DNA from: an uncultured Elusimicrobia bacterium
GTDB taxonomy: Bacteria; Elusimicrobiota; Endomicrobiia; Endomicrobiales; CAIRNS01
Length of the DNA stretch: 64,000 bases
Assembly: GCA_903880015.1 (NCBI GenBank)
Contig: CAIRNS010000007.1
Location: 62,001-126,000, forward strand
Reading direction: 5' to 3'
Shown: positions 1 through 64,000 of the stretch, piece by piece
Position numbering within the stretch: position 1 is the first letter of the stretch
Layout of the letters: the number at the start of each line of letters is the position of its first letter
Made by a program: the position numbers and the translations under genes
Notes under the pieces: generated by a model
Told to the model about the DNA's origin: nothing
Database searches by the model: none
What the model saw: only the letters and a program-made list of their open reading frames with translations

Positions 1-731
1 GCCGGCACGATCTTAATAATGATTTTATCCGTGAACTGCATTCTATAACGGTCAAAGGAATGCTTACCGATGACATAAGCGGGAAGTACAGAAAAGTTCA
101 GAACTATGTGGTTGCCGGTACCGGGCAGATTATGTATAGGCCGCCGCAGCCGGAAGCAGTGCCCGGGTTGATGAACGAGCTCATTGCATGGGTTAATAAT
201 GGCTCGGCGGAATATCTGCCGGTTATTTCATCAGCCATACTGCATTACACCTTTGTGTCTATTCATCCTTTTGTTGATGGTAATGGCAGGGTTGCCCGCC
301 TGCTAACAACACGGGAACTGCTGAAGAGAAATTTTGATACTCAGCACATTTTCGCGATAGACGATATCATTTACCAGCACAAGTCAGCATATTATGCGGC
401 CTTGAAAAGCGCGCAGGATAACAATGGCGATATTACTCATTGGATCGAGTATTACCTAGAGGTTATAGCAGAGTCACTTGAACGCGCGTGGAAGCGGGTA
501 GTGTCGCTTCCCAAGACGCGCAAATCCGCGGCAGCGCTTGAGCTGACGCCGAAACAGGAAAAAATCCTGACACTGCTCAACACGACCGATAGATTAAGCG
601 TTCGCGAGCTTGCGGAGATATTACATGTTTCAGTCCAGGGAGTACATTTCATTCTGGGCCCACTGATAAAGGCAAAGATAGTAAAGAGATTCGGGGGAAG
701 GAAAACAGGAAAATTTGGCGTAACGATTTAA
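1..731 (+). CDS. Fic family protein, 5'-truncated by the window edge
   Basis: The frame is already open at base 3 and reads a typical Fic lead-in (FIRELHSI, then GKYRKVQNYV) before the first internal ATG at 60, so the gene starts before the window. The Fic signature HPFVDGNGRVAR is intact at about 255-290. Its His is the catalytic base and the GNGR part binds the phosphates of the nucleotide. Fic enzymes usually transfer AMP from ATP to hydroxyl groups of target proteins. The C-terminal third, after about base 540, is a winged-helix-like domain (LTPKQEKILTLL, then LSVRELAEILHVS), common in Fic proteins that act as regulators or toxin-like modules. The inhibitory helix cannot be assessed because the N-terminus is missing. 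The target is unknown. Confidence 0.93.
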   Translation, partial: RHDLNNDFIRELHSITVKGMLTDDISGKYRKVQNYVVAGTGQIMYRPPQPEAVPGLMNELIAWVNNGSAEYLPVISSAILHYTFVSIHPFVDGNGRVARLLTTRELLKRNFDTQHIFAIDDIIYQHKSAYYAALKSAQDNNGDITHWIEYYLEVIAESLERAWKRVVSLPKTRKSAAALELTPKQEKILTLLNTTDRLSVRELAEILHVSVQGVHFILGPLIKAKIVKRFGGRKTGKFGVTI

Positions 732-804
732 ATAATTGTGAAGGCCCCTTACTGACAATTTCACGGTCACAATGTCCATGCCACAACATCATGGTTGAAT
801 CAAT

Positions 805-834
805 CGTAGGGGCGCGGGTCCCGCATCTGCCCGA
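805..834 (+). repeat. REP-like GC-rich intergenic repeat, family B, copy 1
   Basis: An intergenic GC-rich element that begins CGTAGGGGCG and contains a GCGGG/CCCGC dyad. The reverse complement of 11555-11587 starts almost identically. It lies between the Fic gene and the ferritin-like gene and has no coding potential. Such elements are usually mobile REP-type palindromes or transcript-end structures. Confidence 0.5.
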
Positions 835-889
835 TCATTGTCCCTGCTGTTAGCAAAACGCAACCACATCAAAGAAAACAGAGGCCCCC

Positions 890-1390
890 ATGTACACCGC
901 AGATGAAATGCTCAATTATGGCGTGCACATTGAAAAAAATGGCAGGGACTTCTACGACCTGGCATCTAAAACGGTAAAAGCCGAACGGGTGCGCCAGGTG
1001 TTCGCGTATATCGCCAACGACGAACAGCTTCACATTGCTGTTTTTGAAGGTATCTTAAACCGGTTAGATTCACATCAGCAGTCCGTGGGAAACTATTCAT
1101 CCCAATACACAGAATATCTCAGCGCGCTGGTCGAAGCGAATGTGTTTATCAAAAGCAAACAGGGGTCCGAGATAGCCAGAACCATCCGCAACGACAAACA
1201 GGCCCTTGAACTCGCCCTTGGTTTTGAAAAGGATTCCCTGCTGTTCTGCCTTGAACTAAAAAAACTACTGTGGCCCGGCTTCCATAAAGAAATCGACACA
1301 CTAATCGCCGAAGAACAAGACCACTTCCAAAAACTATGCGAAGTAATGAAAGGTTTCACCAAGTTCGGCGTAGGATACAACAAAATGTAA
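890..1390 (+). CDS. Ferritin-like (rubrerythrin-type) diiron protein
   Basis: A 166-residue all-helical protein with the spacing of the rubrerythrin/YciF-type ferritin-like fold: an early Glu in GVHIEKNGRDFYDLA, the ExxH-type DEQLHIAVFE, and late EEQDHFQKLCEVM. These supply likely diiron ligands. No rubredoxin domain is present, so it resembles the DUF2202/rubrerythrin-domain proteins that handle peroxide or store iron in anaerobes. It stands alone, flanked by unrelated genes. The ATG follows a purine-rich AGAAAACAGAGG stretch. The exact substrate is not predictable from sequence. Confidence 0.8.
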   Translation: MYTADEMLNYGVHIEKNGRDFYDLASKTVKAERVRQVFAYIANDEQLHIAVFEGILNRLDSHQQSVGNYSSQYTEYLSALVEANVFIKSKQGSEIARTIRNDKQALELALGFEKDSLLFCLELKKLLWPGFHKEIDTLIAEEQDHFQKLCEVMKGFTKFGVGYNKM

Positions 1391-1513
1391 TTGCTGTAAA
1401 AAAGCATTAAAGCCAGGGGGAAATAATCCAAAACCGCTTTCCTGCCTCAGTCACTATTGCTTATTATGCTACGGCACAGAGCTCTGCCATTGCATGAAGA
1501 GAGATATAATGCC

Positions 1514-3400
1514 ATGAGTTTTCATTCATTCCTCAATCGATTGAAGCGCTTAAGTTTTATGAGCCGCCGACAGGTTGTTGTAATGCCCGGCAATGAAAAT
1601 AACTCAGTTTTAAATCCTATCAAACGACTGTGGCAACTTGCCAAACGGCTATGTTTACCTGATCGTCATTTCCCAAAACTTCACAATGAAAATAGTTCAA
1701 TAAAAAAGTATGTATGCGTTGTTGGTTTTATTGTTCTTTTTTACGCATTAAGTTTCCCAGCCTTTTGGAATTCCAATGTAAATTGTACTCTTGCCGATGG
1801 CATAATTCAAAATGTAACGGAAATGAATGCGTATGATAGGCCATGGTTGAGGGGCTTGTCTACTATCAGCATCTTCCCTCCAGTATATATCTATTCCTTA
1901 GTAAAAATATCGAAAATGGTAAATCATAATTGGGCATTTTCGTTATTTTTTACGAATATGATGTTTCTTGCGGTGCTGATTTATTTTCAGTACTTGCTTG
2001 TAAGGGAATTTGGCGACAATAGTACAGCCATTTTAAGCGTAGTCCTTGTCTTGTTATACCCCCTAACATTCCTTGGGTTTAATACACTTTCCTTGGAATT
2101 TCCGCTGATGGGCATTCTCATGATGTCTTTGTATTGCCTCATAAGATCACGATTTTTCGAAAACACACTCTGGAGTGTGCTTTTTGCAGCTGCCTGCGGC
2201 ATAGGAATGATGATTAAGCAACCTTTCGGAGCATATTGTGCAGGCATTATTGCAATTGGTGCTGTAAACGTGTTAATCAATGTTTTCCGTAGGAGAATAA
2301 AGCCGTTGTCAAATTTATTTATTTTTGCAGCTATTTTTATTTTAATAATATCTCCTTACTATATTTTACCTCATTTGAGCAGTGGGGGCGCGCCTGCTTT
2401 TAAATCAGGGGTCATGGAAAGTTTCATGACTATAGTCAATGTGGAGCCGGATGTACAAAGCAAAAGAATACTTTTTCAAGGACTATGGGAGTCGCAATTA
2501 TCGCCTCCTTTCTTTCTGCTGATGCTTTTTGGAATCTTCTATTTCTTAGGCAACACGCGCACCATGATCAAGCTTGCCCTGTTTTCATGTATATTAATAC
2601 CGAACATATTTCTTTACATAATGCCGCACTTTGTTACTCCAAGATATACGATGCCTTGTATGCCGCTATACGCCGTTATCAGCGCTTATGGTTTAAGGCA
2701 TTTGTTAAAATACAAACATTTTCAATATTTGGTGTACCTGTGCGTGGTTATCGGGCTAGTACAATTTTACAGTTTTGTTTATGCAGACATTAAGTGGTCG
2801 AAAGTTAGTTTCAATGGCCTGAATTATTGGAGTGGATGTGCGGGGCTTGATCCCCATTATTTAAAAAGAGAGCGTCAAGGGGTAGTGCTGAACAATATCA
2901 ATAACGGAATAAAAAAGCATGTATTGGAATACTCTAAACACGCGAAGATATCTGTCGGGCAAAAATACTCGCTTCTTTTGTTGGTAGATAATACTATCAA
3001 TGATCAGGATATCAGTCACATACATTGTTCTATGATTTACTACCCCTGGTTTAATAATATGAGCTACCAAATAGTCTGTGGAGTAAAATATTATCTCATG
3101 TCATATATATATAAAGGAGAGGGCACTATAGATACTATAATTGATAATACCGATTTTATTCTTTATACGACTTTGGGAAGAACGAATATAAGAGGAGAAA
3201 TCCCCATAGATAAAGTATTTGACAGTGCCAATCCATGGATAAACTATAATCCGCAGAGACATGATTTATATATGCAGCGCTGGGGAAAGTATTTGAAGGC
3301 TTTTGAACTTACAGAGACGTATTATGTAAACGATCGTTATACCGCAAATCTCTATATGAAGAAAAAAAGACAGGGAGTAAATAACTATATTGAGCAATAA
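1514..3400 (+). CDS. GT39/ArnT-like polytopic membrane glycosyltransferase
   Basis: A long hydrophobic protein with about ten to twelve membrane segments and a soluble C-terminal tail of roughly 180 residues. It fits the dolichyl/undecaprenyl-phosphate-mannose mannosyltransferase (PMT_2, GT39/GT83) architecture. After the first helix there is an acidic periplasmic loop (ADGIIQNVTEMNAYDRPWL), where family members carry their catalytic acidic residue. The predicted role is transfer of a lipid-linked sugar to a lipid or protein at the outer face of the inner membrane. I prefer ATG 1514 over TTG 1457 because GAAGAGAG lies about 8 bases upstream of it. The gene is visibly AT-rich and uses AT-ending codons much more than its neighbours, which suggests acquisition from elsewhere. 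The acceptor is unknown. Confidence 0.75.
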   Translation: MSFHSFLNRLKRLSFMSRRQVVVMPGNENNSVLNPIKRLWQLAKRLCLPDRHFPKLHNENSSIKKYVCVVGFIVLFYALSFPAFWNSNVNCTLADGIIQNVTEMNAYDRPWLRGLSTISIFPPVYIYSLVKISKMVNHNWAFSLFFTNMMFLAVLIYFQYLLVREFGDNSTAILSVVLVLLYPLTFLGFNTLSLEFPLMGILMMSLYCLIRSRFFENTLWSVLFAAACGIGMMIKQPFGAYCAGIIAIGAVNVLINVFRRRIKPLSNLFIFAAIFILIISPYYILPHLSSGGAPAFKSGVMESFMTIVNVEPDVQSKRILFQGLWESQLSPPFFLLMLFGIFYFLGNTRTMIKLALFSCILIPNIFLYIMPHFVTPRYTMPCMPLYAVISAYGLRHLLKYKHFQYLVYLCVVIGLVQFYSFVYADIKWSKVSFNGLNYWSGCAGLDPHYLKRERQGVVLNNINNGIKKHVLEYSKHAKISVGQKYSLLLLVDNTINDQDISHIHCSMIYYPWFNNMSYQIVCGVKYYLMSYIYKGEGTIDTIIDNTDFILYTTLGRTNIRGEIPIDKVFDSANPWINYNPQRHDLYMQRWGKYLKAFELTETYYVNDRYTANLYMKKKRQGVNNYIEQ

Positions 3401-3517
3401 GGGTTGGAGTCATCTTGGCAACTTTATGTGAAAGTATGCCAACGGGAATAGCCCAATAATGATAGCAGATTGCTTTTTGATTGATGATGCAACCATAATG
3501 GCGGAGGCGGAGAATTC

Positions 3518-4960
3518 ATGAAAGAGACCGTTAATAAGCAGGGGTTTCTGGCTACGCTTGACTGTCCGCTTTATGGGTGGCTTAATCAGCATGGGCAGGT
3601 GGCGGTGGACGATTCGCCGTCGGCAATGCTCATGCGGCAGCAGGGGATGGAGATTAACCGTCTGGCGCGGGGGTTGTTTTCGGCGGGGCGGTTGGTGTCG
3701 GATGTTGGTTTTGCGGCTGCGGTGGAAAAAACGGCGGGGCTGGTTGCGGGCACAAAGGATGTCACGCTTTTTGAAGCGGCGTTCCGGCATGGGCGGTTTG
3801 TTGCCCGGGCGGATGTTTTGGAGCGCGTCAAAGGGAAATGGCATCTGCGGGAAGTGAAGTCATCGACCGGCGTCAGCGATGATCAGTTTAAAGACCTTGC
3901 CTATACGGCAGCTGTTCTTGCGGGCGCCGGGATTGTGGTCAGCCGGGCGTCGCTGGTGACAATGTCCCCCGATTATCGCCTGGGGATGCCGGTTGAAAAA
4001 ATGTTTGATGAGACGGACGCCACCGATGATATTGTCGAGTTCGCGGGCGCCTATGACGCGTTGTTTAAAAGTACCGAAGCCCTGTTGTTTGGCCCGCGCC
4101 CGAAAAAAAATCTTATATTCTTTTGCAGAAAATGCGAAGAGTTCGAGGAGTGCACCGGGCGGGGGGTTGCAAATCATATATTCGATTTTCCTCACCTGTC
4201 AGCAAAGAAATTTGCCGAGCTGACGGCGCACGGGATTACCACCATTCCCCGCGTGATGAAGGGGTTTGCGTTTACCGCCACGCAGGAAGTTATCTACAAA
4301 AGCGTGCTCTCGGGAAAACCGTTTGTCCGCAAGAAACTTACATCCGCGCTAAACGAAATCACCTGGCCCGCCTACTTTCTGGACTTTGAAACCATCTCAA
4401 CGGCTATTCCTATCTATCCCGATACCGCTCCGTACGCCCAGGTAGTCACGCAGTATTCCCTGCACATCTGCTCGGCGCCCGGGGTGGTCGAGTCGCACCA
4501 GGAATATCTTGCCGATCACATGCGGGACTGCCGCCGCGCCGCCGCCGAGCATATGCTTGCCGCGCTTAAAAAAACCGGCAGCGTCATCACCTATTCTCAC
4601 TTTGAAAAAGACCGGATAAACGCGATGGCAAAACAGTTCCCGGACCTTGCCAAAGATTTGGACGCGGTGGTTAAACGCATCGTCGACCTCTGTGAAATCA
4701 TCAAAAAGAACTATTACCACCCGGGCTTCTGCGGCAGTTTCTCGATAAAACAAGTCCTGCCCACCCTGATTCCGAGCTTAGATTACGGCGACCTCGACAT
4801 ACAAGAAGGCGGGACCGCCGCCGCGCTCTTCACCCGTATGGTGAACGGTGAAATGACGGATAAAGCCGAAATCCAGCGCACCCGCACAGCCCTGCTCGCC
4901 TATTGCCAGCGCGACACCTTGGCGATGGTCAAGCTCCACGAGAAGTTGAGCGCCTTGTAA
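3518..4960 (+). CDS. DUF2779-type protein: Cas4/RecB-like nuclease plus DnaQ-like exonuclease domain
   Basis: A 480-residue protein with two nuclease-like parts. The N-terminal half has the PD-(D/E)XK core (ARADVLERV, then LREVKSSTG). Four cysteines are placed as in Cas4/AddB iron-sulfur nucleases: C16 near the start and C203, C206 and C212 in FFCRKCEEFEEC. The C-terminal half begins WPAYFLDFETIS (D289, E291) and ends with YCQRDTLAMVKLH, matching a DEDD/DnaQ-type RNase H fold. This is the DUF2779 family arrangement. A role in DNA repair or defence is likely, but the substrate is undefined. No cas genes or CRISPR array lie nearby. The start has GGCGGAG upstream. Confidence 0.85.
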   Translation: MKETVNKQGFLATLDCPLYGWLNQHGQVAVDDSPSAMLMRQQGMEINRLARGLFSAGRLVSDVGFAAAVEKTAGLVAGTKDVTLFEAAFRHGRFVARADVLERVKGKWHLREVKSSTGVSDDQFKDLAYTAAVLAGAGIVVSRASLVTMSPDYRLGMPVEKMFDETDATDDIVEFAGAYDALFKSTEALLFGPRPKKNLIFFCRKCEEFEECTGRGVANHIFDFPHLSAKKFAELTAHGITTIPRVMKGFAFTATQEVIYKSVLSGKPFVRKKLTSALNEITWPAYFLDFETISTAIPIYPDTAPYAQVVTQYSLHICSAPGVVESHQEYLADHMRDCRRAAAEHMLAALKKTGSVITYSHFEKDRINAMAKQFPDLAKDLDAVVKRIVDLCEIIKKNYYHPGFCGSFSIKQVLPTLIPSLDYGDLDIQEGGTAAALFTRMVNGEMTDKAEIQRTRTALLAYCQRDTLAMVKLHEKLSAL

Positions 4961-5015
4961 TCCGCACAGCTGTCGCAGATGACCGGCTGTTTCTTTCCTG
5001 TAATATGCTCAGGAA

Positions 5016-5034
5016 AGTATGAAATATTCATACT
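5016..5034. promoter_or_regulatory. Perfect 8-3-8 dyad, candidate operator
   Basis: AGTATGAA-ATA-TTCATACT is a perfect inverted repeat in the 193-base gap (4961-5153) between the DUF2779 gene and the nucleotidyltransferase gene. Its size fits a dimeric helix-turn-helix repressor site. The rest of the gap shows only a weak ACAGC/GCTGT stem followed by TTTCTTT at about 4965-4998, a doubtful terminator for the upstream gene. Confidence 0.35.
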
Positions 5035-5171
5035 AACGGGAGAATAATAATGCATAATCAACTCATCTGTATCAAATAGTATTTTATTAAGGTCCCCTGT
5101 GTGCGATTATGTGGTATGAGGAATGATGGGCGTGTTTACAGGGTTCGGGGAAATTGGTAGCATACATATCT

Positions 5172-6470
5172 ATGATGAAGCGCGGGACGGTTGCTCAACC
5201 ATTTGATCATATTATTGAAACGCTCGTGGCGGTTGCCAAGAAGCACGGGTTCGTCATATACGCGGTGGGCGGATTTGTGCGCGATTTGTATGCGGGGCGG
5301 GAATCGAAGGATTTGGATATCATGGTTGAAGGCAAAGACGGCGGGGTCCGTTTTGCCGAGATTGTGGCGCGCGAGCTGGGGATACGGGAGCCCGTTATAT
5401 TTCAGCGGTTTGGCACGGCGAAACTCTCTATCGAGGGCCAGGAAATCGAATGTGTGATGCCCCGCACGGAATATTACAAAGATGATTCTCGTAATCCGGA
5501 TACCGGACTGGGCACGCTCGAGCAGGACGCCAAACGCCGCGACTTTACGATGAACGCCCTGTTCTGGCGTTTAAACGACGGCGAGATACTTGATTTGACG
5601 GCCCGGGGGTTTGCGGATATCGCCGCCGGTGTCATTCGCGTTACTGACCCGGAGAACGCTGGACTGATTTTCAGTCAGGACCCCTTGCGGATGATGCGTG
5701 CAATCCGTCAAAGCGTTCAGCTCGGTTTTCAGATAGAACCGGCGACATACGCGGCAATCACCGCCAACGCCCACAGATTGACGATTGTCGCCGTCGAGCG
5801 GATAGCCGACGAACTCAATAAGATGCTGGTCTCTGACGCTCCGGTCACCGCCATGAATATGCTCGTAGAAACCACTCTGTTTGGGTATGTTTTCCCGCAG
5901 GCGGCAATGAAAAACGCGCGGCGCAGTATTGCATCCCGCCAGGACACTTTGTTGGCCCATGTTGAAAAAAATCTTTCATTGCGTCTTGCGGCTGTGATTT
6001 CCCCGACGCCCGGGACCGATGATGCGGAAATGGCGCTGGCGGTGATGCAGCGGCTGAAGTATTCAAAAGACAATATGCAGGCCGTGGGGATGAACATTCG
6101 GTTTGCGGCTGATCTTTTCCGTTACGAAAGTTCTTGGCCGGATCCCGCCGTGCGGCGTTTGATATACCGGTGCGGCGATTATGTGCAGAATGTCCTGTCG
6201 TTTGCCCGGGCCCGCGCGCAATGGGCCGGCGACACCGCGTCGGTAGTGTTGTTGGATAATCTTGACCGGCGAATTATTGATGTTCAGCGCGTGCTGGCGG
6301 TCAAAGATATGGGAAACATTCTCACGGGCAAAGAATTAATGACGCTTTTTGACCGCTCGGGCGGCGTGTGGATACAGAAAATTAAAGAAGCACTTCTGCA
6401 GGCGCAGTTTGACAACCCGGCGCTGAGTAAAGAAGAGGCCGTCGCCATCGCCCGTGCGAACGCTCAATAA
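5172..6470 (+). CDS. cca: CCA tRNA nucleotidyltransferase / poly(A) polymerase family
   Basis: A class II nucleotidyltransferase with the defining motifs in order: the GGFVRD loop, the catalytic DLD of KDLDIMVEGK, the RTEYY segment, RRDFTMNAL, and the downstream DPLRMMRAIR. These enzymes add or repair the 3' CCA end of tRNAs in the cytoplasm. The gene makes sense here because tRNA-Val at 21230 does not encode CCA. Length (about 430 residues) is normal for an enzyme without an HD domain, and no HD motif is seen. TTG 5154 is an alternative start; ATG 5172 or 5175 seems more natural. Separate A-adding and CC-adding enzymes exist in some phyla, so CCA addition is likely rather than certain. Confidence 0.88.
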   Translation: MMKRGTVAQPFDHIIETLVAVAKKHGFVIYAVGGFVRDLYAGRESKDLDIMVEGKDGGVRFAEIVARELGIREPVIFQRFGTAKLSIEGQEIECVMPRTEYYKDDSRNPDTGLGTLEQDAKRRDFTMNALFWRLNDGEILDLTARGFADIAAGVIRVTDPENAGLIFSQDPLRMMRAIRQSVQLGFQIEPATYAAITANAHRLTIVAVERIADELNKMLVSDAPVTAMNMLVETTLFGYVFPQAAMKNARRSIASRQDTLLAHVEKNLSLRLAAVISPTPGTDDAEMALAVMQRLKYSKDNMQAVGMNIRFAADLFRYESSWPDPAVRRLIYRCGDYVQNVLSFARARAQWAGDTASVVLLDNLDRRIIDVQRVLAVKDMGNILTGKELMTLFDRSGGVWIQKIKEALLQAQFDNPALSKEEAVAIARANAQ

Positions 6471-6506
6471 CATGGCGATAGGCAGCCCTACGCTAAGGAG
6501 AATCGT

Positions 6507-6812
6507 TTGAAGAAATGTCCCTGGTGCGCGGAAGAAATACAGGATGAGGCAATTAAGTGCCGCCACTGCGGCTCGATGCTCGTTGTGCCGGAAAAAAAGA
6601 AATGGTATTTTAACACATCGTTTTTGGTCCTTGCTTTTGTGTCGGTCGGGCCATTTGCTTTGCCGCTGGTCTGGTGGCATCCGCGGTTGAGCACGGGTGC
6701 AAAAATCGTTATTACCGTCATCGCGCTGGCAGTGACCTATGCGCTGAGCATTCTTCTTATAAAATCCATTAACAGCGTGACGGCGTATTATTCACTGTTG
6801 TCAAAGTGGTGA
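6507..6812 (+). CDS. Small zinc-ribbon membrane protein
   Basis: A 101-residue protein with an N-terminal zinc ribbon ([20 protein letters not shown]: two CxxC knuckles) followed by two membrane helices (about residues 37-56 and 70-90). TTG is the likely start because TAAGGAG lies 6 bases upstream. Zinc ribbons of this type sit on many small bacterial membrane proteins with unknown partners. It follows cca by 36 bases and may be co-transcribed with it. Confidence 0.75.
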
Positions 6813-6861
6813 ATTACCCCGGCGCTTACGGTACACGCAGATATAAAAGGAACAGATCGTT

Positions 6862-7260
6862 ATGATATTTATGTTGCTGAAACTGTGCATAAAAACCGTT
6901 GTTTTTGTCAGCATCCTGCTGGCCGTCACGCTGAGCGTTATGGTCTATGCGTGCCGCAATAAACTGCCGCTTCCTGCACGGTGTTACGCCGCTGAGAAAA
7001 CGATTATGATCCATTATCAGCGGGCGTGCATTGCCGCGCGGCCGTTGAAGCCGGCGGCGGTTGTGGCAAACAAATATTTTCGCATTGTGCTTCATAAAAT
7101 TTCAATCGGGTACCGGTATTGCCGTGCTTGGGTGCACAAGAAATGGTATACCCTGATGCACAAGATTGACCCGAAAAACGAATTTGGTTTTGCTGATTAT
7201 GACGGGGCAATGAAAGAATTTACCCGGGAAACACGCCACCACCGGCACACCGGGAACTGA
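6862..7260 (+). CDS. Hypothetical single-pass membrane protein
   Basis: A 132-residue protein with one N-terminal membrane helix (about residues 4-28), then a basic, Tyr/His/Arg-rich tail. I do not recognise a family. ATAAAAGGAACAG upstream gives a plausible ribosome site. It lies 49 bases after the zinc-ribbon gene and 42 bases before the nitroreductase gene, so it may belong to either unit. Confidence 0.55.
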   Translation: MIFMLLKLCIKTVVFVSILLAVTLSVMVYACRNKLPLPARCYAAEKTIMIHYQRACIAARPLKPAAVVANKYFRIVLHKISIGYRYCRAWVHKKWYTLMHKIDPKNEFGFADYDGAMKEFTRETRHHRHTGN

Positions 7261-7302
7261 CCGCCCGCATCAAAACGCCCGCGGGCGCCGAAGGGAAATC
7301 AC

Positions 7303-7887
7303 ATGAAAAAAATCTGTGGTATATTGTCACTGTTTCTGTTTCAGGGGGTTGGTCTGTGCGCCCCGTCGAAGGATGCGCTTAGCGTTATCCATAGCCGCAA
7401 AAGCGTGCGTAATTATACCGATAAACCGGTCAGCAGGGAGTCGCTTCAAATACTGCTTAAGGCCGGGATGGCGGCCCCTTCTGCCGCTGATAAACGCCCA
7501 TGGGCTTTCGTAGTGATTACCGATAAGGCGAAGCTGACCGCGCTGAGTTCCCAATTGCCGTACGCGCGGATGCTTTCGCAGGCGGGCGCGGCGATTGTCG
7601 TGTGCGGCGTTCCCGCGCAGTCGTTGCCCGGGTCAGATGCGGCATTCTGGGTACAAGACTGCTCGGCGGTAACGGAAAATATTTTGCTGGCTGCCGAAGC
7701 CATCGGGTTGGGTGCTGTCTGGACAGGCGTGTATCCCGGTGAGGACCGCGTGAAAACGGTGCAGACAGCGCTGTCGATTCCCTCGGACACTATTCCCCTC
7801 AGCGTTATTCCCATTGGTTATCCTGTCGGTATAGAGCAGCCGAAGAAAAAATACGACGCTCAGAAGATTCACTGGAACGCCTGGTAA
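7303..7887 (+). CDS. Nitroreductase family flavoprotein with a signal-like N-terminus
   Basis: The core matches FMN-dependent nitroreductases: the SRKSVRNYTDKPVS phosphate/FMN-binding segment, AGMAAPSAADKRPWAFVVI, the central AAEAIGLGAVWTGVYP, and the late IPIGYPVG. Family members reduce nitro groups, quinones or flavins with NAD(P)H. Unusually, the protein starts with a hydrophobic stretch (MKKICGILSLFLFQGVGLCA) that looks like a signal peptide or lipoprotein-like leader, so it may be exported or membrane-tethered. It is followed 35 bases later by an FMN reductase gene, and both lie just upstream of the Rrf2/Hcp unit. Confidence 0.85.
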   Translation: MKKICGILSLFLFQGVGLCAPSKDALSVIHSRKSVRNYTDKPVSRESLQILLKAGMAAPSAADKRPWAFVVITDKAKLTALSSQLPYARMLSQAGAAIVVCGVPAQSLPGSDAAFWVQDCSAVTENILLAAEAIGLGAVWTGVYPGEDRVKTVQTALSIPSDTIPLSVIPIGYPVGIEQPKKKYDAQKIHWNAW

Positions 7888-7922
7888 GGGCGGCCGGAAA
7901 ATAAAATGTGAAGGAGAGAAGC

Positions 7923-8498
7923 ATGAAAGCAATTGCTATCAACGGCAGTGCCCGCAAAGACGGGAACACGGCGCTTTTACTCAACCAGGTGTTGGCTGAA
8001 TTACGGGCTGAGGGGATTGAAACGGAACTCTTTCAACTGTCCGGCAACGCGCTGCGCGGCTGCACGGCGTGTTATACATGTTTTGCGGCAAAAAATAAAC
8101 GCTGCTCTGTCACCGGCGATGTTATTAATGACTGTATTGCGAAAATGGTTGACGCCGATATCATCATCCTTGGCTCGCCGACTTATTTCGCCAATGTGAG
8201 CTCTGAAATGAAGGCGCTTATTGACCGTGCCGGGATGGTCGGCAAGGCAAATGCCGGGCTGTACCGCCGTAAGGTGGGCGCCGCGGTGGTGTCTGTCCGT
8301 CGCGGGGGCGCCATTCATACATTTAATTCCATAAACCATTTCTTTTTATATTGCGAGATGATCATACCCGGATCTTCGTACTGGAACATCGGCATTGGGC
8401 TCAACCCCGGCGATGTCGGCGGTGACGAGGAAGGTATTGCAACCATGAAAACCCTCGGGCAAAATCTTGCCTGGACGCTGAAGAAAATTAAACAGTAA
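7923..8498 (+). CDS. NADPH-dependent FMN reductase / iron-sulfur flavoprotein family
   Basis: A flavodoxin-fold protein. The FMN phosphate loop is NGSARKDGNTALLL, and GSPTYFANVSSEMKALIDR is the typical second flavin contact. A cysteine-containing loop (GCTACYTCFAAKNKRCS) at about residues 47-63 resembles the compact Cys motif of iron-sulfur flavoproteins, so a 4Fe-4S cluster is possible. GTG 7908 is open, but AAGGAGAG directly precedes ATG 7923, which is preferred. It probably passes electrons from NAD(P)H or ferredoxin to small acceptors and fits the redox block that follows. A terminator-like hairpin follows at 8504. Confidence 0.85.
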   Translation: MKAIAINGSARKDGNTALLLNQVLAELRAEGIETELFQLSGNALRGCTACYTCFAAKNKRCSVTGDVINDCIAKMVDADIIILGSPTYFANVSSEMKALIDRAGMVGKANAGLYRRKVGAAVVSVRRGGAIHTFNSINHFFLYCEMIIPGSSYWNIGIGLNPGDVGGDEEGIATMKTLGQNLAWTLKKIKQ

Positions 8499-8503
8499 TT
8501 TGA

Positions 8504-8529
8504 TGCGGGGGGGCGCGCCCCGCAGTTTT
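8504..8529 (+). terminator. Rho-independent terminator after the FMN reductase gene
   Basis: TGCGGGG (8504-8510) pairs perfectly with CCCCGCA (8518-8524) around a 7-base loop, followed by GTTTTA. It separates the upstream transcript from the Rrf2 promoter about 80 bases later. Confidence 0.55.
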
Positions 8530-8572
8530 ACCGATAGAGAATATACAATAATCATCAGTGTCGTGTTATCGC

Positions 8573-8635
8573 AAGCCCCTCTTTTCCGTCTAAGGGGAAG
8601 GGGGGCTTGACATTTTGTTAAACTAATACTAAAAT
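8573..8635 (+). promoter_or_regulatory. Promoter and overlapping inverted repeat of the Rrf2-ferredoxin-Hcp unit
   Basis: TTGACA (8607-8612), a 17-base spacer and TAAAAT (8630-8635) form a near-consensus sigma70 promoter. The predicted start (about 8642) is only a few bases before the ATG at 8645, so the transcript would be almost leaderless. An imperfect inverted repeat, AAGCCCC (8573-8579) with GGGGCTT (8602-8608), runs into the -35 box and could be an operator, plausibly for the Rrf2 protein itself. Operator function is inference. Confidence 0.65.
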
Positions 8636-8644
8636 GGTGTCAGA

Positions 8645-9040
8645 ATGAAGCTGATAACGAAGCAAACTGATTATGCAGTGCGGGCGCTGGGATATCTCTC
8701 CGGACGGGGCGATACATTTATTTCTTCCGGCGAAATAGCCCGTGCAGAAAATATTCCCGCCTCGTTTCTGCGCCGTATCATGCAGGTGTTAATCAAAGCC
8801 GGCATCGTGGCGGCACGGGAAGGTAAAAACGGCGGCGTTCGGCTGGCGGTGAACCCTGCCACGGTCCGGATGATCCAACTTATAGAGCTGTTTCAGGGAA
8901 AAATCGAATTGTCTGACTGTATGGTGCGCAAGGATATATGCCCCAACCGCCGGACCTGTGCACTGCGTACAAAAATACAGCAGGCGGAGCGGCGGTTATT
9001 TCAGGATATTGGCAAGACGCGTTTATCGGAACTTATATAG
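8645..9040 (+). CDS. Rrf2-family iron-sulfur transcription regulator
   Basis: A 131-residue Rrf2 protein with an N-terminal winged helix (MKLITKQTDYAVRALGYLS, then IPASFLRRIMQVLIKAGIV and REGKNGGVRLA). Three cysteines in SDCMVRKDICPNRRTC are where IscR and NsrR bind their cluster. Regulators of this type sense NO, oxygen or cluster supply. Directly downstream are a ferredoxin-like protein and the hybrid-cluster protein, the classic target of NO-sensing Rrf2 regulators, so an NsrR-like role is the simplest reading. The specific signal is inferred from context. Confidence 0.9.
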   Translation: MKLITKQTDYAVRALGYLSGRGDTFISSGEIARAENIPASFLRRIMQVLIKAGIVAAREGKNGGVRLAVNPATVRMIQLIELFQGKIELSDCMVRKDICPNRRTCALRTKIQQAERRLFQDIGKTRLSELI

Positions 9041-9058
9041 ATTGAAAGAGGCAATATC

Positions 9059-9880
9059 ATGAAACGAGACATTATCAAGATTGACGAAAAAAAGTGTAAC
9101 GGGTGCGCCCAATGCATCCCGAACTGTCCGGAAGGCGCCATTCAGATAATCGAGGGAAAAGCTCGTTTGATAAGCGATCTTTTCTGCGACGGACTGGGTG
9201 CATGCATCGGGTATTGCCCGCAGGACGCCATAACCATAGAACAGCGTGAGTCCCAGCCCTATGACGAGCGGCTGGTGATGGCAAACATTGTAAAGTCGGG
9301 CCCGGCGGTTACCGCGGCTCATCTTAAACATCTTAAGGACCATGGTCAAACGGAGTTTCTCAATCAGGCACTCGCCTATTTAAAAGAAAAGAAAATCGAA
9401 ATCCCTAAGGAGGATATCATGAAAGAACAATCACCCTGTGGCTGTCCCGGATCCCAAACGAAGGACTTGCGCGACCGCAAGAAAACGACCGATGAATCAT
9501 CCGGCCCGGTGGCTTCGGAACTCAACCAATGGCCGATACAACTGCATTTGATTAACCCGCAGGCGCCGTACTTTAAGAATGCCGAACTGGTGGTTGCCGC
9601 CGACTGCGTGCCGTTTGCGTACGGCGATTTTCACCGGCGGTTTCTGAAAGGAAAAATGCTGGTCATATTCTGCCCGAAGCTTGATGATTCGGCAGATGTG
9701 TACACTGCCAAGTTAAGTGAGCTGTTTAAGCACAACGACATAAAGTCCGTGACGCTGGTCCACATGGAAGTGCCGTGCTGTTTCGGCGTGGAGAGAGTTG
9801 TCACCGAGGCCATCAAGCAGTCCGGCAAGAATGTCATCATAAAAGAATATACCGTATCCCTCCAGGGAGAGATACTCTAA
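9059..9880 (+). CDS. 2x[4Fe-4S] ferredoxin-domain protein, likely Hcp electron partner
   Basis: A 273-residue protein. Residues about 14-70 hold two ferredoxin motifs (CNGCAQCIPNCPEGAI and CDGLGACIGYCPQDAI). Residues about 120-140 carry a short CGCPGSQ cysteine motif, and the C-terminal half is a soluble domain with VPCCFGVERVV. It lies 18 bases after the regulator gene and 17 bases before hcp, as often seen in anaerobes, so it most likely feeds electrons to Hcp or senses redox state. AAAGAGG precedes the ATG. Confidence 0.85.
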   Translation: MKRDIIKIDEKKCNGCAQCIPNCPEGAIQIIEGKARLISDLFCDGLGACIGYCPQDAITIEQRESQPYDERLVMANIVKSGPAVTAAHLKHLKDHGQTEFLNQALAYLKEKKIEIPKEDIMKEQSPCGCPGSQTKDLRDRKKTTDESSGPVASELNQWPIQLHLINPQAPYFKNAELVVAADCVPFAYGDFHRRFLKGKMLVIFCPKLDDSADVYTAKLSELFKHNDIKSVTLVHMEVPCCFGVERVVTEAIKQSGKNVIIKEYTVSLQGEIL

Positions 9881-9897
9881 ACTAAGGGAGCAAACAA

Positions 9898-11529
9898 ATG
9901 GAAATGCAATGCAGGCAGTGTGAACAGGCTACAGGCGCAACGGCATGTACGACTTACGGAGCGTGTGGAAAAGCACCGGAAACATCGATGCTGCAGGATG
10001 TCTTGATAGAAACGCTCAAAGGAATAGCCGTTATCGCTCATGCGGCGCGCGGTGCCGGCATTCGCGACCAGGAGGTCGACCATTTTGTGACCGCGGGACT
10101 CTTTACGACGATAACCAATGTGAATTTTGATGATGAACGGTTGATGGGCATTATCAATGGTTCAAAAGTCGTGCGCAAGAAAATACAGGGTTTGTACGGA
10201 AAACAGATCAGCTCCCCGGCGGTTGCCTTTGAGCCGGCGGGTACGAAAGAAGGACTGGCAAAACAGTGGGCGGCGTTTAACGACGCCCGCAAGAAGGTCA
10301 ATGAAGACATCCAAAGCCTCAGAGAAATAGTGTTGTACGGGATCAAGGGCGTCGCGGCGTATGCCGACCATGCCGCAGTGATGGGGAAAACCAATGAAGA
10401 AGTAACGGCATTTTTCCATACGGCGCTGGCGGCTATTGCCGATGACAGCCAGACCGCCGATGCATTGACGGGGCTGGTGCTTGAGTGCGGTAAAGTTAAT
10501 TTGTCGTGCATGGAGATGCTGGACGCGGCGCATTGCGAAACTTTTGGCATACCGCAACCGACGGCAGTGGCATTGGGCGTCAAAAAAGGTCCGGCCATCA
10601 TTGTGTCCGGTCACGACCTTCCCGACCTCAAAATTCTGCTTGAACAGACGGCGGGGACCGGCGTCAACATTTATACCCACGGCGAGATGTTGCCCGCGCA
10701 CGGGTATCCCGGACTCAAAAAGTATCCGCATCTTGCCGGACATTTCGGCACTGCATGGCAGAACCAGCAAAAAGAGTTCGACAAAATACCCGCGGTTGTC
10801 CTGATGACCACCAATTGTATTCAGAAGCCGATGAACTCTTACAATGACCGGATTTTCACCACGGGGCTTGTTGCGTGGCCGAAAATTACGCACATCGCGC
10901 GCAAAAATGACACGAAGGATTTCTCACCGTTAATCGCGAAGGCGAAGGCGCTGGGCGGATTTGCTGCGGATAATATCGAAAAGAGCATTACGGTCGGGTT
11001 CGGACACAACGCCGTTTTAGGCGTTGCCGACAAGATTATCACGGCTGTGAAAACCGGAAAAATCCGTCATTTCTTCCTCGTTGGCGGGTGTGACGGCGCC
11101 AAGCCCGGCAGGAATTATTACACGGAGTTCGCTCAGAAAGCGCCCGCGGACACGCTGATATTGACGCTTGCCTGCGGCAAGTTCAGGTTTAACCGCATGG
11201 AGTTCGGTACGGTTGAAGGATTGCCGCGGTTGTTGGATCTCGGGCAGTGCAATGATGCGTATTCAGCTGTCAAGATTGCGGTCGCGCTTGCCGACGCTTT
11301 CAAGGTTGGCGTCAACGACCTGCCGTTGTCCATGATACTTTCATGGTACGAACAGAAAGCGGTGTGCATTCTTCTGACACTGCTGTATCTGGGCATTAAA
11401 AATGTCCGCGTCGGGCCGACATTGCCGGCGTTTATTTCGCCCGCGGTGCTCAAGCTGCTGGTGGAGAAGTTCCAGCTTAAACCCATCACGACTCCTGATC
11501 AGGATTTGAAGGATATTCTAGGAAAATGA
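9898..11529 (+). CDS. hcp: Hybrid-cluster protein / hydroxylamine reductase
   Basis: Full-length (543 residues) hybrid-cluster protein. The N-terminal cluster motif is CRQCEQATGATACTTYGACGK. Downstream are the conserved hybrid-cluster regions TPTAVALGV-type and VSGHDL (about 215-235), IYTHGEMLPAHGYP (about 255-270), TTNCIQKP (about 305), VGGCDGAKPGRNYY (about 395-408) and LACGKFRFN (about 425). Hcp reduces nitric oxide or hydroxylamine and helps anaerobes survive nitrosative stress. It is the third gene behind the Rrf2 promoter, with AAGGGAG before its ATG. No nitrite or nitrate reductase lies nearby, so detoxification rather than respiration is likely. Confidence 0.97.
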   Translation: MEMQCRQCEQATGATACTTYGACGKAPETSMLQDVLIETLKGIAVIAHAARGAGIRDQEVDHFVTAGLFTTITNVNFDDERLMGIINGSKVVRKKIQGLYGKQISSPAVAFEPAGTKEGLAKQWAAFNDARKKVNEDIQSLREIVLYGIKGVAAYADHAAVMGKTNEEVTAFFHTALAAIADDSQTADALTGLVLECGKVNLSCMEMLDAAHCETFGIPQPTAVALGVKKGPAIIVSGHDLPDLKILLEQTAGTGVNIYTHGEMLPAHGYPGLKKYPHLAGHFGTAWQNQQKEFDKIPAVVLMTTNCIQKPMNSYNDRIFTTGLVAWPKITHIARKNDTKDFSPLIAKAKALGGFAADNIEKSITVGFGHNAVLGVADKIITAVKTGKIRHFFLVGGCDGAKPGRNYYTEFAQKAPADTLILTLACGKFRFNRMEFGTVEGLPRLLDLGQCNDAYSAVKIAVALADAFKVGVNDLPLSMILSWYEQKAVCILLTLLYLGIKNVRVGPTLPAFISPAVLKLLVEKFQLKPITTPDQDLKDILGK

Positions 11530-11554
11530 TATACTGATGTAAGGTGGATTTTTA

Positions 11555-11587
11555 AGGGCCGGGCGGACGCGAGGCCCGCCCCTACGC
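11555..11587 (-). repeat. REP-like GC-rich repeat, family B, copy 2 (inverted)
   Basis: GGGCGG (11561-11566) pairs with CCGCCC (11576-11581). The reverse complement begins CGTAGGGGCGGG and resembles the element at 805-834. It sits just after hcp, where it may also act as a transcript-end hairpin. Confidence 0.5.
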
Positions 11588-11630
11588 AATAAGACGCAAT
11601 GACGGGCGACCTGCGGTAATAATTAAGTTT

Positions 11631-11667
11631 GTCATTCCCGAGGGTGTAATCGGGAATATGGTTTATT
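11631..11667 (+). repeat. Dispersed repeat family A, half copy
   Basis: This is the left arm only (GTCATTCCCGAGGGTGTAAT, then CGGGAATATGGTTTAT). The full imperfect palindrome occurs at 17250-17338 and again at 33481-33652. It lies directly upstream of the rubrerythrin-like gene. Confidence 0.65.
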
Positions 11668-11696
11668 GGTTTAATACATTATCACAGGAGTTGATT

Positions 11697-12221
11697 ATGG
11701 TGATGTTGTGGCGGTGTGAGGTGTGCGGGGATTCTTATATTGGGGCGTCGGCGCCGGCTAATTGTCCGTTTTGCGGGGCGCATCGGCGGTATATGAAAAA
11801 TGTTTGCGACGCGCGGGTTGATTTTTCCGTACCGCTGACCCCCAAAGACCGGGCGAACGCGCAGCATGCGTATGAAGTTGAAGTCAGCAATGCGGCGTTC
11901 TATTTCAATGCGGCAAAGCAAACCGATTCTGCCGAGGGGAAACTGTTGTTTAAAGCCCTGGCAAAAATCGAGACGGAGCATGCCTCCATTTGGAAAAAAA
12001 TCCTGAAATCATCCGATGTTCAACAGGGCGGGGATACCTGTTTTACGGCAACCAAAGAAAACCTTGAAGAGTCCCATCGCCGTGAAACCTCCGCGATAGA
12101 GTTTTACCGGACTGCCGCCGCAGAGTCAGACAATAGCCGTATCAAAGAGATTTTTAGCGCACTGGTTGAGGTTGAAACCGACCATCTTGATTTATCAGAA
12201 GAGCGGTTAAGACCGGCATGA
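11697..12221 (+). CDS. Reverse-rubrerythrin-like protein (rubredoxin domain then ferritin-like domain)
   Basis: The N-terminus has a rubredoxin-type iron site (WRCEVCGDSY, then CPFCG). It is followed by a four-helix ferritin-like domain with EVEVSNAAFYF, KIETEHASIWKK, RRETSAIEFY and VEVETDHLDLSEE supplying diiron ligands. Rubredoxin-first order is that of reverse rubrerythrins, which reduce hydrogen peroxide in anaerobes. ATG 11697 is chosen because AGGAG sits 6 bases upstream; the frame is open from 11658. The stop overlaps the next start (ATGA at 12218), so the two genes are translationally coupled. Confidence 0.88.
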   Translation: MVMLWRCEVCGDSYIGASAPANCPFCGAHRRYMKNVCDARVDFSVPLTPKDRANAQHAYEVEVSNAAFYFNAAKQTDSAEGKLLFKALAKIETEHASIWKKILKSSDVQQGGDTCFTATKENLEESHRRETSAIEFYRTAAAESDNSRIKEIFSALVEVETDHLDLSEERLRPA

Positions 12222-12934
12222 AAAACCGTTCTTTTTTATTTTCAGTTGTTGCTCTGGTGTGCTTTTCGGCCGGCATGTACGGCGTGCAGTACGCGGTGTT
12301 CCACGACACGCACGACATGGTGTTTTATTTTCTGCAGGACCTTGCGTTTTTGCCCATCTCCGTCATCATGGTCACCTTCATTATCGATCAAATGATGTCG
12401 CGGCGGCAGAAAAAACAGATTCTTGAGAAGATGAATTTTGTCGTGGGCGTTTTCTACAGCGAGCTGGGGAAAAAATTGTTGGCGACTTTCGGCGGGATGA
12501 ACAAAAACACCGCTGGGCTGTGCGCCATCTTTGCAGAGATAACCGACTGGTCGGACACCGGCATCCGTCAGGCGGCGCGCAAACTTGAAGCGCATGATTA
12601 TGCGGTTACTTTTGCCGACGCGCAACGCCTCGATGAAGTACGCCAGTTTTTATTGCAAAAACGGGGTTTTATGGTGCAGCTGTTGGAAAACGCGAACCTT
12701 CTGGAGCATGAGACCTTTACCAACCTGCTCATGTCAACCTTTCATTTGATGGAAGAACTGACCGAGCGTTTAAACACCGCCGCTATTTCCGCTGACGATT
12801 GGAAACACATCGAAAATGACGCCCGCCGCGTGTACGCCTTTTTGGCGATTGATTGGCTGCAGTATCTCAAACACCTCAACGCGAACTACCCGTATCTTTT
12901 CAAGTTTGCCCTCGCAACAAACCCTTTGAAATAA
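12218..12934 (+). CDS. Hypothetical inner-membrane protein with two N-terminal helices
   Basis: A 238-residue protein with two membrane helices (about residues 5-25 and 33-58) followed by a basic stretch (MSRRQKKQILEKM) and a soluble, mostly helical domain that should face the cytoplasm. I do not recognise a named family. It overlaps the rubrerythrin-like gene by 4 bases and lies 33 bases before the ftsX-like gene, so it may bridge the two units. It has no ATPase motifs and is therefore not an FtsE. Confidence 0.7.
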   Translation: MKNRSFLFSVVALVCFSAGMYGVQYAVFHDTHDMVFYFLQDLAFLPISVIMVTFIIDQMMSRRQKKQILEKMNFVVGVFYSELGKKLLATFGGMNKNTAGLCAIFAEITDWSDTGIRQAARKLEAHDYAVTFADAQRLDEVRQFLLQKRGFMVQLLENANLLEHETFTNLLMSTFHLMEELTERLNTAAISADDWKHIENDARRVYAFLAIDWLQYLKHLNANYPYLFKFALATNPLK

Positions 12935-12967
12935 TAACCTGTATTTACTATACTATTTAGAAGTACT

Positions 12968-13702
12968 ATGAAACATCCATTTCCCTATCTGCGGTTTGTT
13001 CCGGTTATTGCGGTGGTAACGCCGGTGTTGGTGCTTGTCTGCCTAACGCTTAATCTGCGTTATCAGGCAAAACAGCAGGCGCGCGCACTTTTGGCGACGG
13101 CGACTGTGGCGATATTTTTAAACGCTGACGCTTCCGCCGCCGCGGTCATGGCGCCCCTGTCGGTTGACGCGCTCGTTGCCCAAACCGATTTTATCAGCAA
13201 AGAAGCGGTACTTGAGAAAATGGCGCAGGCAGGTTCCCCGCTCAAAGAAATCCTTGCTACTGGGGAAAATCCTTTCACCCCGTATTTTTTGGTTCACCTT
13301 AAAGCCGCCACCGCGCCGGGAGCGAAAGCCGTTGCCGAGCACGCGCTGAAAATCGCCGGCGTGCAGGATGTTCGCTATGACGAAAAGATATTTTTAGCGG
13401 CGGACCGCTTGGCAGCGCTGTACCGGTTGTCTCAGGCGGGATTGCTGCTGGTTTTTGTTGTTTTTTCGCTGGTGGCCGCTTTTCGTTTGTTCAATATTAC
13501 TGATCATCAAAAATTCGATTATGCTCTGCTGGGGATGACGCTCTTGAGCGGTATCGTTTCCGTTCTTCTCGCGGGTGGGGCGTATATGCTGCTGGTGCGT
13601 TGGTGCGGCGCGGTGCCGGTTGGCGTTCTGCCGCTCACATATGTGCTCACTTTGTTTCCCGCTGGACTGCTTCTTTCGGTCGTTGCGGGGCTGAAACGGT
13701 AA
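12968..13702 (+). CDS. ftsX: FtsX-like divisome membrane protein (divergent, short)
   Basis: A 244-residue protein with FtsX topology: one N-terminal helix (about 9-29), an extracytoplasmic domain (about 30-145) and three C-terminal helices (about 150-172, 185-207, 215-240). The extracytoplasmic part has TDFISKEAVLEKM and NPFTPYFLVHL, close to the FtsX ectodomain pattern. FtsEX transmits ATP hydrolysis to EnvC-type activators of cell-wall amidases during division. The next gene encodes just such a coiled-coil LytM protein, which supports the call. FtsX is normally about 300 residues and preceded by ftsE; no ftsE lies upstream here. Confidence 0.75.
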   Translation: MKHPFPYLRFVPVIAVVTPVLVLVCLTLNLRYQAKQQARALLATATVAIFLNADASAAAVMAPLSVDALVAQTDFISKEAVLEKMAQAGSPLKEILATGENPFTPYFLVHLKAATAPGAKAVAEHALKIAGVQDVRYDEKIFLAADRLAALYRLSQAGLLLVFVVFSLVAAFRLFNITDHQKFDYALLGMTLLSGIVSVLLAGGAYMLLVRWCGAVPVGVLPLTYVLTLFPAGLLLSVVAGLKR

Positions 13703-13705
13703 TTG

Positions 13706-14842
13706 ATGAGACGATTCTTTGTTGTTGTATTGATTTTTTCTTTGGGTTCTTTCACGCTCGCCGGGGCGGGCGCCAAGAAAGAAATTGAAACAAAAACGCA
13801 GGAGCTCAAAGAACTTCAGCGGGCGCTCAAAGAGAAACGCAACGAAAAAGAACGCTGTCTTCTCGACGAAAAATGTATTCGCGCTGAGCTGGTAAAAATA
13901 GAAAAAGCGTACGGCCGGCTTCAAAAGGAAAGAGAAAAACTGCGCCGGGGGATCATCACGGCGGAGAGAAAACTGATGATAGCTTCCCGCGATCTCGCGT
14001 CAGCGAGAATCGAACGGCGGCTGAGAAGCGTTGAGTTGAACGGCGGGGTTGACGGGTACAATCGCCGGTTCAACACCTTCTCGCAGTTATTCTCAGATCC
14101 TGTTTCTGAAAAATTATCGTTTGATACTTTGCGCCGACAGTATGGTTCTTTGACGGCAGCTCAGGAGAAGGAAGTCGTTTCTCGGCATGCGCAGGAACGG
14201 TGGCAGGCAGCCGATGCAGTGTTGCTGGCATTAAAGGCGCGGCAGGAAACAATGGCGGCAGAACAGGAATCCCTGAGAACCCAAAAACAGGCGTTGTTGA
14301 AGACCACTATCGGCCGCCGTATCGTTTCCGAGGAAGAAATAAAGAAGATTCAGGAATCGTCAAAGGCATTGCAGCAATTGATCGTTAATCTGGAACAATC
14401 GCGGCGAAAATCCGAGGATGAATCAGGGCGGAAGAAAAAGATACAGGGAAGAAAACATTTTCTCGCATGGCCCGTCAGCGGCAGGATAACAACGCGGTTT
14501 GGCAAGAGCAAAAACGCAGAACTTGATACCATTGTCATCAGTAACGGCGTCAAGATTACGGCAAAACCCGGCAGTGCGGTCACTGCCGTTGAACATGGTC
14601 TCGTGATGTTTGCCGGCGAATTTCGCTCGTATGGTCTCATGGTTATTATCGACCACGGCGGCGGGTTCTGCAGTATTTACGGGCAGCTCGGGTCCGTTTC
14701 TGTCGAGGAAGATCAAAAAATCAGTGAAGGCGCACCGGTCGGCGCGATTGCCCGCAAGGGGCAGCCGGTTCTCTATTTTGAAATTCGTTCCGAAGGGCAA
14801 GCAGAAGATCCCTTACTCTGGCTGGAGGAAAAACAACAATGA
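13706..14842 (+). CDS. envC: EnvC-like murein hydrolase activator (coiled coil plus degenerate LytM)
   Basis: Signal peptide (RRFFVVVLIFSLGSFTLAGAGA), a long charged coiled coil to about residue 245, then a C-terminal M23/LytM domain (from WPVSGRITTRFGK). The usual zinc ligands are lost: the HxxxD segment reads AELDTIVI, the Tyr-Ala-His motif reads YGQL, and HLHFEI reads VLYFEI. This is what is expected of a non-catalytic EnvC-type activator. It acts in the periplasm, most likely bound to FtsX, to switch on amidases at the septum. ATG 13706 is 4 bases after the ftsX stop; the gene ends with an ATGA overlap into the protease gene. Confidence 0.87.
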   Translation: MRRFFVVVLIFSLGSFTLAGAGAKKEIETKTQELKELQRALKEKRNEKERCLLDEKCIRAELVKIEKAYGRLQKEREKLRRGIITAERKLMIASRDLASARIERRLRSVELNGGVDGYNRRFNTFSQLFSDPVSEKLSFDTLRRQYGSLTAAQEKEVVSRHAQERWQAADAVLLALKARQETMAAEQESLRTQKQALLKTTIGRRIVSEEEIKKIQESSKALQQLIVNLEQSRRKSEDESGRKKKIQGRKHFLAWPVSGRITTRFGKSKNAELDTIVISNGVKITAKPGSAVTAVEHGLVMFAGEFRSYGLMVIIDHGGGFCSIYGQLGSVSVEEDQKISEGAPVGAIARKGQPVLYFEIRSEGQAEDPLLWLEEKQQ

Positions 14843-16089
14843 AAAAGAAACTGATGATTCTGGGCACGACCATGGCGCTGATGATGTTTTTCAGTTATGG
14901 CTTTATCCGGCCCGTCAGAGCGGCAGTTGACCGTACCTACGACCAGCTGAAACTGTTGGTGGAGGTCATGGGGATTATTCAGGAAAACTATGTCGAAATC
15001 AAGGATAATAAAGAGCTTCTTACCGGCGCCATCCACGGTATGGTGCACACGCTAGATCCTTTTTCGCAGTTTATGGAGCAACATGCGTATACGGAAATGA
15101 AAACGGAGACCGAAGGGGAGTTCGGTGGTCTGGGCATCCGTATCGCGATGAAAAATGAGTTTTTAACCGTTATTACTCCAATTTTGAGGACGCCGGCTTA
15201 CCGCGCGGGGATTTTGCCGGAAGACCGGATTGTGAAGGTCAATGATAAATTTATCCGCGGCATGCCCATGGATGATGTCGTCGCTTTGCTGCGCGGCGCG
15301 CCGGGGACAAAAGTGACCGTCACGATACTGCGCGAAGGGTTAAAAGACACCGTAGATTTCCCGCTCATACGGCAAATCATAAAAATCGAGACCATTCACA
15401 GCAAGATGCTGGACAAAGAAATCGGCTACATCCAATTGACTGAATTCAGCGCAACCAGCCAGAAAGATCTTGCGAAAGCGTTAGGGGAGCTTTCCGGACA
15501 GGGGATGAAATCCCTGATATTGGATTTGCGCAACAATCCCGGCGGATTATTGGATATCGCGGTCGCTGTGTGCCGTGAGTTTGTAAACGATGGGAAACTG
15601 GTAGTGTTCACCCAGGGCCGTCTGCCGGAATCGCGGCATGATTATATGACCAAGGGCAAAGCCCCCTACGGCGACCTGCCGTTTGTGGTTCTGGTCAACC
15701 GGGGTTCCGCTTCGGCCTCCGAGATTGTGGCGGGCGCCATGCAGGACTTAAAGCGGGCGCTTATCATCGGCGCGACCACCTACGGCAAGGGAAGCGTTCA
15801 GTCCATATTTCCTTTTGACGATGGCAGCGCTTTGCGTCTGACCACCGCGAAATATTACACCCCGTCAGGCCGCAGTATTCACCGCGATGAGAAAACCGGT
15901 AAAGGCGGCGTCATTCCCGACACTATCGTTGAAGTACCCCACGAGATTGAGGCAAAACTCTACGCCCAGTCAGAATTCTTATTTGCTGACGGAAAAGAGC
16001 CGCAAGCCATTGTAAAAAAAGAAGATCAGGTGGTTGATACGGCGCTGGTGAAGGCGATAGAGCATCTCAAGAAAAAACCCGTGAAATGA
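14839..16089 (+). CDS. ctpA: S41 C-terminal processing protease (CtpA type)
   Basis: An N-terminal membrane anchor or signal (about residues 4-28), a PDZ domain (GGLGIRIAMKNEFLTVI, then AGILPEDRIVKVNDK) and an S41 protease core with VNRGSASASEIVAGAM (catalytic Ser region near residue 294) and TTYGKGSVQ (catalytic Lys). These proteases trim or degrade periplasmic proteins, including cell-wall enzymes. Adjacency to envC and a divergent deacetylase is a widely conserved gene order. It overlaps both neighbours by 4 bases. Confidence 0.93.
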   Translation: MKKKLMILGTTMALMMFFSYGFIRPVRAAVDRTYDQLKLLVEVMGIIQENYVEIKDNKELLTGAIHGMVHTLDPFSQFMEQHAYTEMKTETEGEFGGLGIRIAMKNEFLTVITPILRTPAYRAGILPEDRIVKVNDKFIRGMPMDDVVALLRGAPGTKVTVTILREGLKDTVDFPLIRQIIKIETIHSKMLDKEIGYIQLTEFSATSQKDLAKALGELSGQGMKSLILDLRNNPGGLLDIAVAVCREFVNDGKLVVFTQGRLPESRHDYMTKGKAPYGDLPFVVLVNRGSASASEIVAGAMQDLKRALIIGATTYGKGSVQSIFPFDDGSALRLTTAKYYTPSGRSIHRDEKTGKGGVIPDTIVEVPHEIEAKLYAQSEFLFADGKEPQAIVKKEDQVVDTALVKAIEHLKKKPVK

Positions 16090-17183
16090 CCGATTCCAAG
16101 GGCATCATCAAGATTCTGTACGCTGTCATTTTGTGTTTGATCGGTGTTTTGTTGTGGGTTCTCTGGCACGGGACACGGCAGAATTATACTGACCTGAGCT
16201 GGAAATTCGACGCTACCCTAACCGATACCATGGTTGCCGGCGGCATCAAAAACAGCGATATTGTTTCACGGGTCCAGGATGAGAAAAAGTCCGCACGGGC
16301 GTCTTGGACATTTTACAGCAAAGAAATACTTCTGTCCCCATCCGTTGACCTTAAAAAACTGATTTCCGCTTGCGAGTCCGCGGCGAAGAAACGGCGTATG
16401 GTTGTCCGTGTCAGCGGCGGTGCGCCCGGGAAAACAACGGTTGATTTTACCTACAGGAACATCCTGCTGTCCCGCGTTATTTTTATGCCCGCGTCGGCTT
16501 CCTCTGCGTCTGCGCACAAGCGGTTTGCGATGGTTATAGACGATATCGGATATACCCGGGATTTGTCGGCATTCACTGACCTGGGTATTCCCATCACCTT
16601 CGCCGTCATGCCCTACGAACTCTATTCCCGCCGTATAGCCCAGGATCTCACGCAGAAAAAAATGCCGTATATTCTGCATCTGCCGATGGAGCCCGAGGCG
16701 TATCCCAAGATAGATCCGGGCAAAGCCGCCGTGATGACGGCCATGAACGCCGAGGAAATCAAACACAAATTTTTGTCAGATTTGGCAACCGTGCCGGGCG
16801 TGGTCGGCGTTTCAAATCACATGGGGTCGCGTTTCAGTGCCAACGCCGAAAAGATGCGGATCCTGTTGTCCCTGGTCAAGGAACAAAAACTGTTTTATTT
16901 TGATTCCTATACCACCCCGCACAGCGTCGCGGGCAGCGTTGCGCGGGAACTGCATCTTGCCTCAGCGACAAACCAACTTTTTGTCGATGAAAAAGACGAT
17001 GCCGTGTATATGCAGCGCCAGTTCGACGACATTTTGAAAAAGTTTCAAAAGCTTGACCGTTTCATCGCCATCGGGCACATCCAGAAAAAGAATCTGCCCG
17101 CCGTTCTCAAACACTATATCCCCCTGTTTAAAGCCCAAGGCATAGAGTTTGTTTATCTCCCCGCCCTGATTGAACAGCAGTAA
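16086..17183 (+). CDS. Divergent polysaccharide deacetylase (YibQ/DUF610 family)
   Basis: One N-terminal membrane helix (about 8-28), a small alpha/beta domain, then the divergent deacetylase domain from about residue 145: MVIDDIGYTRD, PITFAVMPY, LHLPMEPEAYP, SNHMGSRFSAN and FYFDSYT. This family always travels with EnvC and CtpA genes and is thought to act on envelope glycans in the periplasm, though activity is poorly characterised. It is the last gene of the four-gene envelope unit, and a dispersed palindromic repeat follows. Confidence 0.88.
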   Translation: MTDSKGIIKILYAVILCLIGVLLWVLWHGTRQNYTDLSWKFDATLTDTMVAGGIKNSDIVSRVQDEKKSARASWTFYSKEILLSPSVDLKKLISACESAAKKRRMVVRVSGGAPGKTTVDFTYRNILLSRVIFMPASASSASAHKRFAMVIDDIGYTRDLSAFTDLGIPITFAVMPYELYSRRIAQDLTQKKMPYILHLPMEPEAYPKIDPGKAAVMTAMNAEEIKHKFLSDLATVPGVVGVSNHMGSRFSANAEKMRILLSLVKEQKLFYFDSYTTPHSVAGSVARELHLASATNQLFVDEKDDAVYMQRQFDDILKKFQKLDRFIAIGHIQKKNLPAVLKHYIPLFKAQGIEFVYLPALIEQQ

Positions 17184-17249
17184 CGGCATCATCGTCCGGG
17201 GCCATTTTACGGTTTACTGTTAGAATTTGTAATAGGGAAACTGTTCGCT

Positions 17250-17338
17250 TGTCATTCCCGAGGTCGTAATCGGGAATATGGTTTATGCAGTTTGGTGACA
17301 AACACCATATCCCCGATAGCCCCATTCGTGGATGACAA
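17250..17338. repeat. Dispersed repeat family A, full imperfect palindrome
   Basis: The left arm (TTGTCATTCCCGAG, then TAATCGGGAATATGGTTT) pairs with the right arm (ACACCATATCCCCGATAG, then GTGGATGACAAT) across about 20 bases. It could fold into a long hairpin and closes the upstream operon. Copies recur at 11631 and 33481. Confidence 0.75.
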
Positions 17339-17377
17339 TCATGAGATTTGGGGATAACAGTTGTGTGAAAGCACCTT

Positions 17378-18412
17378 ATGAATATTCTCGGGATTGAAAC
17401 TTCTTGCGATGAGACGGCGGCGGCGGTTGTTGCTGACGGGAAGAAAATAATTTCTTCCGTTGTTTCTTCACAGATCGATATACATAAATCGTTTTTCGGC
17501 GTTGTGCCCGAACTCGCCAGCCGGGCGCATGTCCGTGCGATAAACGCAGTCATCGCCGAAGCGTTACACAAGGCGGGGATTGCGCTTGAGGAAGTGTCTT
17601 CGAAAATAGACGCCATCGCCTACACGCGCGGGCCGGGGCTTGCCGGGTCGTTGCTGGTCGGTCAAATCACCGCTGAAACGTTGCGGTTTCTGTATCAGCT
17701 TCCCCTGGTGGATGTCAATCATCTGGAGGGGCATCTGTATGCGGCTGTGCTTGAGTATCCCCGTCTCAAACCGCCGTATCTTGCGCTGGTTGTTTCCGGC
17801 GGACATACGGAACTCATTATTGTCAAAGATTTCGGGAAGTATCAGGTGCTCGGCGGTACCCGCGACGACGCCGCCGGCGAGGCCTACGATAAAGTGGCGA
17901 AACTGCTGAACCTTTCTTACCCGGGCGGTCCGGTGATTGACGCGCTGGCGAGCAAAGGCAACCCGTCCGCTGTCGCGTTTCCCCGTCCCTATATGCGGGA
18001 GACCTGGGATTTTTCGTTTTCCGGGCTTAAAACCGCCGTGGCTAATTTCGTGGCGCGCCATGCGCGCGAAAAAGGGGCGTTGTCCCGTGCAGAAGTCCGC
18101 GATATTTGCGCGTCGTTTCAGCAGGCGGTAGTCGATACTTTGGTGGAAAAAACGATTGCCGCTGCACAGAAGTTTTCCCTCAAAAAGATTGTGATCGGCG
18201 GGGGCGTTGCTGCCAACGCCGGCTTGAGAAAACAATTGGCGGCGCAAGCGGTGCGCCGGGGACTGCGTGTATATGCGCCGTCGCTTTCCCTGTGCACGGA
18301 CAATGCTGCGATGATTGCATGCGCCGGATATTATAAATGGCGCGCACACCCTGTTGCGGCGGCCGGTTTGCAAACAATTGAACCCGGCATGAAATTGAAG
18401 AACTGGAAATAA
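17378..18412 (+). CDS. tsaD: tRNA N6-threonylcarbamoyladenosine transferase
   Basis: Full-length (344 residues) TsaD/Kae1: ETSCDETAAAVV at the start, ELASRAHVRAI, the metal-binding VNHLEGHLYA, the nucleotide-binding VVSGGHTELI, DDAAGEAYDKVAKLL and GGVAANAGLR. It transfers the threonylcarbamoyl group to A37 of ANN-reading tRNAs in the cytoplasm with TsaB and TsaE, which are not in this window. ATG 17378 aligns with the normal family start. The dus gene follows 8 bases later. Confidence 0.97.
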   Translation: MNILGIETSCDETAAAVVADGKKIISSVVSSQIDIHKSFFGVVPELASRAHVRAINAVIAEALHKAGIALEEVSSKIDAIAYTRGPGLAGSLLVGQITAETLRFLYQLPLVDVNHLEGHLYAAVLEYPRLKPPYLALVVSGGHTELIIVKDFGKYQVLGGTRDDAAGEAYDKVAKLLNLSYPGGPVIDALASKGNPSAVAFPRPYMRETWDFSFSGLKTAVANFVARHAREKGALSRAEVRDICASFQQAVVDTLVEKTIAAAQKFSLKKIVIGGGVAANAGLRKQLAAQAVRRGLRVYAPSLSLCTDNAAMIACAGYYKWRAHPVAAAGLQTIEPGMKLKNWK

Positions 18413-18419
18413 CCTATTT

Positions 18420-19427
18420 ATGCGCATCGGCACGGTAGAGCTCGCAAATAATCTTATTATGGCCCCCATGGCGGGGATAACCGACCAGCCGTTCCGCCGT
18501 CTTGCGCGGGAAGGCGGCGCGGGACTGGTGTGTACCGAGATGATTTCGGCGACAGCCCTGGTCAGGCGCGACGATAAAACATTGAAAATAATGTCCCTGG
18601 CCGCCGATGAACATCCGGTATCGGTCCAGATATTTGGGTCTGAACCGGCGATTATGGCGGAGGCGGCGCAGATCGCCGCTGACGGCGGCGCGGATATCGT
18701 TGATATCAATTTTGGTTGTCCGGTAAGAAAGATCGTCAAGTCCGGCGCGGGCGTAAAGCTCATAGAAAACGAAGCGCGTATGACGGCCATCATGGAAGCG
18801 GTAGTTGGCCGCGTTACCGTCCCCGTGACCATAAAGATCCGCATCGGCCGCGAGGCGGATGAAAATGTCGCGCCGCATATCGTCAAACGCGCCGCCGCAT
18901 CGGGCATCGCCCAAGTGACGGTGCATGGGCGCTCGGCGGTAAACTTTCATAAAGGACTGCCGGATCTTGAGGCGGTTGCCGCTGCGGTTCGCGCCGCGCC
19001 GATGCAGGTGATAGGCAACGGCGGCATTATCGATGAATTGACCGCAAAGGATTTTCTGGATAAAACAAACTGCGCGGGATTGATGGTTGGACGCGGCGCC
19101 ATCGGCGACCCGGCATTGTTCCGGCGGATATCTCATTATTTGTCCACCGGTGAAATGATGCAGGCGCCGACGCGGGAACAGCGCATTGATTGTCTAAAGA
19201 AACACGCGCGGATGGCGGCGGATCATTACGGCGAAAGACGGGGCGTAATCCTTTTGCGCAAGGTCATGCCGTACTATTTAAAAGGACTGCCGAATGCGTC
19301 GCGCATCCGCAATGAATTTAATCAAATTGAGACGCTGCTTGCGCTCGATGCCGTGCTGGAAAAAATCGGGGAATCGCCGTATTTTATCAACGATGCCGGC
19401 GATCGGGGATACTATGAAAACGAATAA
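18420..19427 (+). CDS. dusB: tRNA-dihydrouridine synthase
   Basis: An FMN-dependent Dus enzyme of 335 residues. It shows LIMAPMAGITDQPFRRLA at the start, SVQIFGSEPAIMAEAA, DINFGCPVRKIVKSGAG with the catalytic Cys, VTVHGRSA and NGGIID. It reduces uridine to dihydrouridine in the D-loop of tRNAs. The length and the early motifs fit DusB better than DusA or DusC, but subtype is not proven. Its end overlaps larB by 14 bases. Confidence 0.93.
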   Translation: MRIGTVELANNLIMAPMAGITDQPFRRLAREGGAGLVCTEMISATALVRRDDKTLKIMSLAADEHPVSVQIFGSEPAIMAEAAQIAADGGADIVDINFGCPVRKIVKSGAGVKLIENEARMTAIMEAVVGRVTVPVTIKIRIGREADENVAPHIVKRAAASGIAQVTVHGRSAVNFHKGLPDLEAVAAAVRAAPMQVIGNGGIIDELTAKDFLDKTNCAGLMVGRGAIGDPALFRRISHYLSTGEMMQAPTREQRIDCLKKHARMAADHYGERRGVILLRKVMPYYLKGLPNASRIRNEFNQIETLLALDAVLEKIGESPYFINDAGDRGYYENE

Positions 19428-20091
19428 GCAGTCGCACGGCAGTCATTTCCATTGCGCTGAACCGGAACGCTTTTCCCGCCAGGGATTTCCGGAAGCGGTA
19501 TACGCGCCGGGAAAAACCGTCACCCAGATTCTTGCCATTTGCCGCGCTCTGCAGAAGGGTTCCGGTCCGGTCATGATTACCCGGGCTGATAAAATAGTGT
19601 TTACCGCGATAAAAAAACAGTTTCGCACGGCGAGATATTATGCCGATGCGCGTATCATAGTTGTGCATCCGGGGAAAACCATGCCGGCACCGCGCGGCAA
19701 TTATCTCTGCGTGGTGACTGCGGGAACGACGGATATTCCGGTGGCCGAAGAAGCCGCGGTTACCGCGGAAATTATGGGGCATACGGTCACGCGCCTCTAC
19801 GATGTGGGCGTGGCGGGAGTTCACCGTCTTTTGAATCATGCCGCTGTTCTCCACGGCGCGTCGTGCGTTGTTGTCTGCGCCGGAATGGAAGGGGCGTTGG
19901 CAAGCGTGGTCGGCGGTCTGGTCGGTTGTCCGGTCGTCGGTGTGCCGACATCTGTCGGATACGGGACAGCGTTTCAGGGCGTTACGGCGCTTCTTTCGAT
20001 GCTCAATTCGTGCGCGCCCAATGTCAGCGTGGTTAATATCGACGATGGTTTTGGGGCGGGGATCATAGCCGCTCTTATCAACGGAAGGTGA
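19414..20091 (+). CDS. larB: Nickel-pincer nucleotide cofactor carboxylase
   Basis: A LarB-type protein of 225 residues. The C-terminal half carries the PurE-like signature GVAGVHRLL, VCAGMEGALASVVGGL, VPTSVGYGTAF and LNSCAPNVSVVNIDDGFGAG. LarB carboxylates and hydrolyses nicotinic acid adenine dinucleotide in the first step of making the nickel-pincer cofactor of lactate racemase and related enzymes. The real start is taken at ATG 19414, inside the end of dusB; the longer open frame from 19294 only shadows dusB. larC follows 4 bases later. Confidence 0.93.
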   Translation: MKTNKQSHGSHFHCAEPERFSRQGFPEAVYAPGKTVTQILAICRALQKGSGPVMITRADKIVFTAIKKQFRTARYYADARIIVVHPGKTMPAPRGNYLCVVTAGTTDIPVAEEAAVTAEIMGHTVTRLYDVGVAGVHRLLNHAAVLHGASCVVVCAGMEGALASVVGGLVGCPVVGVPTSVGYGTAFQGVTALLSMLNSCAPNVSVVNIDDGFGAGIIAALINGR

Positions 20092-20095
20092 CGAT

Positions 20096-21190
20096 ATGAA
20101 AAAAATTGCCTATTTCAATTGCGCATCGGGTATTGCGGGCGACATGATACTGGCTGCCTGCATCGACGCCGGCGTGAAAGCCCGGGAACTGGAATCGCAC
20201 CTGCGCCGTTGTCTGAAAATATCCGATTGGCGCCTTAAAGTAACCGTCAATCCCCATACGCACTATCCCGCACAACAAGTTACTGTAGTTGGGACGCGCA
20301 CCTTTGCCTCGCCGCGGGTGATGCAGTCAGTCATCAGCCGCAGCACCCTGGCACCGGCAATAAAAAAACGCAGTTTGGAAATATTCGATTGTTTGCTTAC
20401 CGCCGAAGCGCGTGTGCACCGCTTGCATCCGGACAAGGTTCATTTTCATGAACTCAACTCCATCGACACGCTCGTTGATATCACCGGCGCCTGCACCTGT
20501 CTGAACCTGCTGGGTATTGATGATGTATACGCTTCGCCCGTCAATATCGGCAACCCGGCGCCGGCAACGCTTGAAATACTGCGGGCAAACGCGGTACCCG
20601 TGTCCGCATCAACCGCGGCCCATGAGCTGGCGACCCCGACCGGTATGGCAATCATTGCGCGGACCGCGCGGCATTTCGGCAATCTTCCCGTCATGAAAAT
20701 AACCGCATCCGGCATGGGCTCAGGGACGCGCATCATTCCCGACAGTGACAATGTTCTAAAACTTCTTATCGGCGAACACGCGGGCTCTGCTCAGCCATTT
20801 TCGGGGGACACGGTGATTCTTCTGGAAACGAACATCGATGATATGGACCCGCGCGTGTATCCCTATGTTCTTGAAAAACTTATGGCCGCGGGCGCCCGCG
20901 ACGCCTGGCTTGCGCAGGTGCTTATGAAAAAAGGCCGCCCCGGAATGATCATATCGGTCCTGTGCGATGCAGATGTCGAACAGGCGCTGTGCGCTATACT
21001 GTTTGGCGAAACAACCACGCTGGGCATCCGCCGCTCGGTGCGCGAGCGGGTTGTGCTCGAGCGCAGTCAGACAAAAAGCAAGAAGATAGGGTTTCTGCCT
21101 GACGGAAAAAAGAAAACTTCAATGGAATTTGAAACGGCACAGATGCGTGCCCGAAAAACAGGCGCGCCGCTGAGAACGCTATTGCGATAG
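20096..21190 (+). CDS. larC: Nickel insertion protein for the nickel-pincer cofactor
   Basis: An intact LarC: AYFNCASGIAGDMILAACIDAG at the start, HFHELNSIDTLVDI, ATPTGMAI, ETNIDDMDPRVYPYVLEKL and KKGRPGMIISVL. It inserts nickel into the cofactor using CTP. Some lactobacilli make LarC by ribosomal frameshifting; here one continuous frame encodes it. larE and larA are not in this window. It ends 39 bases before tRNA-Val. Confidence 0.94.
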   Translation: MKKIAYFNCASGIAGDMILAACIDAGVKARELESHLRRCLKISDWRLKVTVNPHTHYPAQQVTVVGTRTFASPRVMQSVISRSTLAPAIKKRSLEIFDCLLTAEARVHRLHPDKVHFHELNSIDTLVDITGACTCLNLLGIDDVYASPVNIGNPAPATLEILRANAVPVSASTAAHELATPTGMAIIARTARHFGNLPVMKITASGMGSGTRIIPDSDNVLKLLIGEHAGSAQPFSGDTVILLETNIDDMDPRVYPYVLEKLMAAGARDAWLAQVLMKKGRPGMIISVLCDADVEQALCAILFGETTTLGIRRSVRERVVLERSQTKSKKIGFLPDGKKKTSMEFETAQMRARKTGAPLRTLLR

Positions 21191-21229
21191 TCCGTTTTTT
21201 GATGTAAACTATATCCCGCAGGTCATGCC

Positions 21230-21301
21230 GGGCAGTTAGCTCAGCGGAAGAGCACTTCCCTTACAAGGAAGGGGTCACAGGTTCGAGCCCTGTACTGCCC
21301 A
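21230..21301 (+). tRNA. tRNA-Val (anticodon TAC)
   Basis: A 72-base cloverleaf. The acceptor arm GGGCAGT pairs perfectly with ACTGCCC, with discriminator A at 21301. The D arm is GCTCAGCGGAAGAGC, the anticodon stem CTTCC/GGAAG carries the loop CTTACAA with anticodon TAC, and the T arm has GGTTCGAGCC. CCA is not encoded (the next bases are CTGG), consistent with a CCA-adding enzyme elsewhere. No integrase or repeated 3' end is seen nearby. Confidence 0.96.
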
Positions 21302-21328
21302 CTGGTTTATTCCTAAAGGAGCAATCCC

Positions 21329-23263
21329 ATGATGAAGAACAAAATGACGATTACTGCCGTGATTATCGCCGCGCTTTTCGCGACGGTAACAGCAGCGGAA
21401 AAACCGTTTGAGCTGTTTGATTCAGGGACGCAGGACATTGTTGATTACGCCGCGTACGGAGTATTCAGCGGGACCGGGACTACCAACTACAAGTACACCA
21501 TTACGGACAGCGCAAATCTCAAGAAGGCAGTCGGCGAAGGCATATTTCCTAATGTAACCAGCGTACTGCGGGACCCCGCCTACAAAAAACGGTTGGCTGC
21601 CGGAAAACTCAAAGGCAGCCACTGGGATTTTGTCAGATATCTTACCCAGGACGATTGTATAACCAACTTTTATAAATGGTGCACCGCGGCGGAAGATCCG
21701 GGCGTCAAGCAGTATTACGCGGCGCTTGCCCTTGAGCGCGCCGGTAATCTCAAGCAGGCGATTAAAGCGTACTACGCGATTGTGGTCCATTTCCCCGACG
21801 CGGTCGGTTATACCTATTGGAAAACGCCGTGGTATATCGGGCCGGTGGCCATTGAACGGCTAAAGTATCTTACCCGCGAACATCCCGAACTGAAAATAAA
21901 GATAGAGGGAGCCAGCATCAAGGTTATCAACCGCTTCGACGATAATCGTTGGAACGACAGCTATATTGCCGTTCCGGGAAAAATGGTGCGTATTTCCAAA
22001 GCGTCAGAACTTACGGTGCCCCGAATCAATGTAGAAAAACTCAAGGTTATCAAAACGGTCGGCGCCGGCAGCGTTACCTTGCGACAATATGAAAATCACC
22101 ACTGGCAAATGATGGTTGACAATAAACCGTATGTTGTCCGCGGCATGGCGTATTCGCCCAACAAAGTCGGGCTCAGCCCCGACAACGGAACGCTGAATGT
22201 TTCGCGTGACTGGATGTTTGCCGATTTCAACAAAAATGGAATTGCCGACGCTCCGTATGAAGCGTTTATTGATAAGAACCGCAACAATGTGCAGGATCGC
22301 GGCGAAAAACCCGTTGGTGATTTTAAGTTGATGCAAGAGATGGGTGTCAATACTCTCCGGTTGTATCATCACGGTGATTTCAATAAAAAATTGCTTATGG
22401 ACGGGTATAAAAAATATGGGTTTAGGTATCTCATGGGTGACTTCATCGGCATGTACGCTGTGGGTTCGAAAGCTGAGTGGTACGGCGGAACCGACTATAC
22501 CAACCCCGAACATCAGAAAAATATGCTCGAGAGCGTTCGTCAGATGGTTGAAACATATAAGGACGAGCCGTATATCCTGATGTGGGTTTTGGGCAATGAA
22601 AATAATTACGGCGCGCCGGGCAAAGCGGGTGTAACTCCCGGGCAGGGGTGCCGCGCAAAACTGCAGCCGGAGGCATATTACCATTTCGTCAATGAAGCGG
22701 CGAAACTGATTAAATCCCTTGACCCTCAAAAACGCCCGGTGGCGATATGCAACGGCGATGCGCTGTATCTCGACATCTGTGCCGCACAGGCGCCGGAAAT
22801 CGATGTGTTCGGCGCCAATGCGTATCGCGGTGAAACCGGATTCGGATCCCTGTGGCAGGATGTTGCGGATGTCTATGACCGTCCGGTTGTGATAACCGAA
22901 TACGGGTGTTCAGCGTACGCCAAGGGGTGGACGCAGCAACGGGCTGAAGAAGGACAGGCGCAGTATCATCGCGGCAGCTGGCTGGATATGGAAGAAAATT
23001 TCGCCGGTTCAGGCGCGGGGACCGCGCTGGGCGGCATCGTTTTTGAATGGACCGACGAATGGTGGAAAGCCGGACCGCCACCTGAATTTGACCCGGCGGC
23101 TCAAGATATCACCCCGCAAAGCGGTATGCCGTTCCTTGACGGGTGGGGCTACGAAGAATGGCTGGGACTGACCAGCCAGGGTGACGGGAAGCTCAGTCCC
23201 TTTCTGCGCCAGTTGCGCCCGGCGTTTTTCATGTACAAGAAACTGTGGAGTAAATATACATAA
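21329..23263 (+). CDS. Secreted GH-A-clan glycoside hydrolase, paralogue 1, with helical N-terminal domain
   Basis: Signal peptide (residues 1 to about 23), a helical TPR-like domain to about 190, then a TIM-barrel glycosidase starting at the PYVVRGMAYSP strand. EMGVNTLRLYHHGDF is the second strand. WVLGNENNYG places the acid/base Glu at 424 and VITEYGCSAY the nucleophile Glu at 524, the GH-A pattern of GH2, GH5 and GH72-like enzymes. Two EF-hand-like loops (DFNKNGIADA and DKNRNNVQDRGE) are inserted after the first strand and may bind calcium. AAAGGAG precedes the ATG. It overlaps the next paralogue by one base (TAATG). The substrate is unknown; a beta-glucan is plausible from the locus. Confidence 0.85.
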   Translation: MMKNKMTITAVIIAALFATVTAAEKPFELFDSGTQDIVDYAAYGVFSGTGTTNYKYTITDSANLKKAVGEGIFPNVTSVLRDPAYKKRLAAGKLKGSHWDFVRYLTQDDCITNFYKWCTAAEDPGVKQYYAALALERAGNLKQAIKAYYAIVVHFPDAVGYTYWKTPWYIGPVAIERLKYLTREHPELKIKIEGASIKVINRFDDNRWNDSYIAVPGKMVRISKASELTVPRINVEKLKVIKTVGAGSVTLRQYENHHWQMMVDNKPYVVRGMAYSPNKVGLSPDNGTLNVSRDWMFADFNKNGIADAPYEAFIDKNRNNVQDRGEKPVGDFKLMQEMGVNTLRLYHHGDFNKKLLMDGYKKYGFRYLMGDFIGMYAVGSKAEWYGGTDYTNPEHQKNMLESVRQMVETYKDEPYILMWVLGNENNYGAPGKAGVTPGQGCRAKLQPEAYYHFVNEAAKLIKSLDPQKRPVAICNGDALYLDICAAQAPEIDVFGANAYRGETGFGSLWQDVADVYDRPVVITEYGCSAYAKGWTQQRAEEGQAQYHRGSWLDMEENFAGSGAGTALGGIVFEWTDEWWKAGPPPEFDPAAQDITPQSGMPFLDGWGYEEWLGLTSQGDGKLSPFLRQLRPAFFMYKKLWSKYT

Positions 23264-24549
23264 TGGTCGTCAAAGTCCTGAAAATATTGCTGATTCCGTT
23301 GTGCTTTTTTTTGTGTTCCCCCCGGGCATTGGCCACGACGACTATCGAGCGCGGTGATAATGACAGCTGGATGCTCTATGTTGACGGAAAACCATATTTT
23401 GTCAAAGGCATGGAATATTCGCCTGACCGCGCCGGCGCTTATCCGGACCAGCCCAACGAATGGATGCACGAGGACAAAGACGACAACGGGCAAATCGATG
23501 CGGCTTACGATTCATGGCTAGACGAAAACAATGACGATTTTCATGATGCTCATGAAGACCCTGTCGGCGATTTTCAACTGCTCAAAAATATGGGATGCAA
23601 CACCGTCCGTATCTATCATTCCGATAACCTTAATGTTCCTCTCCTGCGCGACCTTTTTGATACCTACAATGTGCGCGTCATCATGGGCAACTTGCTCGGC
23701 GCGTACACCATTGCCAGTGGCGCCGAATGGTGTGAGGGTACCGATTACACCGATGCCAAGCAATGCGAAAAAATGAAAGAAAGCGTCAGGGCGATGGTCG
23801 AAGAGAACAAAGATGAACCCTATCTGCTGATGTATATGCTGGGCAATGAAAACGATGCCGTCGGGTGTGTCGACAACTGCACGCTCAACAACACCAACGC
23901 GGCGCAGAAGCCGGAAGCGTACGCGAAATTTGTCAATGAAGTGTGTGTGATGATAAAGAAAATGGACCCCCATCATCCCGTCGGCGTGTGTCTGGCTACA
24001 TATAAATTGTTGCCGTATCTTGCACGCTACGCCCCTGCCGTTGATATCGTTGGGTTGAACGCCTACTCCGGACCGTTTGGGTTCGGCTCCCTGTGGCACC
24101 GCGTCAAGACGACTTTTGACCGGCCGGTGCTCATCACCGAATACGGAACGGACTGTTATTATCTCCAAAAGAAAGTTATTGACGAAGATTATCAGGCGCA
24201 CTATCATCGAAAAAGCTGGCAGGACATAGAAAACAACAGTGCCTGGGGCGACAAAGACCGCAACGCGATAGGCGGGGTGGTGTATTGCTGGATGGACAAA
24301 TGGTGGCTGATAGGGTCGCCGCATGATCACGACACCTCTCTCGGCGCGCGGGCTGGTGCGAACAGAGGGGGTGTTTTTTGCGACGAATGGCTGGGCATTT
24401 GCGGTCAGGCAAGCGGTACCAATGCGCCGTTCATACGCCAGCCGCGTAAAGCATATTATATGTATCGGGACGAATTATGGAAGAAATCTCTTCCTTTTGA
24501 GCCCAATTATCTCGCCCCGGCGGCTGTGGATGATGATAATGCGCGCTAA
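23263..24549 (+). CDS. Secreted GH-A-clan glycoside hydrolase, paralogue 2
   Basis: A 428-residue single-domain relative of the previous gene: signal peptide (to about residue 24), PYFVKGMEYSPDRAG, two acidic EF-hand-like loops (DKDDNGQIDA and DENNDDFHDAHED), NMGCNTVRIYHSD, the acid/base Glu196 in MLGNENDAV and the nucleophile Glu293 in LITEYGTDCY. It lacks the N-terminal helical domain of paralogue 1 and the C-terminal domain of paralogue 3. Translation is probably coupled to both neighbours through overlapping stop and start codons. Confidence 0.85.
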   Translation: MVVKVLKILLIPLCFFLCSPRALATTTIERGDNDSWMLYVDGKPYFVKGMEYSPDRAGAYPDQPNEWMHEDKDDNGQIDAAYDSWLDENNDDFHDAHEDPVGDFQLLKNMGCNTVRIYHSDNLNVPLLRDLFDTYNVRVIMGNLLGAYTIASGAEWCEGTDYTDAKQCEKMKESVRAMVEENKDEPYLLMYMLGNENDAVGCVDNCTLNNTNAAQKPEAYAKFVNEVCVMIKKMDPHHPVGVCLATYKLLPYLARYAPAVDIVGLNAYSGPFGFGSLWHRVKTTFDRPVLITEYGTDCYYLQKKVIDEDYQAHYHRKSWQDIENNSAWGDKDRNAIGGVVYCWMDKWWLIGSPHDHDTSLGARAGANRGGVFCDEWLGICGQASGTNAPFIRQPRKAYYMYRDELWKKSLPFEPNYLAPAAVDDDNAR

Positions 24550-25987
24550 AATATCCGCTGTATGTCTTGCTCTCTTTTTGTTCGGCGTAGTGCCGGCAGG
24601 GGCGACAGCTACGGTAGTGACCGTCAGCGGCCGCAAGCTCATGGTTGCGGGCGTTGCCTTTACGATAAAAGGGGTTTGCTATTCGCCGACCCCCGCGGGT
24701 TCCAGTACCTCGTATAACTGGTATGCCGACGCTTCTATCTACAAAAACGATTTTGCTCTGCTCAAGGCAATGGGCGTCAATACTATCCGCGTCTATGGCG
24801 CCGCGAACATGACTGCCGAGTTTCTGGATGCCGCCGATCAAAAGGGGATTCATGTCATCATGGGATATTGGGTTGACGCTTCGAAAGTGGGTGTTGCCGC
24901 CAGCGAAACCGCGATGGTCAACGAATTTGCCACAATGATCAATAAGTGGAAGGCGTATCCGGCGGTACTGCTGTGGATGTTCGGTAACGAGGTGGATGCA
25001 AATGTGAGCAGTAAATCTCATTGGTACACCTTGCTCAACACTGCCTGTGTGCGGGCCCATGCCGAAGACGCGAATCATCCCGTGGGCACGGTAAATCAGG
25101 AAATCACTGAAATAGGGGATGCCAGCGTCAAGGCCGATACGACTACCTTGTCGGCGCTCGACATCTGGGGCATCAATTTGTATCGCGGGTCATCGTTCGG
25201 GAACGCGTTTTCGGTTATGAGCGGAACATCAACCGGGAAAGCGTATTTCATCAGCGAGTGGGGGTGCGACGCGTACAACGGGGTAACCGGCGCTGAAGAC
25301 AGGACTTTGCAGAACAAATATATTAAATCTCAGTGGGCTGAGATAGCCGCTAATCTTTCTGCTGACGGTAAATCCTGCTCCGGCGGGACGGTGTTTGAAT
25401 GGTCTGACGAATGGTGGAAAGGCGATTCGACCGCGGGAAATGTGGGAACAATCGGCGGTGGTGGCGTCAACGGGAATTCAGTTCAGGACACCAGCGCTGA
25501 CTGGCAAAATCCTCATGGAGAAGCAGGTGAAGACCCCAACATGAACGAAGAATGGTGGGGGATAGTCGGTATTGCAAAAAATACCAATGATCGAACCCTG
25601 CGCCCGGCGTATTACGCGCTGCAGCAGGCATGGTATGTCCCAACTTCCTCGGTTGATACAGTCGACGGGATTATCAATCCCAATATTATTTTTCAGGGAG
25701 AGATACACAGTTTCCCCAATCCTTTCCGGGCGGGCATTGATGACACTACCATCAAGATAGTCGTCAGCGGGTCGCCGGATATTACGGTTGAAATATTTGA
25801 TCTTTCCGGTAAAAAAGTGTGTAGTATTTCCGACAGCGTCACCATCGGTTATCAGCGCTTATTCCTCTGGCGCGGGAAAGACAGCGACAATGAGACCGTT
25901 ACCGCCGGTTTGTACATCTGTAAGATAACGGCAAAGATTGAAGGCAGGGAAGAAATTAAATTCAGGAAGATAGCGGTGGCAAAATGA
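24539..25987 (+). CDS. Secreted GH-A-clan glycoside hydrolase, paralogue 3, with FlgD/T9SS-like C-terminal domain
   Basis: Signal peptide (AKISAVCLALFLFGVVPAGA), then a TIM barrel: AFTIKGVCYSPTPAG, AMGVNTIRVYGAAN, WMFGNEVDAN with acid/base Glu151, and FISEWGCDAY with nucleophile Glu240. The calcium-like loops of paralogues 1 and 2 are missing. Residues from about 390 form a FlgD-Ig/T9SS-type C-terminal domain (SFPNPFRAG, VEIFDLSGKKVCSI, LFLWRGKDSDNE, AGLYICKITA, ending KIAVAK). The next gene is a PorV-like barrel. The start is ATG 24539 (24530 and 24533 also possible), inside the end of paralogue 2; upstream in-frame codons only overlap that gene. Confidence 0.84.
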   Translation: MRAKISAVCLALFLFGVVPAGATATVVTVSGRKLMVAGVAFTIKGVCYSPTPAGSSTSYNWYADASIYKNDFALLKAMGVNTIRVYGAANMTAEFLDAADQKGIHVIMGYWVDASKVGVAASETAMVNEFATMINKWKAYPAVLLWMFGNEVDANVSSKSHWYTLLNTACVRAHAEDANHPVGTVNQEITEIGDASVKADTTTLSALDIWGINLYRGSSFGNAFSVMSGTSTGKAYFISEWGCDAYNGVTGAEDRTLQNKYIKSQWAEIAANLSADGKSCSGGTVFEWSDEWWKGDSTAGNVGTIGGGGVNGNSVQDTSADWQNPHGEAGEDPNMNEEWWGIVGIAKNTNDRTLRPAYYALQQAWYVPTSSVDTVDGIINPNIIFQGEIHSFPNPFRAGIDDTTIKIVVSGSPDITVEIFDLSGKKVCSISDSVTIGYQRLFLWRGKDSDNETVTAGLYICKITAKIEGREEIKFRKIAVAK

Positions 25988-26949
25988 CCCTATTCCCGAT
26001 AATCTGTATGTTGCGGAAGATGGTATGCGTCAGCATGATTGTTGTGTGCGCTCTTTCTATCCGTGCGGTCGCTGAAATGCCCATCCTTACGGATGTCCGT
26101 GCGGAGGGTATGGGAACCGCCTATACCGCTGTAGCGCATCAATCCACTGCGCTTGACTGGAATCCGGCCGGCTTGGGGGACATGCGCCGCTCGGATTTGA
26201 CCGCGCTGTTCTCTCAGGGGTTCGTGGATACGAAATTTACCAGTATTTCCTACGGTCGTCCCACTGATTTTGGCGGGTGGGCGCTCGGCTGGGGCCGTGT
26301 TTCCAACGAATTCGAAAAAACAAACGCCCAAGATGATTTTCTCGGGAACGGGGCCGTCAGCAATGATGTTGTTATGGCTGGCTTCGGGTATTATCGCTTG
26401 CCTGTTTCGCTGGGTCTGTCCGTCCGGTACTTTTCAGAAAAGATCGATCCGGTCCAGCTTTCCGGCTATGCGTTCGATGTCGGTGCTCTCTACGAGTACA
26501 AAAAACTTCGTCTCGGCTGGGCATGGAAAAATATTTTGTCCAATTCGCTGGAAGGAACGGGCATGGCGGGCGACAATGTCAGCGAAGTTATCCCGCCTCT
26601 CATGCGCGCCGGCGCTGCACTGACGCTTCCCCTTGATTTTGATATACAGTTTTTGAGCGGCGCATCGGTCGACCCGACGATAAACCCCGAAATATGGCAC
26701 TGTACGCTTATTACTGCCGCGGATGTTGAAATTCCGGTGTACCGCAACCAGTCCCTTGCCGTGAGCCCCGGACTTGAGGTGGGGGTAAACGATTTGATCG
26801 CTTTCCGCGCAGGACTCAAACAATGCAAAGATTTCAGCGTGGGGATGTCGATTAAGGCCTCCGCGGTGAGTTTTGACTATGCGTTTGTTTTTAACCCATC
26901 AATCACTAATACCCATATACTTTCATTGTCCATATACTTTGGCGCATAG
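25984..26949 (+). CDS. PorV/OMPP1-like outer-membrane beta-barrel protein, copy 1
   Basis: A 321-residue protein with a signal peptide and the start typical of PorV/UPF0164 barrels: DVRAEGMGTAYTAVAHQST, then ALDWNPAGLGDM. Alternating hydrophobic strands follow, to a C-terminal aromatic-ended strand (HILSLSIYFGA). In type IX secretion PorV carries cargo with a conserved C-terminal domain to the attachment complex. Here the gene overlaps by 4 bases a glycosidase that has such a domain. No other type IX component is visible, so the function may be a simpler export or anchoring step. ATG 26008 is an alternative start. Confidence 0.78.
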   Translation: MTLFPIICMLRKMVCVSMIVVCALSIRAVAEMPILTDVRAEGMGTAYTAVAHQSTALDWNPAGLGDMRRSDLTALFSQGFVDTKFTSISYGRPTDFGGWALGWGRVSNEFEKTNAQDDFLGNGAVSNDVVMAGFGYYRLPVSLGLSVRYFSEKIDPVQLSGYAFDVGALYEYKKLRLGWAWKNILSNSLEGTGMAGDNVSEVIPPLMRAGAALTLPLDFDIQFLSGASVDPTINPEIWHCTLITAADVEIPVYRNQSLAVSPGLEVGVNDLIAFRAGLKQCKDFSVGMSIKASAVSFDYAFVFNPSITNTHILSLSIYFGA

Positions 26950-27014
26950 TATTGCCCGTTCTGTTTTGCCGCGCGGCGCACGATTTCAGAATATACCGCC
27001 TCTCCAGCCATTCC

Positions 27015-27044
27015 TTGACATTTTCTTCCATTAAAAGGTATATT
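27015..27044 (+). promoter_or_regulatory. Sigma70-type promoter for the OmpA-family barrel gene (near-leaderless)
   Basis: TTGACA (27015-27020), an 18-base spacer and TATATT (27039-27044). Transcription would start near 27051, about 3 bases before ATG 27054, so the mRNA would be leaderless or nearly so. No ribosome-binding site is seen before the ATG. The short GCCGCGCGGC palindrome near 26971 has no T tract and is not called a terminator. Confidence 0.65.
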
Positions 27045-27053
27045 CTTTAATAC

Positions 27054-29699
27054 ATGTCTCCCAAAACATCTTCTTCCATAATGTTATTGCTTCTCCTTCT
27101 TCCGTTTTCGGCAGCTTTTGCGGCGGAAGATCTTATCGAAACAGGTTCAATCAAAGTCAGCCCCCGTCTCCAATTAGATTTTTTCCAGCATAAACTTACC
27201 GACAAGTGGACGCTTACCAAGACCGGCATTGATAATTTCTATGCGTATGCCGATACATCTACCGCCAGAACGCCGACGGAAACATTGACCGGCCAAACCT
27301 TCTATCTTGACCTCTCGCTCCGGCCGATAGATGCCCTCACCGGCACATTCGGATTTGAATATGTCAACAATTACGCCGATGCTTACTGGCGCCCGCATAA
27401 CCGTGAGCACCAGTATACCCTCAACGATCATAAGTTCGCCTGGAATACCGCCGATATTAATTACACGGCTGATTGGGCGAATCTGCGGTATGCCCGCGGC
27501 GTCGGTCGGTTGGATTGGTCGAACGAAGGCGATGTATTCGGCATTTTTTCTGAGACACTGATCCCCCAGATGTTCGAAGTGATTGCCAAAGGACCGGGGG
27601 GCAGGGTTCAGATGGTGTACGGGATGGACAATTCGTGGGAAAATAACGACTCGCATCCCCATATCGGAATTTACGGCAGTGTCCCCTACCTCAACTACAA
27701 TTTTAAACTCAACGGCGGCAGTTATCACCTTCTGTACAAGGACGAAAAGAGCATGTTCGATTCAACGGGGGAGCGCGTTTCGACCTATGAGCTTTCCGGT
27801 GCCTATGAAATGGGGGACAACCCTCTGCAGGTTGGCCTTTTGTATCGGCCGTTCCGTTTGGGATGGAACTACTCGTATCTTGCTGACGCGCCTGCCGGAG
27901 CGGGCGATGTCGGTTCCAGCTTTGTAAAGCATTCCGGCACGACGAATTCGGGGGACGCTTTCGGCGGCGGGGTGAAGTTCACTTACAAACAGTTTTCATT
28001 TCTTGACCAGATGTCTTTGAAGTACACCTATCAGGGGCTGGTTGCCGGCAATAAACAGCAAATGGGCACCGAGCTGGTTCGCAAACTTTCGCGCCCGCTG
28101 ACTGCAACATTTGATTACACCTACCGCAAGCCACTGCAGGGACCGATTCCCCTGATATACGAGGGCACGCCGGCTAACACCGGCCCGGCACTCTTTGAGC
28201 CGCGCGGCCCGGACAGTCCGTTCTGGGTGCAGTGGGACAACCGCGAAGCCAGCATTATTTCGTTTCTGTGCACCTTTGACCCGACGCCGTCCACCTGGTT
28301 CTACCGGTATCAGCCGAACGTTCCCGAAGAGTGGAATCTTAATCCTGATGAGAACGCCCGTATTTCTTTCGCAACGCGCTATACGCTTACGCGGTACTTT
28401 ACCGGAACCGACCGGCTGGTGTATTGGAACGCTTTTGCAGAGCCCGCCTGGGAAGGGTATGGGGCGACCGGCGCATGGGCGACGAATGATTATATCGGCG
28501 CGTTCAATCTTCTCAGCGTGCTTAATTTTCCCGAATCGAAACTACGGTTCATCTTCGATCTTGAACTGGGGCAATCTCTTGCCACTGCCAGCGCCTCATA
28601 TACATTGTCAACCTTAGGGGCAAAGCCGATAACGGATTATGTGATTACCGGGTTGACGATGGTCAGTAATCCTTACGAGGTTTCTTTTAAATATTTTAAG
28701 GATTACTGGGGTCCGGAATATTGGCATCAGACATTCGGGGAAGCGGTTGACAATGTGTATAAGGCGAAAGTGAGCAGAAAATTCGGCAGAAATGTCACCG
28801 CGGGTATTGACTATACCGGCGTCCGCGAACGCGATAAAAAATATGTGGCACCCGAGCTGGGTGACTATGATGAGTATCATTGTTTTGTGTCGATTTCTTT
28901 CGGGCCGATCGTCGGTCGTTTTGGCTCGCAATGGGAAGCGGCTGCTGATGAGCCGGCAGCGGACATTACGCCTCCGTTCGTCGCACTTACTGTTACGCCG
29001 AGAATATTTACGACCGGCGGCGATGGGCCGGACTCTTCGTGCCGTATTGAGCCCCGCGCGTCCGACTTGAATGGCGTTGCTCAATGGGAAATAACCATCA
29101 CGGGCGCCAACGGCAGGGTGGTAAAGGTCTTTGAAGGCAAGGGTCAGCCGCCGGACACTGTTGTCTGGGACGGCAACGATGATGTGTACGCCATGCCGGT
29201 CCACAGCGGGATATACGCCGTTGTCCTTTCCGCGAAAGACAGCGTGGGGAACACCGCTCTCACCCAGCCGATAGATGTGGAAGTAAAAACGATGCCGAAA
29301 GTCATCATCAAGGAAGTCCCCAAAGAAGTTAAGGTCACGGAAATATCCCGGGGGCTGATCGTTTCTCTGGCGTCGAATGTTTTGTTCGATGTCGGTAAAT
29401 ATCAGTTGAAACCGGCTGCCAGTAAAGCAATGCAGGAAGTGGTCAAGATACTTTCGGCATACCCTGAAAACAACATAGTCATTGAAGGACATACCGACAG
29501 TTCCGGCGACGCCGTCATGAATAAAAAGCTTTCTGAAGCACGGGCGCGGAGCGTGGCAAATTATCTTATCGCGGCGGGCGTTGCCAAAGAACGGATTACG
29601 ACTGCCGGATTTGGAAAAACAAAACCGGCTGCTTCCAATGCAACGGTGAAAGGCCGGGCTGCCAATCGTCGGGTGGAGGTGATAATTCTCAAGAAGTAG
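27054..29699 (+). CDS. Large outer-membrane barrel protein with OmpA peptidoglycan-binding domain
   Basis: An 881-residue protein: signal peptide (LLLLLLPFSAAFAAED), a region of aromatic-rich alternating beta strands (about residues 30-620), an Ig/FlgD-like domain (about 640-765, with VVWDGNDDVYAMPVHSGIYAV) and a complete OmpA C-terminal domain (about 770-881, with SNVLFDVGKYQLKP, VIEGHTDSSGD, KLSEARARSVANYL and GFGKTKPAASN). The OmpA domain binds peptidoglycan and ties the outer membrane to the wall. The barrel is too large for OmpA itself and may be a porin or glycan channel serving the neighbouring secreted glycosidases. It has its own promoter. Confidence 0.85.
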   Translation: MSPKTSSSIMLLLLLLPFSAAFAAEDLIETGSIKVSPRLQLDFFQHKLTDKWTLTKTGIDNFYAYADTSTARTPTETLTGQTFYLDLSLRPIDALTGTFGFEYVNNYADAYWRPHNREHQYTLNDHKFAWNTADINYTADWANLRYARGVGRLDWSNEGDVFGIFSETLIPQMFEVIAKGPGGRVQMVYGMDNSWENNDSHPHIGIYGSVPYLNYNFKLNGGSYHLLYKDEKSMFDSTGERVSTYELSGAYEMGDNPLQVGLLYRPFRLGWNYSYLADAPAGAGDVGSSFVKHSGTTNSGDAFGGGVKFTYKQFSFLDQMSLKYTYQGLVAGNKQQMGTELVRKLSRPLTATFDYTYRKPLQGPIPLIYEGTPANTGPALFEPRGPDSPFWVQWDNREASIISFLCTFDPTPSTWFYRYQPNVPEEWNLNPDENARISFATRYTLTRYFTGTDRLVYWNAFAEPAWEGYGATGAWATNDYIGAFNLLSVLNFPESKLRFIFDLELGQSLATASASYTLSTLGAKPITDYVITGLTMVSNPYEVSFKYFKDYWGPEYWHQTFGEAVDNVYKAKVSRKFGRNVTAGIDYTGVRERDKKYVAPELGDYDEYHCFVSISFGPIVGRFGSQWEAAADEPAADITPPFVALTVTPRIFTTGGDGPDSSCRIEPRASDLNGVAQWEITITGANGRVVKVFEGKGQPPDTVVWDGNDDVYAMPVHSGIYAVVLSAKDSVGNTALTQPIDVEVKTMPKVIIKEVPKEVKVTEISRGLIVSLASNVLFDVGKYQLKPAASKAMQEVVKILSAYPENNIVIEGHTDSSGDAVMNKKLSEARARSVANYLIAAGVAKERITTAGFGKTKPAASNATVKGRAANRRVEVIILKK

Positions 29700-29861
29700 G
29701 GGGGGTAATAAATCAATTTATACTACATTGGTTTCGCAGATACCCCATCAGATTCAAAAGGGTGAAAAAACAATTTTTCAAATATTTTTTATCTGTTTTT
29801 CTTCTTTTTCTCAACTTGCGCATATCAGTTTTGAAGTAACTACTCGTGAAAGGGGTATACA

Positions 29862-30506
29862 ATGAAGAAAGTGTTGGCAGCAGCAGTGGCGGTATTGATG
29901 GCGGCGGGAATTGCGGGAGCAGCGCCGAAAAAAGCAGTCGTGGCAAGCGATGCAGGGACAGTCGTTAAAAAAGAGGCCGCAAAAAAGAGCGGATTCTTTT
30001 TCGGTTTGTATTCCGACCAGGGGTCCCGTGACGACCATTTTGCACCTTCAGGGTGGATGGGCGACTACGGTGATCTGAAAATCAATCCCGGCTGTGCAGA
30101 GAACCCGCATAACGGGAAGTATTGCTTCAAGGTTACCTACAGCGCCAGAGCGACCCAGAACGCGGGTTGGGCAGGCATTTACTGGCAGCAGCCGGCAAAC
30201 AATTGGGGCGACAAAAAGGGCGGCTACAATTTGACCGGAGCCACGAAGCTTACTTTCTGGGCGCGGGGCGACAAGGGTGGCGAAAAAATGGCTGAGTTCA
30301 AAGTCGGCGGTATAACCGGTGAATATCCGGATTCCGACTCAAACACCCTCGGACCGGTTGAATTGACCAAAGCATGGACGCAGTACACCATCGAACTCAA
30401 AGACAAAGATCTTTCAAACATCATCGGCGGGTTCTGCTGGTCAGCATCCAAAGATGACAATCCCAACGGATTTATCATTTATCTCGACGATATTCAGTTC
30501 GAATAA
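29862..30506 (+). CDS. Secreted carbohydrate-binding-like protein 1
   Basis: A 214-residue protein with a signal peptide (KKVLAAAVAVLMAAGIAGAA) and one beta-sandwich domain: APSGWMGDYGDL, GWAGIYWQQPANNWGDKKGG, LTFWARGDKGGE and a final YLDDIQFE strand. This pattern of single-domain jelly rolls ending in a conserved D-x-I-x-F/Y strand resembles CBM11/CBM-like sugar-binding modules. It is the first of four related genes to 33421. AAAGGGG precedes the ATG. The 162-base gap upstream is AT-rich and probably holds a promoter, but no clear -35/-10 pair stands out. Confidence 0.7.
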   Translation: MKKVLAAAVAVLMAAGIAGAAPKKAVVASDAGTVVKKEAAKKSGFFFGLYSDQGSRDDHFAPSGWMGDYGDLKINPGCAENPHNGKYCFKVTYSARATQNAGWAGIYWQQPANNWGDKKGGYNLTGATKLTFWARGDKGGEKMAEFKVGGITGEYPDSDSNTLGPVELTKAWTQYTIELKDKDLSNIIGGFCWSASKDDNPNGFIIYLDDIQFE

Positions 30507-30521
30507 AAGACAACTATCATC

Positions 30522-30549
30522 ATGCGGGATGGGGCGACCCATCTCGCAT
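30522..30549 (+). promoter_or_regulatory. Intercistronic stem-loop
   Basis: ATGCGGGATGGG (30522-30533) pairs with CCCATCTCGCAT (30538-30549), 11 of 12 bases, around GCGA. No T tract follows, so it is more likely an mRNA-stability or partial-termination element that lowers expression of the downstream paralogue. The in-frame ATG at 30522 lies in this stem and is not taken as a start. Confidence 0.6.
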
Positions 30550-30560
30550 GGTATAGCATA

Positions 30561-31280
30561 ATGAAACTAAATGTCAGTTCTTTCTGTTTTCTGGTGGTAG
30601 TGGCGGCAGGGGCGAGTTATAGCCCTATTTTTGCCGTTGATACCGCTGTCTCTGTTATGGAGCGTGTCGTCAAAAGCACTGCTGCCGTTTCGGTTCCTGT
30701 TTCATCGGGGACGACATCTCTGCCACTATCAGTCATTAAGTCGACCGCTGTGGCAGTGATTGCTGCGCCGGCGTATAAGCCATTTTATGTCTACAGCGAC
30801 GAGAAAACACAGAACCACTATTATCCCTCGGGATGGATGGGCGATACGCAGGATTTGAAATTATCCGGCGCGTATCAAAATGACCCTCGTCTGGGGAAAA
30901 CATGTTTACGCATAACCTATCTTGCCAAAGGGCCCAAAGAGTGGGCCGGCATTTATTGGCAGAATCCGCCCAACAATTGGGGGACGGCAAAAGGCGGCTA
31001 TAACCTGCGCGGTGCATCGTTTGTGACTTTTTGGGCCAAAGGTCAGAATGGCGGCGAGCGGATAAATGAAGTTAAAATTGGCGGGCTTACGGGGAAATAT
31101 CCCGATTCCGATGTCGCTTGGATGGGGCCTATCTCCCTGCAAAATGAATGGACGCAATACCGCCTCAAACTGGCAAAAAAAGATTTGAGTTATATTGTCG
31201 GCGGATTTTGTTTCACGCTGTCGCGCAGCGACAATCCGCACGGATGTACTTTTTATGTAACGGAAATACGCTATGAATAA
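30561..31280 (+). CDS. Secreted carbohydrate-binding-like protein 2
   Basis: A paralogue of the gene at 29862: signal peptide from ATG 30561 (NVSSFCFLVVVAAGASYSPIFA), a Val/Ser/Thr-rich spacer, then the same domain (YPSGWMGDTQDL, WAGIYWQNPPNNWG, FVTFWAKGQNGGE, FYVTEIRYE). The conserved WAGIYWQ and NNW residues are likely glycan-contacting aromatics by analogy with CBM families. Its stop lies inside the start of the following lipoprotein gene. Confidence 0.7.
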   Translation: MKLNVSSFCFLVVVAAGASYSPIFAVDTAVSVMERVVKSTAAVSVPVSSGTTSLPLSVIKSTAVAVIAAPAYKPFYVYSDEKTQNHYYPSGWMGDTQDLKLSGAYQNDPRLGKTCLRITYLAKGPKEWAGIYWQNPPNNWGTAKGGYNLRGASFVTFWAKGQNGGERINEVKIGGLTGKYPDSDVAWMGPISLQNEWTQYRLKLAKKDLSYIVGGFCFTLSRSDNPHGCTFYVTEIRYE

Positions 31281-31971
31281 CGGGATAATCAATAAAATCA
31301 TTTTGGTTGGTGTACTCCTGGCGATTGCGTCTGGGTGTGAGCATAACCCTTTAGGTAAATTGATAGACCCGACCACTTCAAATACCACCAACGCTTCCAG
31401 CGGCACCTGGGTTATTTTTGGCGATGAATTGCGCACCAACGGCGCAATCCAGTTTCTCACTACCGCTGAGGGGCAGTCGCTGGATTTCACTTGTACGGAC
31501 CGCCCGTACGCCGGAATGAAATGCATGAAATATTCATGGGACGGCAGTGCTGTCACCCCGTATGATACCGGCGTTAAAGAAACCGATTGGGTCGGCTTCA
31601 TGCTGATTGCCGCGCCAACCATCGCGCAGCATGACACCTTTACCAAAGACCTTACCGCCGCTGGATATACGAAAATCTCCTTTTATGTCCGTGGCGATCT
31701 GAGCAAGAATGTATATCTGCGTTTGGAAAGCAATAACGGTACCTATCAAACGCCGTCCGGCAATAATGCATGGATAAACAATACGACCGACCGGAAAATA
31801 ACTTCTGACTGGCAGCATTTTGAGTTCACTCTCAGCGGCTCGGTGACCACGGTTAAGGACCTTGTCCGTATTGTCCTTCGTTACGACGAAGACGGCGACC
31901 CGGACATCGCCAACACCGGCACCAGCAACGGTGGCACCGTATTTTTAGACAACATCGAATATCTGCGGTAA
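31273..31971 (+). CDS. Lipoprotein with carbohydrate-binding-like domain
   Basis: The N-terminus ends in a lipobox (LAIASGC), so the mature protein should be lipid-anchored. The remaining 200 residues form a more divergent version of the same beta sandwich (GMKCMKYSWDG, WVGFMLIAAP, ISFYVRGDL, ending GGTVFLDNIEYLR). It overlaps the upstream gene by 8 bases. It probably holds a glycan at the cell surface or periplasmic face for the neighbouring enzymes (inference). Confidence 0.7.
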   Translation: MNNGIINKIILVGVLLAIASGCEHNPLGKLIDPTTSNTTNASSGTWVIFGDELRTNGAIQFLTTAEGQSLDFTCTDRPYAGMKCMKYSWDGSAVTPYDTGVKETDWVGFMLIAAPTIAQHDTFTKDLTAAGYTKISFYVRGDLSKNVYLRLESNNGTYQTPSGNNAWINNTTDRKITSDWQHFEFTLSGSVTTVKDLVRIVLRYDEDGDPDIANTGTSNGGTVFLDNIEYLR

Positions 31972-32036
31972 CGAAGTTCGCCCCTGCGATTGTCGACGAC
32001 GGAACAATAGATAGAATGTATGGGTGGAAATGGTCT

Positions 32037-32534
32037 ATGATTAAACGCACGATACTTTTTGTTATTGGAATTATTTTTATGGTTTCGGCCTCGGGGTTTT
32101 GTGGGTCCGTGGACTTGGATTTCCGTCTGCATAGGTCGGGGAACGCGGCTCTGCGTTCCGCTCTGTTGCCGGGTTGGGGGCAATTCTTCAATCGCCAATC
32201 GTTCAAAGGGGAAGTTCTCGGGACGATATTCTTTGCATCGCTGGGCGGATATCTGTATTTTACCGGCGTTGCCAATAAAGATTACCGCGATTATGAAACT
32301 AAGGGATTGCGCAGTGATTCCCTGTACTCTGATTACGAAACGCATCAACGCCAGGCGAGCTTCGCCGTTGGGCTCGCCGCTGGTACGTGGGTAATCAGCG
32401 TTGTCGACGCGTACATTTTTGGTACCCCTCGCCGAGCTGCCGATGACCAGCAACTGTCATCTCGTGCACCGGGGCTTCAATGGGCATGTAATCCTGATGG
32501 GGCATCCTTGCAACGGAAATGGTATTTCCAATGA
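32037..32534 (+). CDS. DUF5683-like small membrane protein
   Basis: About 165 residues with a signal-like N-terminus, a conserved ALRSALLPGWGQFFNRQSFKG segment, and two hydrophobic helices (GTIFFASLGGYLYFTG and GLAAGTWVISVVDAYIF). The LPGWGQ motif is typical of DUF5683-type proteins of unknown function. ATG 32037 is preferred to 32016 because the signal starts there. It ends in an ATGA overlap with the next lipoprotein gene. Confidence 0.65.
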   Translation: MIKRTILFVIGIIFMVSASGFCGSVDLDFRLHRSGNAALRSALLPGWGQFFNRQSFKGEVLGTIFFASLGGYLYFTGVANKDYRDYETKGLRSDSLYSDYETHQRQASFAVGLAAGTWVISVVDAYIFGTPRRAADDQQLSSRAPGLQWACNPDGASLQRKWYFQ

Positions 32535-33421
32535 AAAACATCTTTGCAGCATTCTTATGTTGTCTGATGTTGACTGGCTGTGATACCGCTAAAAAAGACC
32601 GCCTGTCGGCCGATACTCTGAGCATAGCGCTTGACCCGACCGTTGTCAGCACGATGGTTTTCAGCTCAACAATGACCGTGAAAGCCATCTGCAGCAGTGC
32701 CAAGTCATCTGATGTCGATGTTTCCCCGTCGTGGTCCATCGAAAATAATCTTGGTTCATTTAAACCCACTCAGGGAAAAACAACCACATTTACCGCAGGT
32801 ACAACCGCCGGAACCGGCAAAATATACGCAACCGCCGGTTCAGTTCGTAGTACCGGCCTTTCAGTAACTGTCGCAGCAACCGGAGGCGGCGGTGGTGGTA
32901 CGCTGAAATATGTGTTAATTGCAGACAACGAGGCCTCTTCTTCGCTTGACACATCAGGAGGGGCTGTCAATTTCCACTTTTTTGATACCGATAATGCTGC
33001 TCCGTGGCAGATTGCGACCGCAGATGCGACACCGGGATGCTCAGTTGATGCAGTGAAATGCACGAAAGTGGATTATACAAACAGCGTCGGCGGATGGGGT
33101 GGCTTTTATTTGCAATTCACTGCTGCAAAGGATTTGAGCGCATATTCAAAATTATGTTTATATATCAAGGGAGCTGTTGGCGGAGAAAAACTTAAATTGG
33201 GCATGGTTGATTCTAACGATCCACCGGGAAGCGCTTTGTCAAAAGTTAATTTGGCGAGTTATATCACTATTTCGACTTCATGGCAACGCGTGGAAATACC
33301 GTTTACTGATTTTACTATTTTAGATAAAACTATTGTAACTCAACCTTTCATTATCGCTTTTGAAGATGCCTATACCGCAGCCAATGCGACAGTGTACATC
33401 GATTACATCGGTTTTGAATAA
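32531..33421 (+). CDS. Lipoprotein with Ig-like and carbohydrate-binding-like domains
   Basis: Lipobox LMLTGC near residue 18, then a bacterial Ig-like domain (about 25-115, ending in a Gly-rich linker) and a C-terminal beta sandwich (FFDTDNAAPWQIA, GGFYLQFTAAKDL, LCLYIKGAVGGEKLKLG, YIDYIGFE) of the same class as the three preceding proteins. The C-terminal domain has become more AT-rich at DNA level than the first half. It is the last gene of the cluster; repeats follow. Confidence 0.72.
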   Translation: MKNIFAAFLCCLMLTGCDTAKKDRLSADTLSIALDPTVVSTMVFSSTMTVKAICSSAKSSDVDVSPSWSIENNLGSFKPTQGKTTTFTAGTTAGTGKIYATAGSVRSTGLSVTVAATGGGGGGTLKYVLIADNEASSSLDTSGGAVNFHFFDTDNAAPWQIATADATPGCSVDAVKCTKVDYTNSVGGWGGFYLQFTAAKDLSAYSKLCLYIKGAVGGEKLKLGMVDSNDPPGSALSKVNLASYITISTSWQRVEIPFTDFTILDKTIVTQPFIIAFEDAYTAANATVYIDYIGFE

Positions 33422-33480
33422 TACCTAATCCCCTATTCCCGGCATAGAACGGTCATCGTTAATCATATTTGTCCCATTGC

Positions 33481-33652
33481 TTGTCACTCCCGAGAGTGTA
33501 ATCGGGGTCCTCTCGATTGTCATTCCCGAGGTAGTCATCGGGAATATGGTTTCGGTCGGTTGCATACACCATATCCCCGATAACACAACTCGGGGATGAC
33601 AGTCCTTTGGGTTTTCGTGGATGACAGTCTTATGGTTGATCGGGGATGACAG
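33481..33652. repeat. Dispersed repeat family A, compound cluster
   Basis: The 341-base gap 33422-33762 holds two left arms (TTGTCACTCCCGAG at 33481, TTGTCATTCCCGAG at 33517), a central ATCGGGAATATGG / CCATATCCCCGAT pair and three right arms ending GATGACAG (near 33602, 33627 and 33652). It is a nested or tandem version of the palindrome at 17250, likely a REP/MITE-like element with repeated insertion or duplication. No gene is seen in the gap. Confidence 0.75.
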
Positions 33653-33707
33653 ATCTGTGGTTTTCAATAAACCATTGAAAATTGCCTTAAACTTATAAAA
33701 ATAACTA

Positions 33708-33736
33708 TTGCGAAATTAATGTCTATACACTATACT
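33708..33736 (+). promoter_or_regulatory. Sigma70-type promoter for the (alpha/alpha)-barrel gene
   Basis: TTGCGA (33708-33713), a 17-base spacer and TATACT (33731-33736), with AAGGAG at 33746-33751 and GTG start at 33763. Spacing of all parts is normal. Confidence 0.6.
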
Positions 33737-33762
33737 TGTGTTGACAAGGAGCTTTTACAATA

Positions 33763-35253
33763 GTGAATCTAAAGAAACTGTTAACTTTGCTGTTTGTTTT
33801 TAATCTTTTCTGCAGTGTGGTTTCGGGGGCTCCTGCGCCCGAGGTCACAAAAAAAGAATACCGCGAGGCGTTTTTGTCGCCCGCACTGCAAAAGGATTAT
33901 TACAAGATTATGATGCAGACGGTCAGGTTTTTTGACCATCAGCAATCAGCGGTTAATCTGCTCATTGAAAGTTTTCGGGGAAGCTCGACCTATTCCTACG
34001 ATATGTTTACCCAAGCTTTTTGTACGGGCAAGGAGGGCTCGCTTGACGCGCAGTCCTTTACCTACGACGGGGCCGTGGCGGCGCTTTCGTTTTTGATGGC
34101 CGGGCAGGCAACAAAGGCCGAACGGATTTTGCGGGTGTACCGGCAAGAATTTTATTATGTCAAAGTTGACGCCATAGGGCTGTATAATTCTTACCGTACC
34201 GATATGCCGTTGAACAGATACGGCGGGCTTACCCCGGGCATTGACGGCGACAGAACCCATCTGGGACCGACCATGTGGGTAGCCATCGCTGCCCTGCAGT
34301 ACACGGCCGTCACCGGCGATTTGCATTATTTGAGTTTAGCGATAGACATGGCCACCTGGGCCCGTCAGCTTAATCACTACCGGTTTGCTGATGGACAAAA
34401 AGGAGGGGTCTGCATGGGGTTCGGCTGGGGACCGGACTGGTCGCAGGTTTATTCGACGGAGAATAATGTCGATTACTACGCGGTGCTGTGCCTGCTTAAA
34501 GAAATATATTCGCGGGGCGATCATAAAGTAAAAAATATTTACGAGAATAAGAATCTCACCCCGCAGGCAATGGCAACGGAAATGAACGGGCTGGACAGGT
34601 GGTTCAAAGAGGTCGTTTATGATCCGGGAAAAAATGCGTTTCATTGCGGCTATAACGAAAATGGCGTAGACACCACGGCGGCGTTGGATACGATATCGTG
34701 GACCATCGCGGCGCTGGGCCCAAAAAAACTTGACGATATGGGTATTAATCCCTTTTTGTTGATGAATTATGCGGAAAAAAGTTTCAAGGTTTTTAACCGC
34801 ATAGGTGAACAAAAAGTCGAAGGTTTTGATTTTACTAATGCCACAGGCCGCAAATCCCCGGTTCGGGTAATCTGGATCGAGGGCACGGGGTTTCAAACCG
34901 TCACCTATCAGCTTATGGCGCGCTATGCCGCTAAGCTGGGCCTTGCAAAAAAAGCGGACGAGTATCTGCAAAAAGCAGTAAAGTATTCCGATGAAATGGA
35001 AAAAGTTTCCCGGGCGGCTCATTTGATAGAATATGCACTGCCGTATGTGGCAAGGCGTCTCGGGGAAAAAGAGATTTTAACTACATTTAACGACGATTGG
35101 GAGATACCGCGGGGAAACAAAGGCCAGTGGGTTGCTTCATCTTCGTCAACCGCGTGGCGTTTATTCGCTTTAATGGGTTTTAACCCATTGGAATTCGACG
35201 AAAACAATATTCACTACCGTTATTTTGACCGTCCTGTTGCGAGAGGGCGCTGA
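33763..35253 (+). CDS. Secreted (alpha/alpha)-barrel protein, probable glycoside hydrolase or lyase
   Basis: A 496-residue protein with a signal peptide (LKKLLTLLFVFNLFCSVVSGA) and repeated helical hairpins typical of (alpha/alpha)6-toroid glycan enzymes. Examples are QSFTYDGAVAALSFLMAGQ, GPTMWVAIAALQYTAVTGD, NNVDYYAVLCLLKEIY and WIEGTGFQTVTYQLMARYA. Acidic residues in the YDMFTQAFCTGKEGSLDAQ and ENNVDYY segments could be catalytic, but I cannot assign a CAZy family. GTG is the start; AAGGAG lies 11 bases upstream. The 265 bases after it (35254-35518) show no convincing gene. Confidence 0.65.
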   Translation: MNLKKLLTLLFVFNLFCSVVSGAPAPEVTKKEYREAFLSPALQKDYYKIMMQTVRFFDHQQSAVNLLIESFRGSSTYSYDMFTQAFCTGKEGSLDAQSFTYDGAVAALSFLMAGQATKAERILRVYRQEFYYVKVDAIGLYNSYRTDMPLNRYGGLTPGIDGDRTHLGPTMWVAIAALQYTAVTGDLHYLSLAIDMATWARQLNHYRFADGQKGGVCMGFGWGPDWSQVYSTENNVDYYAVLCLLKEIYSRGDHKVKNIYENKNLTPQAMATEMNGLDRWFKEVVYDPGKNAFHCGYNENGVDTTAALDTISWTIAALGPKKLDDMGINPFLLMNYAEKSFKVFNRIGEQKVEGFDFTNATGRKSPVRVIWIEGTGFQTVTYQLMARYAAKLGLAKKADEYLQKAVKYSDEMEKVSRAAHLIEYALPYVARRLGEKEILTTFNDDWEIPRGNKGQWVASSSSTAWRLFALMGFNPLEFDENNIHYRYFDRPVARGR

Positions 35254-35518
35254 GCAAAAAGCGATTTCACAGAGATTTCACAAGTTTTTTTAATGCGCAG
35301 AGCATCAAAAAGGTACAATATTTATGAAGGAATATATGAAATTATACTGTTCTCACCATCTGTCAAAGGGAAATGCTGGGCAATCGCCGGATGCAAAGCT
35401 TTTTGTCCCGTCGGTGTGGGATGGCTAAAACAGCCGGATATAGTTCATAAACGGCCAATTTTTTGTAACAGGGTGTGTCAAGATCGAAGATAGTCAAGTT
35501 ATTTTAAAGGAGGATTTT

Positions 35519-36277
35519 ATGCGTAAGACAGTTTCGTTGTTAGTTTCGCTGGTTCTGTTGGCGGTGGTTTCAACCGCGTCGTACGCGGCGTTTACTGGGA
35601 TTTCACGATCGACCTATACGGCAGCGATAATTTTTACCGCCATAGGTAGTGTGCAGGCATCGTTCGAGGTCAGGAATGTTTCTGACAATGCCGTTGTGTT
35701 AACCGGAATCAGCTGGGATCCAGCGACCATTACGCTGGGCGGTACCACAAAATGGAAAGCATCCAGCCAGTATATCGTGATGCATTCGACCATTACTGCG
35801 GCGTCTGGCGGTATTCAGATATATACCGACAACAAAGCTGCCGATGCGGGAATATATGCGTATACGGGTATTTCAACAGCGACGGCGGCAGGACTTGTCG
35901 GTTATTCCACCACGACTTATGTGATGGCACCTTCTTCGACGACTCTGTCGATGTGCTGGCGCGTAGTTGACAATTCGACGACGACGCTGAACATCCAGCG
36001 GGGCACGGCGGGATATCCTGATCGTCTCTGGGAATCCACATTGGGCAGCGGGTTTCCATGTTTCCTGTGGATGATGGACAGATTCACCGGAGGGTTTAGT
36101 GATGGCATGGATTATATAACAGTGAAAGATGGCAATCGTGGTATTCAGTATGGCGAAGCGTCATGGGGCGGTTCAGCGTCACCCGATTATATCTACATCG
36201 GCGCTGACTTTACCACTGCGGTCACACCGCGCACCTATCGTACCAACACGCTGCGGGTGGAAGCGTTTACGGAATAA
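35519..36277 (+). CDS. Secreted protein of an unrecognised family, member 1
   Basis: A 252-residue protein: signal peptide (VSLLVSLVLLAVVSTASYA) and a beta-rich body. Conserved features shared with the genes at 36364 and 37930 are GGIQIYTDNKA, AAGLVGYST, LSMCWRVVD, YPDRLWESTLG, FPCFLWMMDR, QYGEASWGG and SPDYIYIGADFTTAVTPRTY. AAAGGAGG precedes the ATG. I know no named family for it. A PapD-like chaperone gene two genes downstream suggests subunits of a surface structure. Two conserved Cys residues could form a disulfide. Confidence 0.65.
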   Translation: MRKTVSLLVSLVLLAVVSTASYAAFTGISRSTYTAAIIFTAIGSVQASFEVRNVSDNAVVLTGISWDPATITLGGTTKWKASSQYIVMHSTITAASGGIQIYTDNKAADAGIYAYTGISTATAAGLVGYSTTTYVMAPSSTTLSMCWRVVDNSTTTLNIQRGTAGYPDRLWESTLGSGFPCFLWMMDRFTGGFSDGMDYITVKDGNRGIQYGEASWGGSASPDYIYIGADFTTAVTPRTYRTNTLRVEAFTE

Positions 36278-36363
36278 CGAAAATTTATACGAAAGAAGGT
36301 GAGAAATGCAGAGATTGAGTAAATGAAAGCAAAAGTAACAAAAACTAAAAAAGGAGAAAATGT

Positions 36364-37122
36364 ATGAAAAAATTATTGACTGCAGTTCTTTCCGTGACGA
36401 TGCTTGGCGTGTTTGCCGCTACATCGTTTGCGGCATTTGGTTCAGTATCGAAGTCAACAGCGACCGCGTCGGTTAGTTTCGCCGGCGCCGGACTGGTTAA
36501 CATTGCCATTCAGATCCGTAACCGGTCTGACGATGCTGTCGTAAGCAATCTGTCGTGGAACGCTGCCAGCGACATCGCACTGGGAACGACGGGTTGGAAA
36601 GCGTCTGACCAGTACATATTGCTGACATCAACCATCACCGCGTCGCTCGGAGGAGTTCAGATTTACAGCGACAACAAATCAGCTGACCTGACGCATCCGT
36701 ACACGGGTATTTCCACCTCAACGGTTGCAGGGCTTGTCGGTTGGAGTGCTTCCAATCTGGCGCTTTCATCGTCTACTCTTCCCATGTGTTGGCGCATAAC
36801 CGACACTTCGACGACGACGCTGAGCATCCAACGGGGCACGGAGGGCTTTCCTGATCGTCTCTGGGAATCGACCCTGGGAAGCGCTTTCCCCTGCTTCCTA
36901 TGGATGATGGACAAGAATACCGGCGGATTTGCCAATGGAATGGATTACATCACGGTTAAAGCTAGAGGACATACTCCTAGCGGCGCCGCCATTCAATACG
37001 GCGAAGCGTCGTTCGGCGATTCAGCGTCACCCGATTACATCTATGTCGGCGCTGACTTCACCGCGGCTGTCACACCTGCTGCGTATGCGACCGTTCTGCG
37101 CGTAGAAGCGTACACGGAATAA
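36364..37122 (+). CDS. Secreted protein of the same unrecognised family, member 2
   Basis: A tandem paralogue of the preceding gene with identical length (252 residues) and matching motifs: signal peptide, GGVQIYSDNKS, VAGLVGWSA, LPMCWRITD, FPDRLWESTLG, FPCFLWMMDKNTGG and ASPDYIYVGADFTAAVTP. The strongest conservation is in the C-terminal half. AAAAGGAG precedes the ATG. A stable hairpin follows before the chaperone-like gene, as in pilin-chaperone operons where subunits are made in excess. Confidence 0.65.
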   Translation: MKKLLTAVLSVTMLGVFAATSFAAFGSVSKSTATASVSFAGAGLVNIAIQIRNRSDDAVVSNLSWNAASDIALGTTGWKASDQYILLTSTITASLGGVQIYSDNKSADLTHPYTGISTSTVAGLVGWSASNLALSSSTLPMCWRITDTSTTTLSIQRGTEGFPDRLWESTLGSAFPCFLWMMDKNTGGFANGMDYITVKARGHTPSGAAIQYGEASFGDSASPDYIYVGADFTAAVTPAAYATVLRVEAYTE

Positions 37123-37140
37123 GATCGTCATTCTCTATCT

Positions 37141-37172
37141 GGTGAGGCAGCGGCGCGTGCCGTTGCCTCACC
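37141..37172 (+). terminator. Intercistronic hairpin, partial terminator or attenuator
   Basis: GGTGAGGCAGCGGC pairs with GCCGTTGCCTCACC (one G-T pair) around a 4-base loop. TTTTTTATT begins 8 bases later and runs into the next start codon. This is a strong stem placed between the two subunit-like genes and the chaperone-like gene, suited to reducing read-through rather than ending transcription completely. Confidence 0.65.
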
Positions 37173-37189
37173 GGTAAGGATTTTTTATT

Positions 37190-37945
37190 ATGAGAACACT
37201 TGTCGTCTTTTTGTTGCTTCCCTTTTTTGCCCTGCCGGTTTTTGCCGGATTGAATGTTAATCCTTCCCGCGCGGAAATTGTTATGTCGGCGGGACAGTCG
37301 TATTCAAATGTTTATACCATTACCAATGACTATGGTGTTCCCATCACTATCAGCGTTGTGACAAAAGATTGGTTTGTCTTGCCGGAAAATAAATCTATTT
37401 CTGCAATCGATTGGCTGCAGGTTTCCACGCCTTCGTTTCATCTTGCGATTGGGGAGACCAAAGAGCTCAGATATCAGGTAGTGATTCCTACCCAGGCGGT
37501 TGGTTCCCTGGTCGGGATGATTTCTTTGTCGCCAAAAAGCGAGACGGAACAGGGAGTGACACTGGTTCTCAGCGTGCCGGTTTTTGTCACGGTTGCCGGT
37601 ACTGAAAAAATTGATTGGGATTTCACTGATACGCAATTTTCCAACAAAAGCGGGAAACTACAGGTGTCGATAAAAATAACCAACGCCGGCAACATTCATT
37701 TGCGTCCGGTTGCCGAAGCAGTTCTTTTTGACGGTAAAAAAGTAGTCGGTAAAATGTCTTTCGGTGAAAGCAGGCCGGTGTATCCGGGATCCTATCGTTC
37801 AATCATGAGCACCATGGATGTGCCGAAAAAAGGGACATATAAAGGCGCGGTGAAAATTGTGTGCGCCGGGCAGGAAAAAATTAAAAAATTCAAATTAAAA
37901 ATCAATAAGTCAGGCGAACTTAAGATAACATGGCTCAAAAAATAA
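37190..37945 (+). CDS. PapD-like periplasmic chaperone-type protein
   Basis: A 251-residue protein with a signal peptide (LVVFLLLPFFALPVFA) and two Ig-like parts. The first starts LNVNPSRAEIVMSAGQSYSNVYTI and has WLQVSTPSFHLAIGETKELRYQVVIP, the strand layout of PapD/fimbrial chaperones and of DUF916-type proteins. The second is DFTDTQFSNKSGKLQVSIKI. The basic C-terminal tail (KIKKFKLKINKSGEL) is unusual. It probably binds or caps the neighbouring beta-rich secreted proteins. It overlaps the next gene by 16 bases. Confidence 0.68.
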   Translation: MRTLVVFLLLPFFALPVFAGLNVNPSRAEIVMSAGQSYSNVYTITNDYGVPITISVVTKDWFVLPENKSISAIDWLQVSTPSFHLAIGETKELRYQVVIPTQAVGSLVGMISLSPKSETEQGVTLVLSVPVFVTVAGTEKIDWDFTDTQFSNKSGKLQVSIKITNAGNIHLRPVAEAVLFDGKKVVGKMSFGESRPVYPGSYRSIMSTMDVPKKGTYKGAVKIVCAGQEKIKKFKLKINKSGELKITWLKK

Positions 37946-39201
37946 TAGTCCGATTCATGGCCGTTGTGTTGTGCCTCACGGCCGCCGTAGCGGCTGAAGC
38001 GGGTAATATCGGCCATACCGTATACGGGTTATGGTCGGAAACCTACGCGGGAATCATCTTTGGGGATGTGCGATATTCAAGTACCACTGCGACGGATGGG
38101 TATCTGGGCGCGTGGAATTGTTTTGTGTCCACTATAACCCCGGGGGCTGAAGGGCAGTATGCGCTTGAATTGGACACCTATGGGCAGAACGGCGGCATAT
38201 TCATGCAGTTCGGGTATAACGGGACAGATACCAGTCCGCAGGTTCCGACTGACATGAGCGCGTACGCCGGCGGTACCCTTCAATTTATGGCGAAAATATA
38301 CACCGAATGCGGGGTGAAGATCGAGTGGACGGGTGGCTCCAAGGAACTGTTGATGAATGCGAAGCTCGGTGTCGCTATGGATAACCAGTGGCATCAGGTT
38401 TCCGTGCCCCTTTCATGGTTCACGGGAATCAATTTATCCGCTATCACCTGTCCCGCTGATTTTTATTCGCAGTGGCTGGCCAGCCCGCCACTGACGCGCA
38501 CGCTGTATATCGATAATGTGTTCTGGCAGAAAGCCAATCCGTCGTATACATTGAATGCGACGATAAAAAATACGCTTACGCACGCCGCCACGACGCAGAT
38601 AACCTGGAGTAATGTTAATCTCGGTTCGACCAAGTGGAAAGCTGCCGACCAGTATATTGAACTCAATTTAGATTGCTATATGCCCAACTGGGGCATACAG
38701 ATTTATACGGACAACACGAACACATTAACCGGCGCCAATCCCTTGTATGTTGGCGGCGGAAATCCTGCCGGGCTTGTCGGTTATTCTACTATGACTGTGA
38801 CGGCTTCTTCTCAGACTCTGCCGATGTGCTGGCGCATTACGGACAGTACGATCACGGTCCCGAGCATTCAGCAGGGCGCGCCGTCGTATCCGGACCGGCT
38901 GTGGGATGCCAATACCTCTACAACAACATCAATTGCGAAAGCATATCCCTGTTTCTTCTGGTTGAAGGACCAAAAAACTCCCGATAACCCTTTGACGGTT
39001 GGAATCAACGAGGCCTTCAGCAATTCGGATGATTATGTGACCGTCTGGTCTTCTGGCGGGATTCACCATGCTGAAGGAGCCAATTGGGGTGGCGGTTGTT
39101 ATTCTCCCAACTACATATATTTAGGTGCGAATTTTTCCAATGGGCTGACGCCGCGCACCTATAAGACGAACGAACTTACGCTTGAACTCTTCAATGATTA
39201 A
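37930..39201 (+). CDS. Secreted protein: carbohydrate-binding-like domain plus the unrecognised family domain
   Basis: A 423-residue fusion. After a signal peptide (VRFMAVVLCLTAAVAAEA), residues about 25-200 form a CBM-like sandwich (WNCFVSTITPGAEGQYALEL, GGTLQFMAKI, WHQVSVPLSWF, TRTLYIDNVFW). Residues about 205-423 are a third copy of the domain seen at 35519 and 36364 (WGIQIYTDNTN, GLVGYSTM, LPMCWRITDS, YPDRLWD, SPNYIYLGANFSNGLTPRTY). The fusion links this unknown family to glycan binding. It overlaps both neighbours and is probably co-translated. Confidence 0.68.
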   Translation: MAQKIIVRFMAVVLCLTAAVAAEAGNIGHTVYGLWSETYAGIIFGDVRYSSTTATDGYLGAWNCFVSTITPGAEGQYALELDTYGQNGGIFMQFGYNGTDTSPQVPTDMSAYAGGTLQFMAKIYTECGVKIEWTGGSKELLMNAKLGVAMDNQWHQVSVPLSWFTGINLSAITCPADFYSQWLASPPLTRTLYIDNVFWQKANPSYTLNATIKNTLTHAATTQITWSNVNLGSTKWKAADQYIELNLDCYMPNWGIQIYTDNTNTLTGANPLYVGGGNPAGLVGYSTMTVTASSQTLPMCWRITDSTITVPSIQQGAPSYPDRLWDANTSTTTSIAKAYPCFFWLKDQKTPDNPLTVGINEAFSNSDDYVTVWSSGGIHHAEGANWGGGCYSPNYIYLGANFSNGLTPRTYKTNELTLELFND

Positions 39202-41605
39202 GACACGAGTACTCTTCATCGCGCTGTTGTTGGCCGCCGCCGGGACGCTGGGCTACACAGTTACGGTCGTGGTGACGACGCAAGCTACTGCGTTTGTTAA
39301 TTTTTCCAGCAACGCGCCCAATAACGCCATCGTTACCGAGGCGAATTATATTCTTAAGTGCCAGGCGGACAATACATTTAGTACCGGCGCAGGGGCGTTC
39401 AACGATGTTGCCGGCGCTCCGACATGGGTGGTGCCGCGCGAGAATGGGACAGCGGTCATCGGGCTCATTGAGGCGTTCATCGAGACGGGTACATTCGCAT
39501 ACAGGACCGGCGCTCTGCAATGCTTAGATTATCTTAAAAACCGACAGGAAGCCGACGGCGGATGGAGCAAATGGTATGACGAAACAACCCATGTGCGGGT
39601 AGATTCCGCGACCTCTCCTTCCGAGGCGGGGTCGGTCATCATGGCGATGTATAAAGCCAGCAAAATGGGGTGGGAAGATTCTTCTCATCAATATTACGCT
39701 TCAGCGAAACTGGCAGGCGGTTTTATTATGGCGTGCATTACCAACAAACCCGGGACAGCAAACGGGCTTGCCGGTGCCGGCAAAGAGTATACCGTAAGCT
39801 ATTCAAGCGCCCCTACTGACGCCCGGGGTGCATATAAATGGAGCGACTGGAGCTGGGTGTCGGACAATTCATATGCCTATCTGGGGCTCATTACTTTGCG
39901 CGACTGGGCAGTTTCCACGGGGGATTATGCGTTCGCCAGAACTTGCAACCAGTTCGTTGCGGGGATATTGACTGGGATGAATACCTATCTTAAGAATCCT
40001 TCAAACGCGGTTTGGTATCGCGTTGTCGACGGTAACGGCGTGAAAATTGACGGTTATTCCGAGAAGATTGACGCGTTGTGCTATTATCCTCAAAAATATG
40101 ATATTCCCGTGACGCAGTATGCGCAGCAGAATATTGCCCAGTGGATGGTGGACAATCTGCAGGTGACTACCGCAACAACAACGGTGCATCAGGGATACGG
40201 CGCTTTTATGTGGGTTGACGCCGGTTCTGAAACGGTTAAACAGCGCCGGTCGCAGGGTTTTTCTGAAGAGGCCTGGCTGGCGCTCGTTGATATCCCCGGT
40301 CAGACAGCACTTGACGCCCGCACCCGCGCCAAGAATTGGTGGCTTGATTACAATAATGCCAACGATATTCAAACCAGTTCCGCCCCGGTCAGTTATCAGT
40401 TGTGGGATGTGGTCAAAGGCGGTATTCTTGATTGGTACGATCCGATAGCCAATGCAGTCGCGCAATGGTGGGAACGATTTATCGACACTTCCGCAAACTG
40501 TATTTTGGTATACCGCGGCGGGTATGATTATACCGCCGGCATACCGCAAACGACAACCACTGTTTCGCCCCAGATTGCGCATACGCCGATTGTTTCCGTG
40601 TCGCCGATCACCGGTGTTTTGACGGCAACCGGAACCATAACCGCCAGTGCTCCTCTGCGGGCAGTTTCCATGACCTATTATTCAAATGCCGTCCCCGCTC
40701 CGGCGACGGTTTCAAGCGCTCCGGGCGGAGCGACGACATACCATTTTTCTCTCAGTGCGTCGCCGGATCTCTCGACAGCGACCACCTTTTACTACTCACT
40801 GCACGCTGTGGATGCGGCGGGTAACGAAATTCGCGCTCCCGCCGACGGATACTATGCCGCACAAGTAGCCCGTGCCGCACAGGCGACCTTTAACGCTTCC
40901 GGCGGACAGTTAGCCCTTCCGGGCGGCAACGCGTTCGGCGGAGTGGCGTCCATCTCCATTCCGTTGGGAGCGCTGGACTCAAATCAGACGATTACATTCC
41001 TCGAAGTAAAGCCGGAGGATGTCGGCATCAATCCCCCGACCGGGAAATATACCCTTGGCGTTGATATGCCGGTGGTCATGTACCAGTTTTTGCCGGAAGG
41101 ATTGACCTTTGCCCGCCCGGCAACGATTACCCTGCTGTATCCTGACGATAATAATGATAATATCGTCGACGGGACGACTATAGACGCCAGCCAACTGTCC
41201 ATTCTCTGGTGGAATGAAACCTACCAGCAGTGGGATTATGTCGGCGGGGTTGTTGACACGATACATAAGACAATCACTTGTCCGATCACTCATTTCAGCG
41301 TGTATGGCGTCGGGTTCAAGGGGCCGCTTACCGACAACGATTACCGGCCGAAAGAAAAGATCATTACCCCGGCAACCATTGATAACTACAATGATTTTGC
41401 GAACTTCGGCGGCATCGGGATTGACGATAGCATCTATATCTACGATGTGACCGGCCGCAGAGTCAGAGAATTACAGCAGGGCACCTCCCGCTGGGACGGC
41501 AAGGACCAGGACGGCAGGATAGTTGAGAGCGGCATTTATATCTATCAGATAAAAATACACGGAAAGAATAAGCCCATCAGCGGCACCATTGTTGTCGCAA
41601 AGTAG
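39194..41605 (+). CDS. Large secreted (alpha/alpha)-barrel protein with ZU5-like and FlgD/T9SS-like C-terminal domains
   Basis: An 803-residue protein: signal peptide (KTRVLFIALLLAAAGTLG), a helical toroid-like domain (about 40-430: CLDYLKNRQEADGGWSKWY, YAYLGLITLRDWA, GFSEEAWLALV), a fibronectin-like segment (about 455-560) and a ZU5-like domain (about 565-700, from FNASGGQLALPGGN). It ends in a FlgD-Ig/T9SS-like C-terminal domain (IYIYDVTGRRVRELQ, SRWDGKDQDGR, SGIYIYQIKI, ending TIVVAK). ATG 39194 is used; TTG 39182 is open. A PorV-like gene follows 6 bases later, the second such pairing in the window. Catalytic function is unknown. Confidence 0.72.
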   Translation: MIKTRVLFIALLLAAAGTLGYTVTVVVTTQATAFVNFSSNAPNNAIVTEANYILKCQADNTFSTGAGAFNDVAGAPTWVVPRENGTAVIGLIEAFIETGTFAYRTGALQCLDYLKNRQEADGGWSKWYDETTHVRVDSATSPSEAGSVIMAMYKASKMGWEDSSHQYYASAKLAGGFIMACITNKPGTANGLAGAGKEYTVSYSSAPTDARGAYKWSDWSWVSDNSYAYLGLITLRDWAVSTGDYAFARTCNQFVAGILTGMNTYLKNPSNAVWYRVVDGNGVKIDGYSEKIDALCYYPQKYDIPVTQYAQQNIAQWMVDNLQVTTATTTVHQGYGAFMWVDAGSETVKQRRSQGFSEEAWLALVDIPGQTALDARTRAKNWWLDYNNANDIQTSSAPVSYQLWDVVKGGILDWYDPIANAVAQWWERFIDTSANCILVYRGGYDYTAGIPQTTTTVSPQIAHTPIVSVSPITGVLTATGTITASAPLRAVSMTYYSNAVPAPATVSSAPGGATTYHFSLSASPDLSTATTFYYSLHAVDAAGNEIRAPADGYYAAQVARAAQATFNASGGQLALPGGNAFGGVASISIPLGALDSNQTITFLEVKPEDVGINPPTGKYTLGVDMPVVMYQFLPEGLTFARPATITLLYPDDNNDNIVDGTTIDASQLSILWWNETYQQWDYVGGVVDTIHKTITCPITHFSVYGVGFKGPLTDNDYRPKEKIITPATIDNYNDFANFGGIGIDDSIYIYDVTGRRVRELQQGTSRWDGKDQDGRIVESGIYIYQIKIHGKNKPISGTIVVAK

Positions 41606-41611
41606 ACATCT

Positions 41612-42544
41612 ATGAAAAAGCTAACACTTTCTTTCATTGTTTTATTTATCTCGCTTCCCGCCGCGGCCGCGTTTAAGGATGCCGGCTGGGGCGCTCGTCC
41701 GCTGGGTATGGGCGGGGCGTTTACCGCCGTGGCAAACGACGCTAACGGCCCGTTGTTTAATCCGGCGGGTATCGATCAGGTAACCCACAAAGAAGCGACC
41801 TTTATGTCTTCTAAATTATTTACCGGGCTTGAAGGTGTTGAGATTGGGCAGAATTATTTTGGCTATATTCATCCCTTGGGCCGTCAACTGGGCACGCTTG
41901 GCATTGTGTGGTCGTCGCTGTACGCGCCCGGATATTATCGTGAAGATACCGGCAGTATTTCGTACGGAAAATATATCGAATCGCTTTCATCATCGAAAAT
42001 AAATGTATCCATGGGCGCCAGCATGCGGTATCTGCGCCATGAATACAGTTTGGACCAGTACACCTCACGAGACCCAGTGTTTGCTAACGGGTATAGCGCG
42101 GCTGCCATGACCGCTGATTTCGGTGCGCTGGTGGCATTGCCCAAGATGGGTTTGTCATTTGCGTTCGCCAGCAAATGCGTAAACAGCCCCGATGTTGGAC
42201 TGAAAACGCCCGATGTGGTGCCCAATGAAAATGTGGCTGCGGTCGCCTACTATACCAATATGCTTCCGTATGTCAAACTACCCAATTTTACCATCGACGC
42301 CGATGTGGTCAACCGCGACAATATCACCGATGTCCGGATTGGCGTCGAAACATGGTTGATGAACGGAAAATTCGCCATCCGTGCGGGAGAACGGCCTCAA
42401 GAGATTTCCATGGGGTTGGGCTACGAGCTCGGATTCAAAAAATCAGCGACAGTTTTGGTCATTGATTATGCGTTCGGCTGGCCGCTGCAAATGGAGCAGA
42501 CCACCGGTACCCACCGGATGGCTGTCACCGTCAGATTCCCCTAA
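41612..42544 (+). CDS. PorV/OMPP1-like outer-membrane beta-barrel protein, copy 2
   Basis: A 310-residue barrel with a signal peptide (KKLTLSFIVLFISLPAAAA) and the family start DAGWGARPLGMGGAFTAVAN, then GPLFNPAGIDQV. Its final strand (HRMAVTVRFP) ends in Phe-Pro, close to the usual outer-membrane C-terminal signal. It is more PorV-like than copy 1. Adjacent to a protein with a T9SS-like C-terminal domain, it probably helps place that protein on the surface. No gene for the other type IX machinery is seen. Confidence 0.8.
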   Translation: MKKLTLSFIVLFISLPAAAAFKDAGWGARPLGMGGAFTAVANDANGPLFNPAGIDQVTHKEATFMSSKLFTGLEGVEIGQNYFGYIHPLGRQLGTLGIVWSSLYAPGYYREDTGSISYGKYIESLSSSKINVSMGASMRYLRHEYSLDQYTSRDPVFANGYSAAAMTADFGALVALPKMGLSFAFASKCVNSPDVGLKTPDVVPNENVAAVAYYTNMLPYVKLPNFTIDADVVNRDNITDVRIGVETWLMNGKFAIRAGERPQEISMGLGYELGFKKSATVLVIDYAFGWPLQMEQTTGTHRMAVTVRFP

Positions 42545-42570
42545 TTAAAATGATTTCCCGGTTGTTGTCG

Positions 42571-42649
42571 TTGTAGCTGCAAAGCTTGCTCTGCGGGTGT
42601 GCTGTAACGGTATACATCAACGGCGGCGAAGCAAGCTTCGCGGCTACAA
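42571..42649. repeat. Inverted repeat, REP-like or terminator
   Basis: TTGTAGCTGCAAAGCTTGCT (42571-42590) pairs, 18 of 20 bases, with AGCAAGCTTCGCGGCTACAA (42630-42649) across a 39-base loop. It ends the upstream operon and separates it from the giant-gene unit. No T tract follows. The whole gap 42545-42836 holds this repeat, a dyad and a promoter, and no gene. Confidence 0.65.
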
Positions 42650-42693
42650 TAGGGAAAAAACATACAGTAACAACAATATTGTAAATTCGTGTT

Positions 42694-42716
42694 TCACAAA
42701 TTGTTCACATTTGTGA
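42694..42716. promoter_or_regulatory. Dyad upstream of the giant-gene promoter
   Basis: TCACAAAT (42694-42701) and ATTTGTGA (42709-42716) form a perfect inverted repeat with a 7-base centre, about 75 bases upstream of the -35 box. It could bind a dimeric activator or repressor of the giant-gene unit. The half-sites resemble CRP half-sites but in the reverse arrangement. Confidence 0.4.
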
Positions 42717-42791
42717 CAGGCCAATTTCAGCAGTGCGTGGTACAATAGAAATGCAGGACAAAGCATCGGCAGACAGTTCATAAAAAAGTGA

Positions 42792-42820
42792 TTGACAAAT
42801 CGGCGAATTTGTATTATTAA
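42792..42820 (+). promoter_or_regulatory. Strong sigma70-type promoter for the giant-gene unit
   Basis: Consensus TTGACA (42792-42797), a 17-base spacer and TATTAA (42815-42820). The start would be near 42827, about 10 bases before ATG 42837, with no room for a usual ribosome-binding site. Confidence 0.65.
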
Positions 42821-42836
42821 TACAGTGCGGTAATTT

Positions 42837-43484
42837 ATGAACTTCTCAGCGAAGAACTCACCATCAGGGCTGGCTTTGCGCAGAGCACTTGCGGGGCTCA
42901 CCGTTTTCTGTATTCTGGCGAACGGTTTGTCGCCGCGATTTGCCATACAGGAAGATGATTTTGCGGTGGCCTCACAGATTGCTGCGACACAATCCCAGCT
43001 TCTTCAGTTTTTTATTTTAGCGACACTTCCGGTCAGTATCGTCGAAGGATTGATGAATACAGGCACAGCGGTGCCGAGTTCGCGCCCGCATCATGCAAAG
43101 AATACGGAAAAAAATTCGGCTAATACCTCTGCTGATTATTCGCTGGTGTCCGTGCAGAAGAACCTGAACATCAATCGTCACGGTGGATTACATACGCTTC
43201 TCCGCGACTATACGCAGCTGGCGGGGCTGTTCCGGTCGTGCCAATTTTCCGTCGATAACCTTCAATCGCGTGCCGCGCCGCCGTTAGGTGTCGGATTATG
43301 CATGCTGTTATTCTTTTTTCTGCTTCCCCGCAGTGGTCTCGACGATAATGCCCGCCGTATTTCTCTTGGTAATTTTTATGCCCGGTTCGTGTCAACGAAT
43401 CGGGTTTTTTCTTTGTTTATCGTCCGTGTGGTTCCCATCCCCGTTAGGGAACTGACCGGCGGATTTTTGCGGAGGGGGTCATGA
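42837..43484 (+). CDS. Hypothetical 215-residue membrane protein coupled to the giant gene
   Basis: A protein of unknown family with two or three hydrophobic segments (ALAGLTVFCILANGLS at about 18-33, LLQFFILATLPVSIVEGLM at about 53-71, GVGLCMLLFFFLLP at about 152-165) and a basic C-terminus rich in Arg. Its stop overlaps the giant gene's start (ATGA at 43481), so ribosomes probably pass directly from one to the other, and GGAGGGGG inside its end serves the giant gene. It could be an assembly or anchoring partner of the giant protein, but this rests only on position. Confidence 0.6.
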   Translation: MNFSAKNSPSGLALRRALAGLTVFCILANGLSPRFAIQEDDFAVASQIAATQSQLLQFFILATLPVSIVEGLMNTGTAVPSSRPHHAKNTEKNSANTSADYSLVSVQKNLNINRHGGLHTLLRDYTQLAGLFRSCQFSVDNLQSRAAPPLGVGLCMLLFFFLLPRSGLDDNARRISLGNFYARFVSTNRVFSLFIVRVVPIPVRELTGGFLRRGS

Positions 43485-46400
43485 AGATCACTGAATTTTT
43501 AAATCTGAGCGTGAGCGACGCATACCGCGCCACCGTCCGATCGATGTCTCGCTGGGCGCAACGGATTGGTTGTATGCGCCCGATTGCGGTAGTGACCCTT
43601 TCTTGTTTCATCGTTACGGGTGTTTTCGGGCAGGTTCTTGCATCTATAGCCGACGACCGTCAGACGCTCGAACAGTTTCGCCAGATGGTCGGGCCGGCAA
43701 CCATTCCCACTACTTTGGGCAGAATCACTGCCGCCGCCAATCTGGGCAGCAGGGAAGTGATTATCAATATCCAGGACCTGCACTGCAGTCCCGAGGTCCA
43801 GAAGAATATCAGCCAGATCATCGAACTGCTTAACGCCAAAGGGCGGGTTTCGACGATATACCAGGAAGGTGCGTGGGGAACAGTTAATGTGTCTTGGGCT
43901 GACGCGATTACTGATGGGAAACTGCGCACCAAGGTAGTTGAGGGACTTCTCAGCCAGGGTGAATTGACCGGTGCGGAATACTACTGCTTGCAGAAGGGCA
44001 AAAAAGGGCTTATTACCGGTATTGAAGACAAAAAAATATACACCACCAATGTGGCGCGCCTTGACGCCGTCATGGAAAGCAAAGAAGCAATCGAGCAAGT
44101 CATCGGAAAGATGGAGCTCGGTGTAGAACAGATTGTGCCGGTTTATACCGGGGTCAGGAACCGCCGCCTTGAAGATAAGATACGGGAATACAAATCCGGC
44201 ACCATCGATTCCCGTAAGTTTTACCGCTTTGTCCAGAAGCAGGGTGAAAAATCTGGCATTGATGTTGCCAGTTACCAGAACATCACAGCGTTCCTGGCGA
44301 TGGGTGAACAGGTCCGTTCCCTCAATTACAGTCAGATAAGCGTTGAGTTACAGAAATTCGTCGGACTCCTTAAAAAAACGCTTCCGTACAACGCATACAA
44401 AACCCTCGAAGAGAGCACGGATAACTTCAGCAAAGTTGACGAGCTTTATGCGTCCCTTGCGCGGATATCGGGTAAATACAATCTTAATCTTACCGCAAAC
44501 TACCCGCAGCTGGCACGGTTTTTTGAATATCTTGAGAAGAACCAGCGGGTAAACCCGCTGACGCTGGTACGCGAAGAAAAGAAGCTGGTGCGCGACATTA
44601 AGACGGCGCTGGCTGAACGCGACAGCGAAAAAGATATTGTCTTCCTTGCGGACTTCATGGGGGTTTACCGGGACTACTTCACCACCAAGATATCGATGGA
44701 CGACTACACCTATTTCACCCAGAACATAGACCGGTTCAACCATCTCTGGGCAAAGTACCGCAGCCGCGCGGACCTTGCCCGTCTTGCGCCGTATGCCGCG
44801 ACACTGCACGATTATTATGCAGCCAACCAGGAACGCACGATGGTGTTTTTACGCAACAGCATCGGCGACCGCCCGGTAGTTGCCTCAGCCGCCCCGCACG
44901 CAGGACCGCAGGGCATGGAAATGATTGCCGGCGCCGAGCGCGTAGTGGTGATGGTGAGCGGCGGATTCCACACGCAGGGATTTACCGAACTGTTGCGCGC
45001 GCGCAATGTTTCCTATGTTACCATCACGCCCAATGTGACCACCGATTTGGCCCCCGCGACTAAAGCATATAACACGCTCATTCACGAACAAGCGGTGCTC
45101 GCCGCGCAGGCGTTGGGCCCCCTGGTTATCGGGGAGAAGCCCACCGATGTCATTGCCCAGAAAGTTGCCGGCGTCGCGATAGCTGACCTTGTGTACCGGC
45201 AGAAAATGCCGATAGTTGACATTATTCGTCTTGTCACAGAGGTAATCGAGAATCTGGGCGTGCAGTCCCCGACCATCGCTATTGAAGTTTCCGGCGATGA
45301 GTTCACCTTCACGATAACGGTTCCCGGCCGAGTCATGGTTCTGCGGTGCGGCAAGACCGGCGCTATTACCAATGCATCTGTCACCATAGGCGCGCAGACA
45401 ACGACCCTGCGTTCAGCTTCCCGCGCAGCCCGCTTTGCGCAGACCATCGCCGGGACGGCATGGTACACCCGGATAGCCGGCTGGTACCGTTCAGTAATCA
45501 ACGCCTTCACCCCGGCCGCCCGCCGGTTGGTAAATGAAGATGCAGTTCTGTCGATAACGACTCTTGAGAAGAATGTCATCCTCAATGGCGATGATGGACG
45601 AAGCGCCCTTGAAAAGATTTTCACGAACAACCAACAGCGCAGGGGCACCGTATGGGTCATTCCGGGGACTGATCATGATTTTGAAGATCTGCAATTTCTG
45701 ATAAACAAGGTGGGTATTGCGAAAAGCCTTACATATAACGATTCCTTCGGGAACCTCATCGTCTATTTCCCTGCGGGGACAAGTAACCCGGCACTGAATA
45801 ATCTCCGCAAAAATATTACGGACCGCGTGCCTCAGTCGGTTAATCTGGCGAAACTTCCCAACCAAGTGCGCCTCAATTCGCTCGCCCCCAGTGATTATAT
45901 TAATGCAGTTGTGCTGATAGCTGTCGGCGACCAGCAGGACCATGATTCCCGAGACCCGATAATCGTGGCATGCAAAGATGCGTTCATAACCATGCTCACA
46001 AATTGGGGGCTAACCTGGGACGGCGATACCCGGTGGTTGTTCCAGTTGCGCGGGGCAGCCAGCATGTTGGCCGGCAAGTATGTACTGCTTGCCACCGGCG
46101 GCGGCAAGACATTCGTTGTTATCACCGCATGGGCGAAGCTTTTAGGACAGTGGGAAATAGCCCGTGCGAAAGAAGCTTCAAGAATACTTCCCGTTGAAGA
46201 GCAACAGGTAAAAGATGCGGGGAAGCTACCGGCGAAACCGCGTCCGGGGGTGATGGTATGGACAGCAAACTATAATCTGGCCGAGCGCGACGCTATAACA
46301 GCAAGTCAGGCCGCAGCACTTCTGCCGCACAATCTTCTGGGTGTAAAACAATTTTCCGGGACAGATATAAAAACGGGCGAGCTCATTTCCGGGGTTCCCG

Positions 46401-49400
46401 TTGGATTCATGGTGAAAGGGTCTAAAGCCGAGGATACAAGCAAGATCTTCATCAACGGGCGCGAAGTTAAGATTGATGGCGTTATTGAAAATCGCAAATG
46501 GATTTATGCCAATTGCGATGTCATCTATACCAAGGCGGAGCAATCCCTGTGGGATGCGGAGACCGAGGCGGTTGCTGATAAGATGGGCGACCGGGACCAG
46601 ATGAAACGGAACTGGTTCATTCTCGCTGATGAAGCCCATACCGTAACCGATTTACAGGGTGCGAACCAGTATACCCGCACCGGCGGTCAAGAATTGCCGA
46701 GCGCCCGCCTACGCCTCTCAGCGCAGCAGACGGCGGCTGCGCTTGCTACTGAAATCTTCAAGAGTAATTTATATACCGACGATTCAGATAAACACGAGTT
46801 TGGTCTCACGAGAGCGGGAGCGCGCCGGTCGCGTCAAGTTTTTGACGATGCCCGTAAGAGTGTAGCCGCTGAGACGGTAGAAGAATGGAACAATCTGGTT
46901 CACGATTTTTATGTCAATCCTGATAAACACCCCGGCACTATCATGGAACGCCTTGCCGCCGCGGCGGCTGCGGAAGAGCGTGAGATTCATGCAGGAATAA
47001 AGAGGTTTCAAGATTTAAAAGCAGTATCATTGAAAGATGCCACATCTGAAAAAGATAAAGTTGCGATTGAAGCGTTCTACGGTGCGTATACCGGGTTTGA
47101 TTCCGCAAATTTCCGTCGCGCGTATCTTGACAAGGCACAACGCTACTGGAGCAAGGGATTGTCCTTTGCAGCATGGGAAGGTTTGGTCAAAACGGCACAG
47201 AGTGCTTGTAATCTTGACACATTGTTCACCCCGGACTGGGTGGATGAGAAAATAAAAGCAGGAAAACTCAAATCCTATCGGCGCCAGGGTCGCGATTACC
47301 AGATCACGGAGGTTGGCGGAGTTCATAAGATCGGCATCATTCAGGGATTGACCGGGGAACTGGGCGCCAACCAGCGGTGGGGCAACGACTTGCATGCGGC
47401 CGTCGAAATCGCCAATGATATCACTCCTGAAGGTGAAAAATATACCTCGTCGCAATTGATGGTAAAGCAGTACTTGCGTTTAGATCATATCATTGGATTT
47501 GGAGCCGTATCAGGGACATTCGATCGCGATGTCATACGGGAAGTGTATGGACAGGAAGTGGTACGGGAAGGACTGCCGGGCCCTCTGCGTGAACGCTCAA
47601 AAACCAAAGATGAACTCAAGGCCCAGGCCAACCCGATGGTGATTGGCCGCTACATCTATGATACAAAACAGGAAAAAGACAAAGAAGTTATCACAACGAT
47701 AACATCGGTGCGTAAGCAGATGAAGCAAAGTTCTTTGTTGGTCAAGGTAGAATCTCCAATGGCTGCTCAGCAGTTGTATGATACTTTAATTAAGAACGGC
47801 ATTGATTCCCAGAACATTGTGACGGTGGATGCAACACATACGGATCTCAAGGCGCTCGACATTCTTGGCACAACGCCCGGTATGATAGGCATCGTGACCA
47901 ACCTTGCTGCGATCGGCGTAGATATAAAACTGCCGGGCGCGGTCAAGAGCATCGTGGCGTTGTCCACCTATGCTGACAGTTCTCCGCTGGAAGAGATTCA
48001 GTTCAGGGACCGCAGCGGCCGTTCGGGCGCTGTCGGGTATTACATTTCCCTGTGGTCTATGGAAGATGACATTTTCCTTCAAAACCCCGAAATGGGTGTT
48101 GAAGCGCAGGCGACCATCCGCAGGGGCAATCGTGGCGGAAAGCCCGACGAAAAGGCGGTAAGGGATCATTTAAAGGCAATCACCTTGGACCGGAGTGATA
48201 CATTGTTGGCGACCGGTTATGAAGGGGACGAAGCGTTCATACTGAGCCACTTGGGCGGGGACGGCAACCTTCTCATGGCCCCGGGCACGAAGATGATACG
48301 GGATGCTGACGGCAAACCGGTCAGGGCGAGTACAGCGGAAGGATTTGTCGATCAGTTGCGCCATGACCAGGCCCGCCAGCGCATTCGCCAGATGAAGACG
48401 CTTAATGCGGAAGATGCCATCATTCAGGCCCGCTGGAAAGTGCTTCAGTTACAGTACGATGCTTTGCTTGGCTCCGAAAAGACTGCGGACGAGGCGTTGC
48501 GCCCCTGGTTCACTGACAGGGAGCTTGCAACTCTTACCGTCGCAGACAAGGAAGCACTCCGGACATTTGCCCGCGGCGCTATCAAGACGCACTGGGAATG
48601 GTTCCTTAACTCCGTGCGTGAACAGCACCAGCGTATTGGACAGGGAAGCCGTTCGACCGCCGCACAAATGCTGGGACTGGATTCCGATGTTACTCTGGCG
48701 ACCGGGATCGACAAAGCGTTCTGGAATATGCAGTTGTCGCTGGAACAGAACATGCGCGCGCTGGCTTCAGCCAGGCTGCAAGCACAGAATAAAAAGAAGC
48801 TCTCAGTAAAACTTTCGCTGCCCGGCGATCTGCTGAAAAATGCAGGGTTTGGCTTTGTCGCCACGGTTTTGCGCGTCGGCGGATTCATTCTGCCCCTTAT
48901 CCTGACCGCTCTGGGTGTCAGTGTCTTTCCTGCACTGTTTCCGATAGTATCTCTTGCTTTTGGCACCGCCCATGGATTGCTGATAGCGAATGTCCTGACA
49001 CTACTGATGGTCGTAGGGATTGTCGTGCTCAAAAAACTCTTTATTGACCGCATTAATGAAAGCCGCAGCCCCGGAAAAGCCTTTAAGATGTTCACGGGTG
49101 GTACCCGCAGCGCGGAAACTCTAGGCCGAGCCGGTGCTGATTTCCCTTTCATGATTGGGAATAATTACACGACTACCGCAACAGCGTTCGGTATAGGGGC
49201 TGTGATCATTTCTCTGCTCTTCCCTCAAGCCGCATTTTTAGCAGTTGCAGGGCCGTTCGTCGTCACCCTGGGATTGGCCGTGTCGTTGATGGTTGTTGTT
49301 ATCGGCCGGGCAGACCTCAAAAAAGTTACAACAGTTTCGGTGGGCAGGACCCAGCGTTTCACCGCGGGTATGCTCGCGGGCGTGCTGATGGTTAGCGGAG

Positions 49401-52400
49401 CCGCGGTGGCAGTTGCTATGGCTATCGGTGGTATGGTGACTATTCCGGTCGCTGTGCTGATTGGCGCCGGTATCGCGGGTGCGGTCATACTGGGGATATA
49501 TGTGCTTCCCACGCGCGCCGGTATTGACCAGACGCTTAACATTCATACCGCGGCATGGGGTGTTTCCGCCGGTGGTGCAGCCGCTGTAGCTGCCATTGCC
49601 ATGGCGCAGTGGCTCGGTATTGCAAGCGTGGTTGCCTTCACCCAGTATGCTTTTGCGGTTGCCATTTTGGCCAGCATCGTAGCAACTGTGATGATGTTCA
49701 GGATTATCAGTTATTACCGCGCACCGGCGTTTAGCCAGGGCCGTATCGGTTCGATCCAAACATTAGGCACAACACTTCGGGATGTGATGGAATCAAATAT
49801 TCTCAAGGTTCTGTTTGCGTTCAGCGGTATCGCATTCATTGGAGGAGTACTAACCGGCACTGTTGCTGCGACCCCGTTGCTGATCGGTCTGATGGTTGCC
49901 TTGCCGATAATCTTAGTTGTGCTTGCACTTTGGAAACCGAAGTATCTGTTGATATTCACCGGCGTGCTAACACTAAGCGCTATGGCCGCAGGCAGAGTTC
50001 ATGCCGAGGATCCTCCGCCAACGACGGAACCGACCCAGCCGCCTGCGCCGACTGACGAACCGACCCAGCCGCCTGCGCCGACTGACGCACCGACCCAGCC
50101 GCCTGCGCCGACTGACGCACCGACCCAGCCGCCTGCGCCGACTGACGCACCGACCCAGCCGCCGACTCCGACTGAGGCTCCGACCCAACCGCCTGCACCA
50201 ACTCCTACGGTAACTCAGGAGCCGACTACAACGGCCGTGCCTACTATTACAGCAGTGCCGCCAACAGTTACTCCCGTGCCCTCAGTTGAACCTATTACTG
50301 ACGATGCTTTGATAGATGCTTTTATCGATACTGTGGTTGCGGCTGGAGCAACGGCTGATGTAGTATACTGGCTTACACAAAAGGGCATTGGGGGTGTGAC
50401 AGAAGACAATCTCCGCGCCAAGGCCGATGCTCGTGCATATTTACTTTCCCAAATTCAAGTACATCCTGACAATCTTCTCCAGATTATTCATGACGAGGTC
50501 ATAGCTATGAGGGCGGCCGAGACCCCGGTAGCAACTCCTACTGAGCTGCCCGTTACAGCTACTCCCGTGCCCTCAGCGACCCCCTCGGCAACGCCCTCTG
50601 CTACGCCCCAGGTGAACGATTTTAGCTATATGATTTTGGCGTTCACCCAATATGCCGTCGACTCAGGATATGTCATCCCGATTAAGACCATTACGGGGAT
50701 TGATGTAATGAATTTGACGACGGAAACAGTAAATTATATTGTCACAACCTATTTTAATAACGATCTCACTACCGATGTAATTGGTGTGGCGGAGGATATC
50801 GCAACCCAGTATTACGACAACCTATACTCCTTGTTTTTGTCCAGTTTAAAGCCAGCACAGAAAGCGCACTCAACCATCGATCTTAACGATAAAGCATTAA
50901 TCATTTCGAGTATCCTTAAAAATGGAAATGTTCCCCGTGAGGACGGTGATGTGTCTCTGATACAGACATACTATTTGCAGAACTATCAGACAGCACTTGA
51001 TCCTGATGTTCGTGCATTTTCATTGTCAGTCACATCGACGATAAACGGTGCTGACGCAGTCAATCGCTATTGTACTGCACACGGGATGACGATTGGTGAT
51101 TGGAATAACCTTACTGATGATGAGATTCTGTGGCTCAAAACCAATATCATCGTTGTCTCCGGGACTACTGCCGCCACCTCTGTTGAGGACATCCAGATAC
51201 TCGATTTCGTCGCGCAGGTACATGCTGATGGCGTATTCTCTGCGCGTGGGACAACTGCCGCTGCAGATGTATTGGCGTATTTTACAAACGCCAATAATAC
51301 CGCCGTTGATGTGAGCAATCTCAGCCCTGAAGGCCGAGCTGTTCTGCTTGCATATATCAAAGCGAATCCCTCAAGCGTCAACAGTGGATTAATCGTTCTT
51401 ATCCGGGCGGCGGCAAATGACCTTGTGAACACCGCGGACCGCACCCAGGTAATGGCATGGATTGCCGATGTGTTTGCAAACAATAACGATCCATTGTTTG
51501 CCCCGCATACATACGCCTATGCAGTCAACTATGCGTATGGCATATCGCTGACGGCGGCCGACATGATTCTGACTGATGCGCAGGTTCAGGATATAAAAAC
51601 CCGCATTATTTGGGATTCTAACTCCGGCTGGTTGAGGTATCCCCTGCTAAAAAGCGCCATCGCCGAGCGCGTCCGATTGCCCAGCAAAATCAACGATCTC
51701 TATCAACTGGCGCTAAGTGCTGCTGCGACAGATGCCATAAAATATATGACGGGTATTGATCTGGTAACGCTTGCAGCCGGCTCCGCACAATTTGCGCTTA
51801 ATCAATACGAAGCGCTTATTACTGCCAGCGATCCGACACTGCAGAAACTGATTGATCTTATCAGTACAGACGGATTTGATGGTGCATCATTTGTAACAGC
51901 AGTTAAAAATGAGCAGGACCTTGCCATTTTCATCCGTGACAATGCCATTGTCAAAAAATATATTGAGGATAAATTTTTGGCTGAATATGGTGCTATCTTC
52001 AATGGAAATGACTTGACAGTTCGCGGGCGTGACCTCATCAAGATGCTCGCGCATCCGGCAACCCCAGTGCCCATAGCTGACTTGAAAGCGTCACTATCCA
52101 TAGAGGGAGATGTCTATGATCTCTATCTCAACAATCAGGATGTCAAACAATACATCGATGCTTTCCGCGGCAGTGATTCAGTGTTTGCGTATATCGAAAA
52201 GGTTGCCCATCCGGCAACTGGTGCTTTTGATAGGAATAAATTCCTGGCCCAGGCCGCCATATATGCCTATTATCTTTCACATCCCGAGGTGCAGGGGTAT
52301 TTCGATATGAAAGCCGGAGGCAACCTTAAGATCTTCATCGAGAAGGCGGCAAGTCCCAGGGATCGTAAAACCGGGAATCCTCTTGACCTCACGACTGATC

Positions 52401-55400
52401 AGATCATCGCTGGTTTGGCCAAACAGGCGCAGGTGTACAATGATACTCAGTACACGAACCCGCAGACCGCTGACCAACAAAACATAAAGGTCCTCATCGA
52501 CGAAGTGATATTGCCGTATGTTCGGACCCTGACCAGTGTCTGGGTCTACCCGATAGAAACTGTTGGTGATCTCTTTGAATTCATCGCGCAGCCGGAGACC
52601 GGCGTGTATTCCTATCAGGCACTGATTGACCAAGGAGCTATATACGCTGAGTATAGCAATAGCACGAATTCAAAAATGAAAGTACTTATGGATGATTTGG
52701 TGAATGTATATCACGAGGCGCCTTCACTCAAAGTCCTCATAGAAAACATGGCATCGCCGGCCACAGGGACATACTCTCTGCCCGATTTGCTGAAAGTGGC
52801 GGTTATTTACGATTATGTCAAGAACGACGCAGATGCGATGGACTATGTGAAGAACTATCTGGTGCCGGGAAAGGGGATAAAGTTCGTTAAAATCATCGAG
52901 GGTATTGCATTGCCGGCGACACCCCCAACGACGGGGACATCGCTGGATGCTTTCAAGACGATTGTTGAGGCATATTCATATGTGAAGGCGACGCCGGACG
53001 CGATGGACTATGTGACCACCCAGTTGATGCCCGAGAAGAACAAAAAGTTTTATGAGATTATCGAAGGTATAGCATTCCCGGCGACACCCCCAACGACCGG
53101 GACATCGCTGGGTGCTTTCAAGACGATTGTTGAGGCATATTCATATGTGAAGGCGACGCCGGACGCGATGGACTATGTGACCACCCACTTGATGCCCGAG
53201 AAGAACAAAAAGTTTTACGAGATCATCGAAGGTATTGCATTTCCGGCCCCGACGACTCCCCCGGCCACTGAGCCAGCGCTGGAGGGGTTCAAGAAGATTA
53301 TTGAGACCTATTCTTTCGTTCGCTCGGACGCCTATGCATTGAAATATATTACGGATGTAATCATCCCGGAAAAGAATAAGAAATTTTACGAAATTATTGA
53401 GGGGATCACCTACCCAGAGACTAAGCCGGCTAGCGGGACTTCTCTGGGCAACTTTAAACTACAGGTAAAAATATACAAACTGTTCATAACCGATGACGGC
53501 GTTAACAAGTATATCAGATGGAAGCTTTCATCCAGTGGGCTTGTTCTTTCAATCATGCAATGGGTTGAATATTCCGCGAACCCCCAGGATGAAGCAGGGA
53601 AACCATACTCGACTTCTGATGACGCAATCATCACTGGCCTGGTCAATGAGGCAGATGCCTACGATGCAGTTGAGGCGAATGGCTTGTGGGATTATGTCAG
53701 CTGGTTGGCCGGTGCTGATGGAAAAAAATTATACCAGATAATCGAATACTTTGCTCACCCCAAGGATCGCAAGACCCATCTTGATATCCCATATAACCGA
53801 CAGAGTATTATCAATGCTGGAAAGGTGTTTCATGAGTACAATAGCAATCCCGATGTCAAGGCATACATGGACTGGTTGAACATTCAACCCGGTCAGCCAA
53901 ACAACCTTCCTATACTCATTGAGTATATGGCAAATCCCGAGAATGAGTTGGGCGAGAAAGTAGCGTTCAGTCTCGCGAGTATCCAAACCCAGGCATATGT
54001 ATACAAGTTATACGCTGCAAATACTTCGGGTGCGAAGGGGTATATCGAATGGCAGGCGGGTAAGAAAGACAAGCCAATCTACCGGATTATCGAATATATT
54101 GCTAACCCGAAGGTTAATGGAAAATTGGATTCGTTTAATGAGAGCAATTTCCTGCGCGAAGCGACGATTTTTATGGCAATCCAGTCGGATGGAACTCTTC
54201 TCAATTTTCTCAATCGATATGAAGAAGTGCAGGGTGAAGGGTTCGACAGTAAGGGTGAGGCATGGCCAACACTGATCTCCAACTTGGCAAATCCTTATTA
54301 TAAGGGAACGCGTCTTGACAAGACCGCCGACCAAATCCTTGAGGGACTGCGCGCGGAAATGGATTTGGAAGGAGCATTGAGCTCCAGTGGCCTTGCCGGA
54401 TGGCTTGGGTTAGGGGGCACACAGGTGCTTACCAAAACCTATCGTGAGTTCATGGAAATGCTGCTGTATCCCAGCGCTACGGCGCCAATGAGGAGTGTTG
54501 ATCAGATTATCACCAACCTGGAACTCAAACGGACGGTGTGGAATCGTTTGAATGCGACTGAATCCGGCCGCCGCCTGGAGTTGCTTGACCGACGGATCGG
54601 GAATCTTGCCAATGTGCAAGGATCTTTGGATGGACTGCAAGCGCTGATAGATGGAATCCGGTATTACAGCTCCTATGATCCGCAGTTTGTGGTTGGGGCT
54701 ACGAACGAGCGTCCTGAGTGGGTTGGCAAGTCGGATACGGACATTGCCGAGGCCATCGCTATCGATATCGATGCGAAGTATTTCCTCCTGATGAAGAGCG
54801 AAACACGAAACACCGCGGGAAAACTTTTGAGCGCGACATTCAATCAGTCGCTCATCGATGCCTACAACTACCTGATGAAGAACGAGATTGATAAACCCAA
54901 GCTGTTCAAGGATGCTCAAGGCAAACTCATCCAGTTGCCATCAGCAGCTGACCTTGCCGAAGGAAAGCTCAATGCCGACCAGATGCGGGTTCTTTCCTAT
55001 CTGCTATACGACGAGAAGGGCGTCGCGTTATATCGTGACTTTGATGAGAACGGGGTAAAGTACCCGGGAGTGGTCCCGCCACTCACTGAGGCGCGCGAAA
55101 AATCCGTTATCGGAATCATCACGGCGTCAGTAATACGGAAATATTATCTGGAAACGCGGGAGCCGCAAACGCCCGGGCTCGTGCAAACCCTGTTCAACGG
55201 GGAGATTGATCTGACTTGCAAAGACCCCGCAAAATATTGGCCGGTCTTCAACGAAGACGGGACCCCAAGCAATGTGGTTTATCTGACTATTTTTGATAAA
55301 GACGGCAAACCGACCACCGTTAAGGATTATGTTGTTTCCGTAAACGGTCGATACTACCGGGTGTATGTCCCGATTAGCCTTCGGGCCGGCATCAAGGAAT

Positions 55401-58400
55401 CAATGCAGGGATACGGCGTGCTGATGACCGATTTGAAGACCATCAACAGCACGAATATCAGCGAGTATCTCAGAGGCGACGCCCAGGAAAAACCCATATT
55501 GATATTGGACGCAGAAACCCTTGATGGGAATAAAGATCTTATCTCTGAGGCAGTTCACATGCTTACGGGCATCTGGCAGCGTCAAGACAAATACAAAGGC
55601 GAACTGGTGATGTTCGATTATGGTAAATACTATGACGATAAAGATATCGAGATCAATGCATTCGTTGACAATGCGGACAAGCTAAATGACCCTGCCTACA
55701 CCGGACCGCGCACGGTGACGCGGACACGCGTCATCTGGGGTGCCAACCGCACAGCGGATGATATGAAAAAGAACCATCTTACCCTTGAAGCTGACGGGAT
55801 AGTCGTTGATAATGATCGGATAAAAATTAGTCACGACGGAGGAGTTATTTCCATCCGCAAGGCCAATACCTCTACGGATAGTTCCGGGCAGAGAATCAAC
55901 CATGACTCAGGTATCGTGTTCCTAGTCAAAAAAATTGATGTGAACGCGCAAGCGCCTGATACATACACCCCCGGCGAGAAAATCGCTTCTTCACAGAATT
56001 TTATGTTCGATGAAGTGAAAAGTTCAGCATTTGAAATGAACGGCATGACACATCCGAGATGGGCGGCCAATCTGAGCACCATCCTTGATTCCCTTAAGGC
56101 GAAGTTCCCTGAGATTGATCCCGCCACGCTGATATGGGTGCGTATCGAGAATCTGGCTCCTGACGGGACGATATTGAACACTTCGTATGAAGCATACGGA
56201 CTCGTCAGTGAGGACCCGGTCATAAAAGTATCCGATAAGGGACTTGTGGACATTGGTTTTGATGATTCTCAGCAAGATCCGAATGGCGTTAAACGCCATG
56301 TTGGTCTGCGCTATGACCTTGATGCCACAAAAGATCTTACAAAACCCGTCAATATGGTGATTGATTTCGGGAACAAACTTACGGTCATCATCGATTATTA
56401 TGCGGGTACTGTTTTCTTCGAAAAACGGGATGCAAACGATAATTTCCTGCTTAACAAGTACTATGTCAATGTACTCGACAACCAGCTGGTGTCCAGCGAC
56501 AAGTGGTCGTCCAATATGGATACGATACTGAAAATGGGTCAAGGAAACCTTGACGCGGTTATGAATTTTAGCAATGCGCAGGGCCAGATGTGGCAGTTGA
56601 GCAGGAGTGAAAATTTTACCTATGAGGCTCTTGGCGCCATTTCTGCAGCCCGCCTGAAAGTTATGGGCATCCCGTCGAAAACGGAAACCTATTTTAGGGA
56701 TTCTAAGACTAATAAGGACATTCTCATCAGTCAAAGCGGATTGCTAAAAGTTGATTGGGAAAACCAACTCATTATCTCTGACGGAGTAGCAACAATTAGT
56801 ACCCTGGCTACTAATATAACTGCGGAAAAGGAAGTTTGGGTTGCGCGTGATTTTTCAGGGAATATCGTTGGCCAGGCGGAAATAGTTGATGACAAGCCGG
56901 TTTCAATTGCCTTTATTTATGGCAGTGATAAGTTCGGGATTGGGCAGAAATCAGTTGCGAACCTTATTGTCACTGCTGACGGTAAATGGGTACCCACCAC
57001 CACCGCCAAGTTCATGGACCGCATACGCGTCGATATTCCGGATAGCCGCGGTATACTGATGACCAACCAGGTGTTCCGCTATGAAGTCACGGAGCTGTCT
57101 TTCTTGCCGCAAGATAGATTGGATCTTCCTTTTGTTGCTGGTGATTACAGCGGTCTGTTTGCCCACCGGGCCGAGTTCGTCAAAGATTTAAACTCCCTCA
57201 CTCCTGTTTTCAGTGACACACTGTCCCCAGGAACCATCACGAGCAAGTTTGTTACCGGCACCAACGGTGCCGGTAACCTGTCGATGAGGCTTGGGCCCTA
57301 TCGCTTCTATCCCGACAATCTAATTAATCGGATCGCAAACCGTGTCGGTAATCTTGCGGGCAATCCTGCAGAGATAACCTACAATGAGTTCCCTGCCGGC
57401 AACCAAGGTGTATTTGAGGCAAGCCAACAGCAACTTGGCTATGCGAGCAATAGTTACACTTTCAAATATCGTTCCGGTGGTTCCCTTACCGAAGAACAAC
57501 GCCTGTCCCCAACGACTTATTTTGCGCCTGAATCGGCTTCACAGGGTTTTTTCGATAGGATATTAGCGTTTATATACAACCTTTTCAACATCGTCTACAA
57601 TAAAGGCCAATCGTTCGGCTCGACACTGCGGACTCAGCCTCAGGGACCAGTCACGCGTTTTCAGGACAGTGCGTTTATTGCGGCTATGCAAAATGCATCG
57701 ATGAACAAGATGAAAGTGATTGGGGACAAAGAAACATCAATCATCATTTATGATGTCATTGATGCGCGCCCCAGCGGGCGATTTACCAAGAAAGTCGCCT
57801 TCAGTTTGAGCGGCGTGGAAGTATTCTCTGTCAGTAACTTTATTAAAGCACCCCTTGCCATGGATGCGTTTGGATTTGAAGTCGACGAAAATAGGTTGGA
57901 AATGACTGTCAAGGATCAACAGGGCAATCCGTTATATTCAGTGCTGCTTGACAAGACTGTTTTTGACCAGAATAATCCTGATACCGCACAACTCATTAAT
58001 CTGCCGCTCAATGAAGTTACGGCAATGGTGCAGACAATCAACCTTGATGACACTCAAGCTGTTGATGCTGGTTTTGTTGCCATAAATGACCGTTTTAAGG
58101 ATACGGGGATTGTTCTCACCAAACTGTATCATAGTTTTGAATACGGTCCGGCCAACTTGGATCTTGGGCAATCTGCCGATATCGCGATGGTTGCACAGGT
58201 CCTTGAAAAGGAACCTCTATCTGCCGATAAAAAGCCCGTGGTGCATGAACAGACCTATCATTACATCAATGGTGCACTTGCGACTATTACACCCAAACAG
58301 CGCGCCAGTTTAGTAGCAAACTATGTTGAGGAGATTAAGAGAAATAGCAATCTCTACAAATGGGCGGGTATCGTCATCGCTTTCGTCATCAGCGGGGCGT

Positions 58401-61400
58401 TCATCACGGGGATTATCGTGAGAATTAACAATGTGAGCATTTTCAATAAAAATCGCAAAAAAGCAATATCCGGCAATGGCGGCAGCGGGGCGGCTCCCGG
58501 AAAAAAGAAAAAGAAATCATCAACAAAAAATGCGGCGGTAAATAAAGAAGTCCAGGCTAAGCAAAAACCTTTTTCATTACCCATCGGTCAGAAATTGGTT
58601 ATCGATTATGGGTTTAGTCCTTCCGCTGTCACCTCTCTCGACTACGTCACGCCCGGCGTCACGGGCGCGGAACATGCATCTGATTGGAAGACCCGCAGCA
58701 TGACAGGAGCAACAATCGATGCCAACGCCACGAATCAGCTATATGACTCTCGTGTGTACGAAGAATATAAATGGTGGTTGGTACAGGTTTTGGGAATGGA
58801 GCAAAAAGAAGTTGATGCGATTAAATTTACGATTGAAGATTATCGTCTCTTTGAGCGTGTTTCATCGATAGCGGGGAACTTCCGCCAGTTTACGCCCGAT
58901 TATATTGCGTTCTTATTTCACATTGCCCGCAGTATGGCGAGGGAGGGTAGCTATGACAAAATTGGAAAAGCCATCATGGTCGAACGCGACCGGATGCAAG
59001 CATATATCATCCAATTCGGCGACATCAAATCGGGCAAATTTAAAAATAATCACTTGCCAATGAATGCGATAACTCATACAAAAGGATTAGGAGGTATCAA
59101 AGGACTTGGAGCCCGAGACACGAGTAAACCAAATAATCTCTCAATCCAATATCTGGACATTGACGGCATGTTCCGGACGCCAAAATATGTTGAGAAGTAT
59201 CTCAACACCTATTGGAATGGTGGGGATTCATGGGACCCCGCAACTTCAATGGAAAACCCGTCTTTTCAGGACCAGGACCGGGACCTTGTCCCCTACCAGA
59301 ATTATAATCCTGTTGCAGGCGGGCTTGCGGCGGATAACCCATTGGTGCAGCTGCCCATCATTGGACCTTTTCTTGCCGGTTGGAAGGGATGGATCCAGAC
59401 CTTCATTAACACTCGCTCTTTTACGCTATATATGCTGGTGTCTATAGGGGTTGCCGCTACTATTGCCGCCGCTATAGCACAAGTCGCTTTGCTGCCATGG
59501 ATACCTGTGGCTCTTGTGTCAATTGGCATCATCGTAACCGCGTATGTTGTTCTAACATTGCTCGAACGTATATGGCAGAACCCAAGCTTCTTGTGGGGTG
59601 GAAAACATCAGCTTACAAAATTTGGGAAGCCGGTCAATGTTTTCGAGGGTCGTGACCATAAATCTAATACGCCCCAGATGTGGACGTCGCGCGCGTTTTG
59701 GATTGTTGTTGCTGGTGCAAAGTTAGTATGGAATGTTTTGCTTTTCTCGGTGGTCTTTCAACTTATTCCGACCATTTTGGCTACCACCACAGAACTTATG
59801 CCAGACATCATTTTCAGCAGTGGAACATTCTGGGCAGTATTTGTTATTCTGTCATTCCAAATGCTGCCGCTCATGTCCAGCATCTTTGCCAAAATATTTA
59901 AGCTCAATCCTTCTTCTACAACTGCACCTGGAGCTTCCCCAAATATTTTTATCGCGTCGCGGGATATTGTAGGGCAGTTTTTATTAGGTGCTGTAGGAGC
60001 CTTTGGCGTATTAGCTATCTGGTTTGGGTTGGTCAGTGTGTTCGGAGGTGTGGTCTTTTTAGTGCTCGTGGCAGTTCCCGTAATCGTATTCGCATTCCTT
60101 GATGTTTTCTCTATATACAGCCTTACGAGTGCGGTATTCTCAATATTCCTTTCCATGCAGGCGGGCGAAGGGAGCAAACTTCCTGGACAGCAATGGAGCA
60201 GGATTACCGACGCTTATGCGAATCCCACCAATGCTGAGTCCCTGCGGAAATCCAACCTGTATATTTCTTTCAAGGAGAAGATAGTTCCCCCAACGCTTAT
60301 TAGAAGTTGGCGCGAAGACAATCTCCTCAGCTCAGCGCAGATTGATGCGAAGATTGACTTGGCTTTTGCCGAATATTGGAATATTATCATTGACAAAATG
60401 TCCTACAAAGATTTCTTGTCCAAGCAAGAAGCCGACGCTTACAAGTTTGTTGTTTCGGGTGGTGTCATCTCAACGTATGCAAATTTGAGCAAAGAACCTG
60501 CCAACCCTCGAGCTAAGGAGGAGATTCTGGCGGTCTATGACCATAATCAGATGGTACAGAATTACATGGTTGATTTTGACGAAAACAGTATTTCTGCCTG
60601 CGTACCGGTTGCCAACGAAGCAGTGTTTTATGGTTTAGATGATAACCCTGCCAGTGGTGGTGCTGCCTTAAATGACCCCAATCCCAAGGCAGGTGGACAC
60701 ACATTTCTTACCTATTTGCGGAGCAACACACCCCTTGATTGGGAAAACTTTCAAGCACGTTTAAGTAAAGGGGTAGATCGTTTTGGCAATCCCCATACCC
60801 TGACCCCCGAAGAGCGGGCTGATTTGGCAAAATTCGCATCCCTTAAAAATGGGCAGAAACTGGTCGTCACTAGCACTTGGATCAAGGAAGAAGTAGAAAT
60901 GTGGGGTTCGCGTCGATATCAGCCCTTGGCTAAGACCATATTTGAACTGATGGATTATTATCAGGCCTCATTAACATTTCAGGCAAAGCTCAAATATCCT
61001 GATGACAGTGCTCAACGGATCAGCGAGCGTGTGAACGAAAAATTTCAGTGTCTGCTCAGTTATCAAAATTACGATGAGATGAAAATTAAGAATCCGTTAG
61101 ATTTTACCATACGAGGTGTCAAGCGACTGGCAAAAGAATTCCCGAATCTTGAAATAGCCGGTTTAGTTGTAAGCAAAAATGAGGACAATGAACAAGAATC
61201 AGTGTATTACAGTGTTCTGTACCGTGGACTCGACCCCGTCGGCGAGCTCAACGAAGTGTATAGACTGGGGCCTTTCCGTGCGTCAAATACCGCGATCGCC
61301 GGTGCGCTTCTGGGACAGGGAAAACCGGAGAACCACAATCATATGATTGCATTCATCAGGAACAGACATACCCAGATGATGGACATAAACCAGGGGATGA

Positions 61401-64000
61401 GGATTGGCGAGGTTATGCGGATCCCGAGCATTCAGCAGGAATTCAAGAAAAACTCGGATATATCAACGGTCGGCTTTCCGGAGGCAATTGGGACGAAATA
61501 TTATAACGTTATGGGATCTTTGATTGCTCATGTGGATGAATCCTTTGTCGATCAGCATCGCGGTGCTATAACAGCAAAGGACGCCGGTGCGGTGTATGGT
61601 CATCCGGATTTAAAATTGACTGAGGATATTATATCACGCGGTGGATTGAGCGAAAGTTCCATCAGCGAGGATCTCGCGAGTGGGGTGGTGGGGATCCTTC
61701 GGGGATTGCTCGTTGTATTTGTCAAAGGACACGAAGCTGAAAAGGAGCGTGAAACCCACATTTTCCCGGCGCTCGGAATGTTCCAGAAGTTCGCGACTGG
61801 TTCCGCGGAGTTTTTTCAGTCGCGCCTTATGCGGGATTTGCGGGACGATACGAGCTATGGCAATCGGCTTGACAGGATGCTGCGGGTAAACGAGTATGTG
61901 GCGGGTGGCCCGGGGTTCTTCACGCGGGACCCGATTGTCAAGGCCTTCGCGAATTTTCTGTACATTGTTTTTCTTGTTTTCATGGGGACCAGTTCATTTA
62001 GCGGATTTAGCTTGGAAATCACCCTCGCCTTCCTGGGAGTATTCGTTCTTTCGCAGGCGCAGGCGTATCTGGGGGCCGTCAAGGATATCTTCAGGGCAGG
62101 TCTTGGCGAAGGATTAATCCAGTGGTTGGGCAAAGTGTTTAGCGGAATCCCCGTCTTTCAATTGTTTATAGCCGGGCATGCCGTTGGTGTTGAAAGCGGT
62201 ATGGCGGGTGACTCGAAATACTTCTTGAGCGGTCGTCCCAACGGACTTACTCGTTTCTCGTTGTTCAGTGGTAGTTCTGGCCAAAAATCACTCTATACGC
62301 AAGTTGCCCAGCATTTAATGATACCCATCCTGCCTTTTTTGGTCACCGGGATAATGGGGGTGTTGCTCTGGCAGAATCCCTCCATGATATTTTCAATCTT
62401 TTATATCATTTTCCCGATATCCGTCTTTTTTGGCTTGACTGCTTTCAATGTAGGGTTTACTCCGGCAGATGTTGGAGAAAAAAACTGGTACGATTTCCTT
62501 AAAAGTGAATTCAAAGATTGGTTAATCGCTTTGAGGGATGGGAAATTAATTGATGGGGGTACTGCACATCAGCCGGTGTATACGCCGGTTAATCGGCTCC
62601 AACTGTTGGTTGTGGGGTTCGCTCAACTCTTAGCCATGGCATTTATTGGTATCATTGCGTATCCACTATCGAACAAAGATGCCTCACTGAGAACGAATCC
62701 CAAAACAAAATTTTTAGGTATACTCGGGGTTGTAGTGCCATGGCTTGTAGGGCTTGTCTTTATTATTGGTGGAGGTTGGACATTGTTGAATTTTCTACCT
62801 CTGCTGTCCCTTTATCCGGTGGTCATCCCTATCCTGATGGTCGTTGCGGTTGGCAGTGTCTTGGTATATCTTATTTCCGGCAAGGTTCGATTCCTTGGAC
62901 TTGCAGGTTTGCTCAATATCATAGCAGTCGGCATTCTTTTGTTTTCCCAATTCACCGGTGGTGTAATGGTCGTTTTTTGGGCTACCGGAATAATGTTTTA
63001 TGGAGCCATTGCGATCCACAGAGGATGGAAAACTTTTCCTCAAGGCAACATGAAAACCGGAGAGGAGCCCCCCGTTGCAGCAACGCCGAGCCCAACAGGA
63101 ACAGATTCCTCCAACGCATCGCCTACAGCATCGAGTTCCCAAGGAGCTGCTTCTAACCCTGTGAATCCGGGAGCGCAGACGCCTCCACCAGTGGCTGCGA
63201 CTATAGCAGTTCCTGTCGAAACACCTCCTGCGCCTTCGACAACCCGTCGGTCATTTCAAATCAAACTGCCCAAAATACAATTGCCAAAAGAACTCATTAA
63301 CCTGGTCGTCATAGCATTGGTGACATTGGTCCTTCTCGGCGGGGTGGCCTTTGCTGCGGTAAGGATGAACGCACGAATTGCAGTTTCCCCCGTGATGACG
63401 GCGACACCTTCTGCGCTGGTTATGACTGTCCCTTCGGCAACGCCGGCGCCGATTATCATGGTTTCGCCGACCGCCGTATCACCCACACAGACCCCCGCGG
63501 TTTCTCCCACAGCCCCGACAGCCAGTCCCACAGCGACAGAAGTAGTTCCGACAGTCAGTCCCACAGCGACTGCAGGAGTCCCGACAGCTACCTCTGTTGT
63601 TGCCAATGGAGAGGCGATTACCGAGACCATAGCGACCGTTGCTAACGGACGGATAATCGTCAATGGATCGCCCTACACTATCAGAGGTGTCGCTTACGCG
63701 GTGGACGAATTCGGCCAACACTTCGGGGATTTTTATAAGACAGACATTCCCGTGATGCAGTCGATGGGTATCAACAGCATACGGACCTATTATCCGCTGG
63801 CGATTTACGACAAAAACGGTGCTATAGAACCTGGAGCGACGCGTGAAATGCTGACGGCATTTTCCAATGCGGGTATACGGGTAACCGTTGGCTTTACCGC
63901 TGAGGACATGCGTTATGGCAAGGCGCAGGCCTACATTACGGCGTTTAAGGACCACCCGGCGATACTGATGTGGGTTTTTGGCAACGAGTATAATTACCAT
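43481..64000 (+). CDS. Giant multidomain membrane protein (at least 6,840 residues, 3' end outside window): SecA-like ATPase, GT48 1,3-beta-glucan synthase, GH-A domain
   Basis: One frame stays open from ATG 43481 (GGAGGGGG 2-9 bases upstream) to the last base. By residue: membrane segment (33-57); ChaN/TIKI-like domain (about 90-510); SecA-like ATPase (about 855-1640); about ten membrane helices (1795-2165) ending in a signal-like segment with AHA at 2175; Pro/Thr repeats (2178-2250, and again near 2345-2385); helical repeat region (about 2390-3690); soluble regions without recognisable homology, partly beta-rich (about 3690-4950); one helix (4957-4978) followed by a Lys-rich stretch; FKS1-type domain 1 (about 5083-5240); membrane helices (5303-5557); GT48 catalytic region (about 5600-6140); membrane helices (6157-6510); Pro/Ser/Thr linker; helix (6605-6630); second linker; GH-A barrel start (from about 6715). 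Such gigantism with a SecA-like part recalls Omnitrophota giant proteins. The likely role is synthesis, export and remodelling of a beta-glucan at the envelope (inference). No stop or frameshift was seen, which argues for selection. Confidence 0.9.
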   Translation, partial: MKITEFLNLSVSDAYRATVRSMSRWAQRIGCMRPIAVVTLSCFIVTGVFGQVLASIADDRQTLEQFRQMVGPATIPTTLGRITAAANLGSREVIINIQDLHCSPEVQKNISQIIELLNAKGRVSTIYQEGAWGTVNVSWADAITDGKLRTKVVEGLLSQGELTGAEYYCLQKGKKGLITGIEDKKIYTTNVARLDAVMESKEAIEQVIGKMELGVEQIVPVYTGVRNRRLEDKIREYKSGTIDSRKFYRFVQKQGEKSGIDVASYQNITAFLAMGEQVRSLNYSQISVELQKFVGLLKKTLPYNAYKTLEESTDNFSKVDELYASLARISGKYNLNLTANYPQLARFFEYLEKNQRVNPLTLVREEKKLVRDIKTALAERDSEKDIVFLADFMGVYRDYFTTKISMDDYTYFTQNIDRFNHLWAKYRSRADLARLAPYAATLHDYYAANQERTMVFLRNSIGDRPVVASAAPHAGPQGMEMIAGAERVVVMVSGGFHTQGFTELLRARNVSYVTITPNVTTDLAPATKAYNTLIHEQAVLAAQALGPLVIGEKPTDVIAQKVAGVAIADLVYRQKMPIVDIIRLVTEVIENLGVQSPTIAIEVSGDEFTFTITVPGRVMVLRCGKTGAITNASVTIGAQTTTLRSASRAARFAQTIAGTAWYTRIAGWYRSVINAFTPAARRLVNEDAVLSITTLEKNVILNGDDGRSALEKIFTNNQQRRGTVWVIPGTDHDFEDLQFLINKVGIAKSLTYNDSFGNLIVYFPAGTSNPALNNLRKNITDRVPQSVNLAKLPNQVRLNSLAPSDYINAVVLIAVGDQQDHDSRDPIIVACKDAFITMLTNWGLTWDGDTRWLFQLRGAASMLAGKYVLLATGGGKTFVVITAWAKLLGQWEIARAKEASRILPVEEQQVKDAGKLPAKPRPGVMVWTANYNLAERDAITASQAAALLPHNLLGVKQFSGTDIKTGELISGVPVGFMVKGSKAEDTSKIFINGREVKIDGVIENRKWIYANCDVIYTKAEQSLWDAETEAVADKMGDRDQMKRNWFILADEAHTVTDLQGANQYTRTGGQELPSARLRLSAQQTAAALATEIFKSNLYTDDSDKHEFGLTRAGARRSRQVFDDARKSVAAETVEEWNNLVHDFYVNPDKHPGTIMERLAAAAAAEEREIHAGIKRFQDLKAVSLKDATSEKDKVAIEAFYGAYTGFDSANFRRAYLDKAQRYWSKGLSFAAWEGLVKTAQSACNLDTLFTPDWVDEKIKAGKLKSYRRQGRDYQITEVGGVHKIGIIQGLTGELGANQRWGNDLHAAVEIANDITPEGEKYTSSQLMVKQYLRLDHIIGFGAVSGTFDRDVIREVYGQEVVREGLPGPLRERSKTKDELKAQANPMVIGRYIYDTKQEKDKEVITTITSVRKQMKQSSLLVKVESPMAAQQLYDTLIKNGIDSQNIVTVDATHTDLKALDILGTTPGMIGIVTNLAAIGVDIKLPGAVKSIVALSTYADSSPLEEIQFRDRSGRSGAVGYYISLWSMEDDIFLQNPEMGVEAQATIRRGNRGGKPDEKAVRDHLKAITLDRSDTLLATGYEGDEAFILSHLGGDGNLLMAPGTKMIRDADGKPVRASTAEGFVDQLRHDQARQRIRQMKTLNAEDAIIQARWKVLQLQYDALLGSEKTADEALRPWFTDRELATLTVADKEALRTFARGAIKTHWEWFLNSVREQHQRIGQGSRSTAAQMLGLDSDVTLATGIDKAFWNMQLSLEQNMRALASARLQAQNKKKLSVKLSLPGDLLKNAGFGFVATVLRVGGFILPLILTALGVSVFPALFPIVSLAFGTAHGLLIANVLTLLMVVGIVVLKKLFIDRINESRSPGKAFKMFTGGTRSAETLGRAGADFPFMIGNNYTTTATAFGIGAVIISLLFPQAAFLAVAGPFVVTLGLAVSLMVVVIGRADLKKVTTVSVGRTQRFTAGMLAGVLMVSGAAVAVAMAIGGMVTIPVAVLIGAGIAGAVILGIYVLPTRAGIDQTLNIHTAAWGVSAGGAAAVAAIAMAQWLGIASVVAFTQYAFAVAILASIVATVMMFRIISYYRAPAFSQGRIGSIQTLGTTLRDVMESNILKVLFAFSGIAFIGGVLTGTVAATPLLIGLMVALPIILVVLALWKPKYLLIFTGVLTLSAMAAGRVHAEDPPPTTEPTQPPAPTDEPTQPPAPTDAPTQPPAPTDAPTQPPAPTDAPTQPPTPTEAPTQPPAPTPTVTQEPTTTAVPTITAVPPTVTPVPSVEPITDDALIDAFIDTVVAAGATADVVYWLTQKGIGGVTEDNLRAKADARAYLLSQIQVHPDNLLQIIHDEVIAMRAAETPVATPTELPVTATPVPSATPSATPSATPQVNDFSYMILAFTQYAVDSGYVIPIKTITGIDVMNLTTETVNYIVTTYFNNDLTTDVIGVAEDIATQYYDNLYSLFLSSLKPAQKAHSTIDLNDKALIISSILKNGNVPREDGDVSLIQTYYLQNYQTALDPDVRAFSLSVTSTINGADAVNRYCTAHGMTIGDWNNLTDDEILWLKTNIIVVSGTTAATSVEDIQILDFVAQVHADGVFSARGTTAAADVLAYFTNANNTAVDVSNLSPEGRAVLLAYIKANPSSVNSGLIVLIRAAANDLVNTADRTQVMAWIADVFANNNDPLFAPHTYAYAVNYAYGISLTAADMILTDAQVQDIKTRIIWDSNSGWLRYPLLKSAIAERVRLPSKINDLYQLALSAAATDAIKYMTGIDLVTLAAGSAQFALNQYEALITASDPTLQKLIDLISTDGFDGASFVTAVKNEQDLAIFIRDNAIVKKYIEDKFLAEYGAIFNGNDLTVRGRDLIKMLAHPATPVPIADLKASLSIEGDVYDLYLNNQDVKQYIDAFRGSDSVFAYIEKVAHPATGAFDRNKFLAQAAIYAYYLSHPEVQGYFDMKAGGNLKIFIEKAASPRDRKTGNPLDLTTDQIIAGLAKQAQVYNDTQYTNPQTADQQNIKVLIDEVILPYVRTLTSVWVYPIETVGDLFEFIAQPETGVYSYQALIDQGAIYAEYSNSTNSKMKVLMDDLVNVYHEAPSLKVLIENMASPATGTYSLPDLLKVAVIYDYVKNDADAMDYVKNYLVPGKGIKFVKIIEGIALPATPPTTGTSLDAFKTIVEAYSYVKATPDAMDYVTTQLMPEKNKKFYEIIEGIAFPATPPTTGTSLGAFKTIVEAYSYVKATPDAMDYVTTHLMPEKNKKFYEIIEGIAFPAPTTPPATEPALEGFKKIIETYSFVRSDAYALKYITDVIIPEKNKKFYEIIEGITYPETKPASGTSLGNFKLQVKIYKLFITDDGVNKYIRWKLSSSGLVLSIMQWVEYSANPQDEAGKPYSTSDDAIITGLVNEADAYDAVEANGLWDYVSWLAGADGKKLYQIIEYFAHPKDRKTHLDIPYNRQSIINAGKVFHEYNSNPDVKAYMDWLNIQPGQPNNLPILIEYMANPENELGEKVAFSLASIQTQAYVYKLYAANTSGAKGYIEWQAGKKDKPIYRIIEYIANPKVNGKLDSFNESNFLREATIFMAIQSDGTLLNFLNRYEEVQGEGFDSKGEAWPTLISNLANPYYKGTRLDKTADQILEGLRAEMDLEGALSSSGLAGWLGLGGTQVLTKTYREFMEMLLYPSATAPMRSVDQIITNLELKRTVWNRLNATESGRRLELLDRRIGNLANVQGSLDGLQALIDGIRYYSSYDPQFVVGATNERPEWVGKSDTDIAEAIAIDIDAKYFLLMKSETRNTAGKLLSATFNQSLIDAYNYLMKNEIDKPKLFKDAQGKLIQLPSAADLAEGKLNADQMRVLSYLLYDEKGVALYRDFDENGVKYPGVVPPLTEAREKSVIGIITASVIRKYYLETREPQTPGLVQTLFNGEIDLTCKDPAKYWPVFNEDGTPSNVVYLTIFDKDGKPTTVKDYVVSVNGRYYRVYVPISLRAGIKESMQGYGVLMTDLKTINSTNISEYLRGDAQEKPILILDAETLDGNKDLISEAVHMLTGIWQRQDKYKGELVMFDYGKYYDDKDIEINAFVDNADKLNDPAYTGPRTVTRTRVIWGANRTADDMKKNHLTLEADGIVVDNDRIKISHDGGVISIRKANTSTDSSGQRINHDSGIVFLVKKIDVNAQAPDTYTPGEKIASSQNFMFDEVKSSAFEMNGMTHPRWAANLSTILDSLKAKFPEIDPATLIWVRIENLAPDGTILNTSYEAYGLVSEDPVIKVSDKGLVDIGFDDSQQDPNGVKRHVGLRYDLDATKDLTKPVNMVIDFGNKLTVIIDYYAGTVFFEKRDANDNFLLNKYYVNVLDNQLVSSDKWSSNMDTILKMGQGNLDAVMNFSNAQGQMWQLSRSENFTYEALGAISAARLKVMGIPSKTETYFRDSKTNKDILISQSGLLKVDWENQLIISDGVATISTLATNITAEKEVWVARDFSGNIVGQAEIVDDKPVSIAFIYGSDKFGIGQKSVANLIVTADGKWVPTTTAKFMDRIRVDIPDSRGILMTNQVFRYEVTELSFLPQDRLDLPFVAGDYSGLFAHRAEFVKDLNSLTPVFSDTLSPGTITSKFVTGTNGAGNLSMRLGPYRFYPDNLINRIANRVGNLAGNPAEITYNEFPAGNQGVFEASQQQLGYASNSYTFKYRSGGSLTEEQRLSPTTYFAPESASQGFFDRILAFIYNLFNIVYNKGQSFGSTLRTQPQGPVTRFQDSAFIAAMQNASMNKMKVIGDKETSIIIYDVIDARPSGRFTKKVAFSLSGVEVFSVSNFIKAPLAMDAFGFEVDENRLEMTVKDQQGNPLYSVLLDKTVFDQNNPDTAQLINLPLNEVTAMVQTINLDDTQAVDAGFVAINDRFKDTGIVLTKLYHSFEYGPANLDLGQSADIAMVAQVLEKEPLSADKKPVVHEQTYHYINGALATITPKQRASLVANYVEEIKRNSNLYKWAGIVIAFVISGAFITGIIVRINNVSIFNKNRKKAISGNGGSGAAPGKKKKKSSTKNAAVNKEVQAKQKPFSLPIGQKLVIDYGFSPSAVTSLDYVTPGVTGAEHASDWKTRSMTGATIDANATNQLYDSRVYEEYKWWLVQVLGMEQKEVDAIKFTIEDYRLFERVSSIAGNFRQFTPDYIAFLFHIARSMAREGSYDKIGKAIMVERDRMQAYIIQFGDIKSGKFKNNHLPMNAITHTKGLGGIKGLGARDTSKPNNLSIQYLDIDGMFRTPKYVEKYLNTYWNGGDSWDPATSMENPSFQDQDRDLVPYQNYNPVAGGLAADNPLVQLPIIGPFLAGWKGWIQTFINTRSFTLYMLVSIGVAATIAAAIAQVALLPWIPVALVSIGIIVTAYVVLTLLERIWQNPSFLWGGKHQLTKFGKPVNVFEGRDHKSNTPQMWTSRAFWIVVAGAKLVWNVLLFSVVFQLIPTILATTTELMPDIIFSSGTFWAVFVILSFQMLPLMSSIFAKIFKLNPSSTTAPGASPNIFIASRDIVGQFLLGAVGAFGVLAIWFGLVSVFGGVVFLVLVAVPVIVFAFLDVFSIYSLTSAVFSIFLSMQAGEGSKLPGQQWSRITDAYANPTNAESLRKSNLYISFKEKIVPPTLIRSWREDNLLSSAQIDAKIDLAFAEYWNIIIDKMSYKDFLSKQEADAYKFVVSGGVISTYANLSKEPANPRAKEEILAVYDHNQMVQNYMVDFDENSISACVPVANEAVFYGLDDNPASGGAALNDPNPKAGGHTFLTYLRSNTPLDWENFQARLSKGVDRFGNPHTLTPEERADLAKFASLKNGQKLVVTSTWIKEEVEMWGSRRYQPLAKTIFELMDYYQASLTFQAKLKYPDDSAQRISERVNEKFQCLLSYQNYDEMKIKNPLDFTIRGVKRLAKEFPNLEIAGLVVSKNEDNEQESVYYSVLYRGLDPVGELNEVYRLGPFRASNTAIAGALLGQGKPENHNHMIAFIRNRHTQMMDINQGMRIGEVMRIPSIQQEFKKNSDISTVGFPEAIGTKYYNVMGSLIAHVDESFVDQHRGAITAKDAGAVYGHPDLKLTEDIISRGGLSESSISEDLASGVVGILRGLLVVFVKGHEAEKERETHIFPALGMFQKFATGSAEFFQSRLMRDLRDDTSYGNRLDRMLRVNEYVAGGPGFFTRDPIVKAFANFLYIVFLVFMGTSSFSGFSLEITLAFLGVFVLSQAQAYLGAVKDIFRAGLGEGLIQWLGKVFSGIPVFQLFIAGHAVGVESGMAGDSKYFLSGRPNGLTRFSLFSGSSGQKSLYTQVAQHLMIPILPFLVTGIMGVLLWQNPSMIFSIFYIIFPISVFFGLTAFNVGFTPADVGEKNWYDFLKSEFKDWLIALRDGKLIDGGTAHQPVYTPVNRLQLLVVGFAQLLAMAFIGIIAYPLSNKDASLRTNPKTKFLGILGVVVPWLVGLVFIIGGGWTLLNFLPLLSLYPVVIPILMVVAVGSVLVYLISGKVRFLGLAGLLNIIAVGILLFSQFTGGVMVVFWATGIMFYGAIAIHRGWKTFPQGNMKTGEEPPVAATPSPTGTDSSNASPTASSSQGAASNPVNPGAQTPPPVAATIAVPVETPPAPSTTRRSFQIKLPKIQLPKELINLVVIALVTLVLLGGVAFAAVRMNARIAVSPVMTATPSALVMTVPSATPAPIIMVSPTAVSPTQTPAVSPTAPTASPTATEVVPTVSPTATAGVPTATSVVANGEAITETIATVANGRIIVNGSPYTIRGVAYAVDEFGQHFGDFYKTDIPVMQSMGINSIRTYYPLAIYDKNGAIEPGATREMLTAFSNAGIRVTVGFTAEDMRYGKAQAYITAFKDHPAILMWVFGNEYNYH
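43757..45011 (+). other. Giant protein: ChaN/TIKI-like N-terminal domain
   Basis: Starts with a hydrophobic strand and His-containing motif (VIINIQDLHCSPEVQKN, about 93-110), then IYQEGAWG (about 128) and ends with VVMVSGGFHTQGFTELLR (about 487-503). A buried strand with His/Glu and a late GGFH motif are what the EreA/ChaN/TIKI superfamily of metal-dependent hydrolases shows. The fold call is by motif pattern only; activity is unknown. Confidence 0.45.
46020..48390 (+). other. Giant protein: divergent SecA-like DEAD ATPase domain
   Basis: Walker A is LATGGGKT (871-878; SecA has TGEGKT), Walker B/DEAD is LADEAH (D1050, E1051, H1053). The SecA preprotein-binding/NBF2 junction is recognisable: QRWGNDLHAAVEIAND matches the SecA RRWSDGLHQAVEA region, and SSQLMVKQYLRLDHIIGFGA followed by VSGTF matches SITFQNYFR plus GMTGTA. 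The helicase C part has GIVTNLAAIGVDIKL and QFRDRSGRSGAVG (1507-1519; SecA QLRGRSGRQGDPG). ATP binding and hydrolysis residues are mostly retained. SecA moves unfolded proteins through SecYEG; what this domain moves is unknown. Confidence 0.85.
48862..50005 (+). other. Giant protein: first membrane cluster ending in a signal-peptide-like site
   Basis: About ten hydrophobic helices between residues 1795 and 2165. The last segment (KYLLIFTGVLTLSAMAAG, then RVHAED) has the n-h-c layout of a signal peptide with a possible AHA cleavage site after Ala2175, directly before a Pro/Thr linker. The region after it should be extracytoplasmic. Confidence 0.7.
50027..50176 (+). repeat. 30-bp tandem repeat coding for a Pro/Thr linker
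   Basis: Five 30-base units beginning at 50027, 50057, 50087, 50117 and 50147, coding for (E/A)PTQPPAPTD with the last unit diverged. DNA identity between units 2-4 is nearly complete, pointing to recent slippage-type expansion. Flexible Pro/Thr linkers often separate extracellular domains and may be glycosylated. Confidence 0.95.
52746..53460 (+). repeat. 165-bp tandem repeats in the giant gene (55-residue units)
   Basis: Equivalent CCGGC bases fall at 52913, 53078 and 53243, an exact 165-base period, with a diverged copy on each side. Two central copies are almost identical in DNA (AFKTIVEAYSYVKATPDAMD followed by EKNKKFYEIIEGIAFPA). The units are helical hairpins ending in a Pro-rich turn. 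More degenerate relatives extend through about 51900-54400, so the region is probably a long helical solenoid. Confidence 0.92.
58728..63030 (+). other. Giant protein: FKS/callose-synthase-like 1,3-beta-glucan synthase (GT48) unit
   Basis: All main parts of a GT48 synthase occur in order. FKS1-type domain 1 shows WWLVQVLGMEQKEVDAIK, NFRQFTPDYIAFLFHIARSM and YLDIDGMF (callose synthase YDDLNEYF). Membrane helices follow with SRAFWIVVAGAKLVWN and AVPVIVFAFLDVFSIYSL. The catalytic region shows FAEYWNIIIDKM (5629; FxxxWNxII), FLTYLRSNTPLDWENF (5742; YLxxxxPxEWxxF), FQCLLSYQNY (5855; FxxLVSMQxY), GQGKPENHNHMIAFIRN (5945; GxGKPENQNHAIIF), MMDINQG, YGHPDL (6039), SRGGLSES and SEDL (E6063, D6064). The C-terminal membrane part keeps the FKS pattern (FLSGRPNGLTRFSLF, FNVGFTP, NWYDFLKSEFKDWL). 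The unit is about 1,430 residues versus roughly 1,900 in fungi and plants. GT48 uses UDP-glucose in the cytoplasm and extrudes 1,3-beta-glucan. Confidence 0.88.
63630..64000 (+). other. Giant protein: start of a GH-A-clan glycoside hydrolase domain (cut by window end)
   Basis: After a membrane helix (6605-6630) and a Pro/Ser/Thr linker comes NGSPYTIRGVAYAVDEFG, SMGINSIRTYYP, GIRVTVGFTAE and WVFGNEYNYH with the acid/base Glu at 6836. The pattern matches the three glycosidase paralogues at 21329-25987 and resembles GH2, GH5 and GH72-type barrels. The nucleophile would lie about 90-100 residues beyond the window. Its position after a helix and linker places it outside the cytoplasm, next to the exit side of the synthase. 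Confidence 0.82.

Follow-up and report, generated by a model that had tools for sequence, protein, structure and literature searches.

The window analysed here, a stretch of 64,000 nt, belongs to a genome that we placed in Elusimicrobiota, near Endomicrobiales, and carries two gene pairs in which a secreted protein with a C-terminal sorting domain directly precedes a PorV-like barrel gene (Table 1). Since these tagged enzymes are encoded beside PorV-like barrels and an SprA pore is encoded in the same genome, Elusimicrobiota probably possess a pared-down, type IX-like route of secretion, none having been described from this phylum before. We regard it as likely that each pair comprises a cargo and its dedicated carrier, in a reduced type IX-like route that employs the genome's own SprA homologue.

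Table 1. Features of the two cargo-barrel pairs and the SprA homologue (window positions, except for SprA)
Feature	Position	Strand	Length and C-terminal end	Basis
Cargo 1, TIM-barrel enzyme (GH2/GH72-like, secreted) carrying a T9SS type-A-like sorting domain at the C-terminus	24539..25987	+	482 aa, ends ...KIAVAK	
Cargo 1 sorting domain	~25700-25984			
PorV1, PorV/PorQ-family outer-membrane barrel	25984..26949	+		NF033709, family profile to 6H3I_F
Gene following PorV1, encoding an outer-membrane protein with an OmpA-type (peptidoglycan-binding) end	27054..29699	+		Pfam OmpA, 86.4 bits
Cargo 2, secreted protein with T9SS-type sorting domain at the C-terminus	39194..41605	+	803 aa, ends ...TIVVAK	
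Cargo 2 sorting domain	~41333-41602			
PorV2, PorV-family outer-membrane barrel	41612..42544	+		NF033709, AlphaFold/Foldseek
SprA (T9SS outer-membrane pore) homologue	C29:36499-41874		1,791 aa	TIGR04189, PDB profile, Foldseek

Both pairs lie where an earlier note on this DNA had placed them, and the two secreted proteins end, as it had stated, in Val-Ala-Lys. The reading frames of cargo 1 and PorV1 overlap by 4 nt, PorV2 starts 6 nt past the stop codon of cargo 2, and all four proteins display a hydrophobic signal-like stretch at the N-terminus. Cargo 1 matches the Pfam family Glyco_hydro_72 with 56.4 bits, and the N-terminus of cargo 2 is weakly pectate-lyase-like (Pec_lyase, 16.3 bits, under the cut-off). 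The tails had been described as FlgD/T9SS-like. The T9SS side of this description held: cargo 1 scored 28.7 bits against TIGR04183, the T9SS type A model (cut-off 23), and cargo 2 scored 31.8 bits against the type IX signal domain CHU_C of Pfam (cut-off 27); cargo 2 stayed below the threshold of TIGR04131 (22.8 bits, cut-off 35). Against FlgD_ig (PF13860) the tails scored 17.1 and 14.6 bits, both under the cut-off of 27. With a profile of the CTD alignment A1, cargo 1, itself included in that alignment, scored 92.2 bits and cargo 2 scored 72.1 bits. The OmpA-type protein encoded next to PorV1 is a possible partner of the first pair. The same genome also encodes, elsewhere (C28:106425), a fusion of a PorV barrel with an OmpA domain.

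Tails of this kind end in lysine or arginine in 88 out of 94 cases, against a background of 31%, and 72 of the 94 have a lysine at position -6. The top PDB matches of a tail profile were the C-termini of PorZ (5M11) and PorU (6ZA2), with FlgD ranking behind. The Ig-like fold is common to the tails and the FlgD hook-capping domain, but the sequence match between them is weak, and the tails are set apart by their position at the extreme C-terminus and their K/R ending. A 24,396-aa "giant ORF" on C22 that gave a tail-like match was dismissed as an artefact of N-masked sequence.

The window barrels fall below the cut-off of 90 bits of the PorV_fam model NF033709 (PorV1, 80.5 bits, E=1.6e-22; PorV2, 48.8 bits, E=7e-13), and several other family members from the source genome score over it. 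A family profile built from 44 relatives gathered around the window barrels retrieved the solved PorV structure 6H3I_F with E=3.7e-40, but the best FadL-type protein with only 2e-7. For the AlphaFold model of PorV2 (pLDDT 84), the top TM-scores listed by Foldseek belonged to PorV of the SprA complex (0.74 for 6H3I_F, and 0.71), compared with about 0.6 for FadL; FadL/TodX barrels, which have the barrel fold in common with those of the window, were matched with E-values down to 9e-9. Profile and predicted fold thus point to PorV rather than to FadL. In the PorP_SprF search, PorV1 reached 13.3 bits, under the cut-off of 22.3, and PorV2 gave no match.

The pairing goes well beyond the window. Based on six-frame searches, the source genome has around nine PorV-family genes, and all seven free-standing tail proteins with readable ends adjoin one of them, which excludes chance pairing (binomial p ~2e-14). 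In 34 genomes, the numbers of tail and PorV genes were close to 1:1 (r=0.97, or 0.93 as a partial correlation controlling for genome size). Moreover, a PorV gene was immediately adjacent to 59 of the 96 sampled tail proteins (about 2% expected) and within two genes of 68. For the remaining ~29%, no PorV was detected within two genes; some of these missing neighbors may be too divergent or lie outside the stretch examined. Tail and PorV were encoded on the same strand in all 56 pairs used in a divergence test, in which tail divergence correlated with barrel divergence within genomes (r=0.485 vs 0.054 in the null, p=0.0002), a correlation that would also be expected if the pairs were merely inherited as a unit. 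The cargo-barrel pair is a phylum-wide arrangement, present in most of Elusimicrobiota. Judging from the sequences, adjacency, 1:1 numbers and correlated divergence support the suggestion that each barrel is devoted to its neighbor. With tails that pass T9SS-type models and pairs that recur throughout the phylum, the interpretation in the earlier note was largely right, and the function is one that we infer.

The genome-wide hunt for sprA that the note had proposed was successful. Against NCBIfam TIGR04189, the homologue scored 161 bits (E=2e-47) and did not reach the equivalog cut-off of 200. Its single sequence found no match in the PDB, but the family profile matched SprA in collinear segments (E=3.4e-33). 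In a Foldseek search with an AlphaFold fragment (residues 100-1180), SprA structures occupied the top four places (E 4.4e-46 to 3e-33), the next match being at 6e-5. Pfam yielded no match to SprA_N. Homologues were present in 129 of the 150 Elusimicrobiota genomes sampled (86%), in every case under the curated cut-off.

Regions of 20 kb around SprA contained a PorV gene in 14 of 20 cases and a tail protein in 11. SprA is often linked, across families, to PorV and to an M6 protease that has an intact HExxH motif and carries a tail itself. Permeases of the lptF/lptG type adjoin sprA in the source genome and in others, as might be anticipated if SprA served mainly for LPS or glycan export and the cargo pairs just happened to occur in the same genomes. 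We consider this very improbable, given that sprA loci also hold PorV and the tail-bearing M6 protease, and that SprA-negative members of one genus have no tails; the closeness to lptF/lptG may reflect LPS anchoring or a simple operon neighborhood. In that genus, tails were found in 13 of 14 SprA-positive and in none of 13 SprA-negative genomes (p=7e-7), although part of this joint loss may be general gene loss, as the SprA-negative members are often reduced. One genome (G022) has SprA and PorV without a tail, and two fragmented assemblies (G046, G116) have tails, with SprA not found.

The joint presence or loss of tails and SprA, the linkage of SprA, PorV and tail genes across families and the preference of the PorV profile for the SprA partner PorV over FadL also argue against a second alternative. 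The pairs might be real two-gene surface modules whose barrels simply act as anchors or porins and whose tails are structural Ig-like domains, with export independent of SprA. FlgD-like Ig tails and FadL-like barrels do exist outside the T9SS, and certain tails match FlgD_ig about as well as Por_Secre_tail. In addition, one PorV gene (C2:59856) has a tail-like domain fused downstream of the barrel, which would place the domain in the periplasm. On balance, we find such modules improbable and favor SprA-dependent export of the pairs.

That the route might be reduced, as the note had ventured, is supported by the finding of SprA together with the results for motor, ring and sortase. Among 22 diverse genomes, GldM was not detected (in a search run without a positive-control genome), nor were GldN and a PorU-type C25 protease, both of which had no match in the controls either. 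GldL gave weak matches only (E 2e-5 to 0.03, all under the cut-off, with no positive-control genome), which we did not accept, given that genomes serving as unrelated controls matched too. No motor-like gene was recognized beside SprA in 20 loci. The identification of a TPR lipoprotein linked to SprA as SprE was unsupported, its profile finding generic TPR proteins only.

These results could be an artefact of detection if the type IX system were in fact complete, its motor being of the ordinary GldLM type but so strongly diverged, along with the ring and PorU, as to lie beyond the reach of the curated models. As SprA is under the curated cut-off everywhere, other T9SS parts may have diverged past recognition; in the searches for GldM, GldN and C25, no positive control exceeded the cut-off, and the TPR lipoprotein, which is linked to both SprA and PorV, could be a distant equivalent of SprE/PorW. 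The absence of GldM, GldN and C25 from the matches in all 22 genomes, the lack of a credible GldL, the SprA neighborhoods and the generic profile of the lipoprotein speak against such a complete but diverged system, which we hold to be rather unlikely. Nevertheless, "motorless" stays unproven, since the GldL, GldM, GldN and PorU searches were run without a positive control.

Under the reduced route that we favor, the cargo would reach the periplasm by the Sec route and its Ig-like tail, with its terminal K/R and the lysine that is almost constant at position -6, would enter the SprA pore. There the tail would be bound by loops of the PorV-family barrel whose gene adjoins that of the cargo. Cargo and barrel would then exit SprA sideways together, and the cargo would probably remain at the surface of the cell, tethered by this barrel. 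The SprA-linked M6 metalloprotease is a candidate stand-in for the PorU sortase, with a putative role in processing. Cargo stalls on the translocon when F. johnsoniae loses its motor (PMC10994853), and a motorless route would therefore need another energy source. We tentatively suggest, as one possibility, an ancestral or minimal route with neither motor nor sortase, made up of SprA and, for every type-A-like cargo, a PorV-type carrier of its own. The carrier would act as export partner and permanent surface anchor, and energy would come not from GldLM but, for example, from cargo folding or carrier consumption.

The type IX system has been described as exclusive to Bacteroidota (PMC12618676), or confined to Bacteroidota/FCB group with its genes absent from other phyla (PMC11285876, a recent review). 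In the open-access literature we found no account of a T9SS in Elusimicrobia, the few papers that contain both terms using them separately and, among those checked, mostly in reference lists alone. An SprA present in 86% of the sampled Elusimicrobiota and tied to type-A-like tails and PorV would extend the range of the system and, as a natural experiment, help to separate its core (pore, carrier, tail) from what was added to it (motor, ring, sortase). The one-carrier-per-cargo pairs also offer many natural sets of matched tails and carriers from which the rules of recognition could be worked out, and they predict surface-displayed enzymes of these uncultured bacteria.

With the Bacteroidota T9SS (SprA/Sov, a 36-strand outer-membrane translocon; PorV; type A CTD), the Elusimicrobiota system has in common an SprA homologue with collinear matches and the SprA fold, a PorV-family carrier and an Ig-like tail in which a lysine close to the end is conserved; type A CTDs have a near-invariant lysine close to the C-terminus (PMC10994853). 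The differences lie in its occurrence outside the FCB group, in GldM, GldN and the C25 protease not being detected and GldL having no credible match (searches run without a positive control), and in the carriers: Bacteroidota use a single PorV for all type A cargo (PMC12618676), whereas in Elusimicrobiota the ratio of PorV to cargo is about 1:1, the two being encoded next to each other on one strand. This situation is similar to that of the type B CTD proteins of F. johnsoniae, which use cognate PorP/SprF carriers (PMC12618676, PMC9143113). In both cases a dedicated carrier gene lies directly beside the cargo gene, as in the window pairs and most of those sampled, and the carrier is thought to set the final location or to serve as anchor. 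However, the carriers of Elusimicrobiota belong to the PorV/PorQ family and their tails are mostly type-A-like, that of cargo 2 in the window being nearer to CHU_C.

Both cargo-barrel pairs described in the earlier note, each a secreted protein with a C-terminal Ig-like sorting domain resembling those of type IX secretion (T9SS), here called the tail, followed by a PorV-family barrel, are present in the window, and both tails terminate in VAK. That of cargo 1 passed TIGR04183, the model for T9SS type A (28.7 bits against a cut-off of 23), and that of cargo 2 passed Pfam CHU_C (31.8 bits, cut-off 27), though not TIGR04131 (22.8 bits, cut-off 35). The barrels fall below the PorV_fam cut-off of 90 bits (PorV1, 80.5; PorV2, 48.8). 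A profile of 44 members of the barrel family reached the solved PorV 6H3I_F at E=3.7e-40, against 2e-7 or worse for FadL-type channels, and the AlphaFold model of PorV2 (pLDDT 84, pTM 0.82) has a TM of 0.74 to 6H3I_F versus ~0.6 to FadL.

Features of the window and of other contigs (C1 to C29) of the source genome; L025 to L027 are regions taken from that genome
Feature	Position	Length	Remarks
Tandem glycosidase-like genes	window, starts 21329, 23263, 24539		GH2 TIM barrel and GH72 glucanosyltransferase matches
Cargo 1	window 24539-25987	482 aa	last of the three tandem proteins
PorV1	window 25984-26949		4-nt overlap with cargo 1 stop codon
Cargo 2	window 39194-41605	803 aa	weak N-terminal pectate-lyase match
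PorV2	window 41612-42544		begins 6 nt past end of cargo 2
Giant open frame	window 43481-64000, on to C7:130554 (L027), + strand	8,357 aa	the frame that follows PorV2 immediately
Papain-family protease	C2:61148		tail gene beside PorV
NHL-repeat protein	C2:42208		tail gene beside PorV
M6 metalloprotease	C29:44124		tail gene beside PorV
Tail-only small proteins	C28:99780, C28:105931		beside PorV-TPR and PorV-OmpA fusions
PorV barrel-TPR fusion	L026:7600-9744 (C28)		
PorV barrel-OmpA fusion	L026:16426-18408 (C28)		
PorV-family gene with own C-terminal tail-like domain	L025:5857-7152 (C2:59856-61151)		beside tailed papain-family cargo
SprA homologue	C29:36499-41874	1,791 aa	SprA/Sov model 161 bits, E=2e-47

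Among the three tandem GH2/GH72-like secreted proteins (21329-25987), only the third carries a tail. The stretch at 35519-39201 holds a pair of small secreted paralogues (35519, 36364), a longer relative of theirs (37930) and, at 37190, one more secreted protein; none of the members scanned matched a family above its cut-off. The giant frame contains GH2-type regions, one part similar to cargo 1 (81 bits) and a match to 1,3-beta-glucan synthase (GT48, PF02364; 108.8 bits, cut-off 37.2), a family known mostly from eukaryotes. Together with the GH72/GH2-like proteins upstream, it suggests a beta-glucan theme.

The window corresponds to C7:62001-126000 of the source genome (1.81 Mb, 99.9% complete). 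The tail profile found nine sites in this genome: seven free-standing C-terminal tails, one PorV gene with a tail-like domain, whose barrel end should face the periplasm, and one on contig C22, where masking with N leaves it beyond judgement. All seven free-standing tail genes adjoin one of the ~9 PorV-family genes (chance ~2e-14); the PorV-family genes at C7:132178 and C1:45089 have no neighbouring tail gene. The small partners of the two fusions each consist of little beyond a signal sequence and the tail. This last, tail-like match sits at the edge of the N mask, and a 24,396-aa open frame on the same contig (regions L179, L180) was discarded as an artefact of large N-read stretches.

The same pairing recurs across the phylum. 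Tails and PorV genes occur in nearly equal numbers in 34 genomes that represent more than 20 families (31/31, 36/39, 26/27, 21/21 and 20/21, for example; r=0.97, or 0.93 with genome size removed). PorV is the immediate neighbour of 59 of the 96 C-terminal tail proteins in 80 regions (~2% expected) and lies at most two genes away for 68, rates that are approximate because the regions were picked from better-scoring tail matches and some regions, PorVs or genes were cut off or too divergent to detect. In a divergence test, pair members shared a strand in 56/56 cases, tail and barrel distances were correlated (r=0.485; within-genome shuffles 0.054 +/- 0.065, p=0.0002), and for 22/63 pairs the nearest neighbour by tail was also the nearest by barrel (shuffles: mean 5.3, maximum 13). 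This shows that pairs are inherited jointly, and is consistent with binding specificity, without proving it. The suggestion that each barrel is devoted to its neighbour, in a possibly reduced type IX-like route, is largely supported, and its reach grows beyond the two pairs to a system found across the phylum.

Tail proteins end in K or R in 88 of 94 distinct cases (background 31%), with lysine (72/94) or arginine (11/94) at position -6. Bacteroidota type A tails have a near-invariant, functionally important C-terminal-proximal lysine that contacts PorV (PMC10994853). Among solved structures, the tail profile matched the C-terminus of PorZ best (5M11, E=4.7e-8), then that of PorU (6ZA2, 2.2e-7) and after it FlgD (5.5e-6). 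A strongly hydrophobic N-terminal stretch occurs in 69/83 tail proteins versus 199/518 background genes.

A genome-wide search for sprA, the gene of the T9SS outer-membrane pore, was positive. The homologue scores below the equivalog cut-off of 200 bits and is therefore homologous but divergent; its named relatives are Endomicrobiales/Elusimicrobia bacteria. A profile from 32 Elusimicrobiota relatives matched SprA in the PDB (6H3J/6H3I, E=3.4e-33) in three collinear stretches. For the AlphaFold model of residues 100-1180 (pLDDT 76, pTM 0.50), the best four Foldseek matches were SprA structures (8GL6, 8GL8, 6H3I, 6H3J; E 4.4e-46 to 3.1e-33; query-normalised TM 0.41-0.49), the next unrelated match reaching only 6e-5. 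SprA was found in 129/150 Elusimicrobiota genomes, and in 113/123 of those of high quality.

Tails occur in 23/24 SprA-positive versus 2/10 SprA-negative genomes of the 34-genome set and, within one genus, in 13/14 versus 0/13 (Fisher p=7e-7), where general reduction contributes, since many SprA-negative genomes are small. One genome (G022) has SprA and four PorV-family genes, and the tail profile detects no tail in it; its tail may have diverged, or the pore may serve a different purpose there.

Of 20 SprA loci (20-kb stretches), 14 contained a PorV and 11 a tail protein, with a recurring order of TPR lipoprotein (generic TPR similarity only), PorV, tailed M6 protease, lptF/lptG on the opposite strand, sprA and a comF-like gene. 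Tailed M6 metalloproteases with HExxH occur near sprA in many families (regions L022, C29:30000-49999; L204, L207, L208, L211-L213, L216, L218, L219). The zinc motif is intact in 10/10 checked, and the enzyme is a candidate for processing in PorU's place. Permeases of lptF/lptG type (e.g. L022, L204, L211) possibly link cargo display to LPS export. In 22 genomes, GldM had no matches and GldL only weak, sub-cut-off ones; GldN and the PorU C25 protease had none either, and as the models of these two matched nothing in the control genomes, any absence is at most provisional.

T9SS has been reported from Bacteroidetes only (Abby et al., PMC4793230), or from Bacteroidota and possibly other FCB phyla, being "absent from other bacterial phyla" (PMC11285876). 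We found no description for Elusimicrobiota in the open-access papers searched; priority elsewhere is possible, and automatic annotations may already attach PorV or sorting-domain names. The carrier would stay with its cargo on the surface, which makes best sense of stoichiometric pairs; the energy source and any tail processing are likewise inferred. Because PorV is not a single shared carrier here, and motor, ring and sortase may be missing, we do not class the system as a full T9SS member. In F. johnsoniae structures, a type A tail bound to PorV loops inside SprA exits sideways with PorV (PMC10994853), and type B cargo exits with a dedicated PorP/SprF carrier, in most cases the product of an adjacent gene, which serves as anchor (PMC12618676, PMC9143113). 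Elusimicrobiota resemble type A in their PorV-type carriers and type-A-like tails, and type B in having one carrier for each cargo. The arrangement is a combination of type A parts with type B-style private carriers, and the closest parallel to how the system would work is the T9SS core, with a private carrier for each cargo.
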